NCBI RefSeq assembly: GCF_903944925.1
Contig: NZ_CAJATU010000123.1
Span: forward strand, 248,001-312,000
Direction of reading: 5' to 3'
Length of the DNA: 64,000 bases
From: an uncultured Rhodopila sp.
GTDB lineage: Bacteria; Pseudomonadota; Alphaproteobacteria; Acetobacterales; Acetobacteraceae
The notes below the pieces were generated by a model that saw only the letters and a program-made list of their open reading frames with translations, searched no databases and was not told the origin of the DNA. The translations under genes and the position numbers were made by a program. Positions 1 through 64,000 of this stretch are shown here, in pieces; position 1 is the first letter of the stretch, and every line of letters begins with the position of its first letter.

Positions 1-151
1 GGACGGGATCGGGTCGGTTGGCGATTAAATTCCGGGTCACCGCGGATGACGATGCCATGAAGTTTGGCGCCGCGGCTGCTATCGTGCTTTCAAGCGGCGC
101 GGGTAACGTGGCATGCAGATCGCACGCGGCAGGCGTTCCGGAGGGCGATTC

Positions 152-697
152 ATGGCTGACCCGAAGCATTACGCCGTTGAAGAAACCCTGAAAGACGGCA
201 CCATCATCACCATTCGCGCGGCCCATCCGGGCGATGGCTGCAAGATTCGTGAGGCCTTCAGGAACCTCGAGGCCGACACCGTCTACACGCGGTTCTTCGC
301 GTACAAGAACGAGGTCACCGATGCGGAACTCGCCCGGATTACCGGCGTGGATTTCGACCGGGACGTCGCGCTTCTTGTAACGATTGGCTCCGGCGATACC
401 GAGGTCGTCATCGGCGGCGCCAGCTATTTCGCCACCGATGCCGCCGCCCCGGATCGCAGCGCGGAAGTCGCCTTCACGGTTGAAGAAGATTATCAGGGGC
501 TTGGCATCGCCAGCAGCCTGATGCGGCACCTCATTCGCATCGCCAGGGAAAACGGACTTTCCCGGTTGGAGGCCGATGTCCTGGCGCGCAACCTGCCGAT
601 GCTGGGCGTCTTCAGGCGAAGCGGGCTGCCGATGACGCTGCGGCACGACGACGATGCGGTGCATGTAACGATGTCCTTGCAGCCGGTTGTGCAATAA
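152..697 (+). CDS. GNAT family N-acetyltransferase
   Basis: A 181-aa single-domain GCN5-related N-acetyltransferase. The acetyl-CoA binding motif A is visible as YQGLGIASSLMRHL (Q-G-x-G-x-A type) in the second half, preceded by the usual beta-strand (EVAFTVEEDY). The C-terminal part (ADVLARNLPMLGVFRRSGL) is the typical N-x-x-M/A-x-x-x-Y/F helix region. The start at 152 is chosen because GGAGG lies 7 nt upstream; an in-frame ATG at 113 would add a basic, unconvincing extension. The domain resembles the C-terminal GNAT domain of the large Pat-like protein at 59237-61699, suggesting a free-standing relative of protein lysine acetyltransferases. The substrate is unknown. The next gene begins 33 nt downstream, so co-transcription is likely. 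Confidence 0.85.
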   Translation: MADPKHYAVEETLKDGTIITIRAAHPGDGCKIREAFRNLEADTVYTRFFAYKNEVTDAELARITGVDFDRDVALLVTIGSGDTEVVIGGASYFATDAAAPDRSAEVAFTVEEDYQGLGIASSLMRHLIRIARENGLSRLEADVLARNLPMLGVFRRSGLPMTLRHDDDAVHVTMSLQPVVQ

Positions 698-730
698 ATC
701 CCGGGCGCAGCACGCTTAACGGAGACTGGA

Positions 731-1282
731 ATGTTCCCAAGTCCGACCCGCATGTTCCTGACGAAAGGTGTCGGCGTGCATCGCCACGCCCTGACCGCGT
801 TCGAGTTCGCTTTGCGCGACGCGGATATCGAGCAGCAGAACCTGGTCTACGTCTCCTCCATCCTGCCGCCGCGCTGCGAGGTCATCAGCCGCGAGGCGGG
901 GGCCGAGGCGCTCAAGCCCGGCGACATCACCTTCTGCGTCATGGCGCGGGCGGAGACGAACGAGTTCGGGCGGCATGTCTACGCCAGCCTCGGGCTGGCC
1001 AAGCCGGCCGACCCGGAAATGTACGGATATATTTCGGAGCAGCACGGGTACGGCATGACCGCCGAAGCGGCCGGCGAGCAGGCCGAGGACCTGGCCGCGA
1101 CCATGCTCGCCTCCACCCTCGGGCTGGATTTCGATCCCGACGCCGCATGGAACGAGCGCAAGCAGATCTATGAGCACAGCCATCTGATCATCGACAGCAC
1201 CTCCATCACGGCGACGGCCGAATGCGGCCCGGACGGTCACTGGACCTGTGTTATCGCTGCCGCGGTGTTCCTGTTTTCCTGA
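731..1282 (+). CDS. pdaD: Pyruvoyl-dependent arginine decarboxylase
   Basis: A 183-aa protein of the pyruvoyl-dependent arginine decarboxylase family, which converts L-arginine to agmatine for polyamine synthesis or acid resistance. The proenzyme cleaves itself at a Ser-Ser bond and the second Ser becomes the pyruvoyl cofactor; the matching site here is Y-V-S-S-I-L-P-P, with Ser42/Ser43 at the expected place. Other family hallmarks are the N-terminal [17 protein letters not shown] segment, [15 protein letters not shown], and the Glu-containing EQHGYG stretch. Length is normal for the family. GGAG lies 6 nt before the ATG. It sits between a GNAT gene and a phosphatase gene with short gaps on the same strand, a likely three-gene transcription unit. 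Confidence 0.9.
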
Positions 1283-1311
1283 CGCGTTTTCCTCCAGTCC
1301 CCGGGGCATCC

Positions 1312-1896
1312 ATGAAACTGCCATTTCGCATTACCGTCTGCGGGCTGGATGAGCTCGCCGTCCACAGCAAAGCCCGGGTCAGCCACGTGCTGTCCATCCT
1401 GGACCCGGAATGGCCTGTTCCCAAAGTATTCGGCCATTTCGGCGCACACCGGAAACTGGAGCGCCGCTTTCACGACGTGATCGACGAAAGCCCCGGTTCG
1501 GTTGCCCCGCGTGCCGGCGACGTTCAGCAGGTGCTGGCCTTCGGTGCCGCGCTGGGCCGCGAGCCCGCTACTGACGCGCATCTTCTCGTTCATTGCCATG
1601 CCGGCGTTTCCAGGTCATCGGCGTCGACGGCCCTGCTGATCGCACAGGCGATGCCGGACCGCCCGGGTGACGCGATCTTCGCCGATATCCTGCGCATCCG
1701 GCCGCAGATCTGGCCAAACCTGCGAATTGTCGAGATGGGTGATCGCGCGCTAGGCCGGAACGGCGACCTGATCGCTGCCGCCCACCGCATCTACAACCTT
1801 CAGCTCGGCAAGCGCCCGGAACTTGCCGGCGAGTTCAGGTCTGGTGGCCGCGGGCGGGAAGTGGAGGCGGCGCTGGCGCTGCCCGACGCAGCCTGA
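1312..1896 (+). CDS. Protein tyrosine / dual-specificity phosphatase family protein
   Basis: A 194-aa cytosolic phosphatase-like protein. The signature P-loop HCxxGxxRS is intact as V-H-C-H-A-G-V-S-R-S-S-A-S around residues 95-108, supplying the Cys nucleophile and phosphate-binding Arg. The segment before it (about 40-90) is the usual region of the general acid but no single residue can be assigned with certainty. The family is common in alphaproteobacteria next to unrelated genes and its substrates are mostly unknown. A longer frame opens at 1222 inside the preceding gene, but its first 30 codons are not protein-like; 1312 is preferred because it begins at the first conserved beta-strand (MKLPFRITVCGLDEL). 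Only 29 nt separate it from pdaD. Confidence 0.82.
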   Translation: MKLPFRITVCGLDELAVHSKARVSHVLSILDPEWPVPKVFGHFGAHRKLERRFHDVIDESPGSVAPRAGDVQQVLAFGAALGREPATDAHLLVHCHAGVSRSSASTALLIAQAMPDRPGDAIFADILRIRPQIWPNLRIVEMGDRALGRNGDLIAAAHRIYNLQLGKRPELAGEFRSGGRGREVEAALALPDAA

Positions 1897-1996
1897 GTTC
1901 CCGCAGCTGACGTCGGTCGAAACCGGAGTGCAATATGCCTATGTCGACCGCAAGCGGCGTTGGCGCGACAAGGGGCAGCAGGGTTTCGCCGACGGA

Positions 1997-2168
1997 GCAG
2001 CACGAATGCGCCGATTGCCAGGTCGTCCTGACCGGTGGCGGAGACGTCTCTCCAGATACTGAACGTCGCGTAGCCCGGGCCCGCGACGAGCACCAAAATA
2101 AAGGCGATGGCACCGCGGACGTGCGGCTTTTCGTCAAGGTGCGGAGATGGCGACGCAGCACCCGTCGT
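1997..2168 (-). pseudogene. Possible N-terminal remnant of a Pit-type inorganic phosphate transporter
   Basis: On the minus strand an open segment without a usable ATG reads SPHLDEKPHVRGAIAF, then a hydrophobic stretch (ILVLVAGPGYATFSIW), then RDVSATGQDDLAIGAFVLL. From memory this resembles the N-terminus of bacterial Pit-family phosphate permeases (a soluble leader, first transmembrane helix, then a D-V-S-A-T-G-like loop and second helix). The expected continuation into the conserved permease core is absent: the frame turns into low-complexity basic sequence after position 1997. If real, this is a 5' scrap of a gene. The similarity is a recollection and could be chance hydrophobicity. Confidence 0.3.
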
Positions 2169-2237
2169 TGCTATGCACGATACCGAAAACGTAATAAATA
2201 TTTCTTCCGAACTCAGTAATGAGCAGGCTTAGGTGAG

Positions 2238-2474
2238 TTATCCTCTTGCGACATGATTCACCCACTTGATCGGAACGCCGAAGGCCGCAGCCTCCCGCTC
2301 GATCCATTGGCGGGCCTCATCCAGCGATAAGCAACGTCGCATCGCCGGCGCCCGGCCGGGAAAATCCGGGATCGCCCCGGGTGCGGCACCTTCACCTACA
2401 AAGGCGCCGACATACTCGCCGGTGGCGTAACGTTCAATCCAAGCGAGGAGACTATCTCCGGGCGGCATGGACAA
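2238..2474 (-). CDS. Small hypothetical protein, 78 aa
   Basis: An unrecognised 78-aa protein, mildly acidic N-terminus, with a Trp-Ile-Glu-Arg repeat-like pattern (LLAWIERYATGEY and ARQWIEREAAAFG). No signal peptide or membrane helix. A perfect Shine-Dalgarno AGGAGG (plus-strand CCTCCT at 2480-2485) lies 5 nt before a TTG at 2474 and 11 nt before an ATG at 2468; the spacing favours the TTG start. That strong ribosome binding site and the protein-like composition are the main reasons to believe it is expressed. It is isolated between remnants on either side. No function can be assigned. Confidence 0.6.
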   Translation of the reverse strand: MSMPPGDSLLAWIERYATGEYVGAFVGEGAAPGAIPDFPGRAPAMRRCLSLDEARQWIEREAAAFGVPIKWVNHVARG

Positions 2475-2479
2475 GGAAG

Positions 2480-2485
2480 CCTCCT
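2480..2485 (-). promoter_or_regulatory. Strong ribosome binding site deciding a TTG start
   Basis: Minus-strand AGGAGG, a perfect match to the anti-Shine-Dalgarno core, 5 nt upstream of TTG at 2474 (11 nt upstream of the alternative ATG at 2468). Confidence 0.6.
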
Positions 2486-2617
2486 GCGCACATCCCGGAG
2501 TACTACCGATATGTGACCGCCTTGTCTAGCCGCCTCGGACTCCTAATTTGATAGAAAACAAAATAAATAATCAACCCAGAGTAGCGTATTATCTAAGGAT
2601 GCTTATTTATCAGTGAC

Positions 2618-2862
2618 TTACTCCATCTTCGCGTCATCGGAAAGCTGCGGATTGGCCCGACGGATCTGTATGGCGCGTAGCTTCTTGGCCAAATGCGCTG
2701 GCCAGGCGAGCTGCCATTTTTCAAAAAACAACAGATCAGCGACAGCGGTATGATCTTTCGCCGTTTGCAGCGCCCTCATGACGGGCATCTTCGGCGGCGA
2801 AGTGGGCGTTCTCCCACGTGTCCAGCTCCGCCACCGAGTGGTCGACCGACGCAAGTTGCTGC
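2618..2862 (-). pseudogene. Unidentified decayed coding fragment
   Basis: The minus strand carries protein-like sequence split between two frames. One frame (upper part) reads QQLASVDHSVAELDTWENAHFAAEDARHE; the other (lower part) reads RALQTAKDHTAVADLLFF then EKWQLAWPAHLAKKLR and ends with a TAA at 2618. Together they look like one helical, charged C-terminal region interrupted by a frameshift near 2780. I do not recognise the family. Neither half has a plausible start or ribosome binding site. It adjoins the debranching-enzyme remnant but need not belong to it. The 2486-2617 stretch downstream is AT-rich and shows nothing. Confidence 0.25.
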
Positions 2863-3136
2863 TCAACCCGAATTGCCGCGTTCCCCCCGCGCCACGAAGA
2901 TTTCCTGCTCAACCGTGATGTCGGCCGACACGCGGAACGTCCATGCCGGCCAGAACGACGCGCCCGGTTGGCGGCGTTGTCGCGGTCAGCGGCAACGCCT
3001 GGTATCGGCGGGTCCGCGCAACCCGGACCGGACCGGACGCTTAACCACCCAGCCCATCGGCGTCGAGCCATTCCGCGTCCGAGTCGAGGCTGAAAGCGGG
3101 CACATCAGGCGAGTTCGAGGGCGTGGCGGCTTGCAT
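2863..3136 (-). pseudogene. N-terminal remnant of a glycogen debranching enzyme (amylo-alpha-1,6-glucosidase type)
   Basis: Starting at an ATG at 3136 with GGGAG 7 nt upstream, the minus strand reads 31 codons ending SDAEWLDADGLGG, then an in-frame TAA (plus-strand 3041-3043) where the family has Phe in GLGGFASG, and continues in the same frame as ASGPVRVARTRRYQALPLTA then TTPPTGRVVLAGMDV. After a further shift another frame reads FRVSADITVEQEIFVARG. E-W-L-x-x-D/N-G-L-G-G-F-A-S-G, T-R-R-Y-x-A-L-L, TPPxGR and W-x-F-x-x-G-x-x-x-E-Q-E-I-F-V are hallmarks of the N-terminal domain of bacterial debranching enzymes. The stop, the loss of spacing between these blocks and the missing catalytic domain (about 600 aa) make it a clear remnant. 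Family identification is from memory of the motif pattern. Confidence 0.65.
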
Positions 3137-3208
3137 TCCGATACTCCCGCGGGCCGTTGTTGGACCGCGACCGGACGACTATATTTTGGTGCGAACGGTA
3201 TAAGATTG

Positions 3209-3237
3209 AATGGCCGGACGAAAGCCGCCCGGCCATT
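3209..3237 (-). terminator. Inverted repeat downstream of the PRC-barrel gene
   Basis: A perfect 9-bp inverted repeat, AATGGCCGG (3209-3217) and CCGGCCATT (3229-3237), with an 11-nt loop, 15 nt past the stop of the minus-strand PRC-barrel gene. There is no clear U-tract, so it is a weak candidate terminator or an mRNA 3'-end hairpin. Confidence 0.4.
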
Positions 3238-3251
3238 TATGACGAGACGGA

Positions 3252-3644
3252 TCAGCTGCCACCGCCCTCGCCATTGAACTGCCACTTCGGCAACGCCGCC
3301 ATTTGCGCCTTCGTTGCTGACATGCTTGCCTTGTCAGCCTTCAGGGAGATGTGGCTGAGTGGTACGATGACCAGCTTCGGCCCTTCACCGACGAACCCGC
3401 CGACGGAAAGCACCGCCTGCGGTTCCGAAGCCGAATCCTTGATGATAATATCCTCGAGCTTGCCGATGTCCTCGCCTTTGTCATTGTAGACTTCAATGCC
3501 GATCAGCTTGCTGGTGCGCATGCTGTGATCCGAGGCGACGATCTCACTGCGGCTCTGCGACTGGGCGGAAGCAGGGTTGATGATGGAAGGAGCAAACACC
3601 AGCGCCAGCGCGGCGGCGGTCAGTATTGTTGTGAGCTTTTTCAT
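3252..3644 (-). CDS. Secreted PRC-barrel domain protein
   Basis: A 130-aa protein with a classical signal peptide (MKKLTTILTAAALALVFAPS, likely cleaved after ASA near residue 27) followed by one PRC-barrel domain: SKLIGIEVYNDKGEDIGKLE, then IIIKDSASEPQAVLSVGGFV, then KLVIVPLSHISL. PRC-barrel domains occur in photosynthetic reaction centre H subunits, RimM and many small periplasmic proteins of unknown job; this one belongs to the last group. It is probably periplasmic. AGAGG sits 5 nt before the ATG. It stands alone, with no same-strand neighbour within 500 bp. Function is not known. Confidence 0.85.
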   Translation of the reverse strand: MKKLTTILTAAALALVFAPSIINPASAQSQSRSEIVASDHSMRTSKLIGIEVYNDKGEDIGKLEDIIIKDSASEPQAVLSVGGFVGEGPKLVIVPLSHISLKADKASMSATKAQMAALPKWQFNGEGGGS

Positions 3645-4364
3645 GTTTTCCTCTGAGTTGTTGTGGTTTCGTGATCGGTGGGATACTGTCGAGCGATTAC
3701 CTGTTGTTCCCTGGTTGGCCCGGATTTAGTCGGCGTTGCGCTACACTGCGACACCTGGCGGTTCGGGCTGCACCCCTGTTCGGGGCGCACAGACAAACTC
3801 GCAGATGGCGTGACGCGGCGGAAATGCCGTTGAGGTATGAATTGGATGACCCTTCGGCATGGTTGGCGTTGGCGGTGACTCCCGCCGCCCAAGGTGACGG
3901 AGGGCAACGCAAGCTGGCGGGCGGCTCCTGCAGCAGGGGTGGAGCAGGTAGTCTGTCGAGTGATCGTTCGACCGGGTGAACCACGATATCCTGATGGCAC
4001 GGCGTACCGGCGACAGGCGTCTGCTGCACATGGTCCGGCGCTTTCCAGCAGCGGGGACGTCGGCTGGGCCGAAGGCCTCCGCGTCAACAACTGGTGCTTG
4101 ACCAAGCCGGGTACGCTGGCAGTATCCTCTGATCGTGAACGCGCGGCCCGAGCTGTATCGGTAAGGTCTGCCGCATGTCCGAACTACCGGTGGCAGGACA
4201 CCTGTCGTGGATGGTCAATGATTGACGAGAAAGCTATTGACAGGATTCTTGATCGTTGTGGACCAGCCGGAAAAGACATCGTCATCCGATATTGTCGCGA
4301 AGCCGGCCGCCGGTATCAACGGACTTACCACCTATGTCGTTACCGATACGACTGCTCGGACACA
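3645..4364. other. Intergenic stretch with no supported gene
   Basis: About 720 bp between two divergent genes. Frames here have biased, basic or Cys-rich translations typical of non-coding GC-rich DNA. A frame in phase with the downstream serine hydrolase extends back to 3894, but its translation before 4365 is not protein-like. The promoters of both flanking genes should lie here; no convincing -35/-10 pair was seen. Confidence 0.5.
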
Positions 4365-5645
4365 TTGAACTCTCCGGCAAAAAAGGGGCACGCCATATCT
4401 CGAGGCCTAATAATTTTCGCACTGATCTGTGCGATGCCGGTTGCAGCTGCGCCTGCGCCGGCGGACCCGCCTGGTGGGCCTGTTAGATCCGGCACCGGTT
4501 TCGATGCTCCATCATTCGGTGCGGCACAGGGATACCCGGTGCCACCAACTGCATTCGACTTCGATCAGGCCAACATGGTTGGATACTACAGCCACTACGA
4601 TCAACTCCGGCAACTGCGGCGCGTGGCGCGGGGCGAAATGCCATCGAGCTTTCTGCGAAGCGCCACGGAGATCGTCCCGCGATATGCATACAATGGCCGC
4701 ACCAGCACCATCCACGACTATCTCGCCCGCAATCCCGTGACCGCTCTGTTGATTGCACGCGACAATACAATCCTGTTCGAGCACTATAATTATGCTCGCT
4801 CTGATAAAGACCGCTTCCTCTCACAGTCCATGGTGAAGACAATTACGGGCCTGCTGGTCGGCATCGCGGTCTCAGAGGGTGCAATTCACTCGGTCGACGA
4901 CGCCGTTGCAGTCTACGTACCGGAACTTGCCGGCACAGCTTACGGCGAAACATCAATCCGGGCCTTGCTGCACATGTCGTCCGGCATTGCTTATCACGAG
5001 ACTTATGGACCAGGCGACGACAGTTGGAAACTGGGCCTCGGCCTGATTGAGCGGGGAGCAGTGGCCGCCGTCGGTCAGTTCAACACCCGCGTCGCTCCGG
5101 CGGGAACACGGTGGAACTATTCCAGCGCCGACACGGAGATCCTCGGCCTTGTCGTCAGTCGCGCCGTTCATATGACGCTCTCCGATTATCTCAGCACACG
5201 CATCTGGGCCAAAATGGGAATGGAAGCGGACGCCGGCTGGGATGTCGACCGGTTCGGCCAGGAAATCGCATATTGCTGTTTCGTGGCGACGCTGCGGGAT
5301 TGGGGCCGGCTGGTGCTGATGCTGGCACATCACGGTGCATGGAATGGCCAGCAAATCGTGCCGCGACAATGGCTGGCCGATGCAACGAGCTTCACGCCCG
5401 AAACGCATTATCTCGCAGGTGGTGAACTTTTCGACTTTTGGGGTTATGGTTACCAAATGTGGATCTACCCGGGCGAACGTTTGATGTTTGCTCTTGCTGG
5501 AATTCACGGACAATGGGCGTTTGTTGATCCGGATAATGAACTGGTGATGGTGCAGACGGGAGTATATCTGCCGCCGACTGGCGATGCCCTGCTGGAGGCC
5601 GTGGCGCTGTGGAATGCGGTCGTGGCTGAATTTGGTAAACGCTAG
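4365..5645 (+). CDS. Serine hydrolase, class C beta-lactamase / penicillin-binding-protein fold
   Basis: A 426-aa exported serine hydrolase. The catalytic S-x-x-K is S-M-V-K (Ser155, Lys158 counted from 4365), the second motif is Y-S-S in RWNYSSADTE, and the third (KTG-like) position is H-G in LAGIHGQWAF, the arrangement of family VIII esterases, EstB-like hydrolases and D-Ala-D-Ala carboxypeptidase relatives. A signal peptide follows a TTG at 4365 (SRGLIIFALICAMPVAAAPA), which is why I place the start there; an in-frame ATG at 4218 is possible but adds about 49 residues of implausible Cys/Arg-rich sequence. Base composition is visibly less GC-rich than the operon that follows. Substrate is unknown; ester hydrolysis in the periplasm is the likeliest role. 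No operon partner. Confidence 0.8.
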   Translation: MNSPAKKGHAISRGLIIFALICAMPVAAAPAPADPPGGPVRSGTGFDAPSFGAAQGYPVPPTAFDFDQANMVGYYSHYDQLRQLRRVARGEMPSSFLRSATEIVPRYAYNGRTSTIHDYLARNPVTALLIARDNTILFEHYNYARSDKDRFLSQSMVKTITGLLVGIAVSEGAIHSVDDAVAVYVPELAGTAYGETSIRALLHMSSGIAYHETYGPGDDSWKLGLGLIERGAVAAVGQFNTRVAPAGTRWNYSSADTEILGLVVSRAVHMTLSDYLSTRIWAKMGMEADAGWDVDRFGQEIAYCCFVATLRDWGRLVLMLAHHGAWNGQQIVPRQWLADATSFTPETHYLAGGELFDFWGYGYQMWIYPGERLMFALAGIHGQWAFVDPDNELVMVQTGVYLPPTGDALLEAVALWNAVVAEFGKR

Positions 5646-6102
5646 TTGATTCATTGCTAAATTATACTGTCCGGCCTTGCCGGGAGCCCCACCGGCGCGC
5701 AATAAGATCGCAATGACCAGGTCACGTTTCCGGCGCATAAGCACTTGAACGTGTTGCCAAGACCAAGACACGTCACGAGGCGTTTGCCGCGTTTTGCGAA
5801 GCGCCGAGGCATCAGCCTTAGGAGCTCCGTGCCAGACACTTTTGGAGTGCGTTTCCGCGGTCATACCTCGAAAGGAGGGGTAGCGAGGCTTCAGCGTGTT
5901 AGTCACGATAATGACGCCATGCCACGGATCTTTGGCCGATCATGGGATGCGCCATGAAGCATAACCGCGTCCAAGATAACAATGCGCTGTTTTTTCGACG
6001 GAATCGTTGCCATGGTCAAGTGGAAGTGTCCTGCCGCCTTTTGCCCTGCCTACGAGCCTCCTCCGCATGCCGGGCCGCCCTCACGTGATCTTGATGGTCA
6101 CT
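5646..6102. other. Upstream region of the PKS/NRPS operon, no gene supported
   Basis: About 457 bp separating the serine hydrolase from the operon. Short frames on both strands give unconvincing translations. The operon promoter is expected here because every later gene overlaps or nearly abuts its neighbour, but no clear sigma-70 hexamer pair or operator repeat could be picked by eye. In-frame ATG codons at 6007, 6067 and 6094 precede the thioesterase start adopted at 6103. Confidence 0.45.
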
Positions 6103-6882
6103 ATGACTGATCGCTGGATGTTTCGACTCGGGCCACGCGCGGCGGTGGCTGAAGCTAACCTGATCTGCTTCCCTTATGCCGGTGGCGGCGCAGCGACCTT
6201 CCGGTTGTGGCCCGGCCGACTGCCGTCACAACTGGCGGTGTGGGTGGTTCGGTTGCCTGGGCGCGCAAGCCGGTTGGACGAACCCGCGGTCGCCGACATG
6301 GCAGCACTGGCCGACGGGATTGCCGAGGCAGTGACGGCTCGGGCCGATGTGCCGTTCATGTTTTTCGGCCACAGCATGGGTGCCGTGTTGGCCTGCGAGA
6401 CCGCGCATGCGCTGGCGCGGCGTCAGGCGCCGATGCCGCTTCACCTGATCGTCTCGGGTCGCCGGCCGCCCGGCATGCCAGGCATGGAAGCGCCCATTCA
6501 CCGGCTACCGGATGACGCCTTCATCGCCGCTGTCGGGGATCGCTACGGCGCCATCCCGGCGGAACTGATTCGGGAGCCCGAGGTGATGGCACTGATGCTG
6601 CCGGGCCTGCGCGCGGACTTCACTGCGCTGGAGACGTTTCAACCGGGTCCGCGGGCACCGCTGGATTGCCCGATCTCGGTGTTTGGTGGCGTGCATGACC
6701 GCCTCGCGCCACGCGCCCATCTTGAGGCATGGCGCGGTCAGACGACGGGGCCGGTCCGCCTGAGACTTTTCCCCGGTGGGCATTTCTATCTGAATGACCA
6801 GCACGCGGCGTTGCTGGCCGAGGTGTCCACGGTCGCTGCGCCGATGCTGCGCGACGCGGTGATGTCGGACGCGTCGGCATGA
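6103..6882 (+). CDS. Type II (editing) thioesterase
   Basis: A 259-aa alpha/beta hydrolase of the GrsT/RifR type II thioesterase family, which removes stalled or mis-primed acyl groups from PKS/NRPS carrier proteins in trans. Family features: N-terminal LICFPYAGGGAATF oxyanion-loop motif, nucleophile elbow G-H-S-M-G (Ser91 if started at 6103), an Asp in GGVHDRL and catalytic His in LFPGGHFYL. The start is uncertain (MTDRWMF at 6103 begins closest to the conserved domain; 6094, 6067 and 6007 are in frame). Its TGA overlaps the ATG of the first PKS (ATGA), so it is translationally coupled to the assembly line. It is first in the operon. It could in principle also release the product, but its lack of fusion to NRPS2 makes editing the default view. 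Confidence 0.9.
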   Translation: MTDRWMFRLGPRAAVAEANLICFPYAGGGAATFRLWPGRLPSQLAVWVVRLPGRASRLDEPAVADMAALADGIAEAVTARADVPFMFFGHSMGAVLACETAHALARRQAPMPLHLIVSGRRPPGMPGMEAPIHRLPDDAFIAAVGDRYGAIPAELIREPEVMALMLPGLRADFTALETFQPGPRAPLDCPISVFGGVHDRLAPRAHLEAWRGQTTGPVRLRLFPGGHFYLNDQHAALLAEVSTVAAPMLRDAVMSDASA

Positions 6883-9800
6883 GCGCGCGGCACGCGGCCG
6901 ACGACACGCAGGCCGTCGCCATTGTCGGCATCGGCTGCCGTTTCCCGGGCGGCATTGCCGATACCGATGCTTTCTGGCGGCGGCTGATCGCCGGGGATGA
7001 CGTCATCGCCGAGATCCCCGGCGATCGGATTGATGTCGCACACTATTTCAACGCCGAACCCGCCACACCCGGCCGCATGATGACCCGCCGTGGCGGCTTT
7101 CTCGACAGTATCGACACATTCGATGCCGACTTCTTCGGCATCTCGCCGCGCGAGGCGGAACGGCTGGATCCGCAACAGCGCCTGCTGCTTGAAACCGCGT
7201 GGGAGGCGCTGGAGGATGCCGGGCAGGACCTGCGCCGCCTCCAGGGCACACGCAGCGGCGTCTTCGTCGGCCAATGGCTCAGCGATTTCGAATCGCGTCT
7301 CTTCGGCGACCCCGAGGCCGTCGATTTCCAGATGACCACCGGCAGCGGCCGTTATGCCGCGTCGGGCCGGCTGTCGTATTTCCTCGGCTTGCGGGGGCCG
7401 AGCCTGACGATCGACACGGCGTGCTCGTCCTCGCTGGTGGCGGTTCACCTCGCGGTGCGCAGCATCCGCGCGGGCGAGAGCCGGCTGGCCCTGGCCGGCG
7501 GCGCCAACGTGATCCTGCAGCCGCACATCATGGTGGCGTATTCCCAAAGCCGGATGATGGCGCCCGACGGGCGATGCAAGTTCGGCGACGCCGGCGGCGA
7601 CGGCTATGTCCGCAGCGAGGGCGCCGGACTCGTCGTGTTGAAGCCGCTGCGCGATGCGCTGGACGATGGCGACCGGATTTACGCCGTGATCCGCGGCAGC
7701 GCGGTCAACAACGACGGCCGCAGCAGCGGCTCGATGGGTACGCCAAGCCGGATCGGGCAGGAAGAACTGTTGCGTGCCGCCTACGGCGATGCCGCAGTGC
7801 CGCCCGCGCAGGTGGCCTATGTCGAAGCGCACGGCACTGGCACCCGGGCGGGTGATCCGGTCGAACTCGCCGCCCTCGGTGCCGTCCTCGACGAAGGCCG
7901 GACGCCTGGCAGCCCCGCCTATGTCGGATCGGTCAAGACCAATATCGGCCATACCGAGGGCGCCGCCGGCATTGCCGGACTGATCAAGGCGACGCTCGCC
8001 TTGCACCATGGTCTCATTCCGCCAAGCCTGCATTGCCGCGACCTCAACCCGGTGGTCGCCTGGGCGGACATCCCGTGCCAAATTCCGCGTACACCCACGC
8101 CGTGGCCGAACACAGCGTCCCCTCGCCTCGCCGGCGTCAGCGCGTTCGGCATTGCCGGCACCAACGGCCATGTGGTCCTGGAGCAGGCTCCGGCGACCGA
8201 GACCGCGCCGCTCGCGGACTGCCATCGCCGGACGCAGCTCCTCCCGCTATCGGCGAAAAGCCCCGAGGCGTTGCGCGCGTTGGCCCAACGCTACGCCGAA
8301 CTGCTGTCCGGTGACGGGGCACCCGCGCTGCGCGATGTCTGCTGGAGCGCCGCGACGCGCCGGACGGCGCTGGACCATCGCGCGGCGTTCGTCGCCGGGG
8401 ACCGGGCCGCCATGGCCGATGCGCTGCGGCGCTATGCCTCCGGCGAACCCGCCGCGGCCGAGGGCGTGGTGCGCACCGACACACCGCCCCGCATCGCCTT
8501 CGTGCTGCCGGGTCAGGGCGCGCAGTGGATCGGCATGGGGCGCGAACTCATCGCCCTGGAACCGGTGTTCCGCGCCACGCTGGAACGCTGCGACAGGGCC
8601 GCGGGCCGCTTTGCCGGCTGGTCGATCATAGGACAGTTGGCTGCTGCCCCCGGGTCCGATGATGTCCTGCTCGACCGCATCGACGTGATCCAGCCGGTGC
8701 TCGTTGCCCTGGCGATCGCGTACGCGGAACTTCTCCGTTCGGTTGGCGTCGAACCGGATGCGGTCGTCGGCCATAGCATGGGTGAAGTGGCTGCGGCCTG
8801 CATCGCCGGCGCGCTTAGCCTCGATCAGGCCATGCAAGTGGTCTGCGCACGCAGCGCGCTGATGCGGCGGGTCAGCGGACAGGGCGCCATGGCGCTCGTG
8901 GATCTGCCCATGGCCGAGCTGCGCCGGCGCCTCGCCGGGCTGGAGGATCGGGTTTCGGTCGCGGCAAGTAACGGTCCAAGATCGAGCGTGATCTCCGGCG
9001 TGCCGGAGGCGGTGCAAGAGGTCATGGCCGGACTGAAGGAGGACGACGTGTTCTGTCGTCTGATCAAGGTCGATGTCGCATCGCACAGCCCGCAGATGAC
9101 GCCGCTGGCAGCGGCACTCGCCGCGGAGCTGGACGGCCTGACACCGGCATCCGCGCGCGTGCCGATCGTTTCGACGACGCTGGGCTGCCGCGCCGAGGGC
9201 CCGGCGTTTGACGCCGGCCACTGGGCGCGCAATCTGCGCGATCCGGTCCTGTTCAGCACGGCCGTAGGCTTGCTGGCCGAGGACGGGATCGGACTGTTTC
9301 TGGAACTGGGCCCGCATCCCGTCCTGCTGCCTTCGGTGCAGCAGACCCTGCCTGCAGCAACCACGATCGCGTTTGGATACCGGGACGAACCCGAGCAGCC
9401 GGCTTTCCTTACGGCCCTCGGGGCGCTTTGGACGGCCGGCTGGCCGCTCGACTGGCCGCGCGTTATGCCGGAACGGGGCAAGACGGTGCCGCTGCCACTC
9501 TACCCCTGGCAGCGTGAACGTTACTGGGTCGATGCGGCGGAAATGCGATCGGCTGGCGCCGCGCCCCGTTCGGCGGCCTCGCGACCCGACGAGGAGTCCC
9601 TAGGCTGGCTGTACCACCTGGAATGGAAGCCATCCGAGGTATCCGAGGCAAGTTCCGCCGCCGCGGCAACGCGCTGGCTTGTCGTGACCGGCGACGAAGC
9701 GATGGGCAGCGCCATTTCCGCCGCGCTGGCCACGTCCGGCGTTCTGTCGGACGTCGTGGCGATGCGGCATCTGGAGACCGCCCTGCGGGCGCAGGCATCC

Positions 9801-11465
9801 GCCGCGGCGCCGGCGCTCGGCGTGGTGGTGTTGGCCGAGGAAAACAAAGACGCCGCCTTCCTGCCGCTTCGCGTGCTCCAGTCGCATCTGTCAGCGGATG
9901 GGGGATCGAACCGGCTGCCGCGGTCGCGTTGCTGGTTCGTCACGCGTGGCGCGCACGCGGTGCTGCCGGACGGGACGGAACGCGTTTCCGTGGACCAGGC
10001 GGCGCTGTGGGGCGCCGGGCGCGTCGTTGCGGAGGAACATCCCGACTTCTGGGGCGGCCTGGTTGACCTTGATCCCGCCGCACCGCCCTCGTTCAATGCC
10101 GGTTTGCTGGCGCGGTTGTTGCTCGCCCCGGATGGGGAGGATCAGGTGGCCTTCCGGCAGGGCCGCCGCTACGCCCTGCGGCTGGTGCCAGCGGTTCCGG
10201 ACCGTGTCTCCAGCGCGCTGAAATGGCGGGAGGACGCAGCCTACCTGATCACCGGCGGGCTGGGCGGTGTCGGCCTGGAGATCGCCCGGGCGATGGCGGC
10301 CGGAGGCGCGCGGCGCCTTATTCTTGCGGGCCGCACGCCGTTACCCCCGCGCGAGCTATGGAGCGCGGAGCCCTCCGGGTCGCCGGCCGGACAGCGCATC
10401 GAAGCGGTGCGCGCGCTCGAGCTGATGGGTGTGGCCGTCCACACGCCCGCGATCGACATCAGTGACGAAACGGAACTGCGCAGCTTTCTCGATCGTTACA
10501 TGGCCGAGGGGTGGCCGCCGATCCGGGGCGTGATCCACGCGGCCGTGACGCTCGACAATCGCCTGGCGGGGTCGATGTCCGCCACGACATTCGAGTCAGT
10601 GGTTCGACCCAAGATGCGCGGAGCGCAACTGCTGGATCGGCTACTGCCGGATCTCGACATCTTCGTGCTGTTCTCATCGATCGGGGGGTTTCTCCCGCAC
10701 TCGGGGGTGGCGAATTACGCCGCCGCCAATGCCGGCCTTGATGCGCTGGCCCTGGATCGCCGCGCCAGGGGGCTACCGGCCTTGAGCATTGCCTGGGGGC
10801 CATGGGAAAATGCCGGTCTGGCCCTGGGCGAAGCCGGTGAGCACGCCGTCGCCGAGATGGGCCGTCTCGGCATTCAGGCCATGCCAACCGGGCGAGCCGC
10901 AGCACTGTTCCGCTGGTTGTGCGGCGGTTCGGTGGCGGCCGTGGCGGTGCTGCGGGCGGACTGGGCGAAATTCCAGCAGGCCCGATCAACGCGCCCCGGT
11001 TCGCTGTTCAAGGACCTGCTTGCGGGATTGACCGCGCAGGTGCTCGAGCCGTCGGCATTGCTTGGCCAACTCGCATCGGCCGACCCGGCGCAGCGGCGGC
11101 GAATACTCGAACCGTTGGTTCGCAGCGCTGTCGGCCAGGTGTTGAAAATTGCGCCCGCCCGCCTCGATGGCCGGAAATCGCTTGGCAACATGGGCCTCAG
11201 TTCGCTCATGGCGATCGAGTTGCGGAACCGGCTCGAAACCGTCCTGGGCCGCCCGCTTTCGGCGACGCTGGCCTGGAACTATCCGACGATCGAGGCGATC
11301 GTCGGCGTCCTTGCCGAAGACAAACCGGACGCTCCGCGCGCCATCATGCCCGCAGTCCCGGGAGATGGGGACGAACTGACCGAATCGCTGGCCGCCGTGG
11401 CGTCGCTGTCGGACGAAGCCGCCATGCTCGCGCTGCTTGGCCAACCTGCCGGCGGCGCGGCATGA
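6879..11465 (+). CDS. Type I PKS 1: KS-AT-KR-ACP, methylmalonyl-type AT
   Basis: A 1528-aa single-module polyketide synthase. KS about 12-435 with Cys182 in TACSSS, EAHGTGT and NIGHTEG. AT about 538-835 with Ser633 in GHSMGEVAA and the specificity motif V-A-S-H-S (735-736 = S-H), a pattern seen in methylmalonyl-CoA-loading ATs such as mycobacterial Mas. KR about 1120-1300 with NADPH motif TGGLGGVG and Tyr1280 in YAAAN; the LDD position reads L-D-N, B-type-like. ACP about 1405-1475 with Ser1442 in G-L-S-S-L, where the usual Asp before the Ser is replaced by Ser. No DH or ER, so it should leave an alpha-methyl-beta-hydroxy unit. Unlike PKS2-PKS6 it has no N-terminal docking helix (KS begins at residue 13), consistent with being the first module. 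The KS keeps its Cys, so it is not a KSQ loading domain; the starter is unknown. Confidence 0.93.
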   Translation: MSARHAADDTQAVAIVGIGCRFPGGIADTDAFWRRLIAGDDVIAEIPGDRIDVAHYFNAEPATPGRMMTRRGGFLDSIDTFDADFFGISPREAERLDPQQRLLLETAWEALEDAGQDLRRLQGTRSGVFVGQWLSDFESRLFGDPEAVDFQMTTGSGRYAASGRLSYFLGLRGPSLTIDTACSSSLVAVHLAVRSIRAGESRLALAGGANVILQPHIMVAYSQSRMMAPDGRCKFGDAGGDGYVRSEGAGLVVLKPLRDALDDGDRIYAVIRGSAVNNDGRSSGSMGTPSRIGQEELLRAAYGDAAVPPAQVAYVEAHGTGTRAGDPVELAALGAVLDEGRTPGSPAYVGSVKTNIGHTEGAAGIAGLIKATLALHHGLIPPSLHCRDLNPVVAWADIPCQIPRTPTPWPNTASPRLAGVSAFGIAGTNGHVVLEQAPATETAPLADCHRRTQLLPLSAKSPEALRALAQRYAELLSGDGAPALRDVCWSAATRRTALDHRAAFVAGDRAAMADALRRYASGEPAAAEGVVRTDTPPRIAFVLPGQGAQWIGMGRELIALEPVFRATLERCDRAAGRFAGWSIIGQLAAAPGSDDVLLDRIDVIQPVLVALAIAYAELLRSVGVEPDAVVGHSMGEVAAACIAGALSLDQAMQVVCARSALMRRVSGQGAMALVDLPMAELRRRLAGLEDRVSVAASNGPRSSVISGVPEAVQEVMAGLKEDDVFCRLIKVDVASHSPQMTPLAAALAAELDGLTPASARVPIVSTTLGCRAEGPAFDAGHWARNLRDPVLFSTAVGLLAEDGIGLFLELGPHPVLLPSVQQTLPAATTIAFGYRDEPEQPAFLTALGALWTAGWPLDWPRVMPERGKTVPLPLYPWQRERYWVDAAEMRSAGAAPRSAASRPDEESLGWLYHLEWKPSEVSEASSAAAATRWLVVTGDEAMGSAISAALATSGVLSDVVAMRHLETALRAQASAAAPALGVVVLAEENKDAAFLPLRVLQSHLSADGGSNRLPRSRCWFVTRGAHAVLPDGTERVSVDQAALWGAGRVVAEEHPDFWGGLVDLDPAAPPSFNAGLLARLLLAPDGEDQVAFRQGRRYALRLVPAVPDRVSSALKWREDAAYLITGGLGGVGLEIARAMAAGGARRLILAGRTPLPPRELWSAEPSGSPAGQRIEAVRALELMGVAVHTPAIDISDETELRSFLDRYMAEGWPPIRGVIHAAVTLDNRLAGSMSATTFESVVRPKMRGAQLLDRLLPDLDIFVLFSSIGGFLPHSGVANYAAANAGLDALALDRRARGLPALSIAWGPWENAGLALGEAGEHAVAEMGRLGIQAMPTGRAAALFRWLCGGSVAAVAVLRADWAKFQQARSTRPGSLFKDLLAGLTAQVLEPSALLGQLASADPAQRRRILEPLVRSAVGQVLKIAPARLDGRKSLGNMGLSSLMAIELRNRLETVLGRPLSATLAWNYPTIEAIVGVLAEDKPDAPRAIMPAVPGDGDELTESLAAVASLSDEAAMLALLGQPAGGAA

Positions 11466-14400
11466 ACGACGCACCGTCCCCATTCGCCGGCGTATCGGCG
11501 CTCAAGCTTGCGCTTATGGCGAAGCAGGTGCGCGCCCGGGCGGCCGGGGCGCTGCAATCCGATCCGATCGCCATCGTCGGCATGGGGTGCCGCCTGCCCG
11601 GGGGAGCGGATACGCCGGATCGTTTCTGGCGGCTGATGCAAGACGGTGTTTGCGCCGTGCGGGATGTCCCGCCCGATCGCTGGGATGGCAATGGCTGGTA
11701 TGATCCGGACCTGTCCGCACCGGGCAAGACCGTTACGAAATCCGGCGGCTTCCTCGATCGCATCGACGCGTTCGATGCGGGTTACTTCGGCATTCCGCCG
11801 CGCGAGGCGGACCGGATGGATCCGCAGCAGCGCCTGTTCCTGGAAGTCGCCATCGAGGCCCTCGACGACGCGGGGCTTTCCCGGGACATGCTGGCCGGTT
11901 CCCGCACCGGCGTGTTTGTCGCCAGCTATCACAACGACTACGCGCAGATGCAGTTCAGCGATCCGGACGGGATCGACCTGCGGACCTTGACCGGCACGCT
12001 GCATAGCGTCCTGGCCAATCGCCTGTCGTATTTCCTGGACCTTCGCGGCCCCAGCATCTCCATCGACACGGCCTGTTCGGCATCGTTGGTGGCGGTTCAC
12101 CTGGCCTGCCAAAGCCTGCGCCTGGGCGAGAGCACTATCGCGGTCACCGGCGGCGTTTCGCTGATGATCGCGCCGCAATTGCTGGTATCGATGTCGAAGG
12201 TCGGGTTCATGGCGCCGGATGGCCGCTGCAAGACCTTCGATGCACAGGCCGATGGCTTCGGCCGCGGCGAAGGGTGCAGCGTCGTTGTGCTGAAGCGCCT
12301 GTCCGACGCGATCACCGATGGCGACCGGGTGCTGGCGGTCATTCGCGGCTCGGCCGTCAACCAGGACGGCCATTCAACGCTGCTGACGGCACCAAGCGGC
12401 CCGGCGCAACAGGCCCTGATCCGGGACGCCCTGGCCTGCGCGCAGATCTCGCCCGACCGGATCGGCTTCGTCGAGACGCACGGAACCGGCACGGCCCTCG
12501 GCGACCCCATCGAGGTCGAGGCGATCGCCCGGACGATCGGGCAGCCGTCGCCGGGCAGTCCCGCGTGCCTGCTGGGCTCCGTCAAGGCCAACGTCGGGCA
12601 TTTGGAGGCGGCGGCCGGGGCGACCGGCCTGATCAAGGCGGTGCTTGCGCTCCAGCACGAGGCGGTGCCGAACCAGGTCGGCTATCATAAGCTGAACCCG
12701 CATATCGATCTGACCGGCACGCGGCTGGACGTGCCGGCGACTCTCACGCCCTGGCCGGCGGGACCGGTGGCACGCTGCGCGGCGGTGAGTTCCTTCGGGG
12801 TTGGCGGCACCAACGCCCACGTCATCCTCGAGGAGGCGCCCAGCCTTCCGGCGGCGGCGACACGCGGGCAGGCGCCAGCGGCGCCGGACGACTGCCATCT
12901 GCTGACCCTGTCGGCGAAAACGCCCGAGGCACTGCGCGACACCGTGCGGGCGTGGACGGATTTCCTCGCCGAAACGCCCGCCTCGCCGGGCGACTTGTGC
13001 TTTACCGCCTCGCAGCGGAGGACCCGCCATGAGGTTCGCGTCGCCGTCATCGGCCGAACGCGTGCCGAACTGCGGGAGCGGCTTCAGGACCATCTGGCGC
13101 AGCCCGTCCGTGCGGCGGCCACTCGCCCGGGTATCTGTTTCGTTTTCGGTGGACAAGGGCCGCAGTGGTACGCCATGGGCCAGGAATTGCTGGCCCGGGA
13201 GGCGGTGTTTCGTGCCGCCGTAACCGAATGCGATGCCCTGCTGCGGCCGCTGTCGGGCTGGTCGTTGCTCGACGAACTGGCAATGCCCGCGGACCGGTCG
13301 CGGCTGGACCAGACGGAAGTCGCCCAGCCCGCCTTGTTCGCGCTACAGGTGGCCCTCGCCGCGTTGTGGCGGTCATGGGGCGTGCCGCCGGATGCCGTTG
13401 TCGGCCACAGCGTGGGCGAGATCGCCGCCTACCATGTGGCGGGCGTCCTGCCGCTGGAAGAAGCGGTGCGGATCGTCTGGCATCGGGGCCGGATCATGCA
13501 GCGTGCGACCGGCCAGGGCCGCATGGCATCGGTGGGTTTATCCGAGGCTGACGCGCTCGCGCTCGCGGCGCCCTTCGGTGACCGCCTGAGTGTCGGCGCC
13601 ATCAACGAGCCGGCCAGCGTCGTGCTGTCGGGCGATCCGGCAGCGGTGGACTCGGCGCTCGCAACACTCACGTCACGCGGCATCACGCATCGGCTGCTGC
13701 CGGTGCAGTATGCGTTCCACAGCGCGCAGATGGCGCCGCTGCGGCAGCCGCTGATGGATGCGCTCGCCGAGATACGCAGCCTGCCGCTGCAGGTGCCCGT
13801 TTATTCGACGGTGACGGGCGCGGCGGCGGACGGCGTGATGCTCGACGCCGGCTACTTTGCGCGCAACATGCGCCAGCCGGTTCGCTTCGCCGCGGCGATC
13901 GCCGCCGCGAATGTCGATGGCTGCAACCTGTTCCTCGAAATGTCGCCGCACCCGGTGCTCGGCCATTCGATCGCGGCATGCCTGGCTTCCCGGGATCTCG
14001 AACCGGTTGTCCTGGCCTCGCTTCGCCGCGGTCGGCCGGAGCGCGAGACCATGCTGCTGGCCTGCGCGGGCCTATACGCGGCGGGCTGCGACCTGAACTG
14101 GAAGCTGGTTCAGCCAAGCGCGGGGTCGGTGGTGACCCTGCCCGGCTATTGTTGGCAGCGCACCCGCCACTGGATCCGCCCGCGACCGGACGCAACCGGC
14201 GCCCCGGGTGCCGCTGGCGAGTGGCACCCCTTGGTCGGGCGCCGGATCGCGGTGGCCGGCATCGACGCGGATGTCTTCGAGGGCGGATCGCAGCTTGCGT
14301 CAGGCTGGCTGGCGGACCACCGCGTGTTCGGACGTTTGCTGCTTCCCGGCGCGGCGATGCTGGAGATGCTGGCCGCGGCAGTCGGCAAGGCGATGTCATG

Positions 14401-17400
14401 GCAGCAGCCGTATCTGAAGGACTTCGCTCTGCGGCAGCCCTTGATGCTGCCGGAGCCGGGCGACGGTCACGCGCGCTGGCAGGTCGTTGTGAAGCGTCAG
14501 GCCGATGATTGCGCTGATGTGGCGCTGTACGCGGCCGTCGCGGAACCCGACGGGACCGTGACGCAGTGGCTGCCTGTCGCCAGCGCCATGGGACGATCCG
14601 GCGCGGAAAACTGGATGGACGAATGGTCCATCGATGACCACGCGGGGCACGGCCAGGGCACGCCCGTGCTCGAGGCTGTTGCTGTCGGTCCGCTCTACGA
14701 TCGTTTTGACGAAAGCGGCGCGGCATTCGGGCCGGCCTTCCGTTGCCTTGAGGAGGTCAGGCTGGGTGACCGGACAGCGCAGGCCATGATCGCGTTGCCG
14801 GCCGCCCTGTCGGACAGCAACGACTTCCCAGCCGCGCATCCGGTCATGATCGATGCCGCCTTGCAACTGTGCTGGCTGGCCGCCACGCATGGCGAGTCAT
14901 CGGCTCCCGACCTCCTCCTCCCTGTCGCCGCCGATCGGCTTGGCCTTCGCCCCGGTCGGCACGACAGGCTGCGGGTGCGCGTGCGTCTGGCGGAGCCGGC
15001 CACGGCGGCGACCCTGGTCGCGCATGTGCTGATCGAGACTGCATCGGGGGAACCGGTGGTGGCGATCGAAAACATGCGGTTTGCCCGCGCCGATCGCTCG
15101 TCGGTCGCGTGGTCGAAGCAGGGTGGCGAGGATCTCTATACGGTTGGCTGGACGCAGGCCCCGGCCTCGCCGCCGGGACTGCCGAACAGCGCGCGCGGTG
15201 CATGGATCATCTTTGCCGACAACGGCGGTACTGCCGAGGCGGTCGCTGCGGCGCTGGAAGCGGCCGGCGGAATCTGCCACCTGGTTCGCGCCGGGAGAGC
15301 CTGCGCGCATGAGGCGCCGCGATGCTGGACCATCGATCCGGTCAATCCCGATCATTACCAGCGGCTCTTCGAGGAACTGGCCCCCGCGGGCGTGGTCCAT
15401 TCCTGGTCGCTGGACACCCGCCGCGGCGAGCCGACGGAACCGGACCAGCTCCATCGCGACGACACGCTCGGAACCGGTTCGCTGCTTCATCTGCTCCAGC
15501 AACTGGCCAGCCACGCTCCGGCCGGCGGCTGCCCAACCTACGTCCTCACGCGCGGCTGCCAGGTCGTCACCGGCAGGGAGTCGGCAGCGGAACTCCAGCC
15601 ACGCGCCGCAGGCGTCTGGGGCCTTGCCGGGATCGCGGCGCTGGAGCACCCGGACCTGCGCATCCGCTTGGTCGACCTCGATCCGGCGGAGGAATGTGCC
15701 GACGGCCGGCGGCTGGTCAGCGAGCTGCTTGAACACGCGGGTGCTCGCGTCGCCCTGCGCGGGCAGGACCGCTGGGTTGCTCGCCTGCACCATTATGCTG
15801 CGGCGGTACAGCCTTCGTCCGGTCCGAGCGACGATCGCGCCGTGCGCCTGGAACTGGTTCAGCCCGGCAGTTTCGACGGTCTCGCACTGAAGCCGCTGGT
15901 ACGTGCCGCGGTGCAGCCGCATGAGGTCAGGCTCCGCGTGGAGTCAACGGGCCTCAACTTCCGTGACGTGCTGACCGTGCTGCAGATGTATCCGGGTGCC
16001 CCCCCGCCGCTCGGCGTCGAGTGTGCGGGGATCGTTATTGAGATTGGCAGTGCCGTCGATGGTTTCCGCGCCGGCGACCGAGTGTTCGGCTTCGCTCCGG
16101 CCAGTCTGGGTTCGGAGGCGGTCGTACCGGCGGCGTTCCTGGCCCGCACACCGGATGGGATGCGGTCGGAGGATGCCGCCGGAATCGCCGTTGCTTTCCT
16201 GACGGCCTATTACGGGCTGCATCACTTGGCGCACCTGCAAAGCGGCGAACGCGTGCTGGTCCACGCCGCGGCCGGCGGTGTCGGTCTCGCGGCCGTGCAA
16301 CTCGCCCAGCGCTGCGGGGCGGAGGTTTTCGCCACCGCAGGATCGGACGCAAAGCGGGATCTGCTCCGCCGGCTGGGCGTCGCGCATGTCATGGACTCGC
16401 GATCGCTGGCGTTTGCCGATGAGGTGGTGTCGGCAACCGGCGGCCGCGGCGTCGATGTCGTGGTGAACGCGCTTTCGGGCGACTTCATTCCGGCCGGCTT
16501 TCGCACTCTGGCGCCGGGCGGCCGGTTTCTCGAACTCGGCAAGCGCGGCATCTGGGCCGCGGAGACGGTCTCCGGCACCCGGCCGGATGTCGCCTATTTT
16601 CCGTATGACCTGGGCGCCTTGGCACAGGCTGACCATGCCCTGCTGCAACCCATGTACAAGGCGATCCTCGCCGCGTTGGCCGATGGCTCGCTGCGCCCAT
16701 TGCCCGTAACGGTGTTTCCGCTCGCGCGTGTCGCGGACGCGATGCGCTACATGGCTCAGGCCCGGCACATCGGGAAGGTCGTCGTTCGGGTGGCCGAGGA
16801 TGGCGTGGCCGGGACATCCGCCGCCGTGCCCGTCTCGGCCGCCGCGACATACTGGATCACCGGCGGTCTCGGCGCGCTCGGCCTGGAAACCGCGGACTGG
16901 CTGACCCGTCTCGGCGCGCGGCACTTGGTGCTCAGCGGACGCCGACCGCCCGGGGACGCGGCCATGCGGCGTATTCGCGAGCTTGAACAGCGCGGGGCGT
17001 CGATCCGCGTGTTTCAGGCCGATGCCGCGGACCATCACCGGATGCGGTTCATCCTGCATGAGATCGAGCGGACGATGCCGCCGCTGCGCGGCGCCGTGCA
17101 TGCCGCCGGAGCCCTGCGCGACGGGGTGCTGGTCAACCAGCGTTGGGACGATGCCCGGGAGGTATTGCGCGGGAAGGCACACGGCGCATGGCTGCTGCAT
17201 GCGCTGACCCGCGACCTGCCGCTTGACTTCTTTGTTCTCTATTCAGCGGCGGGTGTTGTTCTCGGGGCGCCGGGGCAGGGGCTTTATCCGGCCGCCAATG
17301 CCGAACTGGATGCGCTGGCCCGGTTCCGGCATGCACTCGGACTGCCGGCGCTGAGCGTTGCCTGGGGCAAATGGTCCGGCGCCGGCATGGCAGCCGACAT

Positions 17401-18055
17401 GGCCGATAGCGGGCATGATGTCTGGGCGGCACGCGGTCTCGCCTCGATCAACGCCGCGAATGGCTTTGCGGGGCTGGAGCGCCTGTTGGCAGATCAGGTA
17501 TCCTATGGCGCGGTGATCCCCATCGACTGGCGCCGGTTCCTGCGGCAACTGCCGTTCGGGGCGGATCGGGATTTCTTCGCAGCTTTGGCGCCAGCGGCGA
17601 CCAGCCCGCACGATACCGCACGATCGTCAGACCTCGTCGTGATCTCCGAACGCTTGCGCGCGCTGCCGTCCGGCCTCCGCCGCCAGGCACTGATCGACCA
17701 CCTGACGGACAGGGTGCGGCTGGTGCTTGGGCTGCAGGATGCCGCCCCAATCCCCGTCCGGAGCGCGCTCAAGGATATTGGCCTGGATTCGCTGATGGCG
17801 GTGGAGTTGCGCAACGTCCTGGTTCGCTCGGGCGGCGTGGCGCTGCCGACGACCCTGTTGTTCGACTATCCGACCCTCGACGCGCTCGCCACTTGCCTCG
17901 GGCGAGCCTGGGGGCTGGAGGACACACCGCCACCGGAGACCGTCGAGCGTCTCGCCCGGACGGATATGCACGACATCGCCGATTTGTCGGACGAGGACGC
18001 GGAAGCCCTGCTGAACGCGGAACTCATGCTGGCACCGGCCGGGGAGCAAACGTGA
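11462..18055 (+). CDS. Type I PKS 2: KS-AT-DH-ER-KR-ACP, fully reducing
   Basis: A 2197-aa fully reducing module, start at the ATGA overlap with PKS1. A helical docking segment (SALKLALMAKQVRARAAG) precedes KS (37-460, Cys205 in TACSAS). AT about 556-850: Ser650 in GHSVGEIAA and Y-A-F-H-S, closer to malonyl (HAFH) than methylmalonyl (YASH) but ambiguous. DH about 920-1185: His953 in HxxxGxxxxP and Asp1131 in HPVMIDAALQ. ER about 1463-1778: NADPH motif HAAAGGVGLAAVQLA from His1601, and Tyr1510 in Q-M-Y-P-G. KR about 1796-1975: TGGLGALG, Ser1928, Tyr1942. ACP with Ser2110 in GLDSLMAVEL. The C-terminus ends with the L-S-D-E-D-x-x-x-L-L motif shared by PKS1-PKS5, a likely docking element. It should install a saturated two-carbon unit. 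A longer frame reaching back to 10919 lies inside PKS1 and is not used. Confidence 0.94.
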   Translation: MNDAPSPFAGVSALKLALMAKQVRARAAGALQSDPIAIVGMGCRLPGGADTPDRFWRLMQDGVCAVRDVPPDRWDGNGWYDPDLSAPGKTVTKSGGFLDRIDAFDAGYFGIPPREADRMDPQQRLFLEVAIEALDDAGLSRDMLAGSRTGVFVASYHNDYAQMQFSDPDGIDLRTLTGTLHSVLANRLSYFLDLRGPSISIDTACSASLVAVHLACQSLRLGESTIAVTGGVSLMIAPQLLVSMSKVGFMAPDGRCKTFDAQADGFGRGEGCSVVVLKRLSDAITDGDRVLAVIRGSAVNQDGHSTLLTAPSGPAQQALIRDALACAQISPDRIGFVETHGTGTALGDPIEVEAIARTIGQPSPGSPACLLGSVKANVGHLEAAAGATGLIKAVLALQHEAVPNQVGYHKLNPHIDLTGTRLDVPATLTPWPAGPVARCAAVSSFGVGGTNAHVILEEAPSLPAAATRGQAPAAPDDCHLLTLSAKTPEALRDTVRAWTDFLAETPASPGDLCFTASQRRTRHEVRVAVIGRTRAELRERLQDHLAQPVRAAATRPGICFVFGGQGPQWYAMGQELLAREAVFRAAVTECDALLRPLSGWSLLDELAMPADRSRLDQTEVAQPALFALQVALAALWRSWGVPPDAVVGHSVGEIAAYHVAGVLPLEEAVRIVWHRGRIMQRATGQGRMASVGLSEADALALAAPFGDRLSVGAINEPASVVLSGDPAAVDSALATLTSRGITHRLLPVQYAFHSAQMAPLRQPLMDALAEIRSLPLQVPVYSTVTGAAADGVMLDAGYFARNMRQPVRFAAAIAAANVDGCNLFLEMSPHPVLGHSIAACLASRDLEPVVLASLRRGRPERETMLLACAGLYAAGCDLNWKLVQPSAGSVVTLPGYCWQRTRHWIRPRPDATGAPGAAGEWHPLVGRRIAVAGIDADVFEGGSQLASGWLADHRVFGRLLLPGAAMLEMLAAAVGKAMSWQQPYLKDFALRQPLMLPEPGDGHARWQVVVKRQADDCADVALYAAVAEPDGTVTQWLPVASAMGRSGAENWMDEWSIDDHAGHGQGTPVLEAVAVGPLYDRFDESGAAFGPAFRCLEEVRLGDRTAQAMIALPAALSDSNDFPAAHPVMIDAALQLCWLAATHGESSAPDLLLPVAADRLGLRPGRHDRLRVRVRLAEPATAATLVAHVLIETASGEPVVAIENMRFARADRSSVAWSKQGGEDLYTVGWTQAPASPPGLPNSARGAWIIFADNGGTAEAVAAALEAAGGICHLVRAGRACAHEAPRCWTIDPVNPDHYQRLFEELAPAGVVHSWSLDTRRGEPTEPDQLHRDDTLGTGSLLHLLQQLASHAPAGGCPTYVLTRGCQVVTGRESAAELQPRAAGVWGLAGIAALEHPDLRIRLVDLDPAEECADGRRLVSELLEHAGARVALRGQDRWVARLHHYAAAVQPSSGPSDDRAVRLELVQPGSFDGLALKPLVRAAVQPHEVRLRVESTGLNFRDVLTVLQMYPGAPPPLGVECAGIVIEIGSAVDGFRAGDRVFGFAPASLGSEAVVPAAFLARTPDGMRSEDAAGIAVAFLTAYYGLHHLAHLQSGERVLVHAAAGGVGLAAVQLAQRCGAEVFATAGSDAKRDLLRRLGVAHVMDSRSLAFADEVVSATGGRGVDVVVNALSGDFIPAGFRTLAPGGRFLELGKRGIWAAETVSGTRPDVAYFPYDLGALAQADHALLQPMYKAILAALADGSLRPLPVTVFPLARVADAMRYMAQARHIGKVVVRVAEDGVAGTSAAVPVSAAATYWITGGLGALGLETADWLTRLGARHLVLSGRRPPGDAAMRRIRELEQRGASIRVFQADAADHHRMRFILHEIERTMPPLRGAVHAAGALRDGVLVNQRWDDAREVLRGKAHGAWLLHALTRDLPLDFFVLYSAAGVVLGAPGQGLYPAANAELDALARFRHALGLPALSVAWGKWSGAGMAADMADSGHDVWAARGLASINAANGFAGLERLLADQVSYGAVIPIDWRRFLRQLPFGADRDFFAALAPAATSPHDTARSSDLVVISERLRALPSGLRRQALIDHLTDRVRLVLGLQDAAPIPVRSALKDIGLDSLMAVELRNVLVRSGGVALPTTLLFDYPTLDALATCLGRAWGLEDTPPPETVERLARTDMHDIADLSDEDAEALLNAELMLAPAGEQT

Positions 18056-21000
18056 TGGACCAGGACGCAACGGTCAGTCCGGTCAAGCGGGCGCTGATCG
18101 AAATCCGCGATCTCCGCGCCCGGTTGGCACGGGCCGAAGCCGCGCACTCGGCGCCGATAGCGATTGTCGGGATGGGACTTCGCTTCCCCGGTGGCGCGAT
18201 CGACGCCGGGACGTTTGCCGAACTGCTCTGGAGCGGAACCGACGCCGTCGGCCCCATCCCCTCCGACCGCTGGCCGGTCGATGCGCTGTATGACGAGGAT
18301 CCCGATGCACCCGGCAAGATGATCACCCGCCGTGGCGCGTTCCTGGACGGCGTCGATCAGTTTGATGCCGATTTCTTTGGCATCTCGCCGCGCGAGGCCG
18401 CCAGCATGGACCCGCAGCAGCGCCTGCTGCTGGAAATTGCCTGGGAAGCGCTGGAGAATGCCGGTCATTCGCCGGCTGCGCTCGCCGGCACCAAGGCTGG
18501 CGTCTACCTGGGCATCTGCAACAGCGACTACGGCAGATCATTATTGTCCAATACTGACATGATCGACGCCTATGCCAGCAGCGGAAACGCCTTCAGCGTC
18601 GCGGCGGGACGATTGTCGTACTTCCTCGGCCTGCAGGGGCCGAGCATGGCGGTTGACACCGCGTGTTCATCGTCGCTCGTGGCCTTGCATCTGGCCTGCC
18701 AGGGACTGCGGCTGGGAGAGTGCGACCTGGCGCTGACCGGCGGCAGCAATCTCATTCTTGCTCCGGACATGAACATCAGCTTCTCGAAAGCGCGGATGAT
18801 GGCGCCGGACGGCCGGTGCAAGACATTCGATGCGGCGGCGGACGGCTATGTGCGCGGTGAGGGCTGTGCCGTTCTGGTGCTGCGGCGGCTGGCCGATGCC
18901 GTCGCCGACGGTGACCGCGTCCTGGCCGTGGTGCGCGGCAGTGCGGTCAACCAGGACGGCCGCAGCGCCGGCCTGACGGCGCCCAACGGACCGGCGCAGG
19001 AGGCGGTGATCCGCGCCGCGCTGTCCGCGGCCGGGCTTGCGGCCTCGTCCGTCGGGTATGTGGAAGCACACGGGACAGGCACGGCGCTGGGCGATCCGAT
19101 CGAGGTCGGTGCGCTTGCGGCGGTATTCGGTCCGGGTCGCGACGGCCGCCAGCCTCTGGCGATCGGGTCGGTTAAGACGAACATCGGGCACCTTGAGGCA
19201 GCCGCCGGCATTGCCGGCGTGATCAAGGTCATACTGTCGCTGCAACGTAAGCAAATACCGCCGCATCTGCATTTCCGGACCGGCAATCCCCGCATCGACT
19301 GGGCTTCCATTCCCATCACGGTTCCGGTTACGGCAACCCCTTGGCCGATGATCGATGGCCGCCGTCTGGCCGGCGTCAGCTCCTTCGGATTCAGCGGTTG
19401 CAACGCCCATGTCATCCTGGAGGATGCGCCTGCGGCGGACGCACCGGCGCTGGACCAACAGCGCCCGCTGCACCTGCTGGTGCTTTCGGCATCGGGCGGT
19501 TCGTCGCTGACTGAACTCGCCCGCCGCTATACTTCGGTGCTCTCCGGCGGCGTGGCCGTTGCCAATCTCTGCTACACCGCCAGCGCTGGCCGATCGCATC
19601 TTGCCGAACGCCTCGCAGTTGTCGGCCGCGATGCCGCCGAGCTGCGCGGGGCGCTCACAGCGTATGCCGATGGCGCCGAATGTGCGGCGGTCGCAACTGG
19701 CCGGCACGACGGCACGGCGACGCCCCGGGTCGCCTTCCTGTTCACCGGGCAGGGCGCCCAGTATGCCGGGATGGGACGGGCGCTTTACGAGACGTCCCCG
19801 ACGTTCCGTGGCGCGCTTGACTCATGCGCCGAAGGATTGGCGCCGTATCTCGAAACCGGGCTGCTGGACTTGCTTTGGAGCCAGTCGCCGGCGACTCCGC
19901 TCGACCGTACAGCCGCCGCGCAGCCGGCGCTGTTTGCGATCGAATACGCGCTTGCGGTGCTGTGGCGGTCCTGGGGCGTTGAGCCGGTGGCGGTGCTGGG
20001 CCACAGCCTGGGCGAATATGTCGCGGCTTGCATTGCCGGCGTGTTGCCGCTTCGCGACGCGTTGCGCCTGGTGGCGGAACGGGGGCGGTTGACCGAGGCG
20101 CTGGCCGAAGACGGCGCGATGGCCGCGGTCTTTGGCCCGAAGGATTATGTTGGCGCGGTGATTGCCCGCGGCAACGGGGCGTTGTGCATTGCCGCCCATA
20201 ACGGACCGGAACATTTCGTCATCAGTGGCGGGCGCGCGGACGTCGCGTCGGCGCTTGACCGCATGCAGGCTGAAGGCGTGCGGGCCCGGCCGCTTCGCGT
20301 GTCGTACGCAGCCCATTCGCGATCGGTTGAACCGGTGTCGCCGGCTTTCCGCCAGGTCCTGGAGAGCGTCCGTTTCGAGCAGCCACGCATCGCCCTGGTG
20401 TCGAATGTCACCGGGGCGCTCGCCGGACCGGAGATCCAGCGCCCGGAGTACTGGCTCAGTCATATGCGGGCGCCGGTGCAGTTCCACGACGCGATGCAGA
20501 CCCTTGCCGCCCTCGGCGTCACGCATTTCATTGAGATGGGCCCGCATCCCGTGCTGCTGGGCATGGCCGCGGAGTGTCTCCCCGGACAGCAGGCAGAATG
20601 GCTGCCGTCGCTGCGCCGGGACCGGGAGGCGTGGTCCGATCTGCTCGAGAGCATGCAGCGGCTGTACGTCGCGGGCGTCGAGATCGACTGGGACGGTTTC
20701 GCGCGGGATTATCGCCATCAGCGCGTTGCCTTGCCCACCTATCCGTTTCGCCGGCGGCGGCACTGGATCAATACCACCGGCCGATCGGCCGCTCCGGTTC
20801 CATCGGTCAGCGCCGCGGTTCGGTGGTCGCGTGCCGGGCAGGCGATCTCCCGGCAGGCGAGCCAGGGGCCGCTCGATCTGAATGTCCTGTCCTACCCGGC
20901 GAAGTTTGCCTGCCTGGCGCGCCTGACCTCGGCGCACGCGGTCCAGGTGCTTCGGGCGAGCGGACTGTTCGAACGACCGGCCGAAGCGCACACACTGGAC

Positions 21001-22473
21001 GACGTGCTTGCGGCCATCGGCGCCGGCGCAGCGTATCGCCGCCTGATACGCCGTTGGCTCGGCGGCCTGGTTGCGACGGGGACGTTGCGCCAGGCGGGTG
21101 AACGATACGTGGCCGACGCGCCCCTCCCCGATCCCCGCCTCTCCGCCCTGTGGGCGGAGGCCGATCGGCTGTTCGACGATAACCGGCCGTTGCTGGCCTA
21201 TGTGCGCCACTGCGGCTCGCTTGTGGGCTCGGTTCTTCGCGGCGAGGAGAGTCCGCTCGAGACCCTGTTCCCGGGCGGCGCGTTCGATCTTGCTGAGGAC
21301 CTGTACGAACGCTCCAGCACCATGCGCTACGTGAACGGGCTTGCGGCGGCGGCGGTCGCGGCGTTCACCGACACGATCCCGCCCGGTCGTTCGATCCACG
21401 TGCTGGAGGTCGGAGCGGGTACCGGCGGCACCACGTCTTCCGTTTTACCTGTGCTGCCAGCCGGCCGGACCCGGTATTCATTCACCGACGTCTCCGACTT
21501 CTTCTTCGACCGCGCGCGCGAGCGTTTCGCCGACAACACCGACATCACGTTCGGCAGGCTGGATCTCGATCAGGACCCGCTCGCGCAGGGTTATGCACCC
21601 GCCAGTTTCGACATCATCGTGGCCGCCAATGTGGTGCACGCCAGCGCCGACGTCCCGGCGGCGCTGCGCCGGCTGCGCGATCTGCTGGCGCCGGGTGGCG
21701 TCGTGGTTCTGATCGAATCGACGACCCATTTCACCTGGTTCGACATGACGACCGGTCTTATCGAGGGATGGCAGCATTTTGCCGACGGCCTGCGCGACGA
21801 TCACCCGCTGCTGTCCGCGGCAGCCTGGACCGAAGCGTTGGCCGCTGCGGGATTTGAGCAGTCGAGTTACTGGCCTGCGGAGGACTCGCCGGCTCGGCAT
21901 CTCGGCCAGCATGTGTTGGTTGCACGTGTGGCGGGAGAGCTGGCGGCTGATGTCGGGTCCGTCGCCGTCGAGTTGACGGAAGCGGCTGCCTCGCCCGCAA
22001 CGGCTGACGCCGCGGCGGAAGACATGCACGACACTGTCCTCGCGGCACCACCCGGGGACCGGATGGATCTGCTTCGCGAGTTCGTGCGTCAGCGCGTTGT
22101 CCGGGTGCTCCGGCGCGATGCCGCCGATCGGCCGGATCGGAATGATCGTCTGACGGATCTCGGTCTCGATTCACTGATGGCGGTGCAGTTGCGCGGCCAG
22201 TTGGGCGCCGGGCTGGGCTTCGGCACCACGCTGCCCGCGACCCTGATGTTCGACTATCCCACCATAGAGAAACTGGCCGCGTATCTCCTGCAACGACTGT
22301 GCCCTGATGAGGAGTCCGTCGTGCATCCGCAAGAAGTCGCGACCGCGCAGGCGCCTTTGGGCGCCGCGGCGGTGGCCGCGATGACGGATGAGGAAATTGA
22401 AGTCTTATTGTCCCGGCGTTTTGAACGGACGCCCAGCCGCGAGCAGGCCAATGTCATCAACAGCAGGCCCTGA
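18055..22473 (+). CDS. Type I PKS 3: KS-AT-cMT-ACP, non-reducing with C-methyltransferase
   Basis: A 1472-aa module starting at a TGATG overlap with PKS2. N-terminal docking helix (VSPVKRALIEIRDLRARLA), KS 34-455 with Cys204 in TACSSS (the GTNAHV motif reads GCNAHV), AT about 558-850 with Ser651 in GHSLGEY. Its specificity motif is Y-A-A-H-S (751-755), matching neither malonyl HAFH nor methylmalonyl YASH cleanly. A C-methyltransferase fills about 945-1300, with SAM motif I LEVGAGTGG at 1117-1125. ACP Ser1373 in GLDSLMAVQL. There is no KR, DH or ER. The expected output is an alpha-methyl-beta-keto unit (or alpha,alpha-dimethyl if the AT loads methylmalonyl). The tail AAMTDEEIEVLLSRR is the shared C-terminal docking motif. 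Confidence 0.93.
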   Translation: MDQDATVSPVKRALIEIRDLRARLARAEAAHSAPIAIVGMGLRFPGGAIDAGTFAELLWSGTDAVGPIPSDRWPVDALYDEDPDAPGKMITRRGAFLDGVDQFDADFFGISPREAASMDPQQRLLLEIAWEALENAGHSPAALAGTKAGVYLGICNSDYGRSLLSNTDMIDAYASSGNAFSVAAGRLSYFLGLQGPSMAVDTACSSSLVALHLACQGLRLGECDLALTGGSNLILAPDMNISFSKARMMAPDGRCKTFDAAADGYVRGEGCAVLVLRRLADAVADGDRVLAVVRGSAVNQDGRSAGLTAPNGPAQEAVIRAALSAAGLAASSVGYVEAHGTGTALGDPIEVGALAAVFGPGRDGRQPLAIGSVKTNIGHLEAAAGIAGVIKVILSLQRKQIPPHLHFRTGNPRIDWASIPITVPVTATPWPMIDGRRLAGVSSFGFSGCNAHVILEDAPAADAPALDQQRPLHLLVLSASGGSSLTELARRYTSVLSGGVAVANLCYTASAGRSHLAERLAVVGRDAAELRGALTAYADGAECAAVATGRHDGTATPRVAFLFTGQGAQYAGMGRALYETSPTFRGALDSCAEGLAPYLETGLLDLLWSQSPATPLDRTAAAQPALFAIEYALAVLWRSWGVEPVAVLGHSLGEYVAACIAGVLPLRDALRLVAERGRLTEALAEDGAMAAVFGPKDYVGAVIARGNGALCIAAHNGPEHFVISGGRADVASALDRMQAEGVRARPLRVSYAAHSRSVEPVSPAFRQVLESVRFEQPRIALVSNVTGALAGPEIQRPEYWLSHMRAPVQFHDAMQTLAALGVTHFIEMGPHPVLLGMAAECLPGQQAEWLPSLRRDREAWSDLLESMQRLYVAGVEIDWDGFARDYRHQRVALPTYPFRRRRHWINTTGRSAAPVPSVSAAVRWSRAGQAISRQASQGPLDLNVLSYPAKFACLARLTSAHAVQVLRASGLFERPAEAHTLDDVLAAIGAGAAYRRLIRRWLGGLVATGTLRQAGERYVADAPLPDPRLSALWAEADRLFDDNRPLLAYVRHCGSLVGSVLRGEESPLETLFPGGAFDLAEDLYERSSTMRYVNGLAAAAVAAFTDTIPPGRSIHVLEVGAGTGGTTSSVLPVLPAGRTRYSFTDVSDFFFDRARERFADNTDITFGRLDLDQDPLAQGYAPASFDIIVAANVVHASADVPAALRRLRDLLAPGGVVVLIESTTHFTWFDMTTGLIEGWQHFADGLRDDHPLLSAAAWTEALAAAGFEQSSYWPAEDSPARHLGQHVLVARVAGELAADVGSVAVELTEAAASPATADAAAEDMHDTVLAAPPGDRMDLLREFVRQRVVRVLRRDAADRPDRNDRLTDLGLDSLMAVQLRGQLGAGLGFGTTLPATLMFDYPTIEKLAAYLLQRLCPDEESVVHPQEVATAQAPLGAAAVAAMTDEEIEVLLSRRFERTPSREQANVINSRP

Positions 22474-25400
22474 AGCGATGACACCGCTCAAGCGCGCCTT
22501 TCTTGCCCTCGAGGACGCCGAGGCGCGGCTTGCGGCCAAGGAGCAGGAAGCTCGGGAGCCGATCGCCGTCATCGGTGTGGGTTGCCGCGTGCCGGGCGGG
22601 GACGATCCTGCCGGTTTCTGGCGCCTGATGCATGACGGGGTGGACGCGATCACGCCGGTCCCAGCCGACAGGTGGGATCATGCCGCGTATTACGACCCCG
22701 ACCCGGAGGCGCCGGGTCGCATCGCAACGCATTCGGGGGGGTTCCTTCGCTCAATCGATACATTCGACGCCGCGCTGTTTGGCATCGCCCCGCGGGAAGC
22801 GGCGGGAATGGATCCGCAGCAGCGCCTGCTGCTCGAAGTGACCTGGGAGGCGCTCGAGAATGCCGGTCACGCCCCGGATCGGCTGCAAGAAACGCCGACG
22901 GGCGTTTATATGGGGATCTGCAGTAGCGACTACGCCTATCTGCAACTGAAATCGGGCGACTCCCGATTGCTGGGCGCGCACTTCACGTCGGGGATCGCCC
23001 ACAGCGTCATCAGCGGACGGCTATCCTACCTGCTCGGGCTGCGCGGGCCGAGCGTGACGATCGATACAGCGTGCTCATCATCGCTGGTTGCCGTCCATCT
23101 GGCGTGCCAGGCGCTGCGGAATGGCGACTGCGGCATGGCCATCGCCGGGGGCGTCAACCTCATACTCGCACCCGACCTGTACGTCGCGCTTTCGCATTCG
23201 CGCATGCTGGCGCCCGATGGACGGTGCAAGACGTTCGATGCGGCCGCGGATGGATTTGCCCGCAGCGAGGGGTGTGGCGTCGTCATCCTCAAGCGCCTCA
23301 GTCTGGCCCGGGCCGACGGCGACCGCATCCTGGCGGTGATCCGCGGCAGCGCTGTCAATCAGGATGGACCCAGCAGCAGCCTGACCGCGCCAAACGGCCC
23401 GGCGCAGGAGGAGGTGGTTCGCGCGGCACTCGGCTTCGCCGGCATCGCGCCGCACGAAGTGGGTTGTATCGAGGCGCACGGAACCGGGACGCAACTTGGC
23501 GATCCGCTGGAGGTCAAGGCACTCGGCGCGGTGTTTGGCCGCCGCGATCCGGCACAGCCGCTGGTCATCGGCTCGGTGAAGACGAATATCGGTCACCTGG
23601 AAGCCGCGGCGGGGGTTTCGGGGCTGATCAAGGTCGTTCTTTCGCTGCAACACAAAACCATTCCGCCGCATCTGCATTTCACGACGCCGAGTCCGCACAT
23701 CGCCTGGGAGAATCTGCCGTTCGTTGTGCCCCGCCAGGCGGTTCACTGGCAGCCGATCGGCGGACGGCGCATCGGCGGGGTCAGTTCATTCGGCTTCAGC
23801 GGTACCAACGTGCATGTTGTCCTGGAAGAGGCGCCGCCGGCGCCGGTTGCCGTCGATGCCGGGTCCGAACGCAGCCATCTGTTCGCGGTGTCGGCGCGTG
23901 ACTCCGTCGCGCTCGCCCAGCTCGCGGAACGTTACGCCGCGGCTTTGCAGCATTCGGGCAACGATACGCTTGGTGACGTGTGCCGCACGGCGAACACGGG
24001 GCGGGCCCATTTTGCCGACCGGGCAACGATTATCGCTGAAAGCATGGAGGGGCTCCGCGCTGGTCTGGCGGCGCTGTCCCGAGGCGAGGACGCTGCCGGA
24101 CTGATGCATGAGCGCGTTGCACGCCAGGACCCGCCGCGGATTGCGTTCCTGTTTACTGGCCAGGGTGCGCAATACGCCGGCATGACGAAGGGCCTTTACG
24201 AGGCGTCGCGAGTCTTCCGCACGGCGCTCGACCGCTGTGCCGCCATCCTGCAACCGCATCTCGATCGGCCTTTGCTCGATGTTCTGTTCGCGAAAGGGGG
24301 TTTGATCAACCAGACCGGCTATACGCAGCCGGCGCTGTTTGCAGTGGAGTTCGCGCTGACCGAACTGTGGCGTTCCCTGGGGGTGACCCCAAACGCGGTC
24401 ATCGGCCATTCGGTCGGGGAGTATGTTGCGGCCTGCGTAGCCGGCGTGCTTAGCCTGGAGGACGGACTGCGCCTGATCGCTCTGCGAGGGCGGCTGATGC
24501 AGTCGCTGCCCGAAGGGGGCGCGATGGCGGCCGTGGCCGCGCCGGAGGCGGCGGTCGCCCCGATGATCGTTCCGCATGCAAGCATCCTGTCGATCGCCGC
24601 CGTAAACAGCGCGCGGCAGACTGTCATTTCCGGGGACGCCGTGGCGCTTGAAGCGGTCTGCCGCCGCCTGGGCGATCAGGGCGTCCAGTGCCATCCGCTG
24701 CCCGTGTCGCACGCGTTCCATTCGCCGCTGCTGGAGCCGATACTGGATGAGTTCGAACAGACGGCACGGTCCGTCCGTTTCGCACCGCCGCGCATTCGCC
24801 TGATATCGAATGTGACGGGAAAGGCGGCCGTTGCCGATGAAATCACCCAGCCATCCTATTGGCGGCGGCACATGCGGGAGGCGGTTCGTTTTGGTGACGG
24901 TTTGCGTGCGCTGCAGGACGCCCGGCCGGATTGCTGCATCGAGATCGGCCCGCACCCGACCCTGTTGCCGTTGGCGGCCGAGGCGTTCTCGGCATCGCCG
25001 CCGCGACTGGTCGCGTCGCTGCGCCGCGGCAAGCCCGACTGGCGTCAGATGCTGGAAGGTCTCTCGGCGGTGTACTTGGCGGGCGCCCGGGTGGACTGGC
25101 GCGGCCTGACCGAGGCTGGCCAGGACCGGATCGTCGATCTGCCGACCTACCCGTTCCAGCGGGAGCGTCACTGGTTTCGGGCCCGGCCGGACGCGCAGCC
25201 TCGCCGAACGACGGCCCGCCCCGGTTGCCACGCGCTGCTTGGCGCGCGCCTGCGTTCGGCAATCCCCGGAGCAATCTATGAGGCAACCCTCAGCGCCGAC
25301 GCACCGGACTTCGTACGCCAGCACCGCGTGCTGGATCATGTCATCCTGCCGGCGACCGCCTACCTGGAGATGCTCGTCGCCGGCGCGCGGGACGTGCTGC

Positions 25401-28400
25401 GCACACCGTCCGTCCGCATCGAGGATGTGGCGATCAGCGAGGCGATGCTGCTGCCGGATGACGGCACCGCGCGGATCGTGCAGACGGTGTTCGAACCCGG
25501 CCATGGCGGGACCGCCGCGGTTTCCATAAGCAGCATTGCAGAGTCGCCAGCCGATACGGCGGCCTGGACACGTCATGCCTCGGCGCGTGTCGGCACGGGC
25601 GATCCGTGTCCGGCGCCATCCGCAAGCTTGTCTGAGCTGCGGGCGCAATGCCCATCGTCGCTCGCGGTGGCCGAGTTCTACGACGGCTTCAGGCAGCGAG
25701 GGCTTCGCTTCGGAGACGCGTTCCACACCGTCCGCGGGGTCTGGCAGGGTGCCGCACAGGCCATCGGTGAGATCGCCCTGTCCGCGTCATCGACAGAGCC
25801 GGTATCGGACTACGTGTTGCATCCCCTGCTGCTGGACGGATGCTTCCAAGTCATCGCCGCCGCGCTGCCGGCCGAGGACCCGGAAATCCTCTATTTGCCG
25901 GTTGGGGTGGGTTCCTACAGCGTGCACGGCGAAGCAGCCGGGCAGTGCTGGTGCCACGTCGCGGTCCAGCCGGACACGGGCGATGTTCGCCGCGCCGACA
26001 TCCTGGTGTTCGGTGCGCATGGCAAACAGGTCGCCGAACTGCGGCAGGTGCAACTGAAGCGCGTGACACGCGGCGCGCTCGCCCGCCCGGGTGAGCGGTG
26101 GCTGGACTCCTGCCTTTATCAAACGCAGTGGCGTTCGGCCGCCGTGGAGCAGGGCGGGAGCGATGCGGGCAGTGGTTCGACAAAGCGGGACTGGCTGATT
26201 TTCGCGGACGTTGCCGGCGTGGCGGCAGGAATTGCGGCGCGGATGCAGGACGCGGGCGACCGATGCACGTTGGTCTACCCCGGGCGTTTCACGTTTGGAC
26301 CGGGACAGTGCAGCATCGATCCGGTCAACGCCGACGATTATCGCCGCCTGCTGTTCGAGCTCCGGGCTTCCGGCCGCGCCCCGGGTGGCGTCATCCACGC
26401 CTGGTCGATGGATGCCCGCGCCCGGGATGGCATGGACAGCGACGACCTGACGGAGGCTCAGGCGCGCGGCGCGGTCAGCCCGCTGCTGCTGACGCAGGCC
26501 CTGGTCGGGGAGGCCAATCCACCGCGGCTGTGGATCGTGACGCGCGGGGGCCAGCAGGCCGACGGCACCGAGCGCAGCCTGTCACCCGTGCAGGCGGCTG
26601 CCTGGGGTCTGGGGCGCTCGGTCGCGATCGAGCATCCTGAGCTGAACTGCGTCTGTATCGATCTCGACCCGGGGCCGCATGCCGCCGAAGCTGAAGCGCT
26701 GGTCGCGGAACTGGCGGCGGGGGGGACGGAAGCGCAGGTCGCGCTGCGGGCAGGCGGACGCCTCGTGGCGCGCCTGGTCAGAACGCCGCGGGTTGGAGAG
26801 CCGGAATCGGAGGCGGCCGGGGAGCCGTGGCGGCTGGTGCCCGCACGTCCCGGAACATTCGAGCAGTTCCGGCGGGAGAAGCTGGTGCGTCGCCCGCCCG
26901 CTTCGAATGAGGTCGAGATTGCCGTGCAGGCGACCGGGATCAACTTCAAGGATGTTCTCGCGGTGCTGGGGATGGTGCCGGGAGCCGATACCCCGATTGG
27001 CGGTGAATGCGCCGGCCGCGTCACCCGCGTCGGTCCCGGCGTGACCCACCTGCAGCCGGGCGACGAGGTGATGGCGGTCGGGCGGGATTGCTTCGCCGCG
27101 TTTGTCACACTGCCTGCTGCACTGGTGCAGCGCCGGCCGCCGACAATGAGCGCCGAAGAAGCCGCTGCCTTCCCGATCGCCTTCCTCACCGCCGAGTATT
27201 GCCTGTCGCATGTTGGCAGGATGCAGGCGGGGGACCGCGTGCTGATCCACGCCGGGGCGGGCGGTGTCGGCATGGCAGCGATCCGCCTCGCCCAGCTTGC
27301 GGGCGCCGAGGTGTTCGCCACGGCGGGATCGGAATGGAAGCGCGCGCTGCTGCGCTCTATCGGCGTCGATCATGTTCTGAACTCCCGCGACACCGGCTTT
27401 GCGCGGGAGGTCATGGCGCTCACGGCCGGGCGCGGCGTCGACTTGGTGCTCAACTCGCTGACCGGCGACCTGATGGAGGCTAGCTTCACGGTCCTCGCCC
27501 GTGGTGGCCGCTTTATCGAAATCGGCAAGCGCGACCTCAAGTCGGCTGACTACGTGGCCAGCCTCGGGCGCGACCTGAGCTATTCCATCGTCGATTGGAG
27601 CGAGGATGTCGCGACGCGTCCGGCCTTCATCGGCGCCATGCTCGCCCGGCTGATCGACCAGGTGAACCAGGGCCGTCTCACGTCGCTGCCACGCCAGGTA
27701 TTCGCGATCGAGGACACGCCGCGCGCGTTCCGGCTCATGGCGCAGGCCCGGCATGTCGGGAAGATCGTGGTGCGGCACGGGGCGCCGGAACCGCACGGGG
27801 TCCGGCCCGACGGCACGTATCTGGTGACCGGCGGCCTGTCCGGCCTGGGTTTGCTGGTGGCGCAATGGCTGTCGGAGCAGCAGGCCGGGCGGCTGGTGCT
27901 GATCGGCCGGCGGGCGCCGACAGCTAAAGCCGCCGCCGTGATCGATCGTCTTCGTACGGGCGGCACGGACGTCGTTGCCGAGGCAATCGACGTGACCGAC
28001 GAAGCGGCGCTGGGTGATCTCCTGACCCGGATACGGGCGTCCGGGCCGCCCCTGCGTGGCGTGATCCATTGCGCGGGTGTGATCGACGACGCCGGGCTGT
28101 TGCAGCAGGACACGGGCGGACTGCTGCGCGTGCTCGCGCCCAAGGTTCGCGGCGGTTGGTTGCTCGACCGGCTTACCCGCGCCGATCCGCTCGACTGCTT
28201 CGTCATGTTCTCGTCGGTGGCGGGGGTGCTCGGTTCGGCGGGCCAGGCCAATTACGCGGCGGCGAACGCCGTGCTTGACCAGATCGCGGAGGAACGCCGG
28301 AACCGCGGTCTCTGTGGGCTGAGTATCGGTTGGGGCGCCTGGGCGGACACCGGCATGGCGGCCGAGCGCGGGCTCGCCGAACGGCTCGCGGCCAACGGAC

Positions 28401-29017
28401 TGGATGCGCTGACCCCGGCCGAGGGCATTGCGGCGCTCGAACGACTGCTGCACGGGTCCGCCGCGCAGGTGAGCGTGTTGCGGATGGACTGGCAGCGTTA
28501 CGCGGCCAGATCTGCCGCGGCGCCACGGCGGTTCCTGATGGAGGTGCTTGGCCGGCACGACCGGCGCGCCGATGCGGAGGCGCCGGCCGCGTTGCCCCCA
28601 CAAGATCTGCGCAGGCAATTCGAGGAAACGCCCAAGCCGCGGCGGCGTGGGATGGTCGCGCAGTTCATTGGCGATTGCGCGTTGCGCATCCTCGGCATGG
28701 ATACCGGCAAGCGTCTCGATCCGTTGATGCCGCTGGGCGACCTGGGCCTCGATTCGCTTCTCGCGGTCGAGTTGCGCAACACGCTGAGCGCGGCTGTCGG
28801 GCAGTCCCTGCCGGCGACGTTGTTGTTCGACTACCCGACGATCGAGGCCCTGACCGATCAGTTCTTCAACGACGTACTGCGGCTTGGGGAAGACGACCCG
28901 CCTGTCGCGGACGCGGCCGAACCGGTCGCGGAACTCGATCTTGTCGGCTCGGTCGAAGGCATGTCCGACGAAGACGTGGACAGGTTACTCGCGTCACGCA
29001 GGGGGGACGGCGTCTGA
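22451..29017 (+). CDS. Type I PKS 4: KS-AT-DH-ER-KR-ACP, fully reducing
   Basis: A 2188-aa module overlapping PKS3 by 23 nt. ATG at 22451 gives the same leader length before the docking helix (PLKRAFLALEDAEARLAAKE) as PKS3; ATG at 22478 is the alternative. KS 36-460, Cys208 in TACSSS. AT about 563-855, Ser654 in GHSVGEY and malonyl-type H-A-F-H-S (754-758). DH about 920-1185: His958 in H-x3-D-x4-P (Asp replaces the usual Gly, a tolerated variant) and Asp1129 in HPLLLDGCFQ. ER about 1460-1775: HAGAGGVGMAAIRLA from His1600; Val1509 in G-M-V-P-G where PKS2 has Tyr. KR about 1790-1970: TGGLSGLG, V-I-D-D B-type-like motif, Tyr1935 in YAAAN. ACP Ser2102 in GLDSLLAVEL. It reduces the chain from PKS3 after adding a malonate. 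C-terminal motif GMSDEDVDRLLASR. Confidence 0.94.
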   Translation: MSSTAGPEAMTPLKRAFLALEDAEARLAAKEQEAREPIAVIGVGCRVPGGDDPAGFWRLMHDGVDAITPVPADRWDHAAYYDPDPEAPGRIATHSGGFLRSIDTFDAALFGIAPREAAGMDPQQRLLLEVTWEALENAGHAPDRLQETPTGVYMGICSSDYAYLQLKSGDSRLLGAHFTSGIAHSVISGRLSYLLGLRGPSVTIDTACSSSLVAVHLACQALRNGDCGMAIAGGVNLILAPDLYVALSHSRMLAPDGRCKTFDAAADGFARSEGCGVVILKRLSLARADGDRILAVIRGSAVNQDGPSSSLTAPNGPAQEEVVRAALGFAGIAPHEVGCIEAHGTGTQLGDPLEVKALGAVFGRRDPAQPLVIGSVKTNIGHLEAAAGVSGLIKVVLSLQHKTIPPHLHFTTPSPHIAWENLPFVVPRQAVHWQPIGGRRIGGVSSFGFSGTNVHVVLEEAPPAPVAVDAGSERSHLFAVSARDSVALAQLAERYAAALQHSGNDTLGDVCRTANTGRAHFADRATIIAESMEGLRAGLAALSRGEDAAGLMHERVARQDPPRIAFLFTGQGAQYAGMTKGLYEASRVFRTALDRCAAILQPHLDRPLLDVLFAKGGLINQTGYTQPALFAVEFALTELWRSLGVTPNAVIGHSVGEYVAACVAGVLSLEDGLRLIALRGRLMQSLPEGGAMAAVAAPEAAVAPMIVPHASILSIAAVNSARQTVISGDAVALEAVCRRLGDQGVQCHPLPVSHAFHSPLLEPILDEFEQTARSVRFAPPRIRLISNVTGKAAVADEITQPSYWRRHMREAVRFGDGLRALQDARPDCCIEIGPHPTLLPLAAEAFSASPPRLVASLRRGKPDWRQMLEGLSAVYLAGARVDWRGLTEAGQDRIVDLPTYPFQRERHWFRARPDAQPRRTTARPGCHALLGARLRSAIPGAIYEATLSADAPDFVRQHRVLDHVILPATAYLEMLVAGARDVLRTPSVRIEDVAISEAMLLPDDGTARIVQTVFEPGHGGTAAVSISSIAESPADTAAWTRHASARVGTGDPCPAPSASLSELRAQCPSSLAVAEFYDGFRQRGLRFGDAFHTVRGVWQGAAQAIGEIALSASSTEPVSDYVLHPLLLDGCFQVIAAALPAEDPEILYLPVGVGSYSVHGEAAGQCWCHVAVQPDTGDVRRADILVFGAHGKQVAELRQVQLKRVTRGALARPGERWLDSCLYQTQWRSAAVEQGGSDAGSGSTKRDWLIFADVAGVAAGIAARMQDAGDRCTLVYPGRFTFGPGQCSIDPVNADDYRRLLFELRASGRAPGGVIHAWSMDARARDGMDSDDLTEAQARGAVSPLLLTQALVGEANPPRLWIVTRGGQQADGTERSLSPVQAAAWGLGRSVAIEHPELNCVCIDLDPGPHAAEAEALVAELAAGGTEAQVALRAGGRLVARLVRTPRVGEPESEAAGEPWRLVPARPGTFEQFRREKLVRRPPASNEVEIAVQATGINFKDVLAVLGMVPGADTPIGGECAGRVTRVGPGVTHLQPGDEVMAVGRDCFAAFVTLPAALVQRRPPTMSAEEAAAFPIAFLTAEYCLSHVGRMQAGDRVLIHAGAGGVGMAAIRLAQLAGAEVFATAGSEWKRALLRSIGVDHVLNSRDTGFAREVMALTAGRGVDLVLNSLTGDLMEASFTVLARGGRFIEIGKRDLKSADYVASLGRDLSYSIVDWSEDVATRPAFIGAMLARLIDQVNQGRLTSLPRQVFAIEDTPRAFRLMAQARHVGKIVVRHGAPEPHGVRPDGTYLVTGGLSGLGLLVAQWLSEQQAGRLVLIGRRAPTAKAAAVIDRLRTGGTDVVAEAIDVTDEAALGDLLTRIRASGPPLRGVIHCAGVIDDAGLLQQDTGGLLRVLAPKVRGGWLLDRLTRADPLDCFVMFSSVAGVLGSAGQANYAAANAVLDQIAEERRNRGLCGLSIGWGAWADTGMAAERGLAERLAANGLDALTPAEGIAALERLLHGSAAQVSVLRMDWQRYAARSAAAPRRFLMEVLGRHDRRADAEAPAALPPQDLRRQFEETPKPRRRGMVAQFIGDCALRILGMDTGKRLDPLMPLGDLGLDSLLAVELRNTLSAAVGQSLPATLLFDYPTIEALTDQFFNDVLRLGEDDPPVADAAEPVAELDLVGSVEGMSDEDVDRLLASRRGDGV

Positions 29018-29018
29018 C

Positions 29019-32000
29019 ATGAGTGATTTGCTCGATCGGCTTGGCAAACTGACGCAGAAGCAACTGATGCTGCTGGCGTTCGACCAGCAGCGGCGGCTTG
29101 ATGAAATCAGCCGGCGCCGGCCCGATGCCATCGCGGTCATCGGCATCGGCTGCCGGTTTCCCGGCGGCGGCAATGATCCGCAGTCGTTCTGGGAGCTGCT
29201 GCGGGAGGGGCGTGACGCGATACGCGAGGTGCCGGCGGATCGCTGGGACATCGACGGCGTGTTCGACCCCGATCCTGATGCACCGGCGCGCATGTCGGTG
29301 CGCAGCGGCGGATTCCTCGACGATGTCAGTGGCTTCGACGCAGCGTTCTTCGGCATCTCGCCCCGCGAGGCGATCACCATGGATCCGCAGCAGCGCTTGC
29401 TGCTGGAGGTCACATGGGAAGCCCTGGAGCACGCCAATGTCGCGGCCGATCGGCTTGCCGGCTCCGCCACCGGGGTGTTCGTCGGCCTGTGCAACACAGA
29501 TCATTTCCAGCGCCTGCTGCGCCGCGGCCACGATTCGATCGACGCGTACCTGGCGTCGGGCAACGCGCCCAGCGTCGCGGCCGGCCGCATCGCCTATGCG
29601 CTGGGTTTGCGCGGCCCGGCACTGACGGTCGATACGTCCTGCTCCTCCTCCCTGGTCGCGATCCATCTCGCCTGCCAAAGCCTGCGCAGCCAGGAGACCC
29701 GCCTGGCACTGGCAGGCGGTGTCAACGTGATGTGCTCGCCCGAAACCACGATCGCCCTGTCGAAGGCGCACATGCTGGCGCCGGACGGCCGGTGCAAGGG
29801 ATTCGACGCGGCCGCCGACGGCTTCGCACGGGGCGAGGGCTGCGGCGTCCTGGTGCTCAAGCGGCTCAACGATGCCATCAGCGATGGCGATACCATCCTG
29901 GCGGTCATCCGAGGCACCGCCGTCAACCAGGACGGCCGCAGCGGCGGCCTGACGGTGCCCAACGGCCCGGCGCAGGAAGCCGTGATCCGCGCCGCTTTGG
30001 ATGAAGCGGGCGCGACGCCGGAGGAGATCGACTACGTCGAGGCGCACGGCACCGGCACCTCGTTGGGTGACCCGATCGAGATCCGCGCGCTGGCTGCGGC
30101 ACTGGGCGGCGCCCGGCCGCATGACAGGCCGCTGCTGGTCGGTTCCGTCAAGTCCAATGTCGGGCACCTGGAGGCCGCTGCCGGCGTTGCCGGTGTCATC
30201 AAGGTCATCCTGGCGCTGGAGAATGGCGCGATCCCGCCGCACCTGCACTTCCGGCACCCGAGTCCGCACATCCCCTGGGACGAATGCAAGGTCGCGGTGA
30301 CGGCGACGGAACGCCCCTGGCCGCCGGGAGCAAGGTCACGCATGGCGGGCGTGAGCTCGTTCGGCTTCAGCGGCACCAACGCCCATGCGGTTGTGCAGGA
30401 GCCGCCGCGAAGCGAGCGCTCGGGTGGGGCGCCGGAGCCGCGGTCGTTTCATTGCCTGCCGCTGTCCGCGCGCACCGAGAGCGCCCTGGCGAAGCTTGCC
30501 GCCCGCTACGCCCGGACGATGTCGCACGACCCGAAGCTCGGCGACGTTGCGCACACGGCTGGCATCGGGCGGTCGCACCTGACCCGGCGTCTGGCGATCG
30601 TGGCCGATACCGCGGCAACGGCCATCAGCGCGCTCAACGCCTTTGCCGCCGGTGGATCGCATCCGGCACTGCACACGGGAACCGCCGTGCCGGGCCAACC
30701 GGGTGAAGTCGTCTTCGTATTCGCGGGCCAGGAGGCAGCTTATCCCGGCATGGCGGGCCAGCTCTACGAGACCTCCGGCATCTATCGGCATGCCATCGAC
30801 CGATGTGACGAGCTCATCGGGCCGGACTCGTTCGGCCGGACGCTGAAATCCGCGCTTGGACTGTCCCCGGGCGATCGGGCGCCGGCTGACGCGGCGATTT
30901 GGGCCCGCCTGAGCCTGTTCGCGGCGCAGTACGCCGCTGCCCGGCTCTGGACGTCGTTCGGTGTCGAGCCGGCGGCGGTCATCGGCGACGCGGATGGCGA
31001 GTATGCCGCCGCCTGCGTGGCTGGCGTGTTCTCGCTGGAGACGTGTCTGCGCGGCCTTGCCGGCGGCGGCCAGTTTCTGCGAAGCGCCGATGCGTCGCCG
31101 GATGCAGCGGAGGACTGGTCGGGCTGGCCACCCGCCAATGCGCCTCGCATCCCGGTTGCGTGGAGCGGCGGCGGTGCCTCCATGTATGAGGCGCCCGGCG
31201 AGGCATACTGGCGCCATCGGCGGCCTGGACCGGACGGCTTCATGGACGCGGTTGGCCGCCTGTATGAGGCGAACTATCGCAGCTTCCTGGAAGTCGGCCC
31301 CAAGCCGGTCCTGACGGAACCAATGAAGCTGCGCGCGCCCGGCGCGGACGTCGTGCACCTGACGCCGGTAACGCCTGGCCAGGACGACTGGAACCGGATC
31401 AGTCATGCGCTCGCCGCCTACTACGTCCAGGGCGGGCAGGTGAACTGGGCGGAGGTCAGCAAGGGCGCGCGCAAATGCCGGCTGCCAACCTATCCGTTTG
31501 AGCATCGCAGCTTCTGGTATTCGCCGTCCGAGATCGACGACATGGCGCATGCGGCGGCGGTTCGCGGCAACGGACCCGCGTCGCTGGCGGCCCGGCCGGA
31601 CGACAGGCCGCCTACGGGCGGCGCGGCGGTCGACGATCTGTTCTACCAGTTGCTTTGGCAACCGGCGCCACTGCCGAACCGCGCCGCCGCTTCGCTCACG
31701 GCACCTGAACACTTTGCCCCGATGGTGCGCGAACGGTTCGCCGCACTCGCCGAGAGTCACGGGCTGTCGATCTACGATCGGCTGTTGCCGGAACTGGATC
31801 GACTGTCCGCCGCCTATCTCGCGATGGCGCTGCGCCAGCTTGGCTTCGACACGACAATCGGCCGGGTCGTCGCGGTCGAGGAGGAGGCGGCGCGACTGTC
31901 GATCGCGCCGCGGCATCGGCGCCTCTTCGCACGGCTGCTCGACTCCTTGAGCGACGATGGCGTCGTGCGCCGGGACGGTGCGGCGCTGGTCATCAGCGGG

Positions 32001-34565
32001 CCGTTGACGCTTGCCGATCCGGAAGAGTTGTCCCGTGCGGCCATCGCCGCCTATGGTGACGTGGACGGCGAATTGCGCATCCTTCAGCGTTGCGGCCGCG
32101 AACTGGCACGGGTGCTCACCGGAGACCAGGATCCTCTCGAGCTCCTGTTTCCCGGCGGTTCTTTCAGCGAGGCGCGCAAGCTCTACGTGGAATCGCCGGC
32201 GGCCCGGACCTACAACACGGCCCTGGCCGAGGCCTTGAGTGCCGCGATCGACAAGCTCCCGTCCGGCGCATCGCTGCGCGTGCTGGAGATCGGTGCCGGC
32301 ACCGGCGGCACCACCAGCTACGTGCTGCCACGCCTGCCCGCGGGCCGGGTGGACTATGTATTTACGGACGTATCACCGATCTTCCTCGAACGCGCCGTCA
32401 CTCAGTTCGGCGCATATGACTTCCTGCGCACGGCTTTGCTGGACATCGAACAGGATCCGATCGGCCAGGGCTTCCAGCCCGGTCAGTTCGACGTGGTCAT
32501 CGCCGCCAATGCATTGCACGCGACACAGGACCTGAGGCGGACGGTCGGGCATGTGCGCAGCCTCCTGGCGCCGGGCGGGTTGCTGTTCCTGCTTGAAGCC
32601 GCTCGGCCACAACGTTGGGCGGATTTCGCGTTCGGCTTGACGGAAGGCTGGTGGCGCTTCTCGGACCATTCGCTGCGGCCGGACTATCCCTTGATCAGTC
32701 ACGACGCGTGGCATGACCTGCTGACGTCCAGCGGCTTCACCGTGGCGGTAGCGACGCAAGATGACGCCCACTATCCCCGAAGCAGATCGCAACAGGCGCT
32801 GGTCGTCGCGCGCAGTTCGTCGGGTGGTCATCGCTGGACCCTGATCGGCGACGTCAACGGTGTCGGGGCGGCGCTTGCAAGGCGCCTGGAGGCTCGCGGG
32901 GACAGCGTCGTGTTGGTCTGCGCCGACGCTGACACAGCCACCGCTTTGCCGGGTGGCTCCATCGTGTATCTTGGCGCACTCGAACTTGCCGATCGGGCGT
33001 ACGACGACCCGACCGCGGTTGAGTCCTGCAAGAACCTTGCATGCACGTTGCCGCTTCGCTGTCTTGCCGAGGCCAGTGCCGGCTCGGATCGTGTGTGGCT
33101 GGTGACGCGCGGCGCCCAGCCGGCCCCGGGTGGCCTGTCCAGCGGCGCGCGCTGGCAGGCACCGCTTTGGGGGATCGGCCGTACCTTGGCGCTGGAGCAG
33201 CCCGGACGATTGGCCGGGCTTGTGGACCTGCCGCCCGCCGGTTCGCACGAGGAGTGGGCGGATACACTTCTCGCGACATTCGATGCCGGCGATGGCGAAG
33301 ACCAGACAGCGTGGCGTGACGGGGCAAGGCTCGTCCCGCGTTTGTCGGGTGCTGCGCCGCCGGTCCGGGAACCGGTCAGGTTCCGACCCGATGCGACTTA
33401 CCTGATTACCGGCGGTTTCGGCGGCATCGGCCTCCTGGTCGCGCACTGGATGGCGGAGCACGGTGCACGATACCTCGCCTTGGTTGGACGGCATCCGAAC
33501 GTCGCGGCGGATGCCGTGCACGCGCTGGCGGCACTCGGGGCGCGTGTCATTCCGCTCGCGGCCGATGTCGCGGACGAGGCATCCATGACTGCGGCGCTTT
33601 CCCGTCTGGCTGCCGAAGCACCGCCGGTGCGCGGCGTCATGCATGCAGCGGCCGAATTTGGCGCCTTCCCCATCGTCAGCCACAGGGCCGCGGACATTGC
33701 AGGCACGTTGCGAGCAAAAATCGATGGCACGGTTGTTCTGGAACGCGCGCTACGGGACTGCGAAATCGATTTTCTTGTGCTTTTTTCGTCGGCGGCGGCG
33801 GTGCTTGGGGCGGCAAATTATGCGCACTATGCCGCGGCCAATGCTTTCCTCGACGCCACGGCGGAGGCTGCCCGCGGGCCTGGCAAGCGGGTACTTGCGG
33901 CAAATTGGGGCGCCTGGGAAGCCAGCGCGGACAAAAATCACGACTTCCGCGAAGGTGGTCTGGTGCCGATGCCACCTAACGAAGCACTTGCCGCTTTAGG
34001 ACGGTTGTTGTTTAGCAACGAGAATCGGCGTGTCGTCGGACGGTTCGACTGGAGCGTGCTCCGGCCTTTGCTGGAAGCGCGGCATCGACGCCCGCTTCTG
34101 GCCGACCTGGGGACGGCACCGAAGCGCAGCCAGCCGGTGCAACGTGCGGAAGCATCGGACACCGTCGCGGAGCGGCTCGCACGAGCGCCGGCGGACATGC
34201 GCAGGGCCGTGTTGGATGAGTTCGTCCGCGCAGAAGTTGCCGGCGTGTTGGGACTCGCGGCCAACGATCCGATCGACCCCGAGACAGGCTTCTTCGATTT
34301 GGGCATGGATTCATTGACATCTGTCGAGCTGAAGCGGCGGCTGGAACGCGGGACGGGACGATCGCTGCCGTCGTCACTGACGTTCAGCTATCCGAACCTG
34401 CGCGCGATGTCGGAATTTCTTGCCTGCGAACTCGGTGAGACGGCCGGAGAGACGGACAGGCCCGACGCCGATTCATTACCGATACCGGAGGAAACCGCAT
34501 TCGACGATCTGACCGAGACCGAGCTGGAAGCACGGCTACTGGCGCGGCTACAGGAAGTACGATGA
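29019..34565 (+). CDS. Type I PKS 5: KS-(degenerate AT)-cMT-KR-ACP
   Basis: A 1848-aa module starting 1 nt after the PKS4 stop. N-terminal helix (LTQKQLMLLAFDQQRRLDEI), KS 35-455 with Cys208 in TSCSSS and intact EAHGTGT. The AT region (about 563-766) is abnormal: GHSxG has become G-D-A-D-G (Asp657-Ala658), FTGQGAQ reads FAGQEAA, and about 95 residues that should follow SLETCLRGL are missing, including the ferredoxin-like subdomain with HAFH. C-methyltransferase about 870-1270, SAM motif LEIGAGTGG at 1089-1097. KR about 1460-1640: TGGFGGIG, Tyr1604 in YAAAN; no LDD motif. ACP Ser1765 in GMDSLTSVEL. Tail LTETELEARLLARLQ is a variant of the shared docking motif. The frame is unbroken for 5.5 kb, so AT loss is tolerated: the ACP must be loaded by another AT or the module passes the chain unextended. 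No trans-AT gene is in the window. Confidence 0.93.
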   Translation: MSDLLDRLGKLTQKQLMLLAFDQQRRLDEISRRRPDAIAVIGIGCRFPGGGNDPQSFWELLREGRDAIREVPADRWDIDGVFDPDPDAPARMSVRSGGFLDDVSGFDAAFFGISPREAITMDPQQRLLLEVTWEALEHANVAADRLAGSATGVFVGLCNTDHFQRLLRRGHDSIDAYLASGNAPSVAAGRIAYALGLRGPALTVDTSCSSSLVAIHLACQSLRSQETRLALAGGVNVMCSPETTIALSKAHMLAPDGRCKGFDAAADGFARGEGCGVLVLKRLNDAISDGDTILAVIRGTAVNQDGRSGGLTVPNGPAQEAVIRAALDEAGATPEEIDYVEAHGTGTSLGDPIEIRALAAALGGARPHDRPLLVGSVKSNVGHLEAAAGVAGVIKVILALENGAIPPHLHFRHPSPHIPWDECKVAVTATERPWPPGARSRMAGVSSFGFSGTNAHAVVQEPPRSERSGGAPEPRSFHCLPLSARTESALAKLAARYARTMSHDPKLGDVAHTAGIGRSHLTRRLAIVADTAATAISALNAFAAGGSHPALHTGTAVPGQPGEVVFVFAGQEAAYPGMAGQLYETSGIYRHAIDRCDELIGPDSFGRTLKSALGLSPGDRAPADAAIWARLSLFAAQYAAARLWTSFGVEPAAVIGDADGEYAAACVAGVFSLETCLRGLAGGGQFLRSADASPDAAEDWSGWPPANAPRIPVAWSGGGASMYEAPGEAYWRHRRPGPDGFMDAVGRLYEANYRSFLEVGPKPVLTEPMKLRAPGADVVHLTPVTPGQDDWNRISHALAAYYVQGGQVNWAEVSKGARKCRLPTYPFEHRSFWYSPSEIDDMAHAAAVRGNGPASLAARPDDRPPTGGAAVDDLFYQLLWQPAPLPNRAAASLTAPEHFAPMVRERFAALAESHGLSIYDRLLPELDRLSAAYLAMALRQLGFDTTIGRVVAVEEEAARLSIAPRHRRLFARLLDSLSDDGVVRRDGAALVISGPLTLADPEELSRAAIAAYGDVDGELRILQRCGRELARVLTGDQDPLELLFPGGSFSEARKLYVESPAARTYNTALAEALSAAIDKLPSGASLRVLEIGAGTGGTTSYVLPRLPAGRVDYVFTDVSPIFLERAVTQFGAYDFLRTALLDIEQDPIGQGFQPGQFDVVIAANALHATQDLRRTVGHVRSLLAPGGLLFLLEAARPQRWADFAFGLTEGWWRFSDHSLRPDYPLISHDAWHDLLTSSGFTVAVATQDDAHYPRSRSQQALVVARSSSGGHRWTLIGDVNGVGAALARRLEARGDSVVLVCADADTATALPGGSIVYLGALELADRAYDDPTAVESCKNLACTLPLRCLAEASAGSDRVWLVTRGAQPAPGGLSSGARWQAPLWGIGRTLALEQPGRLAGLVDLPPAGSHEEWADTLLATFDAGDGEDQTAWRDGARLVPRLSGAAPPVREPVRFRPDATYLITGGFGGIGLLVAHWMAEHGARYLALVGRHPNVAADAVHALAALGARVIPLAADVADEASMTAALSRLAAEAPPVRGVMHAAAEFGAFPIVSHRAADIAGTLRAKIDGTVVLERALRDCEIDFLVLFSSAAAVLGAANYAHYAAANAFLDATAEAARGPGKRVLAANWGAWEASADKNHDFREGGLVPMPPNEALAALGRLLFSNENRRVVGRFDWSVLRPLLEARHRRPLLADLGTAPKRSQPVQRAEASDTVAERLARAPADMRRAVLDEFVRAEVAGVLGLAANDPIDPETGFFDLGMDSLTSVELKRRLERGTGRSLPSSLTFSYPNLRAMSEFLACELGETAGETDRPDADSLPIPEETAFDDLTETELEARLLARLQEVR
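30705..31320 (+). other. Degenerate, internally deleted acyltransferase domain of PKS5
   Basis: Aligned by eye with the PKS3 AT, this region keeps the first third (VVFVFAGQEAAYPGMAGQLY to GEYAAACVAGVFSLE) and the last part (SFLEVGPKPVLTEPM), but the elbow GHSLG is GDADG (30984-30998) and the small subdomain carrying the catalytic His is gone. Both members of the Ser-His dyad are therefore absent. Confidence 0.85.
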
Positions 34566-37500
34566 CAGACCGTTCTTCTCTTCTACGCGAATCACTTGCC
34601 GCAATCGAGCGCCTTCAGGCGCGGCTCGACGCGGCCGAGCGCGCAACGCATCAACCTATCGCCATTGTCGGCGCCGGCTGCCGCTATCCTGGCGGCGTCG
34701 AAACGATCGAGGCGCTGTGGCATCTGCTGCGAGATGGTGGCGATGCCATAACGGAGGTGCCGGCCGATCGGTGGGATGTGGACGCCTATTACGATCCGGA
34801 TCCGAAAACGCCGGGAAAGATGATCACACGGTTTGGCGGTTTCCTGTCTCAGGTAGACCGTTTCGATCCGCAGTTCTTCGGAATATCGCAGCGGGAAGCC
34901 CTGACTATGGATCCGCAGCAGCGCCTGCTGCTGGAAACCGCATGGGAAGCGATCGAGAGTGCGGGAATTGCCCCCGACAGCCTTTCCGGCAGCGCCACGG
35001 GCGTGTTTGTCGGCATCACCGCAAGCGATTACGGAGACTTGCTGCGGCGGGATCACTCCACGGAACCGGACGTATATGTCGCGACCGGAAACGTCTTGAA
35101 CGCTGCCGCCGGCCGCCTGTCGTTTACATTCGGCTTTCAGGGCCCCACCGCGGCCGTGGATACGGCGTGCTCATCCTCGCTTGTGGCCGTGCATCTCGCC
35201 TGCGAAAGCCTGCGCAACCGGGAGACCAATCTGGCCCTCGCCGGCGGCGTCAACATCATCCTAATGCCCGAAGCGATGGTGCTTTTCTCGCGCTGGGGAA
35301 TGATGGCGCCTGACGGGAGGTGCAAGACTTTCGACGCGTCGGCGGACGGGTTCGTGCGCAGTGAAGGATGCGCGGTGGTTGCGCTCAAACGCTTGGCGGA
35401 CGCAATCGCCGACGGCTCGCCGATTCTGGGGGTGATCAGGAGTACAGCAGTCAATTCGGATGGCCGAAGCAGCGGTCTTACCGCGCCGAACGGTCTGGCC
35501 CAACAGGCTTTGCTCAAGGCAGCGCTGGCCAAGGCCGACCTGAAGCCGACCGACATTGACTATGTCGAAGCACATGGCACCGGCACGCCGCTCGGCGATC
35601 CGATCGAGGTGGAGGCGCTCGGTGCGATCATGTGTGAGGGCCGGGCGGCAACGAAGCCGCTCGCTATCGGCTCGATCAAGACAAATATCGGCCACAGCGA
35701 GGCTGCCTCGGGGCTTGCGGGCCTGCTGAAGGTCGTCATGGCCCTGCAGCATGAGGCGATCCCTCCGCACCTGCATTTCTCCAGCCCCAATCCCGGCATC
35801 CCGTGGCCGGATCTGCCGCTGACCGTTCCGCGCACTGTGTTGCCATGGCCGCGCAGTGCGACCCCTCGGCGAGCCGGGGTAAGCTCCTTTGGCTTCTCCG
35901 GAACAAATGCACATATCATCGTCGAAGAGGCCCCCCTCCGCCAGCCGAACCCGGTACGGGCGCGCGAGACTGCGGTGTTGGTCCCGCTGTCGGCCCGCAA
36001 CGATGCGGCACTTCGCGACCTGGCATGCCGCCACGCCGATCATATCGCTTCAGGATCAAATATATCTCTCGCGGAACTGGCGAACACGACCGCGGCCGGG
36101 CGGGCCCACATGCAGTGCCGATTGGCGCTGGTCGCGAGTTCGACCGGCCAGCTAGAGCAGGCTCTGCGGGTCTTCGTATCGGGGAGTGTGCCACGCGACG
36201 CCTGGCTTGGAACGTCCCGGGCGGGAGAGAAATCGAGGATAGCCTTCCTGTTCACCGGGCAGGGCGCGCAGTATGCCGGCATGGGACGGGAACTGTATGA
36301 CACGGAGCCGGTTTTCCGCTCGGCACTGAACCGGGCCGCAACCATTCTTGACAAGCAACTTGATCGGCCTTTGCTCGATCTGATGTTTTCTTCGCCATCC
36401 GGTGATTCGCTGCTCGGAAAGACCTACTATACTCAGCCGGCGCTGTTTGCGCTGGAATATGCGCTTCTCGAACTATGGCGGTCCTGGGGCGTCGTCCCGT
36501 CAGTTGTTCTGGGGCACAGCGTCGGCGAGTATATAGCCGCCCATGCCGCCGGCATATTGAGCCTGGAAGACGGTTTGGCACTCATCGCAGCGCGTGGCCG
36601 TATGATGCAGGCGCTGCCCGCGGGCGGCGGGATGGCTGCCGTGTTTGCCAATGAGGCGCGGGTGCGCGCCGGTCTCGCGCGGCGCACGGACCGCCTGTCC
36701 ATCGCCGCGATCAACGGTCCGGAAGAGACCGTGATTTCCGGAGATGCCGACGCGGTGGCGGATGCGGCGGCGGAGTTCGGCCTGGCCGGGATCGGGAGCC
36801 GCATGCTCGACGTCTCGCATGCATTCCATTCGCACCGGCTCGATCCGATGCTCGATGCGTTACAGCAGCGCGCGGACGGGATCACTCATGGTGAGCCACG
36901 GATTACGTTCATCTCGAACCTGACCGGTCAATCCCTTCCCCCGGGTCAGCGCATCGATGGCCGCTACTGGCGGCAGCATGCGCGCGAACCGGTGCGCTTT
37001 GCATCGTCGGTTCAAACCCTGCAAGCCATGGGCATCACGACGATCATCGAAATCGGCCCGCATCCGACGCTTCTCGGGCTGGTCGGACAGGCCGTGCCGA
37101 ATGCGAACTGGCGCGCGCTGCCGTCTTTGCGCCGAGGCCAGAACGAGCGGCGGCAGATGCTATCGAGTCTGGCGCAAATTTACGTCGGCGGGGCCGCGCT
37201 GCGATGGGACGCCCTGGGCGGCGGCGCAACGACGGGGCGCGCCAGGCTACCGACCTATCCATTCCAACGGGAACGCTTTTGGGGGTTGTCCGCCGCGCCG
37301 ATGCGCACAGTGGAGCGGCGGGGCCATCCGCTGCTTGGTGAACAGCGTGAACTTGCATCGGCACCCGGGACCTACACATGGGAATGCGAGATCGGCTTGG
37401 ACACGCATCCGTGGCTCCAGGACCATCGCGTGCAAGGCGTCGCGGTCGTTCCGGCAAGTGTCTATATCGAAATGGCCCTGGCAGCGTCCGGCGATATTCT

Positions 37501-40117
37501 CGAAGCGGGACCGATACGTGTTCGCCGGATCGAGAATGTGCGTCCGATTGTCCTTCGCAACGACGGGCGCTATCTCGTTCAGAGCACGTTGGTCCGCAGC
37601 GAGGATGGCACGGCGCGCTTCGCGGTCCATGGCCGCACGTTGCTGCGCGACGCGCAGCATTCTCCGGGCACTTCCGGCTGGACTCTTCACATGGCGGCGC
37701 AACTTGGCGCGGGCACCTCATCCGCCGATGGTGAGTCCGGGCTGGTCATCGTGCAGGCGGCGCGAGACCGGTGCCGTTCCGAACTGGATGGAGCCGTTTT
37801 CTACGGGGCATTGGCAAATAAGGGCAACGATTGGGGCCCCGCGTTCCAGGGCCTGGATCGCCTGTGGCTTGCCGAAGGCGAAACAGTCGGCCGGGTGCAG
37901 GTGCCGTCGTCGCTTTCGCCCGAGGCTTCGCATTACCGTCTGCATCCCGCGGTAGCAGATGCTTGCGCCCATGTCCTGGTCTCACTGATGCCAATCCAGC
38001 TTACCGGAGGGGCTACCGACGGAGCCGTCGTCGGCCACGGAGTGGACGAGATCTGCTTCCACGCAGCGCCCGACAGCAGTCATCTATGGGTTCATGCGAA
38101 GCTACGGTCCGTTGACGGTGACACGAGTCCGATAGTCACCGGCGATCTCGCGATTTATACTGCCGCAGGTCGTCTGGTCAGCGAGACGAAGGGAGCACGG
38201 TTTCAGTATCTGGGCGGCGAGCCCGGGTCTGCTCCGGTGCATGTGCCGGATCACTGGTATCACGTCGTCCGCTGGAGCCAGCGTGATCTTGAAGGCCCGC
38301 GGGTCCGCGACCCGGCCGATGGCGTATGGCTCGTGTTCGCCGACAGGACCGGCCTGGCCAACCGGATCGCGGAGTCCCGCAGCGCGGTTGGCGAACAGAC
38401 AATCCTGGTAACCACGGGTGAATCCTGGCGTTTCGACGGTCACGAGGCGATCATTCGGCGCGGCGATCCCGAGGACTACGCGCGACTGCTCGACGCGGTT
38501 CCCAAGCCATCGGTCGTCGTGCACCTGTGGAGTCTCGATGCGGCAGACCCGCCCGAAGCCGGCGAGCCAATCTCCGAGGCGCTCGCTCTCGGAGCTGAAA
38601 GCGTACTACACCTGCTGCACGCGCTGCAGTCCGCGAAGGGGCGCCCACGGCCTCGACTGTGGTTGATTACATCCGATGCGCAGGCCGTTACTGATGATGA
38701 CCAATGCACTGCGCCCTGGGGGGCCGTGTCCTGGGGTCTGGGTAGGTCGCTCTCTGCCGAGCACCCTGACCTTTGGGGCGGATTGATCGACGTGGAACGC
38801 CATCCCGCGCCCTCGACCGCGGACTGGCTGGTTGCGGAAATCGCGGCTGGTACCATCGAAGACAAGGTGGCCCTGCGAGCCGGGGCACGATACGTGGCAC
38901 GGCTGGCGCGACGACCGGTTCATCCGCGCCGGCCTGCCGAGTTTGCCGCGCGGACGGACGCGGCCTACCTCATCACAGGCGGCCTTGGCGGCATCGGCCT
39001 GGCGATGGCGCGATGGCTCGTGGAACGCGGTGCGCGGCATCTCCTGCTGTTGGGGCGACAGGCGCTGCCGCCGCGGCGTGCGTGGACGGGCCTTGATCCG
39101 GACAGTGCTCAGGGCAAGCAATCGCGCGAAATCCTGGACCTTGAGGCGCTGGGGGCCGCGGTTGAGGTGGTGGCCTGCGATATCGCCGAGGCCGGCGAAC
39201 TGGAACATCACCTGGCGGAGCGGCACGCGCGCGGCGCACCCGCAATTTGTGGCCTGTTCCACGCCGCCGGTGTCGTGCGGCTTGATCCCCTTGAAACCCA
39301 GGATGGTGCATCGCTTCGCAGTACAGTGGCGGCAAAGACTTCGGGCGCATGGCGGCTCCATCGTTTGTTTCAGAATCAGCCTCTCGACTGTTTTGTGCTG
39401 TGCTCCTCGAGTGCTGCACTGCTGCGCTCGCCGCTCCTCGGCGCCTATGCGGGAGGGAATGCTTTTCTCGATGCGCTCGCCGATCACCGGCGTGCCTCGG
39501 GCCTTCCTGCGCTGGCCGTCAATTGGGGAACGTGGAGCGAGGTGGGCATGGCGGCGTCGGCGGACGCCAGGGGCCGCGTTCCGAAGGGGGCCGGAATGAT
39601 CGCTACAGCGACGGGGCTTGCGGCTTTGCAGCAATTGCTCCTCGGCGATGATACCCGGGCGGCGGTCATGCCGATCAACTGGCGGGATTTTGCCGAAGCG
39701 CATCCGGCGATTGCCGCGGATCCGTTCCTCGAGGCACTGGTCGCCGGGGCGACCCGCGACCATCCCGGGCGCGCGGCGGTTCCGTCATCGGGGGGGCTGG
39801 CCGCAAGTCTGCCGGAACATCGCTGTTCGGCGATCGGCGACTATTTGCGGATTGAAGCGTCGCGTGTACTCGGCATGCCCGCCGATCGGCTAGACATCAC
39901 GGCATCGCTTTCGTCCTACGGGTTGGACTCGTTGATGGCTGTCCAACTGAAGAGCCGACTCGAAGCCGAACTGGGCGCGGTCCTGCCGATCATCGAATTC
40001 CTGCGTGGTCCAAGCGTCGAGGAGTTAACCTTGGCGGTGCTTGAGGCAACAGAAGGAAAAGAGCAACCAGCGGTTAACGCCGATAAAGAGGTCGTATGGG
40101 AACTGGGGACACTTTGA
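34562..40117 (+). CDS. Type I PKS 6: KS-AT-DH-KR-ACP
   Basis: A 1851-aa module starting at an ATGA overlap with PKS5. N-terminal helix (LRESLAAIERLQARLDAAER), KS 33-455 with Cys203 in TACSSS and NIGHSEAASG. AT about 558-850: Ser653 in GHSVGEY and H-A-F-H-S, predicted malonyl-CoA. DH about 920-1190: His955 in HRVQGVAVVP and Asp1133 in HPAVADACAH. No ER. KR about 1468-1655: TGGLGGIG, Tyr1629 in YAGGN. ACP Ser1790 in GLDSLMAVQL. Expected output: an alpha,beta-unsaturated acyl chain handed to NRPS1. The C-terminus lacks the S/T-D-E-x-x-x-L-L motif of PKS1-PKS5 and instead ends N-A-D-K-E-V-V-W-E-L-G-T-L, a short charged/hydrophobic tail of the kind bound by TubC-type docking domains, which NRPS1 carries at its N-terminus. 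Confidence 0.93.
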   Translation: MTDRSSLLRESLAAIERLQARLDAAERATHQPIAIVGAGCRYPGGVETIEALWHLLRDGGDAITEVPADRWDVDAYYDPDPKTPGKMITRFGGFLSQVDRFDPQFFGISQREALTMDPQQRLLLETAWEAIESAGIAPDSLSGSATGVFVGITASDYGDLLRRDHSTEPDVYVATGNVLNAAAGRLSFTFGFQGPTAAVDTACSSSLVAVHLACESLRNRETNLALAGGVNIILMPEAMVLFSRWGMMAPDGRCKTFDASADGFVRSEGCAVVALKRLADAIADGSPILGVIRSTAVNSDGRSSGLTAPNGLAQQALLKAALAKADLKPTDIDYVEAHGTGTPLGDPIEVEALGAIMCEGRAATKPLAIGSIKTNIGHSEAASGLAGLLKVVMALQHEAIPPHLHFSSPNPGIPWPDLPLTVPRTVLPWPRSATPRRAGVSSFGFSGTNAHIIVEEAPLRQPNPVRARETAVLVPLSARNDAALRDLACRHADHIASGSNISLAELANTTAAGRAHMQCRLALVASSTGQLEQALRVFVSGSVPRDAWLGTSRAGEKSRIAFLFTGQGAQYAGMGRELYDTEPVFRSALNRAATILDKQLDRPLLDLMFSSPSGDSLLGKTYYTQPALFALEYALLELWRSWGVVPSVVLGHSVGEYIAAHAAGILSLEDGLALIAARGRMMQALPAGGGMAAVFANEARVRAGLARRTDRLSIAAINGPEETVISGDADAVADAAAEFGLAGIGSRMLDVSHAFHSHRLDPMLDALQQRADGITHGEPRITFISNLTGQSLPPGQRIDGRYWRQHAREPVRFASSVQTLQAMGITTIIEIGPHPTLLGLVGQAVPNANWRALPSLRRGQNERRQMLSSLAQIYVGGAALRWDALGGGATTGRARLPTYPFQRERFWGLSAAPMRTVERRGHPLLGEQRELASAPGTYTWECEIGLDTHPWLQDHRVQGVAVVPASVYIEMALAASGDILEAGPIRVRRIENVRPIVLRNDGRYLVQSTLVRSEDGTARFAVHGRTLLRDAQHSPGTSGWTLHMAAQLGAGTSSADGESGLVIVQAARDRCRSELDGAVFYGALANKGNDWGPAFQGLDRLWLAEGETVGRVQVPSSLSPEASHYRLHPAVADACAHVLVSLMPIQLTGGATDGAVVGHGVDEICFHAAPDSSHLWVHAKLRSVDGDTSPIVTGDLAIYTAAGRLVSETKGARFQYLGGEPGSAPVHVPDHWYHVVRWSQRDLEGPRVRDPADGVWLVFADRTGLANRIAESRSAVGEQTILVTTGESWRFDGHEAIIRRGDPEDYARLLDAVPKPSVVVHLWSLDAADPPEAGEPISEALALGAESVLHLLHALQSAKGRPRPRLWLITSDAQAVTDDDQCTAPWGAVSWGLGRSLSAEHPDLWGGLIDVERHPAPSTADWLVAEIAAGTIEDKVALRAGARYVARLARRPVHPRRPAEFAARTDAAYLITGGLGGIGLAMARWLVERGARHLLLLGRQALPPRRAWTGLDPDSAQGKQSREILDLEALGAAVEVVACDIAEAGELEHHLAERHARGAPAICGLFHAAGVVRLDPLETQDGASLRSTVAAKTSGAWRLHRLFQNQPLDCFVLCSSSAALLRSPLLGAYAGGNAFLDALADHRRASGLPALAVNWGTWSEVGMAASADARGRVPKGAGMIATATGLAALQQLLLGDDTRAAVMPINWRDFAEAHPAIAADPFLEALVAGATRDHPGRAAVPSSGGLAASLPEHRCSAIGDYLRIEASRVLGMPADRLDITASLSSYGLDSLMAVQLKSRLEAELGAVLPIIEFLRGPSVEELTLAVLEATEGKEQPAVNADKEVVWELGTL

Positions 40118-43100
40118 ACGCGGCGGCGCTCGTCAACAAACTCTACGAGCAGGGCATCGAACTTTGGTTCGAGGGCGCGCGGCTCCGCTTTCGTGCGCCG
40201 AAGGGCGCACTGACGGCAGAGATGCGCGCGGATGTTTCGGCACGGCGAGAGGAAATCACCGCACATCTGCGCGCCCTGGCCGCGACCGCCGAAAAGGTTT
40301 GCCCGTTGTCGTTCAGTCAGCGGTCGTTATGGATTTCGCATCAGCAGGCACCCGAGAGCGCACGCTATCACCTGGCCATGCCGATGCAGATTTGTAGTGA
40401 GGTTGACCTGCCAGCGTTGCGTCAGGCACTACAGGCGCTGGTGGACCGGCACGCCACGCTGCGGACGACCTACACCATGGCTGGAAGCGAGCTCGTCCAG
40501 CGTATCGCCGGGACCTGCGTGCCAACGCTTGAGATCCACGAGGTTTCCGGTGTCGCGGAAGACGAGCGCCGGCGCATGATCGAAAATGACTACAAACGGC
40601 CCTTCGATCTCGCGCGCGGGCCTGTCTTCCGTGCGTCACTTTTCACTTGCCGTACGGATTTCCATGTCCTTTTGCTGACGGTTCATCACATCGCTGTCGA
40701 CGCATGGTCGATGCTGCTGCTTGTCGAGGAACTACTCGCGCTTTACGCCGAAGCGACCGGCCGCGATGCGGCGAGCCTTCCCCGGCCGGAAGTCGAGTAC
40801 ACCGACTACATCCGCTGCCAGGAAGCCTGGCTCGCCGGACCGCAGGCCAATCGGCTTTGGGATTATTGGCAAGAGAAGCTTGCTCCCCCACTGGCGCGGC
40901 TCGATCTCCCGACTGATCGGCCTCGTCCCGCCGTTTCGACATCGCCCGGCGCGTCCGTGCCGCTGGAGATGGGGGTTGCGGTAACAAAAAGGGTCAAGGA
41001 CCTGGCGCAAAACAACAGCACCACGCCCTTTGTCGTGCTGCTGGCAACGTTTCAGGCGTTTCTATTCCAACTGAGTGGCAACGAGGATGTGGTCACAGGA
41101 ACGCCTCTGTTCGCGCGCAGCAACGAATTTCTTCGCACGGTGGGGAACTTCGTGAACTCCCTCGCGCTGCGAAGCAAAGTCACCAGGGACATGACGTTTG
41201 ACGCGCTGATCGCACAAGTCCGGCAGACCGTGATCGAGGCGATCGAGGCCCAGGAATTTCCGTTGCCGGTGCTTGTGCAGCGCCTCCAGCCGAAACGTGA
41301 GCCAGGTCGCTCGCCGCTGTTCGACGCATTTTTTCTGTTTCAGCGCTTTGAGCAGTTCAATGAAGTAAACACCCTTCTGACCGGCAGCGTCACCGATGTC
41401 CCGGTTGAGCGCGCCGGTTTGCGGCTGCGTCCCTATCCGATCCAGCAACAGGAGGGGCAGTTCGAGCTTTCGTTGCAACTGTTTGAACGCGGGGGCAGTT
41501 TCGCCGGTGCATTCGCGTATCGCGCTGATCTTTTCGATGAAGTTACTATACGGCGCTTCGCAGACCAATATCTTGTCATGCTCGACATGCTGACGGGCGA
41601 TCCGGCCATTTCACTGGGGGACATCCGCGAACTCAGCGCAAAACCGGTTACGCCCGAAACCGACGTCAGCCGGTTGCTTGAGCAGCTCGCACAACGCGAC
41701 ATCCGGCTGTCCCTGGACGGCGATCGTCTGCGCATCAACGCGCCGCGCGGCGCGCTCGACAGCGAAATCAAGGCTGCCATCGCCGCAAGCCGCGACGCCA
41801 TCATTGCTCATTTGCGAGCGCCCGCACCGGTTGCGTGTGACTACGACGCGCATGCAATCCGCAGAATTTCCAGGACCGGACCGTTGCCGGTTTCCGCCGC
41901 TCAGCAGCGGCTATGGTTCCTGGACCAGATGGATCCGGGCAACACCCAGTACACCATAGGCGGCGGCCTCAGGTTCCGGGGTATCCTCGATGTGGAGCGC
42001 CTGACAAAGGTCATTGGCGAGCTGGCCGTGCGGCACGAGGCGTTCCGCACCACCATCGGCGAACGCGATGGCCGTCCCTGGCTCGAAATTTCCGAGACAG
42101 CCCGAACGCCTGTCGAACTGCTCGATCTTTCGGCGCATCCCGCCGAGGAACGGGAGGCCGCCGCGCTGCGTGCCGGCGAGGCATTGCTGCGCACGCCCTT
42201 CGATATGGCGCGCGGCCCACTGGCGGCCTTTGTCATCGTCCGGCTGGATGCTGACAATCATATGTTCTTCCTCGCGATGCATCACATCGTGTCGGACGGC
42301 TGGTCCCTGTCGATCATATGCCATGAGATTTGTTCGCTCTACGATGCGGGACTCGCCGGTCGATCACCGGATCTGTCGCCCCTGCCGATCGGCCCGGTCG
42401 ATCATGCGGCGTGGGAGACGGAACAAAGTCGCTCCGGCCGGCTCGACGAACACCTCGCCTACTGGAAGCGGGAGCTTGCGGGCGCACCCGCGACGCTCGC
42501 TCTTCCAACCGACCGCAAGCGGCCGCCCGTCCCGTCTCACGGCGGCGGCCGGCTGCACCGGTACCTCGACCGCAGCCTCATCGCCTCGCTCGAAAAATGC
42601 AGCCGGGATCACGGTGCGACGCTGTTCATGACGCTGCTCGCGGCATGGCAGGTGCTGATGTACCGCTACTCGGGACAGGACGACGTCGTCATCGGCACGC
42701 CGATGGCCAATCGCGATCTCCCCGCCCTGGAAGGCATTGTCGGCTGCCTTGTGAACAATGTGGTGCTGCGCGGACGGCTGGCCGGCAATCCCGGCTTCAA
42801 CGACTTCCTCGAGCAGGTGAAACGGACCACGCTGTCGGCCTTCGACCATCGCGAGCTGCCGTTCGATCGGCTGGTGCAGGCACTCAATCCCAACCGCAGT
42901 GCCGGCCATGCGCCAATTTTCCAGGTTCTGTTTACCCTGATGTCGTTCCCGACACGCTCGCTCGCTCCAGCCGGGTTGACCGCGGACTTTGTCGATCTTG
43001 ACAGCGGTATTTCGCGTTTCGACCTGACGATCGAGTTGCTGCCGGTCACCGAGGGCAGGCATAGCGGCGAATACAAGGCGCTGTACGATTATGATAGCGA

Positions 43101-45066
43101 TCTGTTCGCGGCTGCGACGATCGACCGGATGCACGCGCATTTCGAGCGCCTGCTGAACGCCATTGTCGCGACGCCGTCCTGCCCGGTGGACGCCCTGCCG
43201 CTGCTTGGGAAGCGGGATGAACGCCTGCTGCTGGAAGAGTGGAACGCCACCTCCGTGCCGCATGATCGCACCCGATGCGTCCATCATCTGCTGGAGGCCA
43301 GCGCGCGCGCGACGCCGGATGCGATCGCGGTGATCGCGGGGTCCGTCTCGGTCACCTACCGCTCGCTCGACGCGCACGCCAACCGGCTCGCCGGGCTGCT
43401 CTGCCGGCAGGGCATCGGCCGCGGCGCGCTGGTCGCGGTCTGCCTGGAACGCACGGTCGACGTCCCGATGGTGCTGGCCGCCGTGCTGAAGGCCGGCGCG
43501 GCCTATGTGCCGCTCGATCCGACGCATCCGGAGGAACGGCTGCATTACATCCTGCAGGATGCAGGCATCGCCTGTGTGATCACCACCAGCAATCTCCTGC
43601 CAATCTTCGACGGCGTCGCGGTAACGACCGTGCTGCTGGATGAAGCCCGGGCGCTGCTCGAGACGCTTCCGGCGGTGCCTCCGGCCGTGGAGGTCCAGCC
43701 GGATGACCTGGCCTACGTGATCTACACCTCCGGATCGACCGGCCGCCCCAAGGGGGTCGAGATCGAACACCGCAACCTCGTCAGCTTCCTGGAGGCGATG
43801 CGGCGGGAGCCCGGCCTGACATCAGCCGATCGGCTGCTCGCGGTGACGACACTGGCTTTCGACATTGCCGGTCTCGAGATCTGGCTGCCGCTCAGCGCCG
43901 GGGCAACGGTGGTCGTCGCCTCGCGGGTCGACGTGCTGGATGGCGCCCGCCTCGCCCGGCTGATCGAAGAGCATGACATCACCGTGCTGCAGGCCACGCC
44001 GGCAAGCTGGCGGCTGCTCATTGCCGCCGGCTGGACGGGCAAGCGCGACCTCAAGGCGCTGTGCGGCGGGGAGGCCCTGCCGCCTGACCTCGCAGCCGAC
44101 ATCATCGACCGAACCGGCGGGCTGTGGAACATGTACGGGCCGACGGAGACAACGATCTGGTCCACGGCCGGGCGCGTCGCCGACGCCGCGGAAACGATCA
44201 CCATCGGCCGGCCGATAGCCAATACGCAGACATTCGTCCTCGATGAATCGGGGCAGCTCGCGCCGGCCGGTGTGGTGGGGGAACTCTGCATCGGCGGCGA
44301 GGGCGTCGCGCGCGGCTACCGCAAGCGGCCGGAGCTGACCGCGGAGAAATTCGTTTCGGTGGTCCTGCCCGACGGCCGCGGCGTCCGGCTTTATCGGACC
44401 GGGGACCTGGCCCGCTTCCGCGGCAACGGAGAGCTCCAGTTGCTGGGCCGCCGCGATCACCAGGTCAAGGTGCGCGGATATCGTGTCGAGCTCGGAGAGA
44501 TCGAGGCCGTCCTTGCTACCTGTGCCGGCGTCAGATCTTGCGTCGTCGCCGCGCGATCGTTCTCCGCCGGCGATGAGCGCCTTGTCGCCTATGTCACGGT
44601 GCACGACGGCACGGTGTTCGACCCTGAAGCCGCGCGCGCCGGCCTGCGCCGGCAACTGCCGGACTACATGATACCCGCCGCGTTCGTCGTGCTGCCGGCG
44701 CTGCCGCTGACTCCGAACAACAAGATCGACCGCAACGCACTGCCGCCGCCTCCGGCGTCGGAGCTGCCCCCGGAGCCGCGGAACTCTGTGCTGATGACGC
44801 CCGAGCAGCGGCGCGTGGCCGAGCTGTGGCGCGAGGTGTTGCGCAGTGATGCGGGATTGAACGACAACTTCTTCGATCTTGGTGGCCACTCGCTTTTGCT
44901 GGTCAAGCTGCATGCCGGTCTGGAACAAGAGTTCGCAACGAACTTCCCGCTCGTCGAACTGTTCCAGCATACCACCGTCGCAAGTCAGGCGGCGCGGCTG
45001 TCATCGCTCTCCAGGTCCGGCGATGTCTTGATACGTGCCCGTGATGAAAGGCAATTTCATGGTTGA
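40096..45066 (+). CDS. NRPS 1: TubC-C-TubC-C-A-PCP, predicted glycine
   Basis: A 1656-aa nonribosomal peptide synthetase. Order: TubC-type docking domain (about 8-60, LVNKLYEQGIELWFEGARLR), C1 (66-500; H197-H198-x3-D202, motif HHIAVDAW with Ala for the usual Gly), a second TubC-like domain (about 522-575, VSRLLEQLAQRDIRLSLDG), C2 (590-1015; HHIVSDGW, canonical, H729-H730-D734), A (about 1040-1530; A3 YTSGSTGRPKG from Tyr1210; A4 FDIAGLEIW), PCP (Ser1599 in GGHSL). Reading the ten-residue pocket against GrsA gives D-I-L-Q-L-G-M-I-W-K, a glycine-type code. ATG at 40096 has AGAGG 4 nt upstream, but a TTG at 40114 overlapping the PKS6 stop (TTGA) would give exactly the same N-terminal length as NRPS2. 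C1 has no A or PCP of its own. The protein joins the PKS6 acyl chain to Gly and delivers it to PKS7. No TE. Confidence 0.93.
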   Translation: MGTGDTLNAAALVNKLYEQGIELWFEGARLRFRAPKGALTAEMRADVSARREEITAHLRALAATAEKVCPLSFSQRSLWISHQQAPESARYHLAMPMQICSEVDLPALRQALQALVDRHATLRTTYTMAGSELVQRIAGTCVPTLEIHEVSGVAEDERRRMIENDYKRPFDLARGPVFRASLFTCRTDFHVLLLTVHHIAVDAWSMLLLVEELLALYAEATGRDAASLPRPEVEYTDYIRCQEAWLAGPQANRLWDYWQEKLAPPLARLDLPTDRPRPAVSTSPGASVPLEMGVAVTKRVKDLAQNNSTTPFVVLLATFQAFLFQLSGNEDVVTGTPLFARSNEFLRTVGNFVNSLALRSKVTRDMTFDALIAQVRQTVIEAIEAQEFPLPVLVQRLQPKREPGRSPLFDAFFLFQRFEQFNEVNTLLTGSVTDVPVERAGLRLRPYPIQQQEGQFELSLQLFERGGSFAGAFAYRADLFDEVTIRRFADQYLVMLDMLTGDPAISLGDIRELSAKPVTPETDVSRLLEQLAQRDIRLSLDGDRLRINAPRGALDSEIKAAIAASRDAIIAHLRAPAPVACDYDAHAIRRISRTGPLPVSAAQQRLWFLDQMDPGNTQYTIGGGLRFRGILDVERLTKVIGELAVRHEAFRTTIGERDGRPWLEISETARTPVELLDLSAHPAEEREAAALRAGEALLRTPFDMARGPLAAFVIVRLDADNHMFFLAMHHIVSDGWSLSIICHEICSLYDAGLAGRSPDLSPLPIGPVDHAAWETEQSRSGRLDEHLAYWKRELAGAPATLALPTDRKRPPVPSHGGGRLHRYLDRSLIASLEKCSRDHGATLFMTLLAAWQVLMYRYSGQDDVVIGTPMANRDLPALEGIVGCLVNNVVLRGRLAGNPGFNDFLEQVKRTTLSAFDHRELPFDRLVQALNPNRSAGHAPIFQVLFTLMSFPTRSLAPAGLTADFVDLDSGISRFDLTIELLPVTEGRHSGEYKALYDYDSDLFAAATIDRMHAHFERLLNAIVATPSCPVDALPLLGKRDERLLLEEWNATSVPHDRTRCVHHLLEASARATPDAIAVIAGSVSVTYRSLDAHANRLAGLLCRQGIGRGALVAVCLERTVDVPMVLAAVLKAGAAYVPLDPTHPEERLHYILQDAGIACVITTSNLLPIFDGVAVTTVLLDEARALLETLPAVPPAVEVQPDDLAYVIYTSGSTGRPKGVEIEHRNLVSFLEAMRREPGLTSADRLLAVTTLAFDIAGLEIWLPLSAGATVVVASRVDVLDGARLARLIEEHDITVLQATPASWRLLIAAGWTGKRDLKALCGGEALPPDLAADIIDRTGGLWNMYGPTETTIWSTAGRVADAAETITIGRPIANTQTFVLDESGQLAPAGVVGELCIGGEGVARGYRKRPELTAEKFVSVVLPDGRGVRLYRTGDLARFRGNGELQLLGRRDHQVKVRGYRVELGEIEAVLATCAGVRSCVVAARSFSAGDERLVAYVTVHDGTVFDPEAARAGLRRQLPDYMIPAAFVVLPALPLTPNNKIDRNALPPPPASELPPEPRNSVLMTPEQRRVAELWREVLRSDAGLNDNFFDLGGHSLLLVKLHAGLEQEFATNFPLVELFQHTTVASQAARLSSLSRSGDVLIRARDERQFHG
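41660..41822 (+). other. Internal TubC-like docking domain between tandem C domains of NRPS1
   Basis: Residues about 522-575 of NRPS1 repeat the pattern of the N-terminal docking domains of NRPS1 and NRPS2: [L]xxLxxxxI-x-L-x-x-x-G-x-R-L-R-I/F-x-A-P-[RK]-G-A/G-L followed by an amphipathic helix ending IIAHLRA. Both N-terminal copies show L-R-F-R-A-P-K-G-A-L and L-R-I-T-A-P-R-G-G-L at the same place. Confidence 0.8.
45046..45051 (+). promoter_or_regulatory. Ribosome binding site fixing the PKS7 start inside NRPS1
   Basis: GAAAGG 7 nt upstream of ATG 45059, itself overlapping the NRPS1 stop by 8 nt (ATGGTTGA). It favours 45059 over in-frame ATGs at 45035 and 45044. Confidence 0.5.
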
Positions 45067-48000
45067 AATTCGCATGCCTGAGCAGGCGATCGCCATCATC
45101 GGGTTGGCCGGCAGGTTCCCGGACGCGCGAAACCTGGATGATTTCTGGCGCAACATTCGCGCCGGCGTCGAATCGCTCGAGACGTTTAATGAGGCCGAAC
45201 TCGATGCCGCGGGCGTCCCCGAAAGCCTGCGAAGCAATCCGGATTTCGTCCGCAAGGGCACCAGGCTCGAAGGCGCCGAGCTGTTCGATGCCAAATTTTT
45301 CGGCCTGTCGCCGCGCGAGGCGCAGATCATTGATCCGCAGCAACGGGTTTTCCTGGAGTGCGCGTGGGAGGCGCTGGAGCACGCCGGTTACGCCGCCGGC
45401 ACAATCGACCGGCCAGTCGGCGTCTACGCCGGATCGAGCATCAATACCTACCTGTTCTCACAGATACTGCGGAACCCCGCCCTCATGGAGGCGGTCGGCG
45501 GGTATCAACTGATGCTGGGCAACGACAAGGACTTTCTCTGCACCCGGGTGTCGTACAAGCTGAACCTGCGCGGCCCCAGCATAAGCGTGCAAACCGCATG
45601 CTCGACCTCGCTTGTCGCCGTAGAACTCGCCTGCCGCGCCTTGCAGTCTGGGGAGTGCGACATGGCGCTGGCCGGGGGCGTATCGCTCAATTTCCCGCAG
45701 CAGGCGGGCTATCTTTACCAGAGCGGCATGATCTTCTCGCCGGACGGGCATTGCCGGCCGTTTGATGCCGCGGCGGCCGGCACGCGCGCCGGTGCCGGCG
45801 CCGGCGTCGTCGTGCTGAAGCGTCTGGCTGATGCGCTCGCCGATCGGGACACGATTCAAGCTGTCATCAGGGGGGCGGCGATCAACAACGACGGCGCCGG
45901 AAAGGCGGGCTACACGGCGCCGAGTATCGATGGCCAGGCCGAAGTCATCGCCGCCGCCCAGGCCTTGGCCGGCGTCGATCCGCGCAGCATTTCCTACGTC
46001 GAGGCGCATGGAACCGCCACCCCGCTCGGCGATCCCATCGAAGTCGCGGCGCTGACCCGGGTATTCCGCGCCGCGACATCCGACACCGGCTTCTGTCGCC
46101 TCGGGTCGTTGAAGGCCAATCTGGGGCACCTCGACGCCGCGGCCGGGGTCGCCAGCCTGATCAAGGCCGTCCTCGCGCTGCGGCACAAGGAATATCCGCC
46201 CCTGGCGAATTTCCGTTCGCCCAATCCGCAACTCGATCTCGAGCACAGTCCGTTCACCGCCAGCGCCGTGGCGTGCGCGTGGCCACGCGGGGATGCGCCT
46301 CGACGGGCCGGCGTCAGTTCCTTCGGCATCGGCGGCACCAATGCGCATGTGGTGCTGGAGGAGGCGGCGGACGCCGTGGCGGTCCCCGAACCGCGCGACC
46401 AGCATTTGCTCGTGCTGTCCGCCCGGACCGAAACGGCGCTGGAACAGGCGAGCGCCAATCTGGCGGACTGTCTGGAAGCGCAGCCGAACCTGTCCTTGTC
46501 CGATGTTGCCTGGACCTTGCAGGCCGGGCGCAAAGCGTTCGCCCACCGCCGGGCCGTCGTCGCGCATAATGCGGCGCAAGCCGCCCGGGCGCTGCGCCGC
46601 CCCGGACAGGTTCCGGTCCTGAGTGCCGTGCATGAAGGCGGCACCCGCCCCGTTGCCTTCCTGTTCAGCGGTCAGGGCAGCCAACATGCCGGCATGGGCG
46701 CCACGCTGTACGATACGGAGCCGCACTACCGGGATGCGATTGACCGATGCGCGGCGCTGATGGAGCCGCATCTCGGCCTGGACATCAGGACGATCATCTT
46801 CTCGAACGACGATGCCGGCCTGATCAACGAAACGGGCTACACGCAGCCTGCATTGTTCTGCACCGAATATGCGCTCGCGACGCTCTGGATGCACTGGGGA
46901 CTCACGCCCCGGGCCATGATCGGCCATAGCCTCGGCGAATACGTCGCGGCGCACCTCGCCGGGGTATTTTCGCTGGCTGACGCTGCCGCCGTGGTGGCGG
47001 CGCGAGGCCGGCTGATGCAAGCCTTGCCGCCCGGGACGATGGCCGCGGTGCATCTGCCGGCAAACGAACTGGCGTCCCGGCTTGGCGGCGGTGTCGAGAT
47101 CGCTGCCGAGAACGCGCCGGGCTTGTGCACGATATCGGGCCCGCCCGAGCCGATGGCCGATGTCCTGCGACGCCTGGAGGCACGCGGCATCGAGTGCCGC
47201 CCGCTGCACACGTCGCATGCCTTCCACTCATCGATGATGGAACCCGCGCTCGCCCCGTTCCTGGCACTGTTGCAGGATATCCCGCTGGCGCGGCCGACGA
47301 TCCCGTACATCTCGAACGTGACGGGCACCTGGATTACCGCGGAGCAGGCCACCAGTCCGGGCTATTATGCCACGCATCTGCGCCATGCCGTGCAGTTCCT
47401 GGCCGGCATCCGCACGCTCGCGGCGGATCCCGCGCTGTTCTTCCTGGAGGTCGGGCCGGGCAATGCGCTCGCCACCCTGACGCGGGCGACGCTTGGGCAG
47501 GAAAAAGCCGCCCACATCACGTCGTCGCTGTCTCGTCCGCGCCGGCAGGAAAGCGACCTGGGGATGATGCTGGAAGCAGCCGGACGGCTCTGGCTGTCCG
47601 GTGCGCCGATAGCGTGGACGGGACTGCACACCGGTGCCGCCCCACGCCGGATACCCTTGCCCACCTATCCGTTCGAACGCACACGACACACCGTCGACAC
47701 GGTGACGGGTGCCGGCATCGCCTCGGCCGGACCGGACTTACGGCCCGCGGCGGCCGGGCAGCGCCTGTATGCGCCGACATGGTCACGTGACGAGGCGGTT
47801 GCGGCGACCACTGCGCGCCTGCGTGGCGCCTGGATCGTCTTTGCCGACCGCGCAGCCTTGGCCGAGGCGCTGGCCGATCGGCTGCAGGCCGCGGGTGCGA
47901 CGCCGATCGTTGCGGACACTGGAGCGTCTTATCGGCGCTTTGGTTCGGCCAGCTTCCAGCTTCGGCGGGACGACCCGGAGGACATCGCCGCGCTTATGCG

Positions 48001-49576
48001 CGACGTTGGTGACTCGCATGGCCCGGTTGCCGGTGCGATTGTGGTTCGGGACGAAGCCGGCGCAGCGTCTCCGCCGCGCGGGTATGCCGCGCTCATTGCG
48101 CTCGCATCGGCGCTGGATGCCACCGCCACCGGCACCCCGATACGCGTGATCGTCGCATCATCAGGGGCCCAGAGCGTGCTGGATGAACCGGTCGTCCGGC
48201 CGGAGGCCGCGTTGCTGTTCGGGCCGGTGCTGGTACTGCCGACAGAGATGCCCGGCGTTCGGCTTCGCAGCGTCGATCTCGAGGACCGCGATGACGTTTC
48301 GACCGTCGCGGCCCTGCTCGTCGCCGAAGCCGCGGCCGAAACCGAGGAGAACTTTGCCGCGTGGCGCAAGGGGCGCCGCTGGATCAGACGCTTCCAGCCG
48401 GTGACGCTGCCCACCCCCAATGATGCCGACCTGCCGCTGAAGCAAGGCGGGGTCTACCTGATCACCGGAGGTTTGGGGGGCATCGGCCTGGCGCTCGCGG
48501 CCTGGCTTGCGGAGAAGGCCACGGCGCGTCTTCTGCTGACGGGTCGCCGCGCACTGCCGCCGCGCGAACAGTGGCGTGCGCTGCTGGCGAATCCCGTGGC
48601 TGAGGCCGGAATCGTCACGATCATCAAGGCGATCCGCGATCTGGAAGCGCTGGGCGCCGAGGTGATGACTGCTGTCGCCGACGCCGCCGATGTGTCCGCC
48701 ATGGCCGCGGCCATCGGCACGGCGCGCGCGTGCTGGGGCGGCATCGACGGCGTGATCCATGCCGCGGGTGTGCCCGGCAACGGCCGGATCTCAGTGCTGC
48801 AGGACGAACACGACATCCGATCGGTGCTTGCCCCGAAAGTCGACGGGCTGGCCGTCCTGGTGCGGCTGCTTGGCGACAGCAAACTGGATTTCGTGGCTCT
48901 CATGAGTTCGATCAGTTCGGTTGTCGGAAGCCCGGGCACCTGCGGCTATGCCGCCGCCAACGCCGTGTTCGACAGTTTCATCGACAGCGCCGCCCGGCCC
49001 GCGGCGTGGCAGCGGGTCGTCGCCATCAACTGGGCGGCGTGGCGCGAAACGGGCATGGCAGCGAACCTCGCCGTTCCGGACTCCATGCGAGCGGCGCGGG
49101 ACGCGTTCCTGAGCACAGCCATTTCAACCCGGGACGGCGTCGATGCGTTCGCCCGCATCCTGGCAGCGCGGCTTGGCCGGGTGGTCATGACGTCCGACGA
49201 TCTGGAAGCATCCTCGGTGCGGGTTGCCGCGCCGGCGGTCGCCGTATCAGACGCTCCCGGGTCGTTATCACCTGTGGCGCCGAATGATCGCTCCGATCCG
49301 CCGGTGACCGAAGTCGAGCAACGCCTCGCCGCGATCTGGACGGAATTGATTGGCGTTACCAACCTTGGCATCGATGACGACTTCTTCGAACTGGGCGGGC
49401 ACTCGCTGCTCGCCACCCGCGTGCTGGCGCGCGTGACCGCCGCACTGGGGGTCCGCCTCGCCCTGCGCGATATCTTTACCGCGCCGACGATACGGCGTCT
49501 GGCAGAACGTATTGATACACTTTCCCGCCCTGCCATGGCTGAGGTTTCGGAAGATCGAGAGGAGATCCTGCTTTGA
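45059..49576 (+). CDS. Type I PKS 7: KS-AT-KR-PCP-like carrier
   Basis: A 1505-aa module between two NRPSs. The KS (9-430) starts almost at the N-terminus with no docking helix; its signature differs from PKS1-6: Cys181 in TACSTS, EAHGTAT, NLGHLDAAAG, typical of KS domains that accept peptidyl or aminoacyl chains from an upstream PCP. AT about 530-825: Ser624 in GHSLGEY, H-A-F-H-S, predicted malonyl-CoA. KR about 1131-1320: TGGLGGIG, catalytic Ser in MSSISS, Tyr1297 in YAAAN. The carrier (1415-1485) has Ser1449 in E-L-G-G-H-S-L, a PCP-style motif rather than the ACP-style GLDSL of PKS2-PKS6. It should extend the Gly residue by C2 and reduce to a 4-amino-3-hydroxybutyryl unit. The acidic/hydrophobic tail E-D-R-E-E-I-L-L is a candidate ligand for the TubC domain of NRPS2. 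Confidence 0.93.
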   Translation: MVEIRMPEQAIAIIGLAGRFPDARNLDDFWRNIRAGVESLETFNEAELDAAGVPESLRSNPDFVRKGTRLEGAELFDAKFFGLSPREAQIIDPQQRVFLECAWEALEHAGYAAGTIDRPVGVYAGSSINTYLFSQILRNPALMEAVGGYQLMLGNDKDFLCTRVSYKLNLRGPSISVQTACSTSLVAVELACRALQSGECDMALAGGVSLNFPQQAGYLYQSGMIFSPDGHCRPFDAAAAGTRAGAGAGVVVLKRLADALADRDTIQAVIRGAAINNDGAGKAGYTAPSIDGQAEVIAAAQALAGVDPRSISYVEAHGTATPLGDPIEVAALTRVFRAATSDTGFCRLGSLKANLGHLDAAAGVASLIKAVLALRHKEYPPLANFRSPNPQLDLEHSPFTASAVACAWPRGDAPRRAGVSSFGIGGTNAHVVLEEAADAVAVPEPRDQHLLVLSARTETALEQASANLADCLEAQPNLSLSDVAWTLQAGRKAFAHRRAVVAHNAAQAARALRRPGQVPVLSAVHEGGTRPVAFLFSGQGSQHAGMGATLYDTEPHYRDAIDRCAALMEPHLGLDIRTIIFSNDDAGLINETGYTQPALFCTEYALATLWMHWGLTPRAMIGHSLGEYVAAHLAGVFSLADAAAVVAARGRLMQALPPGTMAAVHLPANELASRLGGGVEIAAENAPGLCTISGPPEPMADVLRRLEARGIECRPLHTSHAFHSSMMEPALAPFLALLQDIPLARPTIPYISNVTGTWITAEQATSPGYYATHLRHAVQFLAGIRTLAADPALFFLEVGPGNALATLTRATLGQEKAAHITSSLSRPRRQESDLGMMLEAAGRLWLSGAPIAWTGLHTGAAPRRIPLPTYPFERTRHTVDTVTGAGIASAGPDLRPAAAGQRLYAPTWSRDEAVAATTARLRGAWIVFADRAALAEALADRLQAAGATPIVADTGASYRRFGSASFQLRRDDPEDIAALMRDVGDSHGPVAGAIVVRDEAGAASPPRGYAALIALASALDATATGTPIRVIVASSGAQSVLDEPVVRPEAALLFGPVLVLPTEMPGVRLRSVDLEDRDDVSTVAALLVAEAAAETEENFAAWRKGRRWIRRFQPVTLPTPNDADLPLKQGGVYLITGGLGGIGLALAAWLAEKATARLLLTGRRALPPREQWRALLANPVAEAGIVTIIKAIRDLEALGAEVMTAVADAADVSAMAAAIGTARACWGGIDGVIHAAGVPGNGRISVLQDEHDIRSVLAPKVDGLAVLVRLLGDSKLDFVALMSSISSVVGSPGTCGYAAANAVFDSFIDSAARPAAWQRVVAINWAAWRETGMAANLAVPDSMRAARDAFLSTAISTRDGVDAFARILAARLGRVVMTSDDLEASSVRVAAPAVAVSDAPGSLSPVAPNDRSDPPVTEVEQRLAAIWTELIGVTNLGIDDDFFELGGHSLLATRVLARVTAALGVRLALRDIFTAPTIRRLAERIDTLSRPAMAEVSEDREEILL
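49558..49564 (+). promoter_or_regulatory. Ribosome binding site for the TTG start of NRPS2
   Basis: AGAGGAG 8 nt upstream of TTG 49573; the TTG overlaps the PKS7 stop as TTGA. No ATG or GTG in frame lies close enough to retain the docking domain. Confidence 0.6.
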
Positions 49577-52500
49577 GCGCCGGGCAACTCGTCGCGCGGC
49601 TGCGGTCGTTGGGCGTCGGGATCACCGCGTCCGGCGAACGCCTACGGATCACGGCCCCGCGCGGGGGCCTGACCGAGCAGATCAAGCAGGCGATTACGGC
49701 ACAGAAAGCCGAGTTGCTCGACCTGCTGGCCGAGGAGCCGGCGGATTCGTCCGACCAACTGGTTGCCATCTCACGCGCGCGTCCATTGCCGTTGTCGTCA
49801 TTCCAGCAGCGGTTGTGGGTGCTGCATCGGCTCGAACCGGAGAGTACTGCCTACAACATGGTGACGGCCTGGCCGATCCCCGTGGCGCTGGACGCGGAAC
49901 AGGCCGAACGTGCTATTCGCACCGTCCTTGGTGACCACGAGATCCTCCGCGCGACATTTCGCGACGATGGGTTGGCACCTGGAATACACCTCCTGTCACC
50001 GGAGGCTGTGCCGGTCGCCATCCGGGATTTGCGTGACCACACCGAGACCGACCAGGCCAACGCAATACGTGCCGACATCTCAATTGCGACGCTGGCTCCG
50101 TTTGAACTGGCGGCCGAGGCGCCGGTTCGCTGGACCGTTTACCAGTTGAGCCCGGATCGGGTCGCGGTCCTGGCGGCGGCCCACCACATTGCGATGGACG
50201 AATGGTCCTTTTCACTCCTCCGCCGCGGGCTGGAGGCAGCTTGCGGTTCCATCGCGGCCGGCACCGCGTTGCTGCCGCCACCGGCGCTGCAATATGCCGA
50301 TTACGCGGCCTGGCAGCGACGTACGCGTAACGACGCAACCCTGGCTGCCGACTTGGCCTGGTGGGAGGCGAAACTGGCGGGCATCCCGCAGATTTGCTCG
50401 TTTCCCGTGGATCGCTCGACCACCGAAAGCCAATCCGGATCGACCTGCCTGTTCGCCTGGGACGCTGACCTGGTGGCCGATCTGCGCGCCCTGCTGCGAC
50501 GCGAGGGAGCCACACCCTACATGGCGCTGATCGCGGTGTGTGCGACGGTGTTGCGGGCATACACCGGACAGGGCGACATCGTCCTTGGAAGTCCGATGGG
50601 CATGCGCGAGCGCGCCGAGTTCGAATCGATGATCGGACCCTTCGTCAATCTTCTCGTCCTCCGCCTCGATCTCTCGGACGATCCAACCTTCTCGACACTT
50701 CTTACGCGAGCGCGTGAGGCTGTACTGGACGCCCACGACCATCGCCAGGCACCGTTCGAAGGGCTGGTGGAGCGGCTTGCCCCGGCACGCTCGTTCGACC
50801 GCTCGCCGCTGTTCCAGGTCGCCGTGGTGCTGCACAACGCGTCCGAGGAATCGACCTCACCGATCGACAGCGGCGGGGCTATCCACGATCTGACGTGGTT
50901 CGCGCGCGAAGTCGACGGACGCATCGAAGGGTCGCTGGAATTTCGCTCCGACCTGTTCAACAGGAGCACGATCGAGCGGATCACCACCCATCTGCAAAGC
51001 GCCGTCCGCGCCATGGTGCGCGATCCCGACCGTAGGATCAGCCAGATCTCGCTGCTGACCGCAGCCGAGCGGACCCGGTTGATCGAGCAGTTCAACGCGA
51101 CCGCGCAGGAGCTCGATCCGGCACCGTTCACGGTGCAGTTCGAGCGTCAGGCTGTGCTTCGTCCTGACAGTCCGGCGATCTGCTTCGAGGGACAGGAACT
51201 CACCTACGGGACGCTGAATCGGCGCGCCAACCAACTGGCGCGCTATCTGGGATCTCTTGGCCTCGGTCGAGGCAGCCTGGTCGGGGTCTGCCTCAATCGA
51301 TCCCTGACGATGGTCACGACATTGCTCGCCGTGCAGAAAGCCGGTGCCACCTATGTACCGCTTGATCCGGGTTTCCCGGTCGATCGCTTGCGGTTCATGT
51401 TGGCCGATAGCGGTCTTGCCGCCCTGGTCGCGTCGGATGAAATAGCGGGCGGCCTCGACGTTCCGGCCAGGGTGCAGATCATTTCGGTTGAGCGAGACGT
51501 CAGTGCCTGCGATACCCGGGACGCCTCTGATCTCGGCACGGAGATCCATGCCGATGATGTCGCCTACGTGATATATACCTCGGGTTCCACCGGACGTCCA
51601 AACGGCGTAGCGGTGTCGCACGGGGCGCTGTCCAACTTCCTGGGGGCTATGCGGTGCGCACCGGGACTTGCGGCATCGGATGTCATCGCCGCAGTAACGA
51701 CGGCATCCTTCGATATCGCCGCACTTGAACTGTACCTGCCGTTGACGGTGGGCGCGCGTGTGGAGCTGGTTGCTTCGGATGTCGCGACCGACGGCATCGC
51801 GCTCGCGCAATGCCTGTCCACCGCCAACGTGACGGTGCTGCAGGCCACGCCGTCGACCTGGCGGCTGCTGATCGAGGCCGGCTGGCAGGGCCGCGCCGGC
51901 TTCCGGGCATTGTGCGGTGGCGAAACCCTGCCCGCGGATCTTGCCAACGCGATCCTCCCGAAGGTCGACGCCTTGTGGAACCTGTACGGCCCTACGGAGA
52001 CCACGATCTGGTCGACGGCCGAAAGGGTCGCAGACGGCGAAGCGGCCATCAGCATCGGAAGGCCGATCGCAAATACAGCGGTTTATGTTCTTGATTCGGA
52101 AGGTCAGCCGGCGGGAATCGGCATTCCCGGTGAGATCTGGATCGGAGGTGCCGGGGTTGCGGCAGGATATCATCAACGGCCGGAATTGACGTCCGCCCGC
52201 TTCGCCGCTGATCCGTTCGCGCCCGCGCCGGGCGCGCGCATGTACCGCACCGGCGATCTCGGCCGCTTCGGCGACGATGGACGCCTGTTCCATATGGGCC
52301 GCATCGATCGGCAGGTGAAGCTGCGCGGCTTTCGTATCGAGTTGGGAGAGGTCGAGGCTGCGCTTGAGACGCACCCCGCCGTCGCCCGCGCCGTGGCGGT
52401 CGCCCGAAACCCCGGGTCTGATCATCCACGGTTGGTGGCGTACGTCGTTTACCGCCCGGCGGAGTCCCTGACGGCCAGCGAGGCGCGCGCACACCTGAGG

Positions 52501-52887
52501 CAGACGCTGCCCGAGTACATGATCCCCTCGGTTTTTGTCGCCCTGGATGTGCTGCCGATGACGCCGAATGGCAAGGTGGATGTGCGGTCTTTACCGGATC
52601 CGTTCCGGAATGCCGCCGGCCTGCCAGCGACTTTCCAGGCGCCGGCCCCCGGGCTGGAAGAACTGATCGCCGGCATATGGCGGGACCTGCTGCAAACCGA
52701 TCGGATCAGTGCGGATGATAATTTCTTCGAGGTGGGCGGACATTCCCTGCTGTCGCTCCGTGTGACCGCGGCCATCGAACGGCAGACCGGGTGCCGCATT
52801 CAGCCACGCATCCTGTTCTTCCAAACCCTCCGTCAGGTCGCCGCCGCCGTCCAGCGGAAGCAGAGCGAGCGTATAACCGCACGATGA
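49573..52887 (+). CDS. NRPS 2: TubC-C-A-PCP, predicted glycine, last module
   Basis: A 1104-aa synthetase with a TTG start supported by a strong ribosome binding site. TubC-type docking domain (1-55, QLVARLRSLGVGITASGERL), C domain (70-495) with H204-H205-x3-D209 in H-H-I-A-M-D-E-W (Glu replaces the usual Gly after Asp), A domain (515-990), PCP (1025-1095, Ser1058 in VGGHSLL). A-domain motifs: A3 reads YTSGSTGRP-N-G, with Asn677 in place of the usual Lys; A4 FDIAALELY; A5 NLYGPTE; A10 PNGKVD with the catalytic Lys kept. The pocket read against GrsA is D-I-L-Q-L-G-L-I-W-K, a glycine-type code. The protein ends soon after the PCP with no TE, reductase or terminal C domain, although it is the last module. 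Its stop overlaps the start of the first alpha/beta hydrolase (ATGA), pointing to those hydrolases for release. Confidence 0.93.
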   Translation: MSAGQLVARLRSLGVGITASGERLRITAPRGGLTEQIKQAITAQKAELLDLLAEEPADSSDQLVAISRARPLPLSSFQQRLWVLHRLEPESTAYNMVTAWPIPVALDAEQAERAIRTVLGDHEILRATFRDDGLAPGIHLLSPEAVPVAIRDLRDHTETDQANAIRADISIATLAPFELAAEAPVRWTVYQLSPDRVAVLAAAHHIAMDEWSFSLLRRGLEAACGSIAAGTALLPPPALQYADYAAWQRRTRNDATLAADLAWWEAKLAGIPQICSFPVDRSTTESQSGSTCLFAWDADLVADLRALLRREGATPYMALIAVCATVLRAYTGQGDIVLGSPMGMRERAEFESMIGPFVNLLVLRLDLSDDPTFSTLLTRAREAVLDAHDHRQAPFEGLVERLAPARSFDRSPLFQVAVVLHNASEESTSPIDSGGAIHDLTWFAREVDGRIEGSLEFRSDLFNRSTIERITTHLQSAVRAMVRDPDRRISQISLLTAAERTRLIEQFNATAQELDPAPFTVQFERQAVLRPDSPAICFEGQELTYGTLNRRANQLARYLGSLGLGRGSLVGVCLNRSLTMVTTLLAVQKAGATYVPLDPGFPVDRLRFMLADSGLAALVASDEIAGGLDVPARVQIISVERDVSACDTRDASDLGTEIHADDVAYVIYTSGSTGRPNGVAVSHGALSNFLGAMRCAPGLAASDVIAAVTTASFDIAALELYLPLTVGARVELVASDVATDGIALAQCLSTANVTVLQATPSTWRLLIEAGWQGRAGFRALCGGETLPADLANAILPKVDALWNLYGPTETTIWSTAERVADGEAAISIGRPIANTAVYVLDSEGQPAGIGIPGEIWIGGAGVAAGYHQRPELTSARFAADPFAPAPGARMYRTGDLGRFGDDGRLFHMGRIDRQVKLRGFRIELGEVEAALETHPAVARAVAVARNPGSDHPRLVAYVVYRPAESLTASEARAHLRQTLPEYMIPSVFVALDVLPMTPNGKVDVRSLPDPFRNAAGLPATFQAPAPGLEELIAGIWRDLLQTDRISADDNFFEVGGHSLLSLRVTAAIERQTGCRIQPRILFFQTLRQVAAAVQRKQSERITAR

Positions 52888-53672
52888 CCCCATTTTTCTT
52901 TGGATCATCGGATCGGCAACTATTCGGTATCTACGAGGCGGCGCGGTGCGCGCCCGTCAAAGGCGCCGCGGTGCTGTGCCACCCGTGGGGCCCCGAATAT
53001 ATCCACGCGCACCGGTCGTTGCGCCAGCTATCGAACATGCTGGCGGCCGCCGGTTTTCACACCTTGCGCTTCGACTACTTTGGCACCGGCGATTCTGCCG
53101 GTGACATGACCGAGGCACGGCTGGCCGGCTGGGAAGCCGACATTCGGACGGCGATGTCGGAACTTCTGGACATCACGGGCGCGAGGCAGGTCTCGCTGGT
53201 CGGATTGCGCCTCGGGGCGGCACTTGCCGCCACTATAGCGATCACAGCAGGCGCCAAGGTCAGGTCACTGGTGCTGTGGGATCCGGTGCTGCGCGGCGAG
53301 GAGCATGTTCGCGAACTGCACCTTGAATCCCCGCCGGGCGAGAAAGCGATCAAGCCGCGACCGAGGGCGCCGGAAGACGGCGGCGGATATGATATCCTGG
53401 GCTTTCCATTGACGGACCAGATAGAGTCCGAAATGAAAGCGCTCGACCTCATCGCTTTGGCTCCTGCTTTGCCGGCGCGCAGCCTTATTGTGGCGTCTCA
53501 CCCGCTGCCATCTCATGACGGCTTGCGGCGGGTGCTGGATGAAAATAAACGGGACCAGGCAATCGAGTTTATTGCCGATCATCCTCCCTGGATCGAGTTG
53601 CCGTTAGGCCATCCGCTCTCGGGCGCCGCACCGGTCAAGGTGTTGCGGCGTATCGTCGAGTGGCTGGCATGA
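52884..53672 (+). CDS. Alpha/beta hydrolase-fold protein with GLRLG elbow (exosortase A-associated hydrolase 2-like)
   Basis: A 262-aa alpha/beta-hydrolase-fold protein. The oxyanion segment (GAAVLCHPWGPEYIHAHRSL), the strand/loop LRFDYFGTGDSAG and the elbow region SLVGLRLGAALAATIA are clear. The nucleophile position of GxSxG is occupied by Arg (G-L-R-L-G), as I recall for the family annotated exosortase A system-associated hydrolase 2, so classical Ser hydrolysis is doubtful. Start at the ATGA overlap with NRPS2; stop overlaps the next hydrolase start (ATGA), so the two probably work together. Plausible roles are product release, acyl transfer, or a non-catalytic partner of the following hydrolase. 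Cytosolic: no signal peptide. Confidence 0.85.
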   Translation: MTPFFFGSSDRQLFGIYEAARCAPVKGAAVLCHPWGPEYIHAHRSLRQLSNMLAAAGFHTLRFDYFGTGDSAGDMTEARLAGWEADIRTAMSELLDITGARQVSLVGLRLGAALAATIAITAGAKVRSLVLWDPVLRGEEHVRELHLESPPGEKAIKPRPRAPEDGGGYDILGFPLTDQIESEMKALDLIALAPALPARSLIVASHPLPSHDGLRRVLDENKRDQAIEFIADHPPWIELPLGHPLSGAAPVKVLRRIVEWLA

Positions 53673-54607
53673 GCGCCAAAATCGTCAACCAAGCCGTAAC
53701 GATCGGCCGGCGGCAGTCCCTGGTCGGGATCGTTACGCAACCCGCCGGATACGTCCCGTCTGGCCGCCCGGTATGCGTCATCCTGAACTCAGGTATCATT
53801 CACCGCGTCGGTCACCACCGGATGTACGTCGCTCTTGCCCGCATGCTCGCCGCGGCCGGCAGCCAGGTGTTGCGCTTCGATCTCTCCGGGATCGGCGATA
53901 GCGAAAACCGGTTGGACGGATTGTCTCCGCTGGATGCAGCGATCGCGGACATAAGGGAGGCTGTTGACTGGCTCGCGACCTCAAAATCTGCGCAGCGAAT
54001 CATCTTGATCGGGCTGTGCTCCGGCGCGGACCATGCGCTGATCTACGGAAGTTCGGACCCGCGCGTCGCCGGGCTCGTGCTGCTGGATCCATCTATCCCG
54101 CCGACGCTGCAGTATTACTGTCGCTATTTCGCTCGGCATTTGCGGCAGCCCAAGTCATGGGGCGACATGCTGATCGGGCGAGGTCGGGTGTGGAACTGGA
54201 TTCGAAAGTTTCTTGGCGACAGGTCCGAGGAAGTTCTGGAGAGTCATCGTATCAAACTCGGCGACCCGGCTGTCAGGGCCTACCTGGAGAGCGCTTACCG
54301 CAGGACCATGAACCTGGGTACACAGTGCCAGGCTGTCTTCACGTCCGGCTTCCCGCATCAGCACAATTACCGGCGTCAGATCCTGGACGCATTTCCCTCG
54401 GTCCCATTCGAAGGTCAGCTTCGCCTGGATTACTTTGACGGCTGCGATCACGTGTTTACGTCCGAAGCCGACCGGAAGCGGTTGTTCGGCGTCATCATGA
54501 AGTGGATCCAGCAGCCGGGCTTTGTCGAGACATTGCCGGCCGCGACCACAGGCGAGGCGGCTTCGGCAAAGGATCTGCAAATGCAGCACGCCTCGCATGG
54601 CACCTGA
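53669..54607 (+). CDS. Alpha/beta hydrolase with GLCSG elbow (exosortase A-associated hydrolase 1-like)
   Basis: A 312-aa alpha/beta hydrolase. Conserved segments: CVILNSGIIHRVGHHRMYV (oxyanion/N-terminal motif), LRFDLSGIGDS, elbow IILIGLCSGADHALIYG, DPRVAGLVLLD, and a late D-G-C-D-H-V-F containing the likely catalytic His. At the GxSxG position the sequence is G-L-C-S-G, so Cys is the candidate nucleophile; exosortase A system-associated hydrolase 1 proteins have a similar GLCxG elbow. It starts at an ATGA overlap with the preceding Arg-elbow protein and overlaps the flippase gene by 11 nt. Being the only one of the pair with a plausible nucleophile, it is the best candidate in the operon for a stand-alone chain-releasing enzyme, by hydrolysis or transfer to another acceptor. 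That is inference from position. Confidence 0.85.
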   Translation: MSAKIVNQAVTIGRRQSLVGIVTQPAGYVPSGRPVCVILNSGIIHRVGHHRMYVALARMLAAAGSQVLRFDLSGIGDSENRLDGLSPLDAAIADIREAVDWLATSKSAQRIILIGLCSGADHALIYGSSDPRVAGLVLLDPSIPPTLQYYCRYFARHLRQPKSWGDMLIGRGRVWNWIRKFLGDRSEEVLESHRIKLGDPAVRAYLESAYRRTMNLGTQCQAVFTSGFPHQHNYRRQILDAFPSVPFEGQLRLDYFDGCDHVFTSEADRKRLFGVIMKWIQQPGFVETLPAATTGEAASAKDLQMQHASHGT

Positions 54608-56165
54608 AGCCCGCGAGGCTGCGCCCGGCAAGCCCGGCCACTTCGGCACCGCAAAGCGGTCGTCGATCAGCGCTCCGCCGGGGCAGACACTGAGGCGCTC
54701 GCTGCTGTTCGCGACGGCCGGCCGCTACATTGTGACGGCCGCCGGTCTCATATCCACCGTCATCCTGGCGCGCTTGCTGACCCCTTCGGCATTCGGCATA
54801 TCGGTGCTCGGAACCGCCATCCTGGCTATCGCGGAAGCGATCCGTGAACTCGGCTCGATCGCATATCTCGTTCAACAAAAAGACCTTACGCTAGCGAAGG
54901 TGCGGACCGTCTTTTCGATCAGCCTCACCGTGACCCTGGTCATCGCGACTTTGCTCATAGCCGTGTCGGAGCCGCTGGCGGGCCTGTTTGACGAGCCGGG
55001 CTTGAGTCAGTACCTGCGCATCATAGCCCTCAGTTATGCGATCGCACCGTTTGCGCATCCAATCTATGCCTTGCTCAGTAGAGACATGGCGTTCGCGACG
55101 CTTGCCGGGATCGACATATTGACCACGATGGCGAATTCTGCTGCTGCCATCTATCTCGTGCGACTTGGCTTTGGCTATCTCGGCATCGCATGGGCTGCGG
55201 TCATCTCCAATGCGGTCTGGACACTGGCAGGCTTTTGCGTGCGTCGGGATTTCTCGATCTATCGTCCGTCGCTATCCGAATGGCGGAGCGTACTTTCATT
55301 CGGTGCGTACGGCAGCGCGACCGCTCTTCTCTATAAAGCCTCGGAGTCGTTTTTCTATCTCATTCTTGGCGGGCTTCTGGATGCACGCGCCGTTGCGCTT
55401 TGCCAGCGAGCCGTCATGCTGTCGCAGTTCCCCGAACGCGTCATTCTGGCGGGCGTCGGCGCCGTGGCGTTGCCAGCGTTCTCTGAGCACGCGCGGGGCG
55501 AAAAGGACCTGAAGGCCGCATACCTCGCTGCAATTGAGCATATCACCGCCATTCAATGGCCCGCTCTCATTCTCCTGGGTATCTTTGCCGGCCCTCTCGT
55601 GTCAGCGTTGCTTGGCCCGCAATGGAGCGACGTCGTATCAATCACGCGTATCTTTGCGGTTGCATTTGCATTCAACTTTCCCACCGGTCTGAACTATCCG
55701 ATACAAGTCGCGGTTGGTGCCATCAAACAAACGGTCGCTCTTGCAATTATTCAGACGGTTATCTCTTTGGCAACGTTGGCTTTCGCTGCCCAGTTCGGGC
55801 TTGTCGCCGTTGCGCTGAGCGCATGCATCACGACCCCGATCAATGTCGCTTTATCCGTTCGACTCGTGCGCAAACATATCCCCTTTCAACTACGCGAGCT
55901 TGCACGAGCCGTGTGGCGGAGTGCAGTGATATCGGGATTGAGTGCCGTGGGCCCGCTGGCCATTGCTGTTGGCATCGATGGTCGGGCCGTCTTACCGGTC
56001 ACGCTGCTGGCGTCGGCAGCATTCTCGGCGGGAATTGGCTGGATCTTCGGCCTGTGGCTCGTCAGCCATCCATTGTTCGAGGAACTGTCGCGTGCGCGGG
56101 CATTCGGTTTCGGGATCAGCGGCTTGAAGCGGTCCGTTAGCCACTTGCCGCTACGTAGCCCATGA
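54597..56165 (+). CDS. Polysaccharide/lipid flippase, Wzx/MATE (MOP superfamily) type
   Basis: A 522-aa integral inner-membrane protein with about 12-14 predicted helices, for example FATAGRYIVTAAGLISTVIL near residue 40, VFSISLTVTLVIATLLIAV, ALILLGIFAGPLVSALLGPQW, and paired C-terminal helices. The opening pattern (first helix followed by ARLLTPSAFGISVLG) is typical of Wzx/RfbX-like oligosaccharide-lipid flippases of the MOP superfamily, as are the mid-protein SESFFYLILGGLLDARAVAL and PAFSEHARGEKDLKAAYL segments. It overlaps the second hydrolase by 11 nt, so it belongs to the operon and is the only transporter there; it may move the product or a lipid-linked form across the membrane. No glycosyltransferase or polymerase lies in the window, which is unusual for a Wzx homologue. 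The 40-residue N-terminal tail before the first helix is Ala/Pro-rich. Confidence 0.88.
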   Translation: MAPEAREAAPGKPGHFGTAKRSSISAPPGQTLRRSLLFATAGRYIVTAAGLISTVILARLLTPSAFGISVLGTAILAIAEAIRELGSIAYLVQQKDLTLAKVRTVFSISLTVTLVIATLLIAVSEPLAGLFDEPGLSQYLRIIALSYAIAPFAHPIYALLSRDMAFATLAGIDILTTMANSAAAIYLVRLGFGYLGIAWAAVISNAVWTLAGFCVRRDFSIYRPSLSEWRSVLSFGAYGSATALLYKASESFFYLILGGLLDARAVALCQRAVMLSQFPERVILAGVGAVALPAFSEHARGEKDLKAAYLAAIEHITAIQWPALILLGIFAGPLVSALLGPQWSDVVSITRIFAVAFAFNFPTGLNYPIQVAVGAIKQTVALAIIQTVISLATLAFAAQFGLVAVALSACITTPINVALSVRLVRKHIPFQLRELARAVWRSAVISGLSAVGPLAIAVGIDGRAVLPVTLLASAAFSAGIGWIFGLWLVSHPLFEELSRARAFGFGISGLKRSVSHLPLRSP

Positions 56166-56202
56166 TGGCCCGGCGAACCAAGGCAGCGGCGCGGAGCCGT
56201 TC

Positions 56203-56886
56203 ATGATCGAGCACCTGTTGCCGCGCGAGGTTGCGGCTGCCGCGGCCCGGGGCGATGATCCGCTCGCTGTCCTGTTTCCGGAAGAGGCGGCGCAAATCCA
56301 CGGAGCGATTGAAAGCAGGGTGCGGGAGTTTGCGACAGGCCGAGCCTGCGCGAGAATGGCGCTGCGAAAACTGCATCTGCCACCGGTATCCATCCCAAGG
56401 GGGGCCACGCGGGAACCGGTGTGGCCGGACGGTGTCGTCGGAAGTATTACGCATTGCAGGGGGTATCGCGCGGCAGCCGCGGCGATGCGTACGAGCATAG
56501 CCACGATTGGAATCGATGCTGAGACAGACGAACCGCTGCCGCCCGGCACGCTCGAGCAAATAGCCGTAGCGCAGGAGCATGACTGGCTCACCGCGGCACC
56601 GCCGGGTGTGCATTGGGATCGGGTCCTGTTCAGCGCAAAAGAAAGCGTATTCAAGGCCTGGTTCCCGGTTGCGGGAACCTGGCTGGGCTTCGAGGATGCG
56701 ATCGTAACGATACAGCCAGGCAGCGGCACATTCCATGCCCGCATACTCACCCCGGTGCCATCGCAGGTCCGGTGCGATGCGATAACATTCGGCGGACGCT
56801 TTATGGTGCGGGCTGGGCTCATCCTCACTGCGATTGTCGTGAGGGCCGGGGGTGGCATTGCCCCATACCGCGATCCGATGGCGTGA
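56203..56886 (+). CDS. 4'-phosphopantetheinyl transferase (Sfp/EntD type)
   Basis: A 227-aa phosphopantetheinyl transferase that would convert the nine carrier domains of this operon from apo to holo form using CoA. Diagnostic motifs: [12 protein letters not shown] near residue 45, [15 protein letters not shown], the Mg-binding G-I-D-A-E, and [11 protein letters not shown]. The R-EFATGR-CAR and [11 protein letters not shown] arrangement puts it with EntD/PcpS-like enzymes. GGAG lies 6 nt before the ATG at 56203. It follows the flippase by 37 nt and precedes the mutase by 17 nt, so it is part of the same transcription unit and likely dedicated to it. Confidence 0.92.
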
Positions 56887-56903
56887 CGGTCAGGAGAAAT
56901 CCC

Positions 56904-59099
56904 TTGGTAGAATTCCCTAAACACACCATTGCCGACTGGCAGCGGCTCGCAGCCAAAGAGCTGAAGGGCGCATCACCGAGTACACTAACCCGAACCACAC
57001 GCGACGGGATCGTCGTCAAGCCACTCTATACACCGGACGATCTCGAAGGACTTGCGACCCTCGACACGCTGCCTGGCTTCGCGCCGTTCGTCAGAGGCCT
57101 CCGTGCCACCATGTATGCTAATAGGCCCTGGACGATCCGACAATATGCGGGCTTCGCGACCGCGGAAGAATCCAACACCTTCTATAAGAAGAACCTCGGT
57201 GCGGGACAGACGGGCCTGTCGGTCGCTTTCGATCTCGCAACACATCGCGGCTATGACAGTGACCATCCGCGGGTCGCGGGCGATGTCGGCAAAGCCGGCG
57301 TGGCAATCGATTCGGTAGAGGATATGAAGATCCTGTTCAGCGACATTCCACTTGACCAGATGAGCGTGTCGATGACCATGAACGGCGCCGTATTGCCGGT
57401 ACTGGCCAGTTATATCGTCGCGGGGATCGAGCAGGGTGCACGTCTCGACCAGCTCTCGGGGACCATCCAGAATGATATCCTCAAGGAATTTATGGTCCGC
57501 AACACCTACATATATCCGCCGGTTCCGTCGATGCGTATTGTCGGGGACGTCATGGAGTACACGGCGCAGTACATGCCGAGATTCAACTCGATCTCGATAT
57601 CCGGCTATCATATGCAGGAGGCCGGTGCCACCGCGGTGCAGGAACTGGCCTACACGCTGGCCGACGGCCTGGAATATGTGCGCGCCGCCCTCACCAGGGG
57701 GCTGGCGGTCGATGCCTTCGCGCCACGTCTCTCGTTCTTCTTCGGTATTGGTATGAATTTCTTCATGGAGGTTGCGAAGCTCCGGGCTGCTCGCCTGCTT
57801 TGGGCGGAGCTCATGACTGAATTCTCACCCGGGAAGCCGGCGAGCCTGGAGCTCCGCACCCATTGCCAGACCTCGGGTATCTCACTGACGGCGGAGGACC
57901 CTTGCAACAATGTGGTGCGTACGACGATCGAAGCCATGGCTGCGGTATTGGGGGGAACCCAGTCACTCCATACCAATTCGTTCGATGAGGCGTTAGCCCT
58001 GCCCACGACGACCGCAGCGCGCATTGCGCGCAACACGCAACTGATCATCGCGGAAGAGACCGATATTCCCCACGTGGTCGATCCATTAGGCGGCTCCTAC
58101 TATATCGAACATCTAACGGCGAGCCTTGCCGCGGCGGCCCGGGATCTGATCAGGGAGATCGAGACCCTGGGCGGTATGACGAAGGCCATCGCATCCGGGA
58201 TGCCCAAGCTCCGTATCGAGCAGGAGATGGTTCGACAGCAGGCACGCCTCGACCGCGGCGAGGAGGTGGTTGTTGGGGTTAACAAGTATCGGTGCGCCGA
58301 AGCGTCCAAGGTCAGCGCCCGGGAGGTGGACAATGCCAAAGTCCGGGAACAACAGATCCGGCGGCTGGAACAGATTCGTGCCACCCGTGAGCCGCAGGTG
58401 GTTGATGCATGCCTCGCTGCGTTGACCAAGGCGGCGCGGACCGGTGACGGCAATCTACTGGCGCTCGCGGTCGAAGCGATGAAGGCACGCGCCACCGTCG
58501 GCGAGGTATCAGAAGCGCTTGAGCGCGTCTTCACCCGCCACACGGCAGAGATCCAGTCGGTGTCGGGAGTTTACGCATCAGCCTACGAGGGCGACCGGAA
58601 CTTCGAGCGCATCCGCGCCGAGGTGGACGCTTTTGCCAAGGCGGAAGGCCGTCAACCTCGGATTCTGGTGACCAAGCTGGGTCAGGACGGACACGATCGC
58701 GGCGCGAAGGTCGTTGCAACCGCTTTTGCCGATATCGGCTTCAATGTGGATCTCGGGCCCTTGTTCCAGACACCCGAAGAAGCCGCCCGGCAGGCGATCG
58801 AGAGTGATGTGCATGTCATCGGCGTATCGAGCCAGGCGGGTGGCCACATGACCTTGGTGCCTGCACTGATCAAAGCACTGAAGGACGCTGGCGCCGATGA
58901 CATTCTGGTGGCGTGCGGTGGAGTCATTCCGGCGCACGATTTGCCGGCGCTTATGGCGGCCGGCGTCGTTGCGGTCTATGGTCCTGGCACCAATATTCTC
59001 GCAGCCGCCGCCAATATTCTCGGTATAATTCAAGACAAGGGCAATAGACAGTCCATCTGGCCATATAATCATCGCCGAAGGGCAGTGGACGTCGCATAG
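56904..59099 (+). CDS. Methylmalonyl-CoA mutase, B12-dependent
   Basis: A 731-aa adenosylcobalamin-dependent methylmalonyl-CoA mutase carrying both the TIM-barrel substrate domain (about 30-560) and the C-terminal B12-binding domain. Substrate-domain signatures include [20 protein letters not shown], the block ending at [28 protein letters not shown] and [13 protein letters not shown]. The cobalamin lower-ligand motif D-x-H-x-x-G is [10 protein letters not shown], with the later GGVIPAHD. It interconverts succinyl-CoA and (R)-methylmalonyl-CoA. The start is a TTG at 56904 with AGGAG 7 nt upstream; the frame is open further back to 56613 but those codons overlap the PPTase gene. It is last in the operon, suggesting it supplies the extender of the VASH-type AT in PKS1. 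No epimerase or MeaB-type chaperone lies in the window, so it may also serve central metabolism. Confidence 0.93.
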
Positions 59100-59118
59100 A
59101 TCGTCATTGAGAAGCGCG

Positions 59119-59141
59119 GGCGGGATCCCGACGGGACCGCC
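59119..59141. terminator. Hairpin between convergent genes
   Basis: GGCGG (59119-59123), GA bulge, TCCC-GAC-GGGA hairpin tip (59126-59136) and CCGCC (59137-59141) form an interrupted 9-bp stem, about 20 nt past the end of the biosynthetic operon and facing the convergent minus-strand gene. No T-run follows, so it is a weak bidirectional terminator candidate. Confidence 0.35.
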
Positions 59142-59236
59142 TGGAGATGGCGGTCAACGACGGTGCCACCGCGCGGATGCAGAACGATAGGATGTGCCGA
59201 GCGGACCGAGGTCGACATGCACGTCACCGGATGACT

Positions 59237-61699
59237 TTAAATAGACAGAACGACCTTGACCATGTCCTCATCATCCTCGTCCGCCATCCTCACGAATCCC
59301 AGCCGCTCGCACAGTCCAAGCATCCTCTCGTTCGTGCGCAGCACAAGGCCAAACATCGACGCGACGCCTTGAACGCGACAATAGCCGATGATCTTCGTCA
59401 TCAACGCCTTCCCGAGGCCCGTTCCCGCCATATCGGAACGTATCAAGATCGAGTATTCCGCCTGATCGCGGCCGGGCGCTGGAAACGCATCGACAACACC
59501 GAGGGCCTCCGGTGCGCCGGCGCTGTCGCCCGAGATGGCAATAAAAGTCATGTCGCGACTGTAGTCGAAATGAGTGAGATTGGCCAACATCTCGGTCGGA
59601 ATTGCTTGCGCAATATCGCCGAACTGGTTGCAGAAACGCAGAAACAGCTCATTTTTCGGGATTTGGCTCAGCATTTCGTGATATAGCCTGATGTCCTCGA
59701 TCCGGATTGGACGAACTACGACCTCCCGGCCTCCTTTTAGCCGTATGCGTTCCTCGTGTTCGCGCGGATAGGGATGGATCGACAGGTGCGCGTCTGCGTG
59801 CTCTGGCACCGCCACGCAGATGCGGACGGGTCGAACCAGGAGTTCGCCGTCCTCGACCCCGGCGACCCTCAGCTCGATCGAAACGACCTCCGGCACGTCG
59901 ACGGTCAGGTTCGCCAGCCGGATGGCGCAGTCCTGAATGGCGTCGATGCCCAAATCGACCCCGGTTGCCGTCACGACAGCGCAATGCGCGTCGGCCGCCA
60001 ATGGCTCGGCGAGTTCCTTGTTAAGCGGCGGTAATGCCACCGCGCGCCTGCCCGCCGCGGAGATAAGAATGATCCGGCCGAACACATGGTCGTTATAGAC
60101 AGATAACGAAAACGGCAGCGCGCCTTCCGTTCTTTCCGAGACGCGAAAGCCAAAAGCCCGCAGCACGGCAACGGACTCGGCCTCTCCCAGTGCCGCCGGC
60201 TCGGTCTCGATGGCGCGCCAGATCATGCCATAGGCGGCAAGAAACGCCGCACTCTCAGTCTCGTCCGTTAGCATAAGTGCATGAGGGGAGGACGTTCCGC
60301 CCGAAGGCGACCCCGGAACCGCGCCCAGGAGTTGTCGCCGTCGCACCGCAGGAACCTGGCGGAGAGTCTCCTGGTTACGGCGGTAGCGTTCAAAATTGCT
60401 GAACGCGCGCACCCCGTTTTCCGGCAAATCGTATAATGCCACCTTCGATCCGGCAAATGCGGCCCGCGCCTCGTGGTCGCGCGCGGCGCCAAACCAGCAC
60501 GCGGAAACCTGTAGAGTGGATCGCCTGGCCGCGTCAGCGATGGCGCGCGCGACCGGCGCGCCAGCCTCTCCGGGCGAGGGCGAATGGACAACGAGCACGG
60601 CGGCGATGTTGGCGTCGTCATGCATCGCCGCCAACACGCCGGCATAATGCTCGGCGGTTGCTTCACGTCCGAGCAGGACCGGATTGCCCGCCGCCGCTGA
60701 CGCGGAGGATAGGGTGTGCAACGCAGAAATGGTCTTGTCCTGAAAGCTTGCCAGCAAGCCCTCGGCGGCAGCGGGTGCGGCGGCAAGACTGGCCGGCCCC
60801 TTGCCGTTTGCAACAATGGCGAGCTTGCCGCCCCGTCGCGCACGGGCGCGACTGAGGCTCTCTGCCGCTTCGAACCATTCTTCGGTGTCACATACCCGCA
60901 AAAGGCCGGCACGCCGGAACACCGCATCGTAGACCGCGTCCTGATCAATCGGTTGTTCGGACACGCCCCCGCGCGGCTTCAACACCAGGATCGGCTTGAT
61001 CCGCGCCGCGCCGCGTGCCGCTGTCACGAAGGCCCGGCCGTTGGCCAGCGCGTCGAGATGGAGCAGAACGCCCGTCGTTTGCGTATCCGTAGCCAGAAGG
61101 GTGAGCATCTCGTCGATGGCGATGTCGGCCTCATCGCCCGTTGCAACGATCCGCGACACGCCGATGCCTCGCGATGCCGCCCAACCCGCAACGCTCGCGA
61201 CCATTGCGCCTGATCGGGAAATCAGCGCCAGCTTTCCGGGGGACGGGGGGCTATCGATCCAGCTCGCGTTAAGGCCAATGGATGGCACGATGATGCCGGC
61301 GGACCCTGGCCCCAGAAACCGGCAGCCAAGTTCCCTGGCGAGCTTGAGCAGCGCGGTCTTCAGCCTGGTGCCGGGGCCGGGGCCGTCAGCGTCTGCCGTG
61401 ACAATCACGGCGGTCTTGACGCCTTTCCGGCCCGATTGCTCGAACGCCTCGGCGACGGAATCCGCCGGAGCGCAGATCACCGCAAGATCAGGCGTTGCGG
61501 CCACCTCGGCCAAACTGTTGAACCAGCCGTCATGCTGCGCCGCCGAACTGCCCCACCGCACGGGAAAGACACTAACGACAGGTTTGCCGGCGAGCAGGTT
61601 GGCGGTGACGGCGCCCGCAATCCCGCCGCCATCGGATGCGCCGATCAAAGCGACCGACCGCGGCTCGAGCAGTGCACGGTGCAGGCTCATGTTCGCCAT
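59237..61699 (-). CDS. Pat-like protein lysine acetyltransferase (NDP-forming acyl-CoA synthetase fold fused to GNAT)
   Basis: An 820-aa protein: an N-terminal CoA-binding domain (RSVALIGASDGGGIAG, NLLAGKPVVSVFPV), a succinyl-CoA-ligase-like middle (KLALISRSGAMVASVAGWAA, VLHLDALANG-type strands, ILVLKPRGG), an ATP-grasp-like third part around 480-640 and a C-terminal GNAT domain (about 655-815; RPIRIEDIRLYHEMLSQI, MAGTGLGKALMTKIIGYC). This is the layout of Pat/PatZ/YfiQ acetyltransferases, which acetylate acyl-CoA synthetases and other proteins on lysine; the ADP-forming synthetase part usually senses acetyl-CoA without catalysis. ATG at 61699 has AAGG 9 nt upstream; a GTG at 61717 is possible. 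It may regulate acyl-CoA metabolism; a link to the convergent operon is only positional. The cat genes follow upstream on the same strand after about 265 bp. Confidence 0.85.
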   Translation of the reverse strand: MANMSLHRALLEPRSVALIGASDGGGIAGAVTANLLAGKPVVSVFPVRWGSSAAQHDGWFNSLAEVAATPDLAVICAPADSVAEAFEQSGRKGVKTAVIVTADADGPGPGTRLKTALLKLARELGCRFLGPGSAGIIVPSIGLNASWIDSPPSPGKLALISRSGAMVASVAGWAASRGIGVSRIVATGDEADIAIDEMLTLLATDTQTTGVLLHLDALANGRAFVTAARGAARIKPILVLKPRGGVSEQPIDQDAVYDAVFRRAGLLRVCDTEEWFEAAESLSRARARRGGKLAIVANGKGPASLAAAPAAAEGLLASFQDKTISALHTLSSASAAAGNPVLLGREATAEHYAGVLAAMHDDANIAAVLVVHSPSPGEAGAPVARAIADAARRSTLQVSACWFGAARDHEARAAFAGSKVALYDLPENGVRAFSNFERYRRNQETLRQVPAVRRRQLLGAVPGSPSGGTSSPHALMLTDETESAAFLAAYGMIWRAIETEPAALGEAESVAVLRAFGFRVSERTEGALPFSLSVYNDHVFGRIILISAAGRRAVALPPLNKELAEPLAADAHCAVVTATGVDLGIDAIQDCAIRLANLTVDVPEVVSIELRVAGVEDGELLVRPVRICVAVPEHADAHLSIHPYPREHEERIRLKGGREVVVRPIRIEDIRLYHEMLSQIPKNELFLRFCNQFGDIAQAIPTEMLANLTHFDYSRDMTFIAISGDSAGAPEALGVVDAFPAPGRDQAEYSILIRSDMAGTGLGKALMTKIIGYCRVQGVASMFGLVLRTNERMLGLCERLGFVRMADEDDEDMVKVVLSI

Positions 61700-61964
61700 G
61701 ATGTCGATCCTTATCACTGCAACCGATCAATCTCCGCGGATCGGAAAAAACCACTCGATCTTATTGACTGAAATCCTGCGAAGGCATCACGTCTCCGACA
61801 GGTGTGCCGTCGTGCACCCGATCCGACCCGAAATCGGTCCGACTGAGCACGCCGACCGCCGCTTGCCCGGGATTTTCAATCCGGATGAAACGGTGCAATC
61901 GGTCCGGATCGCGTGTGACGCCGAGGCTCGCGCCGGTAGGCAAAGGTTCGGACTTCTCGGCCGC

Positions 61965-62267
61965 TCACGTGCTCCGCGGCGCTATGCTCGGGGAAATAGC
62001 CGACGGATGCCGGGCCAGTGGCGTCACAGCGATGTCCATGAACGGGAAAAGCGGCAGCGACGACAGAATAGTGTGCAATTCGTCGTGGTCCGTTACATCG
62101 AAAACGCTGATATTGGCATAGCGTCCGGCCACCCGCCACAAGTGAACCCACTTGCCGGCACGCTGGAGTTCCTGCGCGCGAGCCTTTTCATCCGCCTTCA
62201 GAGTATCGGCGTGCGACGGGTCCAAGTCGTGTGGAATGCGCACTTCCATTTGGACGCAATACAACAT
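61965..62267 (-). CDS. catC: Muconolactone delta-isomerase
   Basis: A 100-aa protein matching muconolactone isomerase, which converts (4S)-muconolactone to beta-ketoadipate enol-lactone in the catechol branch of the beta-ketoadipate pathway. Family blocks: MLYCVQMEVRIPHDL, AQELQRAGKWVHLWRVAGRY, ANISVFDVTDHDELHTIL, SSLPLFPFMDIAVTPLARHP. Normal length is about 90-96 aa; the few extra C-terminal residues (SPSIAPRST) are unremarkable. GGGGAAAG lies 4 nt before the ATG, and only 12 nt separate it from catB upstream, so it is translated from the same mRNA. The 265 bp downstream, before the Pat-like gene, hold only a short unconvincing frame. Confidence 0.92.
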   Translation of the reverse strand: MLYCVQMEVRIPHDLDPSHADTLKADEKARAQELQRAGKWVHLWRVAGRYANISVFDVTDHDELHTILSSLPLFPFMDIAVTPLARHPSAISPSIAPRST

Positions 62268-62279
62268 CGAACTTTCCCC

Positions 62280-63437
62280 CTATTGTCGCGCGTAGCGGCG
62301 CAGTTGGTCCGGGTCGAGCGTGATACCCAGGCCCGGGCCGATCGGCAGGTGGATCTGGAAATCCTCGAAACGCAGCGGCTCCGTCACCAGATCGCCGGTG
62401 AGGATCTGCGGGCCAAAATGCTCACAGCCCCAGGTCAGATCGCGCAGTCCGGCGAAGACGTGCAAGTGCGCCGCGGCACCGATGGAGCTTTCCAGCAGGC
62501 AACCGCCATACAGGCCGATACCCGCGGCCCGGGCGACGGCCGCGACATCGCGCGTCGCCAGAAGGCCACCGTGCTTGACCAGTTTCAACGAGACCACATC
62601 GGCCGCGCCGGCACGTGCGACATCCAGCATGTCGTGGCTCGAGAATACGCATTCATCGGCCATCAGCGGCACGGCGGATCGTGTACGCAGGCGCGCCATA
62701 CCGGGAATGTTCCAGGCTGGTAGCGGCTGCTCTACCAGGGTGACGCCAATTTCCGCCAGAATCGGCAGGCAGCGCAGTGCCGTGGTTTCATCCCACGCCT
62801 GATTGGCGTCGACGATCAGGGTTGCCCGGCCTTCCAGCGCGCCGGCGAGCTGGCGCATGCGCGCCATGTCAGCTTCCGGCGTCTTGGCGCCAATCTTGAC
62901 CTTGAAGATGTTGTGCAGGCGGGCGGCAATTTTTCGTTCCGCCTCCTCGATTTCCTGGCCGGGATCGCCGGACGCCAACGTCCAGAGCACCGGCACGCTG
63001 TCGCGCACCACGCCGCCCAGAAGCTGCACCGCGGGCACGCCCAGGGTCTTGCCGACGGCGTCGAACAGCGCGCTTTCAATAGCGCCCTTCGCGGCATTGT
63101 TGCGCTTCGCCGCCTCGTCCATCCGGGCGCGGGCGGCTTCGAAGCGCTCCGCTGCCGCGCCGATGAGAGCGGGTGCCAGGTAGGTATCGATCGTTGCTTT
63201 GATGCCCTCGACGCATTCCTCGCTCCAGCGCGGGCCGCCGAGTGTTGCAGCTTCACCGATGCCGATGACGCCGTTACCAAGGCGCAATTCGACGATGACA
63301 TAGCTCTGCGCGGTGACGGACAGGGAAGACAGCTTATGCTTCCGAACTGTCGGCACATCCACGATTGTGCTCTTGATCTCGCTGATCGTCAGGTCGTGCC
63401 GCAGATCGGTGGGAACGGGGAGGATTGTGTCCGGCAT
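62280..63437 (-). CDS. catB: Muconate cycloisomerase
   Basis: A 385-aa enolase-superfamily enzyme that cyclises cis,cis-muconate to muconolactone. The catalytic K-x-K is in NIFKVKIGAKTP; metal ligands follow in LIVDANQAWDE (Asp), TLVEQPLPAWN (Glu) and PLMADECVFS (Asp); the second catalytic Lys is in VVSLKLVKHGGLL, and the C-terminal GGCLLESSIGAAAHLHVFAG loop is typical of the muconate cycloisomerase subgroup. ATG at 63437 has GGAG 6 nt upstream; longer in-frame starts would run into the terminator hairpin and lack a ribosome binding site. It lies between catA and catC on the minus strand. The ribosome binding site begins 4 nt after the U-tract of an intrinsic terminator following catA, so its expression relative to catA depends on readthrough. 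Confidence 0.93.
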   Translation of the reverse strand: MPDTILPVPTDLRHDLTISEIKSTIVDVPTVRKHKLSSLSVTAQSYVIVELRLGNGVIGIGEAATLGGPRWSEECVEGIKATIDTYLAPALIGAAAERFEAARARMDEAAKRNNAAKGAIESALFDAVGKTLGVPAVQLLGGVVRDSVPVLWTLASGDPGQEIEEAERKIAARLHNIFKVKIGAKTPEADMARMRQLAGALEGRATLIVDANQAWDETTALRCLPILAEIGVTLVEQPLPAWNIPGMARLRTRSAVPLMADECVFSSHDMLDVARAGAADVVSLKLVKHGGLLATRDVAAVARAAGIGLYGGCLLESSIGAAAHLHVFAGLRDLTWGCEHFGPQILTGDLVTEPLRFEDFQIHLPIGPGLGITLDPDQLRRYARQ

Positions 63438-63450
63438 GATTGGCTCCGCG

Positions 63451-63483
63451 AAAAAGCCCGGCCGCCGCCATCGGCGGCCGGGC
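63451..63483 (-). terminator. Perfect intrinsic terminator between catA and catB
   Basis: On the minus strand a 12-bp perfect GC stem, GCCCGGCCGCCG (63483-63472) and CGGCGGCCGGGC (63467-63456), with a 4-nt loop, is followed directly by TTTTT (63455-63451). It starts 6 nt after the catA stop and ends 13 nt before the catB start. Confidence 0.8.
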
Positions 63484-63489
63484 AAGGCG

Positions 63490-64000
63490 TCAGGCGGCTT
63501 CGGCGTGGGCCCGCGTCACCACGGTTTTCGGTGCCACCGCGCTCTCCGGGTGCAACACGAAATCGAAGGTGATCTCGGCGAACGGCGCGTTCAGGCCGCG
63601 AGCGTGGATCGCTGCCTGATCGGTCGAACGCCGCACTTGCGGGATCAAGCCGTCGCGCGTGGCGAAGGCGAAGTCGTCGTGCAGGTAAGCGTCGCCGTCG
63701 ATATTGATCTGCGTCGTCAGCTTACGGTAGTTCGGTGCCGAGACAAAAAAGTGGATATGCGCCGGGCGGTTGCCGTGACGGCCGAGTTGATCCAGCAACT
63801 TCTGTGTCTGGCCATCCGGCGGGCAGCAGTAACCCGATGGCAGGAGAGACCGGAACGTGTAGCGTCCGTCGGCATCGGTTTCGATACGGCGGCGCAGGTT
63901 GTACTTCGGCTGCGACGGATCGAAGAACGAATACCCGCCGAGGGTGTTGGCATGCCAAACATCGACGATCGCCCCCCCGATCGGCTTGCCGTGCATGTCG
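63490..64000 (-). CDS. catA: Catechol 1,2-dioxygenase, C-terminal part (continues beyond the window)
   Basis: The C-terminal 170 or so residues of an intradiol dioxygenase that opens catechol to cis,cis-muconate with a non-haem Fe(III). All four iron ligands can be seen: Tyr in LGGYSFFDPSQ, Tyr in SLLPSGYCCPPDG, and two His in GNRPAHIHFFVSAP. Also typical are YNLRRRIETDADGRYTFRS, LTTQINIDGDAYLHDDFAFA and the C-terminal FDFVLHPES. The frame is open to the window end, with no start in view (MHGKPIGG is internal), so roughly the first half, the dimerising helical domain, is missing. The ligand spacing and PPDG fit catechol dioxygenase rather than protocatechuate dioxygenase, consistent with the neighbouring catB and catC. 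Confidence 0.92.
   Translation of the reverse strand, partial: DMHGKPIGGAIVDVWHANTLGGYSFFDPSQPKYNLRRRIETDADGRYTFRSLLPSGYCCPPDGQTQKLLDQLGRHGNRPAHIHFFVSAPNYRKLTTQINIDGDAYLHDDFAFATRDGLIPQVRRSTDQAAIHARGLNAPFAEITFDFVLHPESAVAPKTVVTRAHAEAA

What the first reader, a model, noticed from the sequence alone, without database searches (positions are those of the whole stretch)
6103..59099. A 53-kb operon encoding a one-module-per-protein PKS/NRPS line ending in acyl-Gly-(hydroxybutyryl)-Gly
Fifteen same-strand genes overlap or lie within about 40 nt of each other. Domain order predicts: methyl-branched hydroxy unit, saturated C2, alpha-methyl keto unit, saturated C2, an ambiguous methylated/ketoreduced step, an enoyl unit, Gly, C2 with hydroxyl, Gly. 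I do not recognise this architecture as a known pathway; that is a memory-limited statement. The product class would be a C-methylated lipopeptide with a statine-like 4-amino-3-hydroxybutyryl-glycine end.
Basis: partly seen in the sequence, partly recalled or inferred. Interest (0 to 1): 0.82.

Follow-up and report, generated by a model that had tools for sequence, protein, structure and literature searches.

The report
Assembly-line operon with unusual release enzymes
A 53-kb set of fifteen genes encodes a factory for an unknown lipid-like molecule ending in two glycines, and it lacks the usual built-in release enzyme, carrying instead a pair of hydrolase-like proteins that recurs beside glycine-ending factories in other bacteria.

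Summary
In detail: fifteen same-strand genes, overlapping or at most 37 nt apart, encode a cis-AT PKS/NRPS line with one module per protein. Corrections: the M5 acyltransferase is degenerate, N7 has two condensation domains, N9 has no thioesterase. Both A domains carry Gly-type codes, so the acyl-Gly-(hydroxybutyryl)-Gly end is well supported. The line is not unique: Heliomarina baculiformis has a colinear relative.

The new point is the end. After N9 come AB1, with Arg at the nucleophile position (119 of 120 aligned sequences), and AB2, with a Cys nucleophile (119 of 120). In 28 other loci with a pair, Arg is kept in 28 and Cys in 27; in 12 both are fused. NRPS ends followed by the pair had a Gly-type code in 8 of 8, others in 27 of 67. 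A Variovorax copy adjoins exopolysaccharide genes. I propose that AB1/AB2 off-load the Gly-ended chain in trans, perhaps onto a surface acceptor, and that the flippase exports it. Acceptor, starter and product are unknown; nothing was tested at the bench.

The parts
6103..6882 (+). TEII: type II thioesterase (GHSMG), probably editing
   Evidence: PF00975 5e-44; start choice
6879..11465 (+). M1: KS-AT(VASH, methylmalonyl-type)-KR-ACP; KS has its Cys, no loading domain
11462..18055 (+). M2: KS-AT(YAFH)-DH-ER-KR-ACP
18055..22473 (+). M3: KS-AT(YAAH)-MT-ACP, no KR: alpha-methyl beta-keto unit
22388..29017 (+). M4: KS-AT(HAFH)-DH(HxxxD variant)-ER-KR-ACP
29019..34565 (+). M5: KS-(AT degenerate: GDADG, about 90 residues missing)-MT-KR-ACP
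34562..40117 (+). M6: KS-AT(HAFH)-DH-KR-ACP, enoyl unit
40096..45066 (+). N7: TubC_N-C(HHIAVDAW)-TubC_N-C(HHIVSDGW)-A(Gly-type code)-PCP
45059..49576 (+). M8: KS-AT(HAFH)-KR-PCP, adds C2 with beta-hydroxyl to Gly
49573..52887 (+). N9: TubC_N-C-A(Gly-type code)-PCP, ends 11 residues after the PCP domain; no TE
52884..53672 (+). AB1: hydr2_PEP-like alpha/beta pseudo-hydrolase, Arg109 at the nucleophile position
53669..54607 (+). AB2: hydr1_PEP-like alpha/beta hydrolase, Cys117 nucleophile; His261 and Asp140 conserved
54597..56165 (+). FLP: MOP/Wzx-type polysaccharide flippase
   Evidence: PF13440 4.7e-49; PRK10459 159 bits, below its cut-off of 273
56203..56886 (+). PPT: 4'-phosphopantetheinyl transferase, Npt/PptT-like (below those models' cut-offs)
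56883..59099 (+). MCM: single-chain methylmalonyl-CoA mutase with B12 domain; the genome has another mutase locus

Best explanation
A cis-AT hybrid PKS/NRPS line (M1-M6, N7, M8, N9) builds a C-methylated acyl chain and ends it as acyl-Gly-(3-hydroxybutyryl)-Gly on the last PCP. The domains are shown; the unit calls follow from motifs. M1 is loaded with an unknown starter from outside (inferred). M5 is loaded in trans or skipped (inferred). Since N9 has no thioesterase, the chain is off-loaded in trans: it moves from the N9 PCP to Cys117 of AB2, held in a heterodimer with the pseudo-hydrolase AB1, and from there to an acceptor or water (inferred). The Wzx-type flippase carries the product out (inferred). 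The extra mutase supplies methylmalonyl-CoA for M1 and the PPTase activates the carriers (inferred from family).
For: Domains and spacing. No TE on N9, while two hydrolase genes follow, the first overlapping its end by 4 nt. AB2 Cys117 in 119 of 120 and His261 in 118 of 120 aligned sequences; AB1 Arg109 in 119 of 120. Of 28 other loci with a pair listed, 28 have Arg and 27 have Cys; in 12 both lie in one frame, which suggests that they work together. Three more pairs looked at (Variovorax, two Azospirillum) all have Arg and Cys, and the two from Azospirillum are fused. Pair and terminal NRPS travel together: 21 of 120 listed N9-family contig lengths recur exactly among 120 listed AB1-family contig lengths, against 0.2 in a jittered control. 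ORFs ending A-PCP with the pair downstream: 8 of 8 Gly-type code; without: 27 of 67 (Fisher p 0.0036 leaving out 8 unreadable codes, 0.013 with the three Corallococcus counted once). The last A domains of G883, G711, G800, L082 and L143 also fit the rule. Colinear relative in Heliomarina with the same terminal N7-M8-N9-AB1-AB2 order, a TEII, a flippase and a PPTase. Cys thioesterases in NRPS release are known: ObiF (PMC6668435, passages), SulM (PMC11298585, passages). The pair also lies beside other carrier-protein systems: Azospirillum ACP and amino acid-ACP ligase loci and an exosortase-type ligase locus.
Against: No biochemical evidence for AB1/AB2. AB2 could be an editing enzyme. The Gly association comes from loci found with a Gly-activating protein as query, my four-position rule for a Gly-type code was set after seeing the codes, and 27 Gly-ended ORFs in the sample have no pair nearby (some may pass the chain to a next protein; not checked). 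In L091 the AB2 Cys is lost. In G800 the pair lies upstream of the NRPS. In Variovorax the line ends PCP-C-PCP rather than A-PCP. Flippase homologues were found in only some NRPS-linked loci. M5's degenerate AT leaves the chain length uncertain.
Confidence: 0.6

Rival explanations
1. The product is a free secreted lipopeptide acid: AB2 is a plain stand-alone thioesterase, AB1 an inert chaperone, and the flippase an ordinary exporter.
For: Foldseek and PDB profile matches of both proteins are general alpha/beta hydrolases, mostly esterases and lipases. No glycosyltransferase was found in the operon.
Against: Arg and Cys at the nucleophile positions are kept in nearly all aligned homologues, which plain hydrolysis would not need; an exopolysaccharide neighbourhood in Variovorax.
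Confidence: 0.3
2. The chain is transferred by AB1/AB2 to a lipid-linked sugar or other envelope acceptor and flipped by the Wzx-like protein, so the product decorates the cell surface.
For: Variovorax paradoxus: NRPS-NRPS-PPTase-AB1-AB2 followed by polysaccharide export, autokinase, sugar transferase, GDP-fucose and glycosyltransferase genes. Flippase homologues at 42-48% in the loci L029, L121 and G883. An exosortase-type locus and a DltB-like locus with the pair. An acyltransferase and a Wzy-like gene in the Hydrogenophaga locus, a glycosyltransferase in the Calditrichia locus.
Against: No glycosyltransferase in this operon; no acceptor known; no flippase homologue was labelled in L032, L054, L070 or L082, whose loci are limited in length.
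Confidence: 0.3
3. The cluster is decaying: M5 has lost its AT and the line no longer makes a full product.
For: M5 AT motif lost with a large internal deletion.
Against: The nine synthase frames are open; M5 keeps KS Cys, MT, KR and ACP motifs, and no other domain was seen to be truncated; Heliomarina M5 has an intact AT, so the loss is confined to one domain here.
Confidence: 0.12

Closest known systems
Heliomarina baculiformis T40-3 cluster (record named; region read); uncharacterised as far as I could see
   Same: M1-M3 domain strings identical, one module per protein, KS identities 65, 67, 63, 69 and 72% for M1, M2, M3, M4, M8; TEII, flippase, PPTase, N7-M8-N9-AB1-AB2
   Different: PKS genes on the other strand from N7-M8-N9; M4 has an added MT, M5 a DH and an intact AT, M6 an ER; N7 has a single C domain; PPTase is HetI-like; no mutase labelled in the 70 kb annotated
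Exosortase A-associated hydrolases 1 and 2 (TIGR03100, TIGR03101)
   Same: Nearest profiles of AB2 and AB1; same Cys/Arg elbow pattern in the exosortase-type pair L110 (= L139) and in L116 (= L127); neighbour of a carrier-type ligase and a decarboxylase in L139
   Different: Window scores 100 and 103 bits against cut-offs 168 and 203; linked to a PKS/NRPS; the genome's XrtA is on another contig
Stigmatellin and aurafuron synthases (recalled, no paper read)
   Same: One module per protein, cis-AT (recalled)
   Different: Myxobacterial; no sequence comparison made
Cysteine thioesterases of obafluorin (ObiF) and sulfazecin (SulM) NRPSs (passages read)
   Same: Cys nucleophile in a thioesterase that off-loads an NRPS chain
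   Different: Those are in-line domains and close small rings; here the enzyme is a separate protein with a pseudo-hydrolase partner

Membership tests
Modular cis-AT type I PKS / NRPS hybrid | KS, AT and carrier in each PKS module; C, A, PCP in each NRPS module | tested here: met
   exception: the M5 AT is degenerate
Modular cis-AT type I PKS / NRPS hybrid | Active-site motifs present (KS Cys, AT GHSxG, carrier Ser, C HHxxxD) | tested here: met
   except the M5 AT; the Gly after HHxxxD is Ala in the first N7 C and Glu in the N9 C
Modular cis-AT type I PKS / NRPS hybrid | Terminal release domain (TE or R), usual but not universal | tested here: not met
   N9 ends after its PCP; separate hydrolases follow
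Exosortase A-associated hydrolase 2 (TIGR03101), AB1 | Score above curated cut-off | tested here: not met
   102.9 against 202.75 bits
Exosortase A-associated hydrolase 1 (TIGR03100), AB2 | Score above curated cut-off | tested here: not met
   100.5 against 168.45 bits
Exosortase A-associated hydrolases | Located with exosortase and its ligase | tested here: not met
   XrtA is at G000:C110, the window in C123
Glycine-activating A domains | Specificity code of the Gly type | tested here: met
   N7 DILQLGMIW, N9 DILQLGLIW; code meaning recalled
Stigmatellin-type one-module-per-protein PKS | Sequence relatedness to that cluster | not testable with these tools
   no collection of characterised clusters on hand
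Cysteine-type release thioesterase | Cys nucleophile with conserved His and acid | tested here: met
   Cys117 119/120, His261 118/120, Asp140 119/120; triad geometry not measured, and which Asp serves is not shown
Cysteine-type release thioesterase | Off-loads a carrier-bound chain | not testable with these tools
   needs an enzyme assay

The most novel reading that the evidence does not exclude
The AB1/AB2 pair (hydr2/hydr1 relatives; Arg pseudo-hydrolase plus Cys hydrolase) is a general device that takes glycine-ended or glycyl thioesters off carrier proteins and transfers them to an envelope acceptor. It would serve NRPS/PKS lines, exosortase loci and amino acid-ACP ligase loci alike. This operon would then be an assembly line for a surface-attached polyketide-peptide rather than a free metabolite.
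Probability: 0.25. Interest if true: 0.85.

Novelty: new variant of a known kind. Interest (0 to 1): 0.55.

Why it matters
The exosortase-associated hydrolases 1 and 2 are 'hypothetical equivalogs' in NCBIfam, and my searches showed no paper assigning them a function. Their recurrence as a Cys/Arg pair beside carrier proteins, and next to Gly-ended assembly lines without a thioesterase, gives a concrete, testable function for both. It would also show how a group of PKS/NRPS lines releases its product, and whether some such products end up on the cell surface.

Tried and rejected
Organism: no 16S was found in the assembly. I first took the family for Burkholderiaceae from its spread of genome sizes. 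The flanking muconate cycloisomerase is 78% identical to Roseomonas mucosa and 72% to Azospirillum ramasamyi, so an Acetobacteraceae-like alphaproteobacterium is more likely; this rests on one gene (a second flanking gene had no match) and is not settled.

Used further: L029, L032, L049, L054, L055, L058, L070, L082 (AB pair) and L009 (tandem C).

Tandem C of N7: I considered a C-E type pair. Of the other tandem cases, L028, L036, L083 and L085 look like such pairs by recalled motifs, L027 is unclear, and L059 and L009 look like two C domains before one A. L009 has a TubC_N-like linker between them as N7 has; L059 gave no such match. The role is unexplained.

Fold searches for AB1 and AB2 gave only general alpha/beta hydrolases. 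A tree of AB2 relatives (28 rows; 7 of the 26 loci offered gave no row under my length and Cys-motif filter: L130-L134, L142, L144) needs two changes for the NRPS label and has weak deep forks, so the number of recruitments is not settled.

Papers: held no paper with the terms; I saw the listings only, and nothing in them pointed to this system; two searches gave background. From PMC9850573 (passages) I took nothing. Not in this library does not mean not in print.
Full report
What is there. The window is G000:C123:248001-312000 of a 7.0-Mb, 200-contig assembly. From 6103 to 59099 fifteen + strand genes follow each other with gaps of -86 to +37 nt, ten of the fourteen between -8 and +1. Pfam and NCBIfam give a type II thioesterase, six PKS modules on six proteins, an NRPS, a PKS module, an NRPS, two alpha/beta hydrolases, a MOP flippase, a PPTase and a methylmalonyl-CoA mutase. 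GC is 64-70% from 6 to 40 kb, against 58-65% in the flanks. The three other genomes of the genus that were listed had no close AB2 homologue (best E 2.3e-6), so the cluster looks accessory at that level.

Domain details. The KS domains keep their Cys, so M1 is an extension module and its starter comes from elsewhere. AT motifs read VASH in M1 (methylmalonyl-type by recalled rules), YAFH in M2, YAAH in M3 and HAFH in M4, M6 and M8. The M4 DH has Asp in place of Gly in HxxxG. N7 carries two C domains, each preceded by a TubC_N docking domain. The second C is the counterpart of the single Heliomarina C (41%; the first 30%). The order C-TubC_N-C-A-PCP also occurs in a Gemmatimonadetes locus, L009, after a PKS module.

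The end of the line. A-domain codes were read by position: N7 DILQLGMIW and N9 DILQLGLIW, the Gly type by recalled tables. M8 has KR and no DH. N9 stops after its PCP, without TE or R domain.

The hydrolase pair. AB1 and AB2 are nearest to the exosortase A-associated hydrolase 2 and 1 families, both below the curated cut-offs. AB1 has G-L-R-L-G at the nucleophile elbow; Arg is kept in 119 of 120 sequences (window plus the 119 other listed homologues), and no His after residue 150 is equally conserved (106 and 68 of 120 for the best). AB2 has G-L-C-S-G; Cys is kept in 119 of 120, His261 in 118 and Asp140 in 119. Both models are alpha/beta hydrolases (mean pLDDT 82 for AB2, 89 for AB1), with no close solved relative. 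Across 28 other loci with a pair (window copies, re-fetches of the same loci and the unpaired hits L096, L102 and L108 not counted; some loci, such as three Corallococcus, are close kin), Arg is present in 28 and Cys in 27 (L091 is the exception); in 12 (L090-L095, L097-L101, L109) one frame holds both. One search adds Variovorax and two Azospirillum pairs, all with Arg and Cys, the Azospirillum ones fused in proteins of 591 and 592 residues.

Where the pair occurs. NRPS-linked: L029 Heliomarina, L032 Calditrichia, L049 Hydrogenophaga, L054/L055/L058 Corallococcus, L070 Desulfoluna, L082 Myxococcales, L121 (G027), G883, G711 and G800. In G800 the pair lies upstream of the NRPS. In Variovorax paradoxus VAI-C it follows two NRPS genes and a PPTase and is followed by polysaccharide export, autokinase, sugar transferase and glycosyltransferase genes; that line ends C-A-PCP-C-PCP without a TE. 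Elsewhere: beside an exosortase-type ligase and decarboxylase, with a hydrolase 2 over its cut-off (L139); fused, beside a DltB-like protein, an AMP-forming ligase and a FabG-like reductase (L133); and fused in Azospirillum in one gene row with an ACP and an amino acid-ACP ligase. In the sampled species genomes it is rare: with AB2 as query, 1 of 199 other family members had a strong match (G027, E 3.9e-81; the next was 5.3e-16); at E 1e-20, 4 of 384 others in the class sample and 5 of 397 others in the phylum sample. In the protein collection 817 AB2 relatives reach E 1e-3 and the 120 listed are 44% or more identical over the aligned part where I aligned them (59 of the 119 others were in that alignment).

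Glycine association. Among the 79 loci plus L121 and L143, eight ORFs end A-PCP with the pair within 4 kb downstream and all eight have a Gly-type code (D, I, Q, G at four positions; the Heliomarina one is the variant DIVQIGGIY); of 67 ORFs without the pair 27 do. L082 and L143 were not among the eight because of longer tails. Excluding eight unreadable codes Fisher p is 0.0036; counting the Corallococcus trio once it is 0.013. The sample was drawn with a Gly-activating protein, which raises the share of Gly in both groups, and the rule was set after the codes had been seen; the result is suggestive rather than proven.

The nearest relative. Heliomarina baculiformis C36 carries TEII, M1-M6, flippase and PPTase on one strand and N7, M8, N9, AB1, AB2 on the other. 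Best KS matches are colinear for M1-M4 and M8 (63-72%); M5 and M6 pair less clearly (M5 to hM4 62%, hM5 59%; M6 to hM5 57%, hM6 56%). M4-M6 differ in reductive and methylating domains, so the products should share both ends and differ in the middle.

How it probably works. Shown: the genes, the domains, the missing TE, the conserved Cys/Arg pair and its linkage to terminal NRPS genes (21 shared contig lengths among 120 against 120). Inferred: that AB2 takes the chain from the N9 PCP on Cys117 with AB1 as partner, and that the flippase exports it. In ObiF the Cys is tied to release by ring closure, and the paper speaks of dominant hydrolysis in the Cys-to-Ser mutant (PMC6668435, passages); SulM also uses Cys (PMC11298585, passages). 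An earlier genomic survey predicted transacylase-like enzymes, alpha/beta hydrolases among them, that take chains off ACPs in small carrier-protein loci (PMC2922099, passages). The acceptor is open. The exopolysaccharide, DltB-like and exosortase-type neighbourhoods point to the envelope; the operon itself has no glycosyltransferase. The mutase beside the PPTase is an extra copy (another mutase locus is at C77), which fits methylmalonyl-CoA supply for M1.

Novelty. One-module-per-protein lines are known (recalled: stigmatellin, aurafuron). New here, as far as I could see, are the architecture as a conserved family in two lineages and the trans-acting Cys/Arg pair at the end of Gly-ended lines. 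I rate it a new variant of a known kind. Product, starter, M5 loading, tandem C role and acceptor remain open.

Noticed in passing
L142 14182-15957 and L144 11182-12960 (Azospirillum plasmids): A fused AB1-AB2 protein with the Arg and Cys elbows lies in a conserved row with an ACP, an acyl-CoA dehydrogenase, an amino acid-ACP ligase, DUF1839 and a GH2 protein.
   Followed up: partly
L133 6181-13236 and L136 7266-11287: A fused AB1-AB2 protein lies with an AMP-forming ligase and an SDR-type reductase, in L133 also with a DltB-like protein: looks like an uncharacterised surface acylation locus.
   Followed up: partly
L143 1093-30843 (Variovorax paradoxus VAI-C megaplasmid): Two NRPS genes, a PPTase and the AB1/AB2 pair directly next to a row of exopolysaccharide genes; the last NRPS has a C-PCP unit without an A domain.
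   Followed up: partly
window 40096-45066; L009 10393-15249: Tandem C domains separated by a second TubC_N docking domain before one A domain, each after a PKS module; L059 also has two C domains before one A, without a TubC_N match. Role unexplained.
   Followed up: partly
G000:C110:73199-73966: The genome has an XrtA exosortase over its cut-off but no close hydrolase-1 relative outside the window cluster.
   Followed up: no
L091 (G143:C1): A fused AB1-AB2 protein in which the otherwise conserved Cys is replaced (GIGAG).
   Followed up: no
window 3894-5645: A beta-lactamase-fold (PF00144) hydrolase just upstream of the operon on the same strand, separated by about 450 nt.
   Followed up: no
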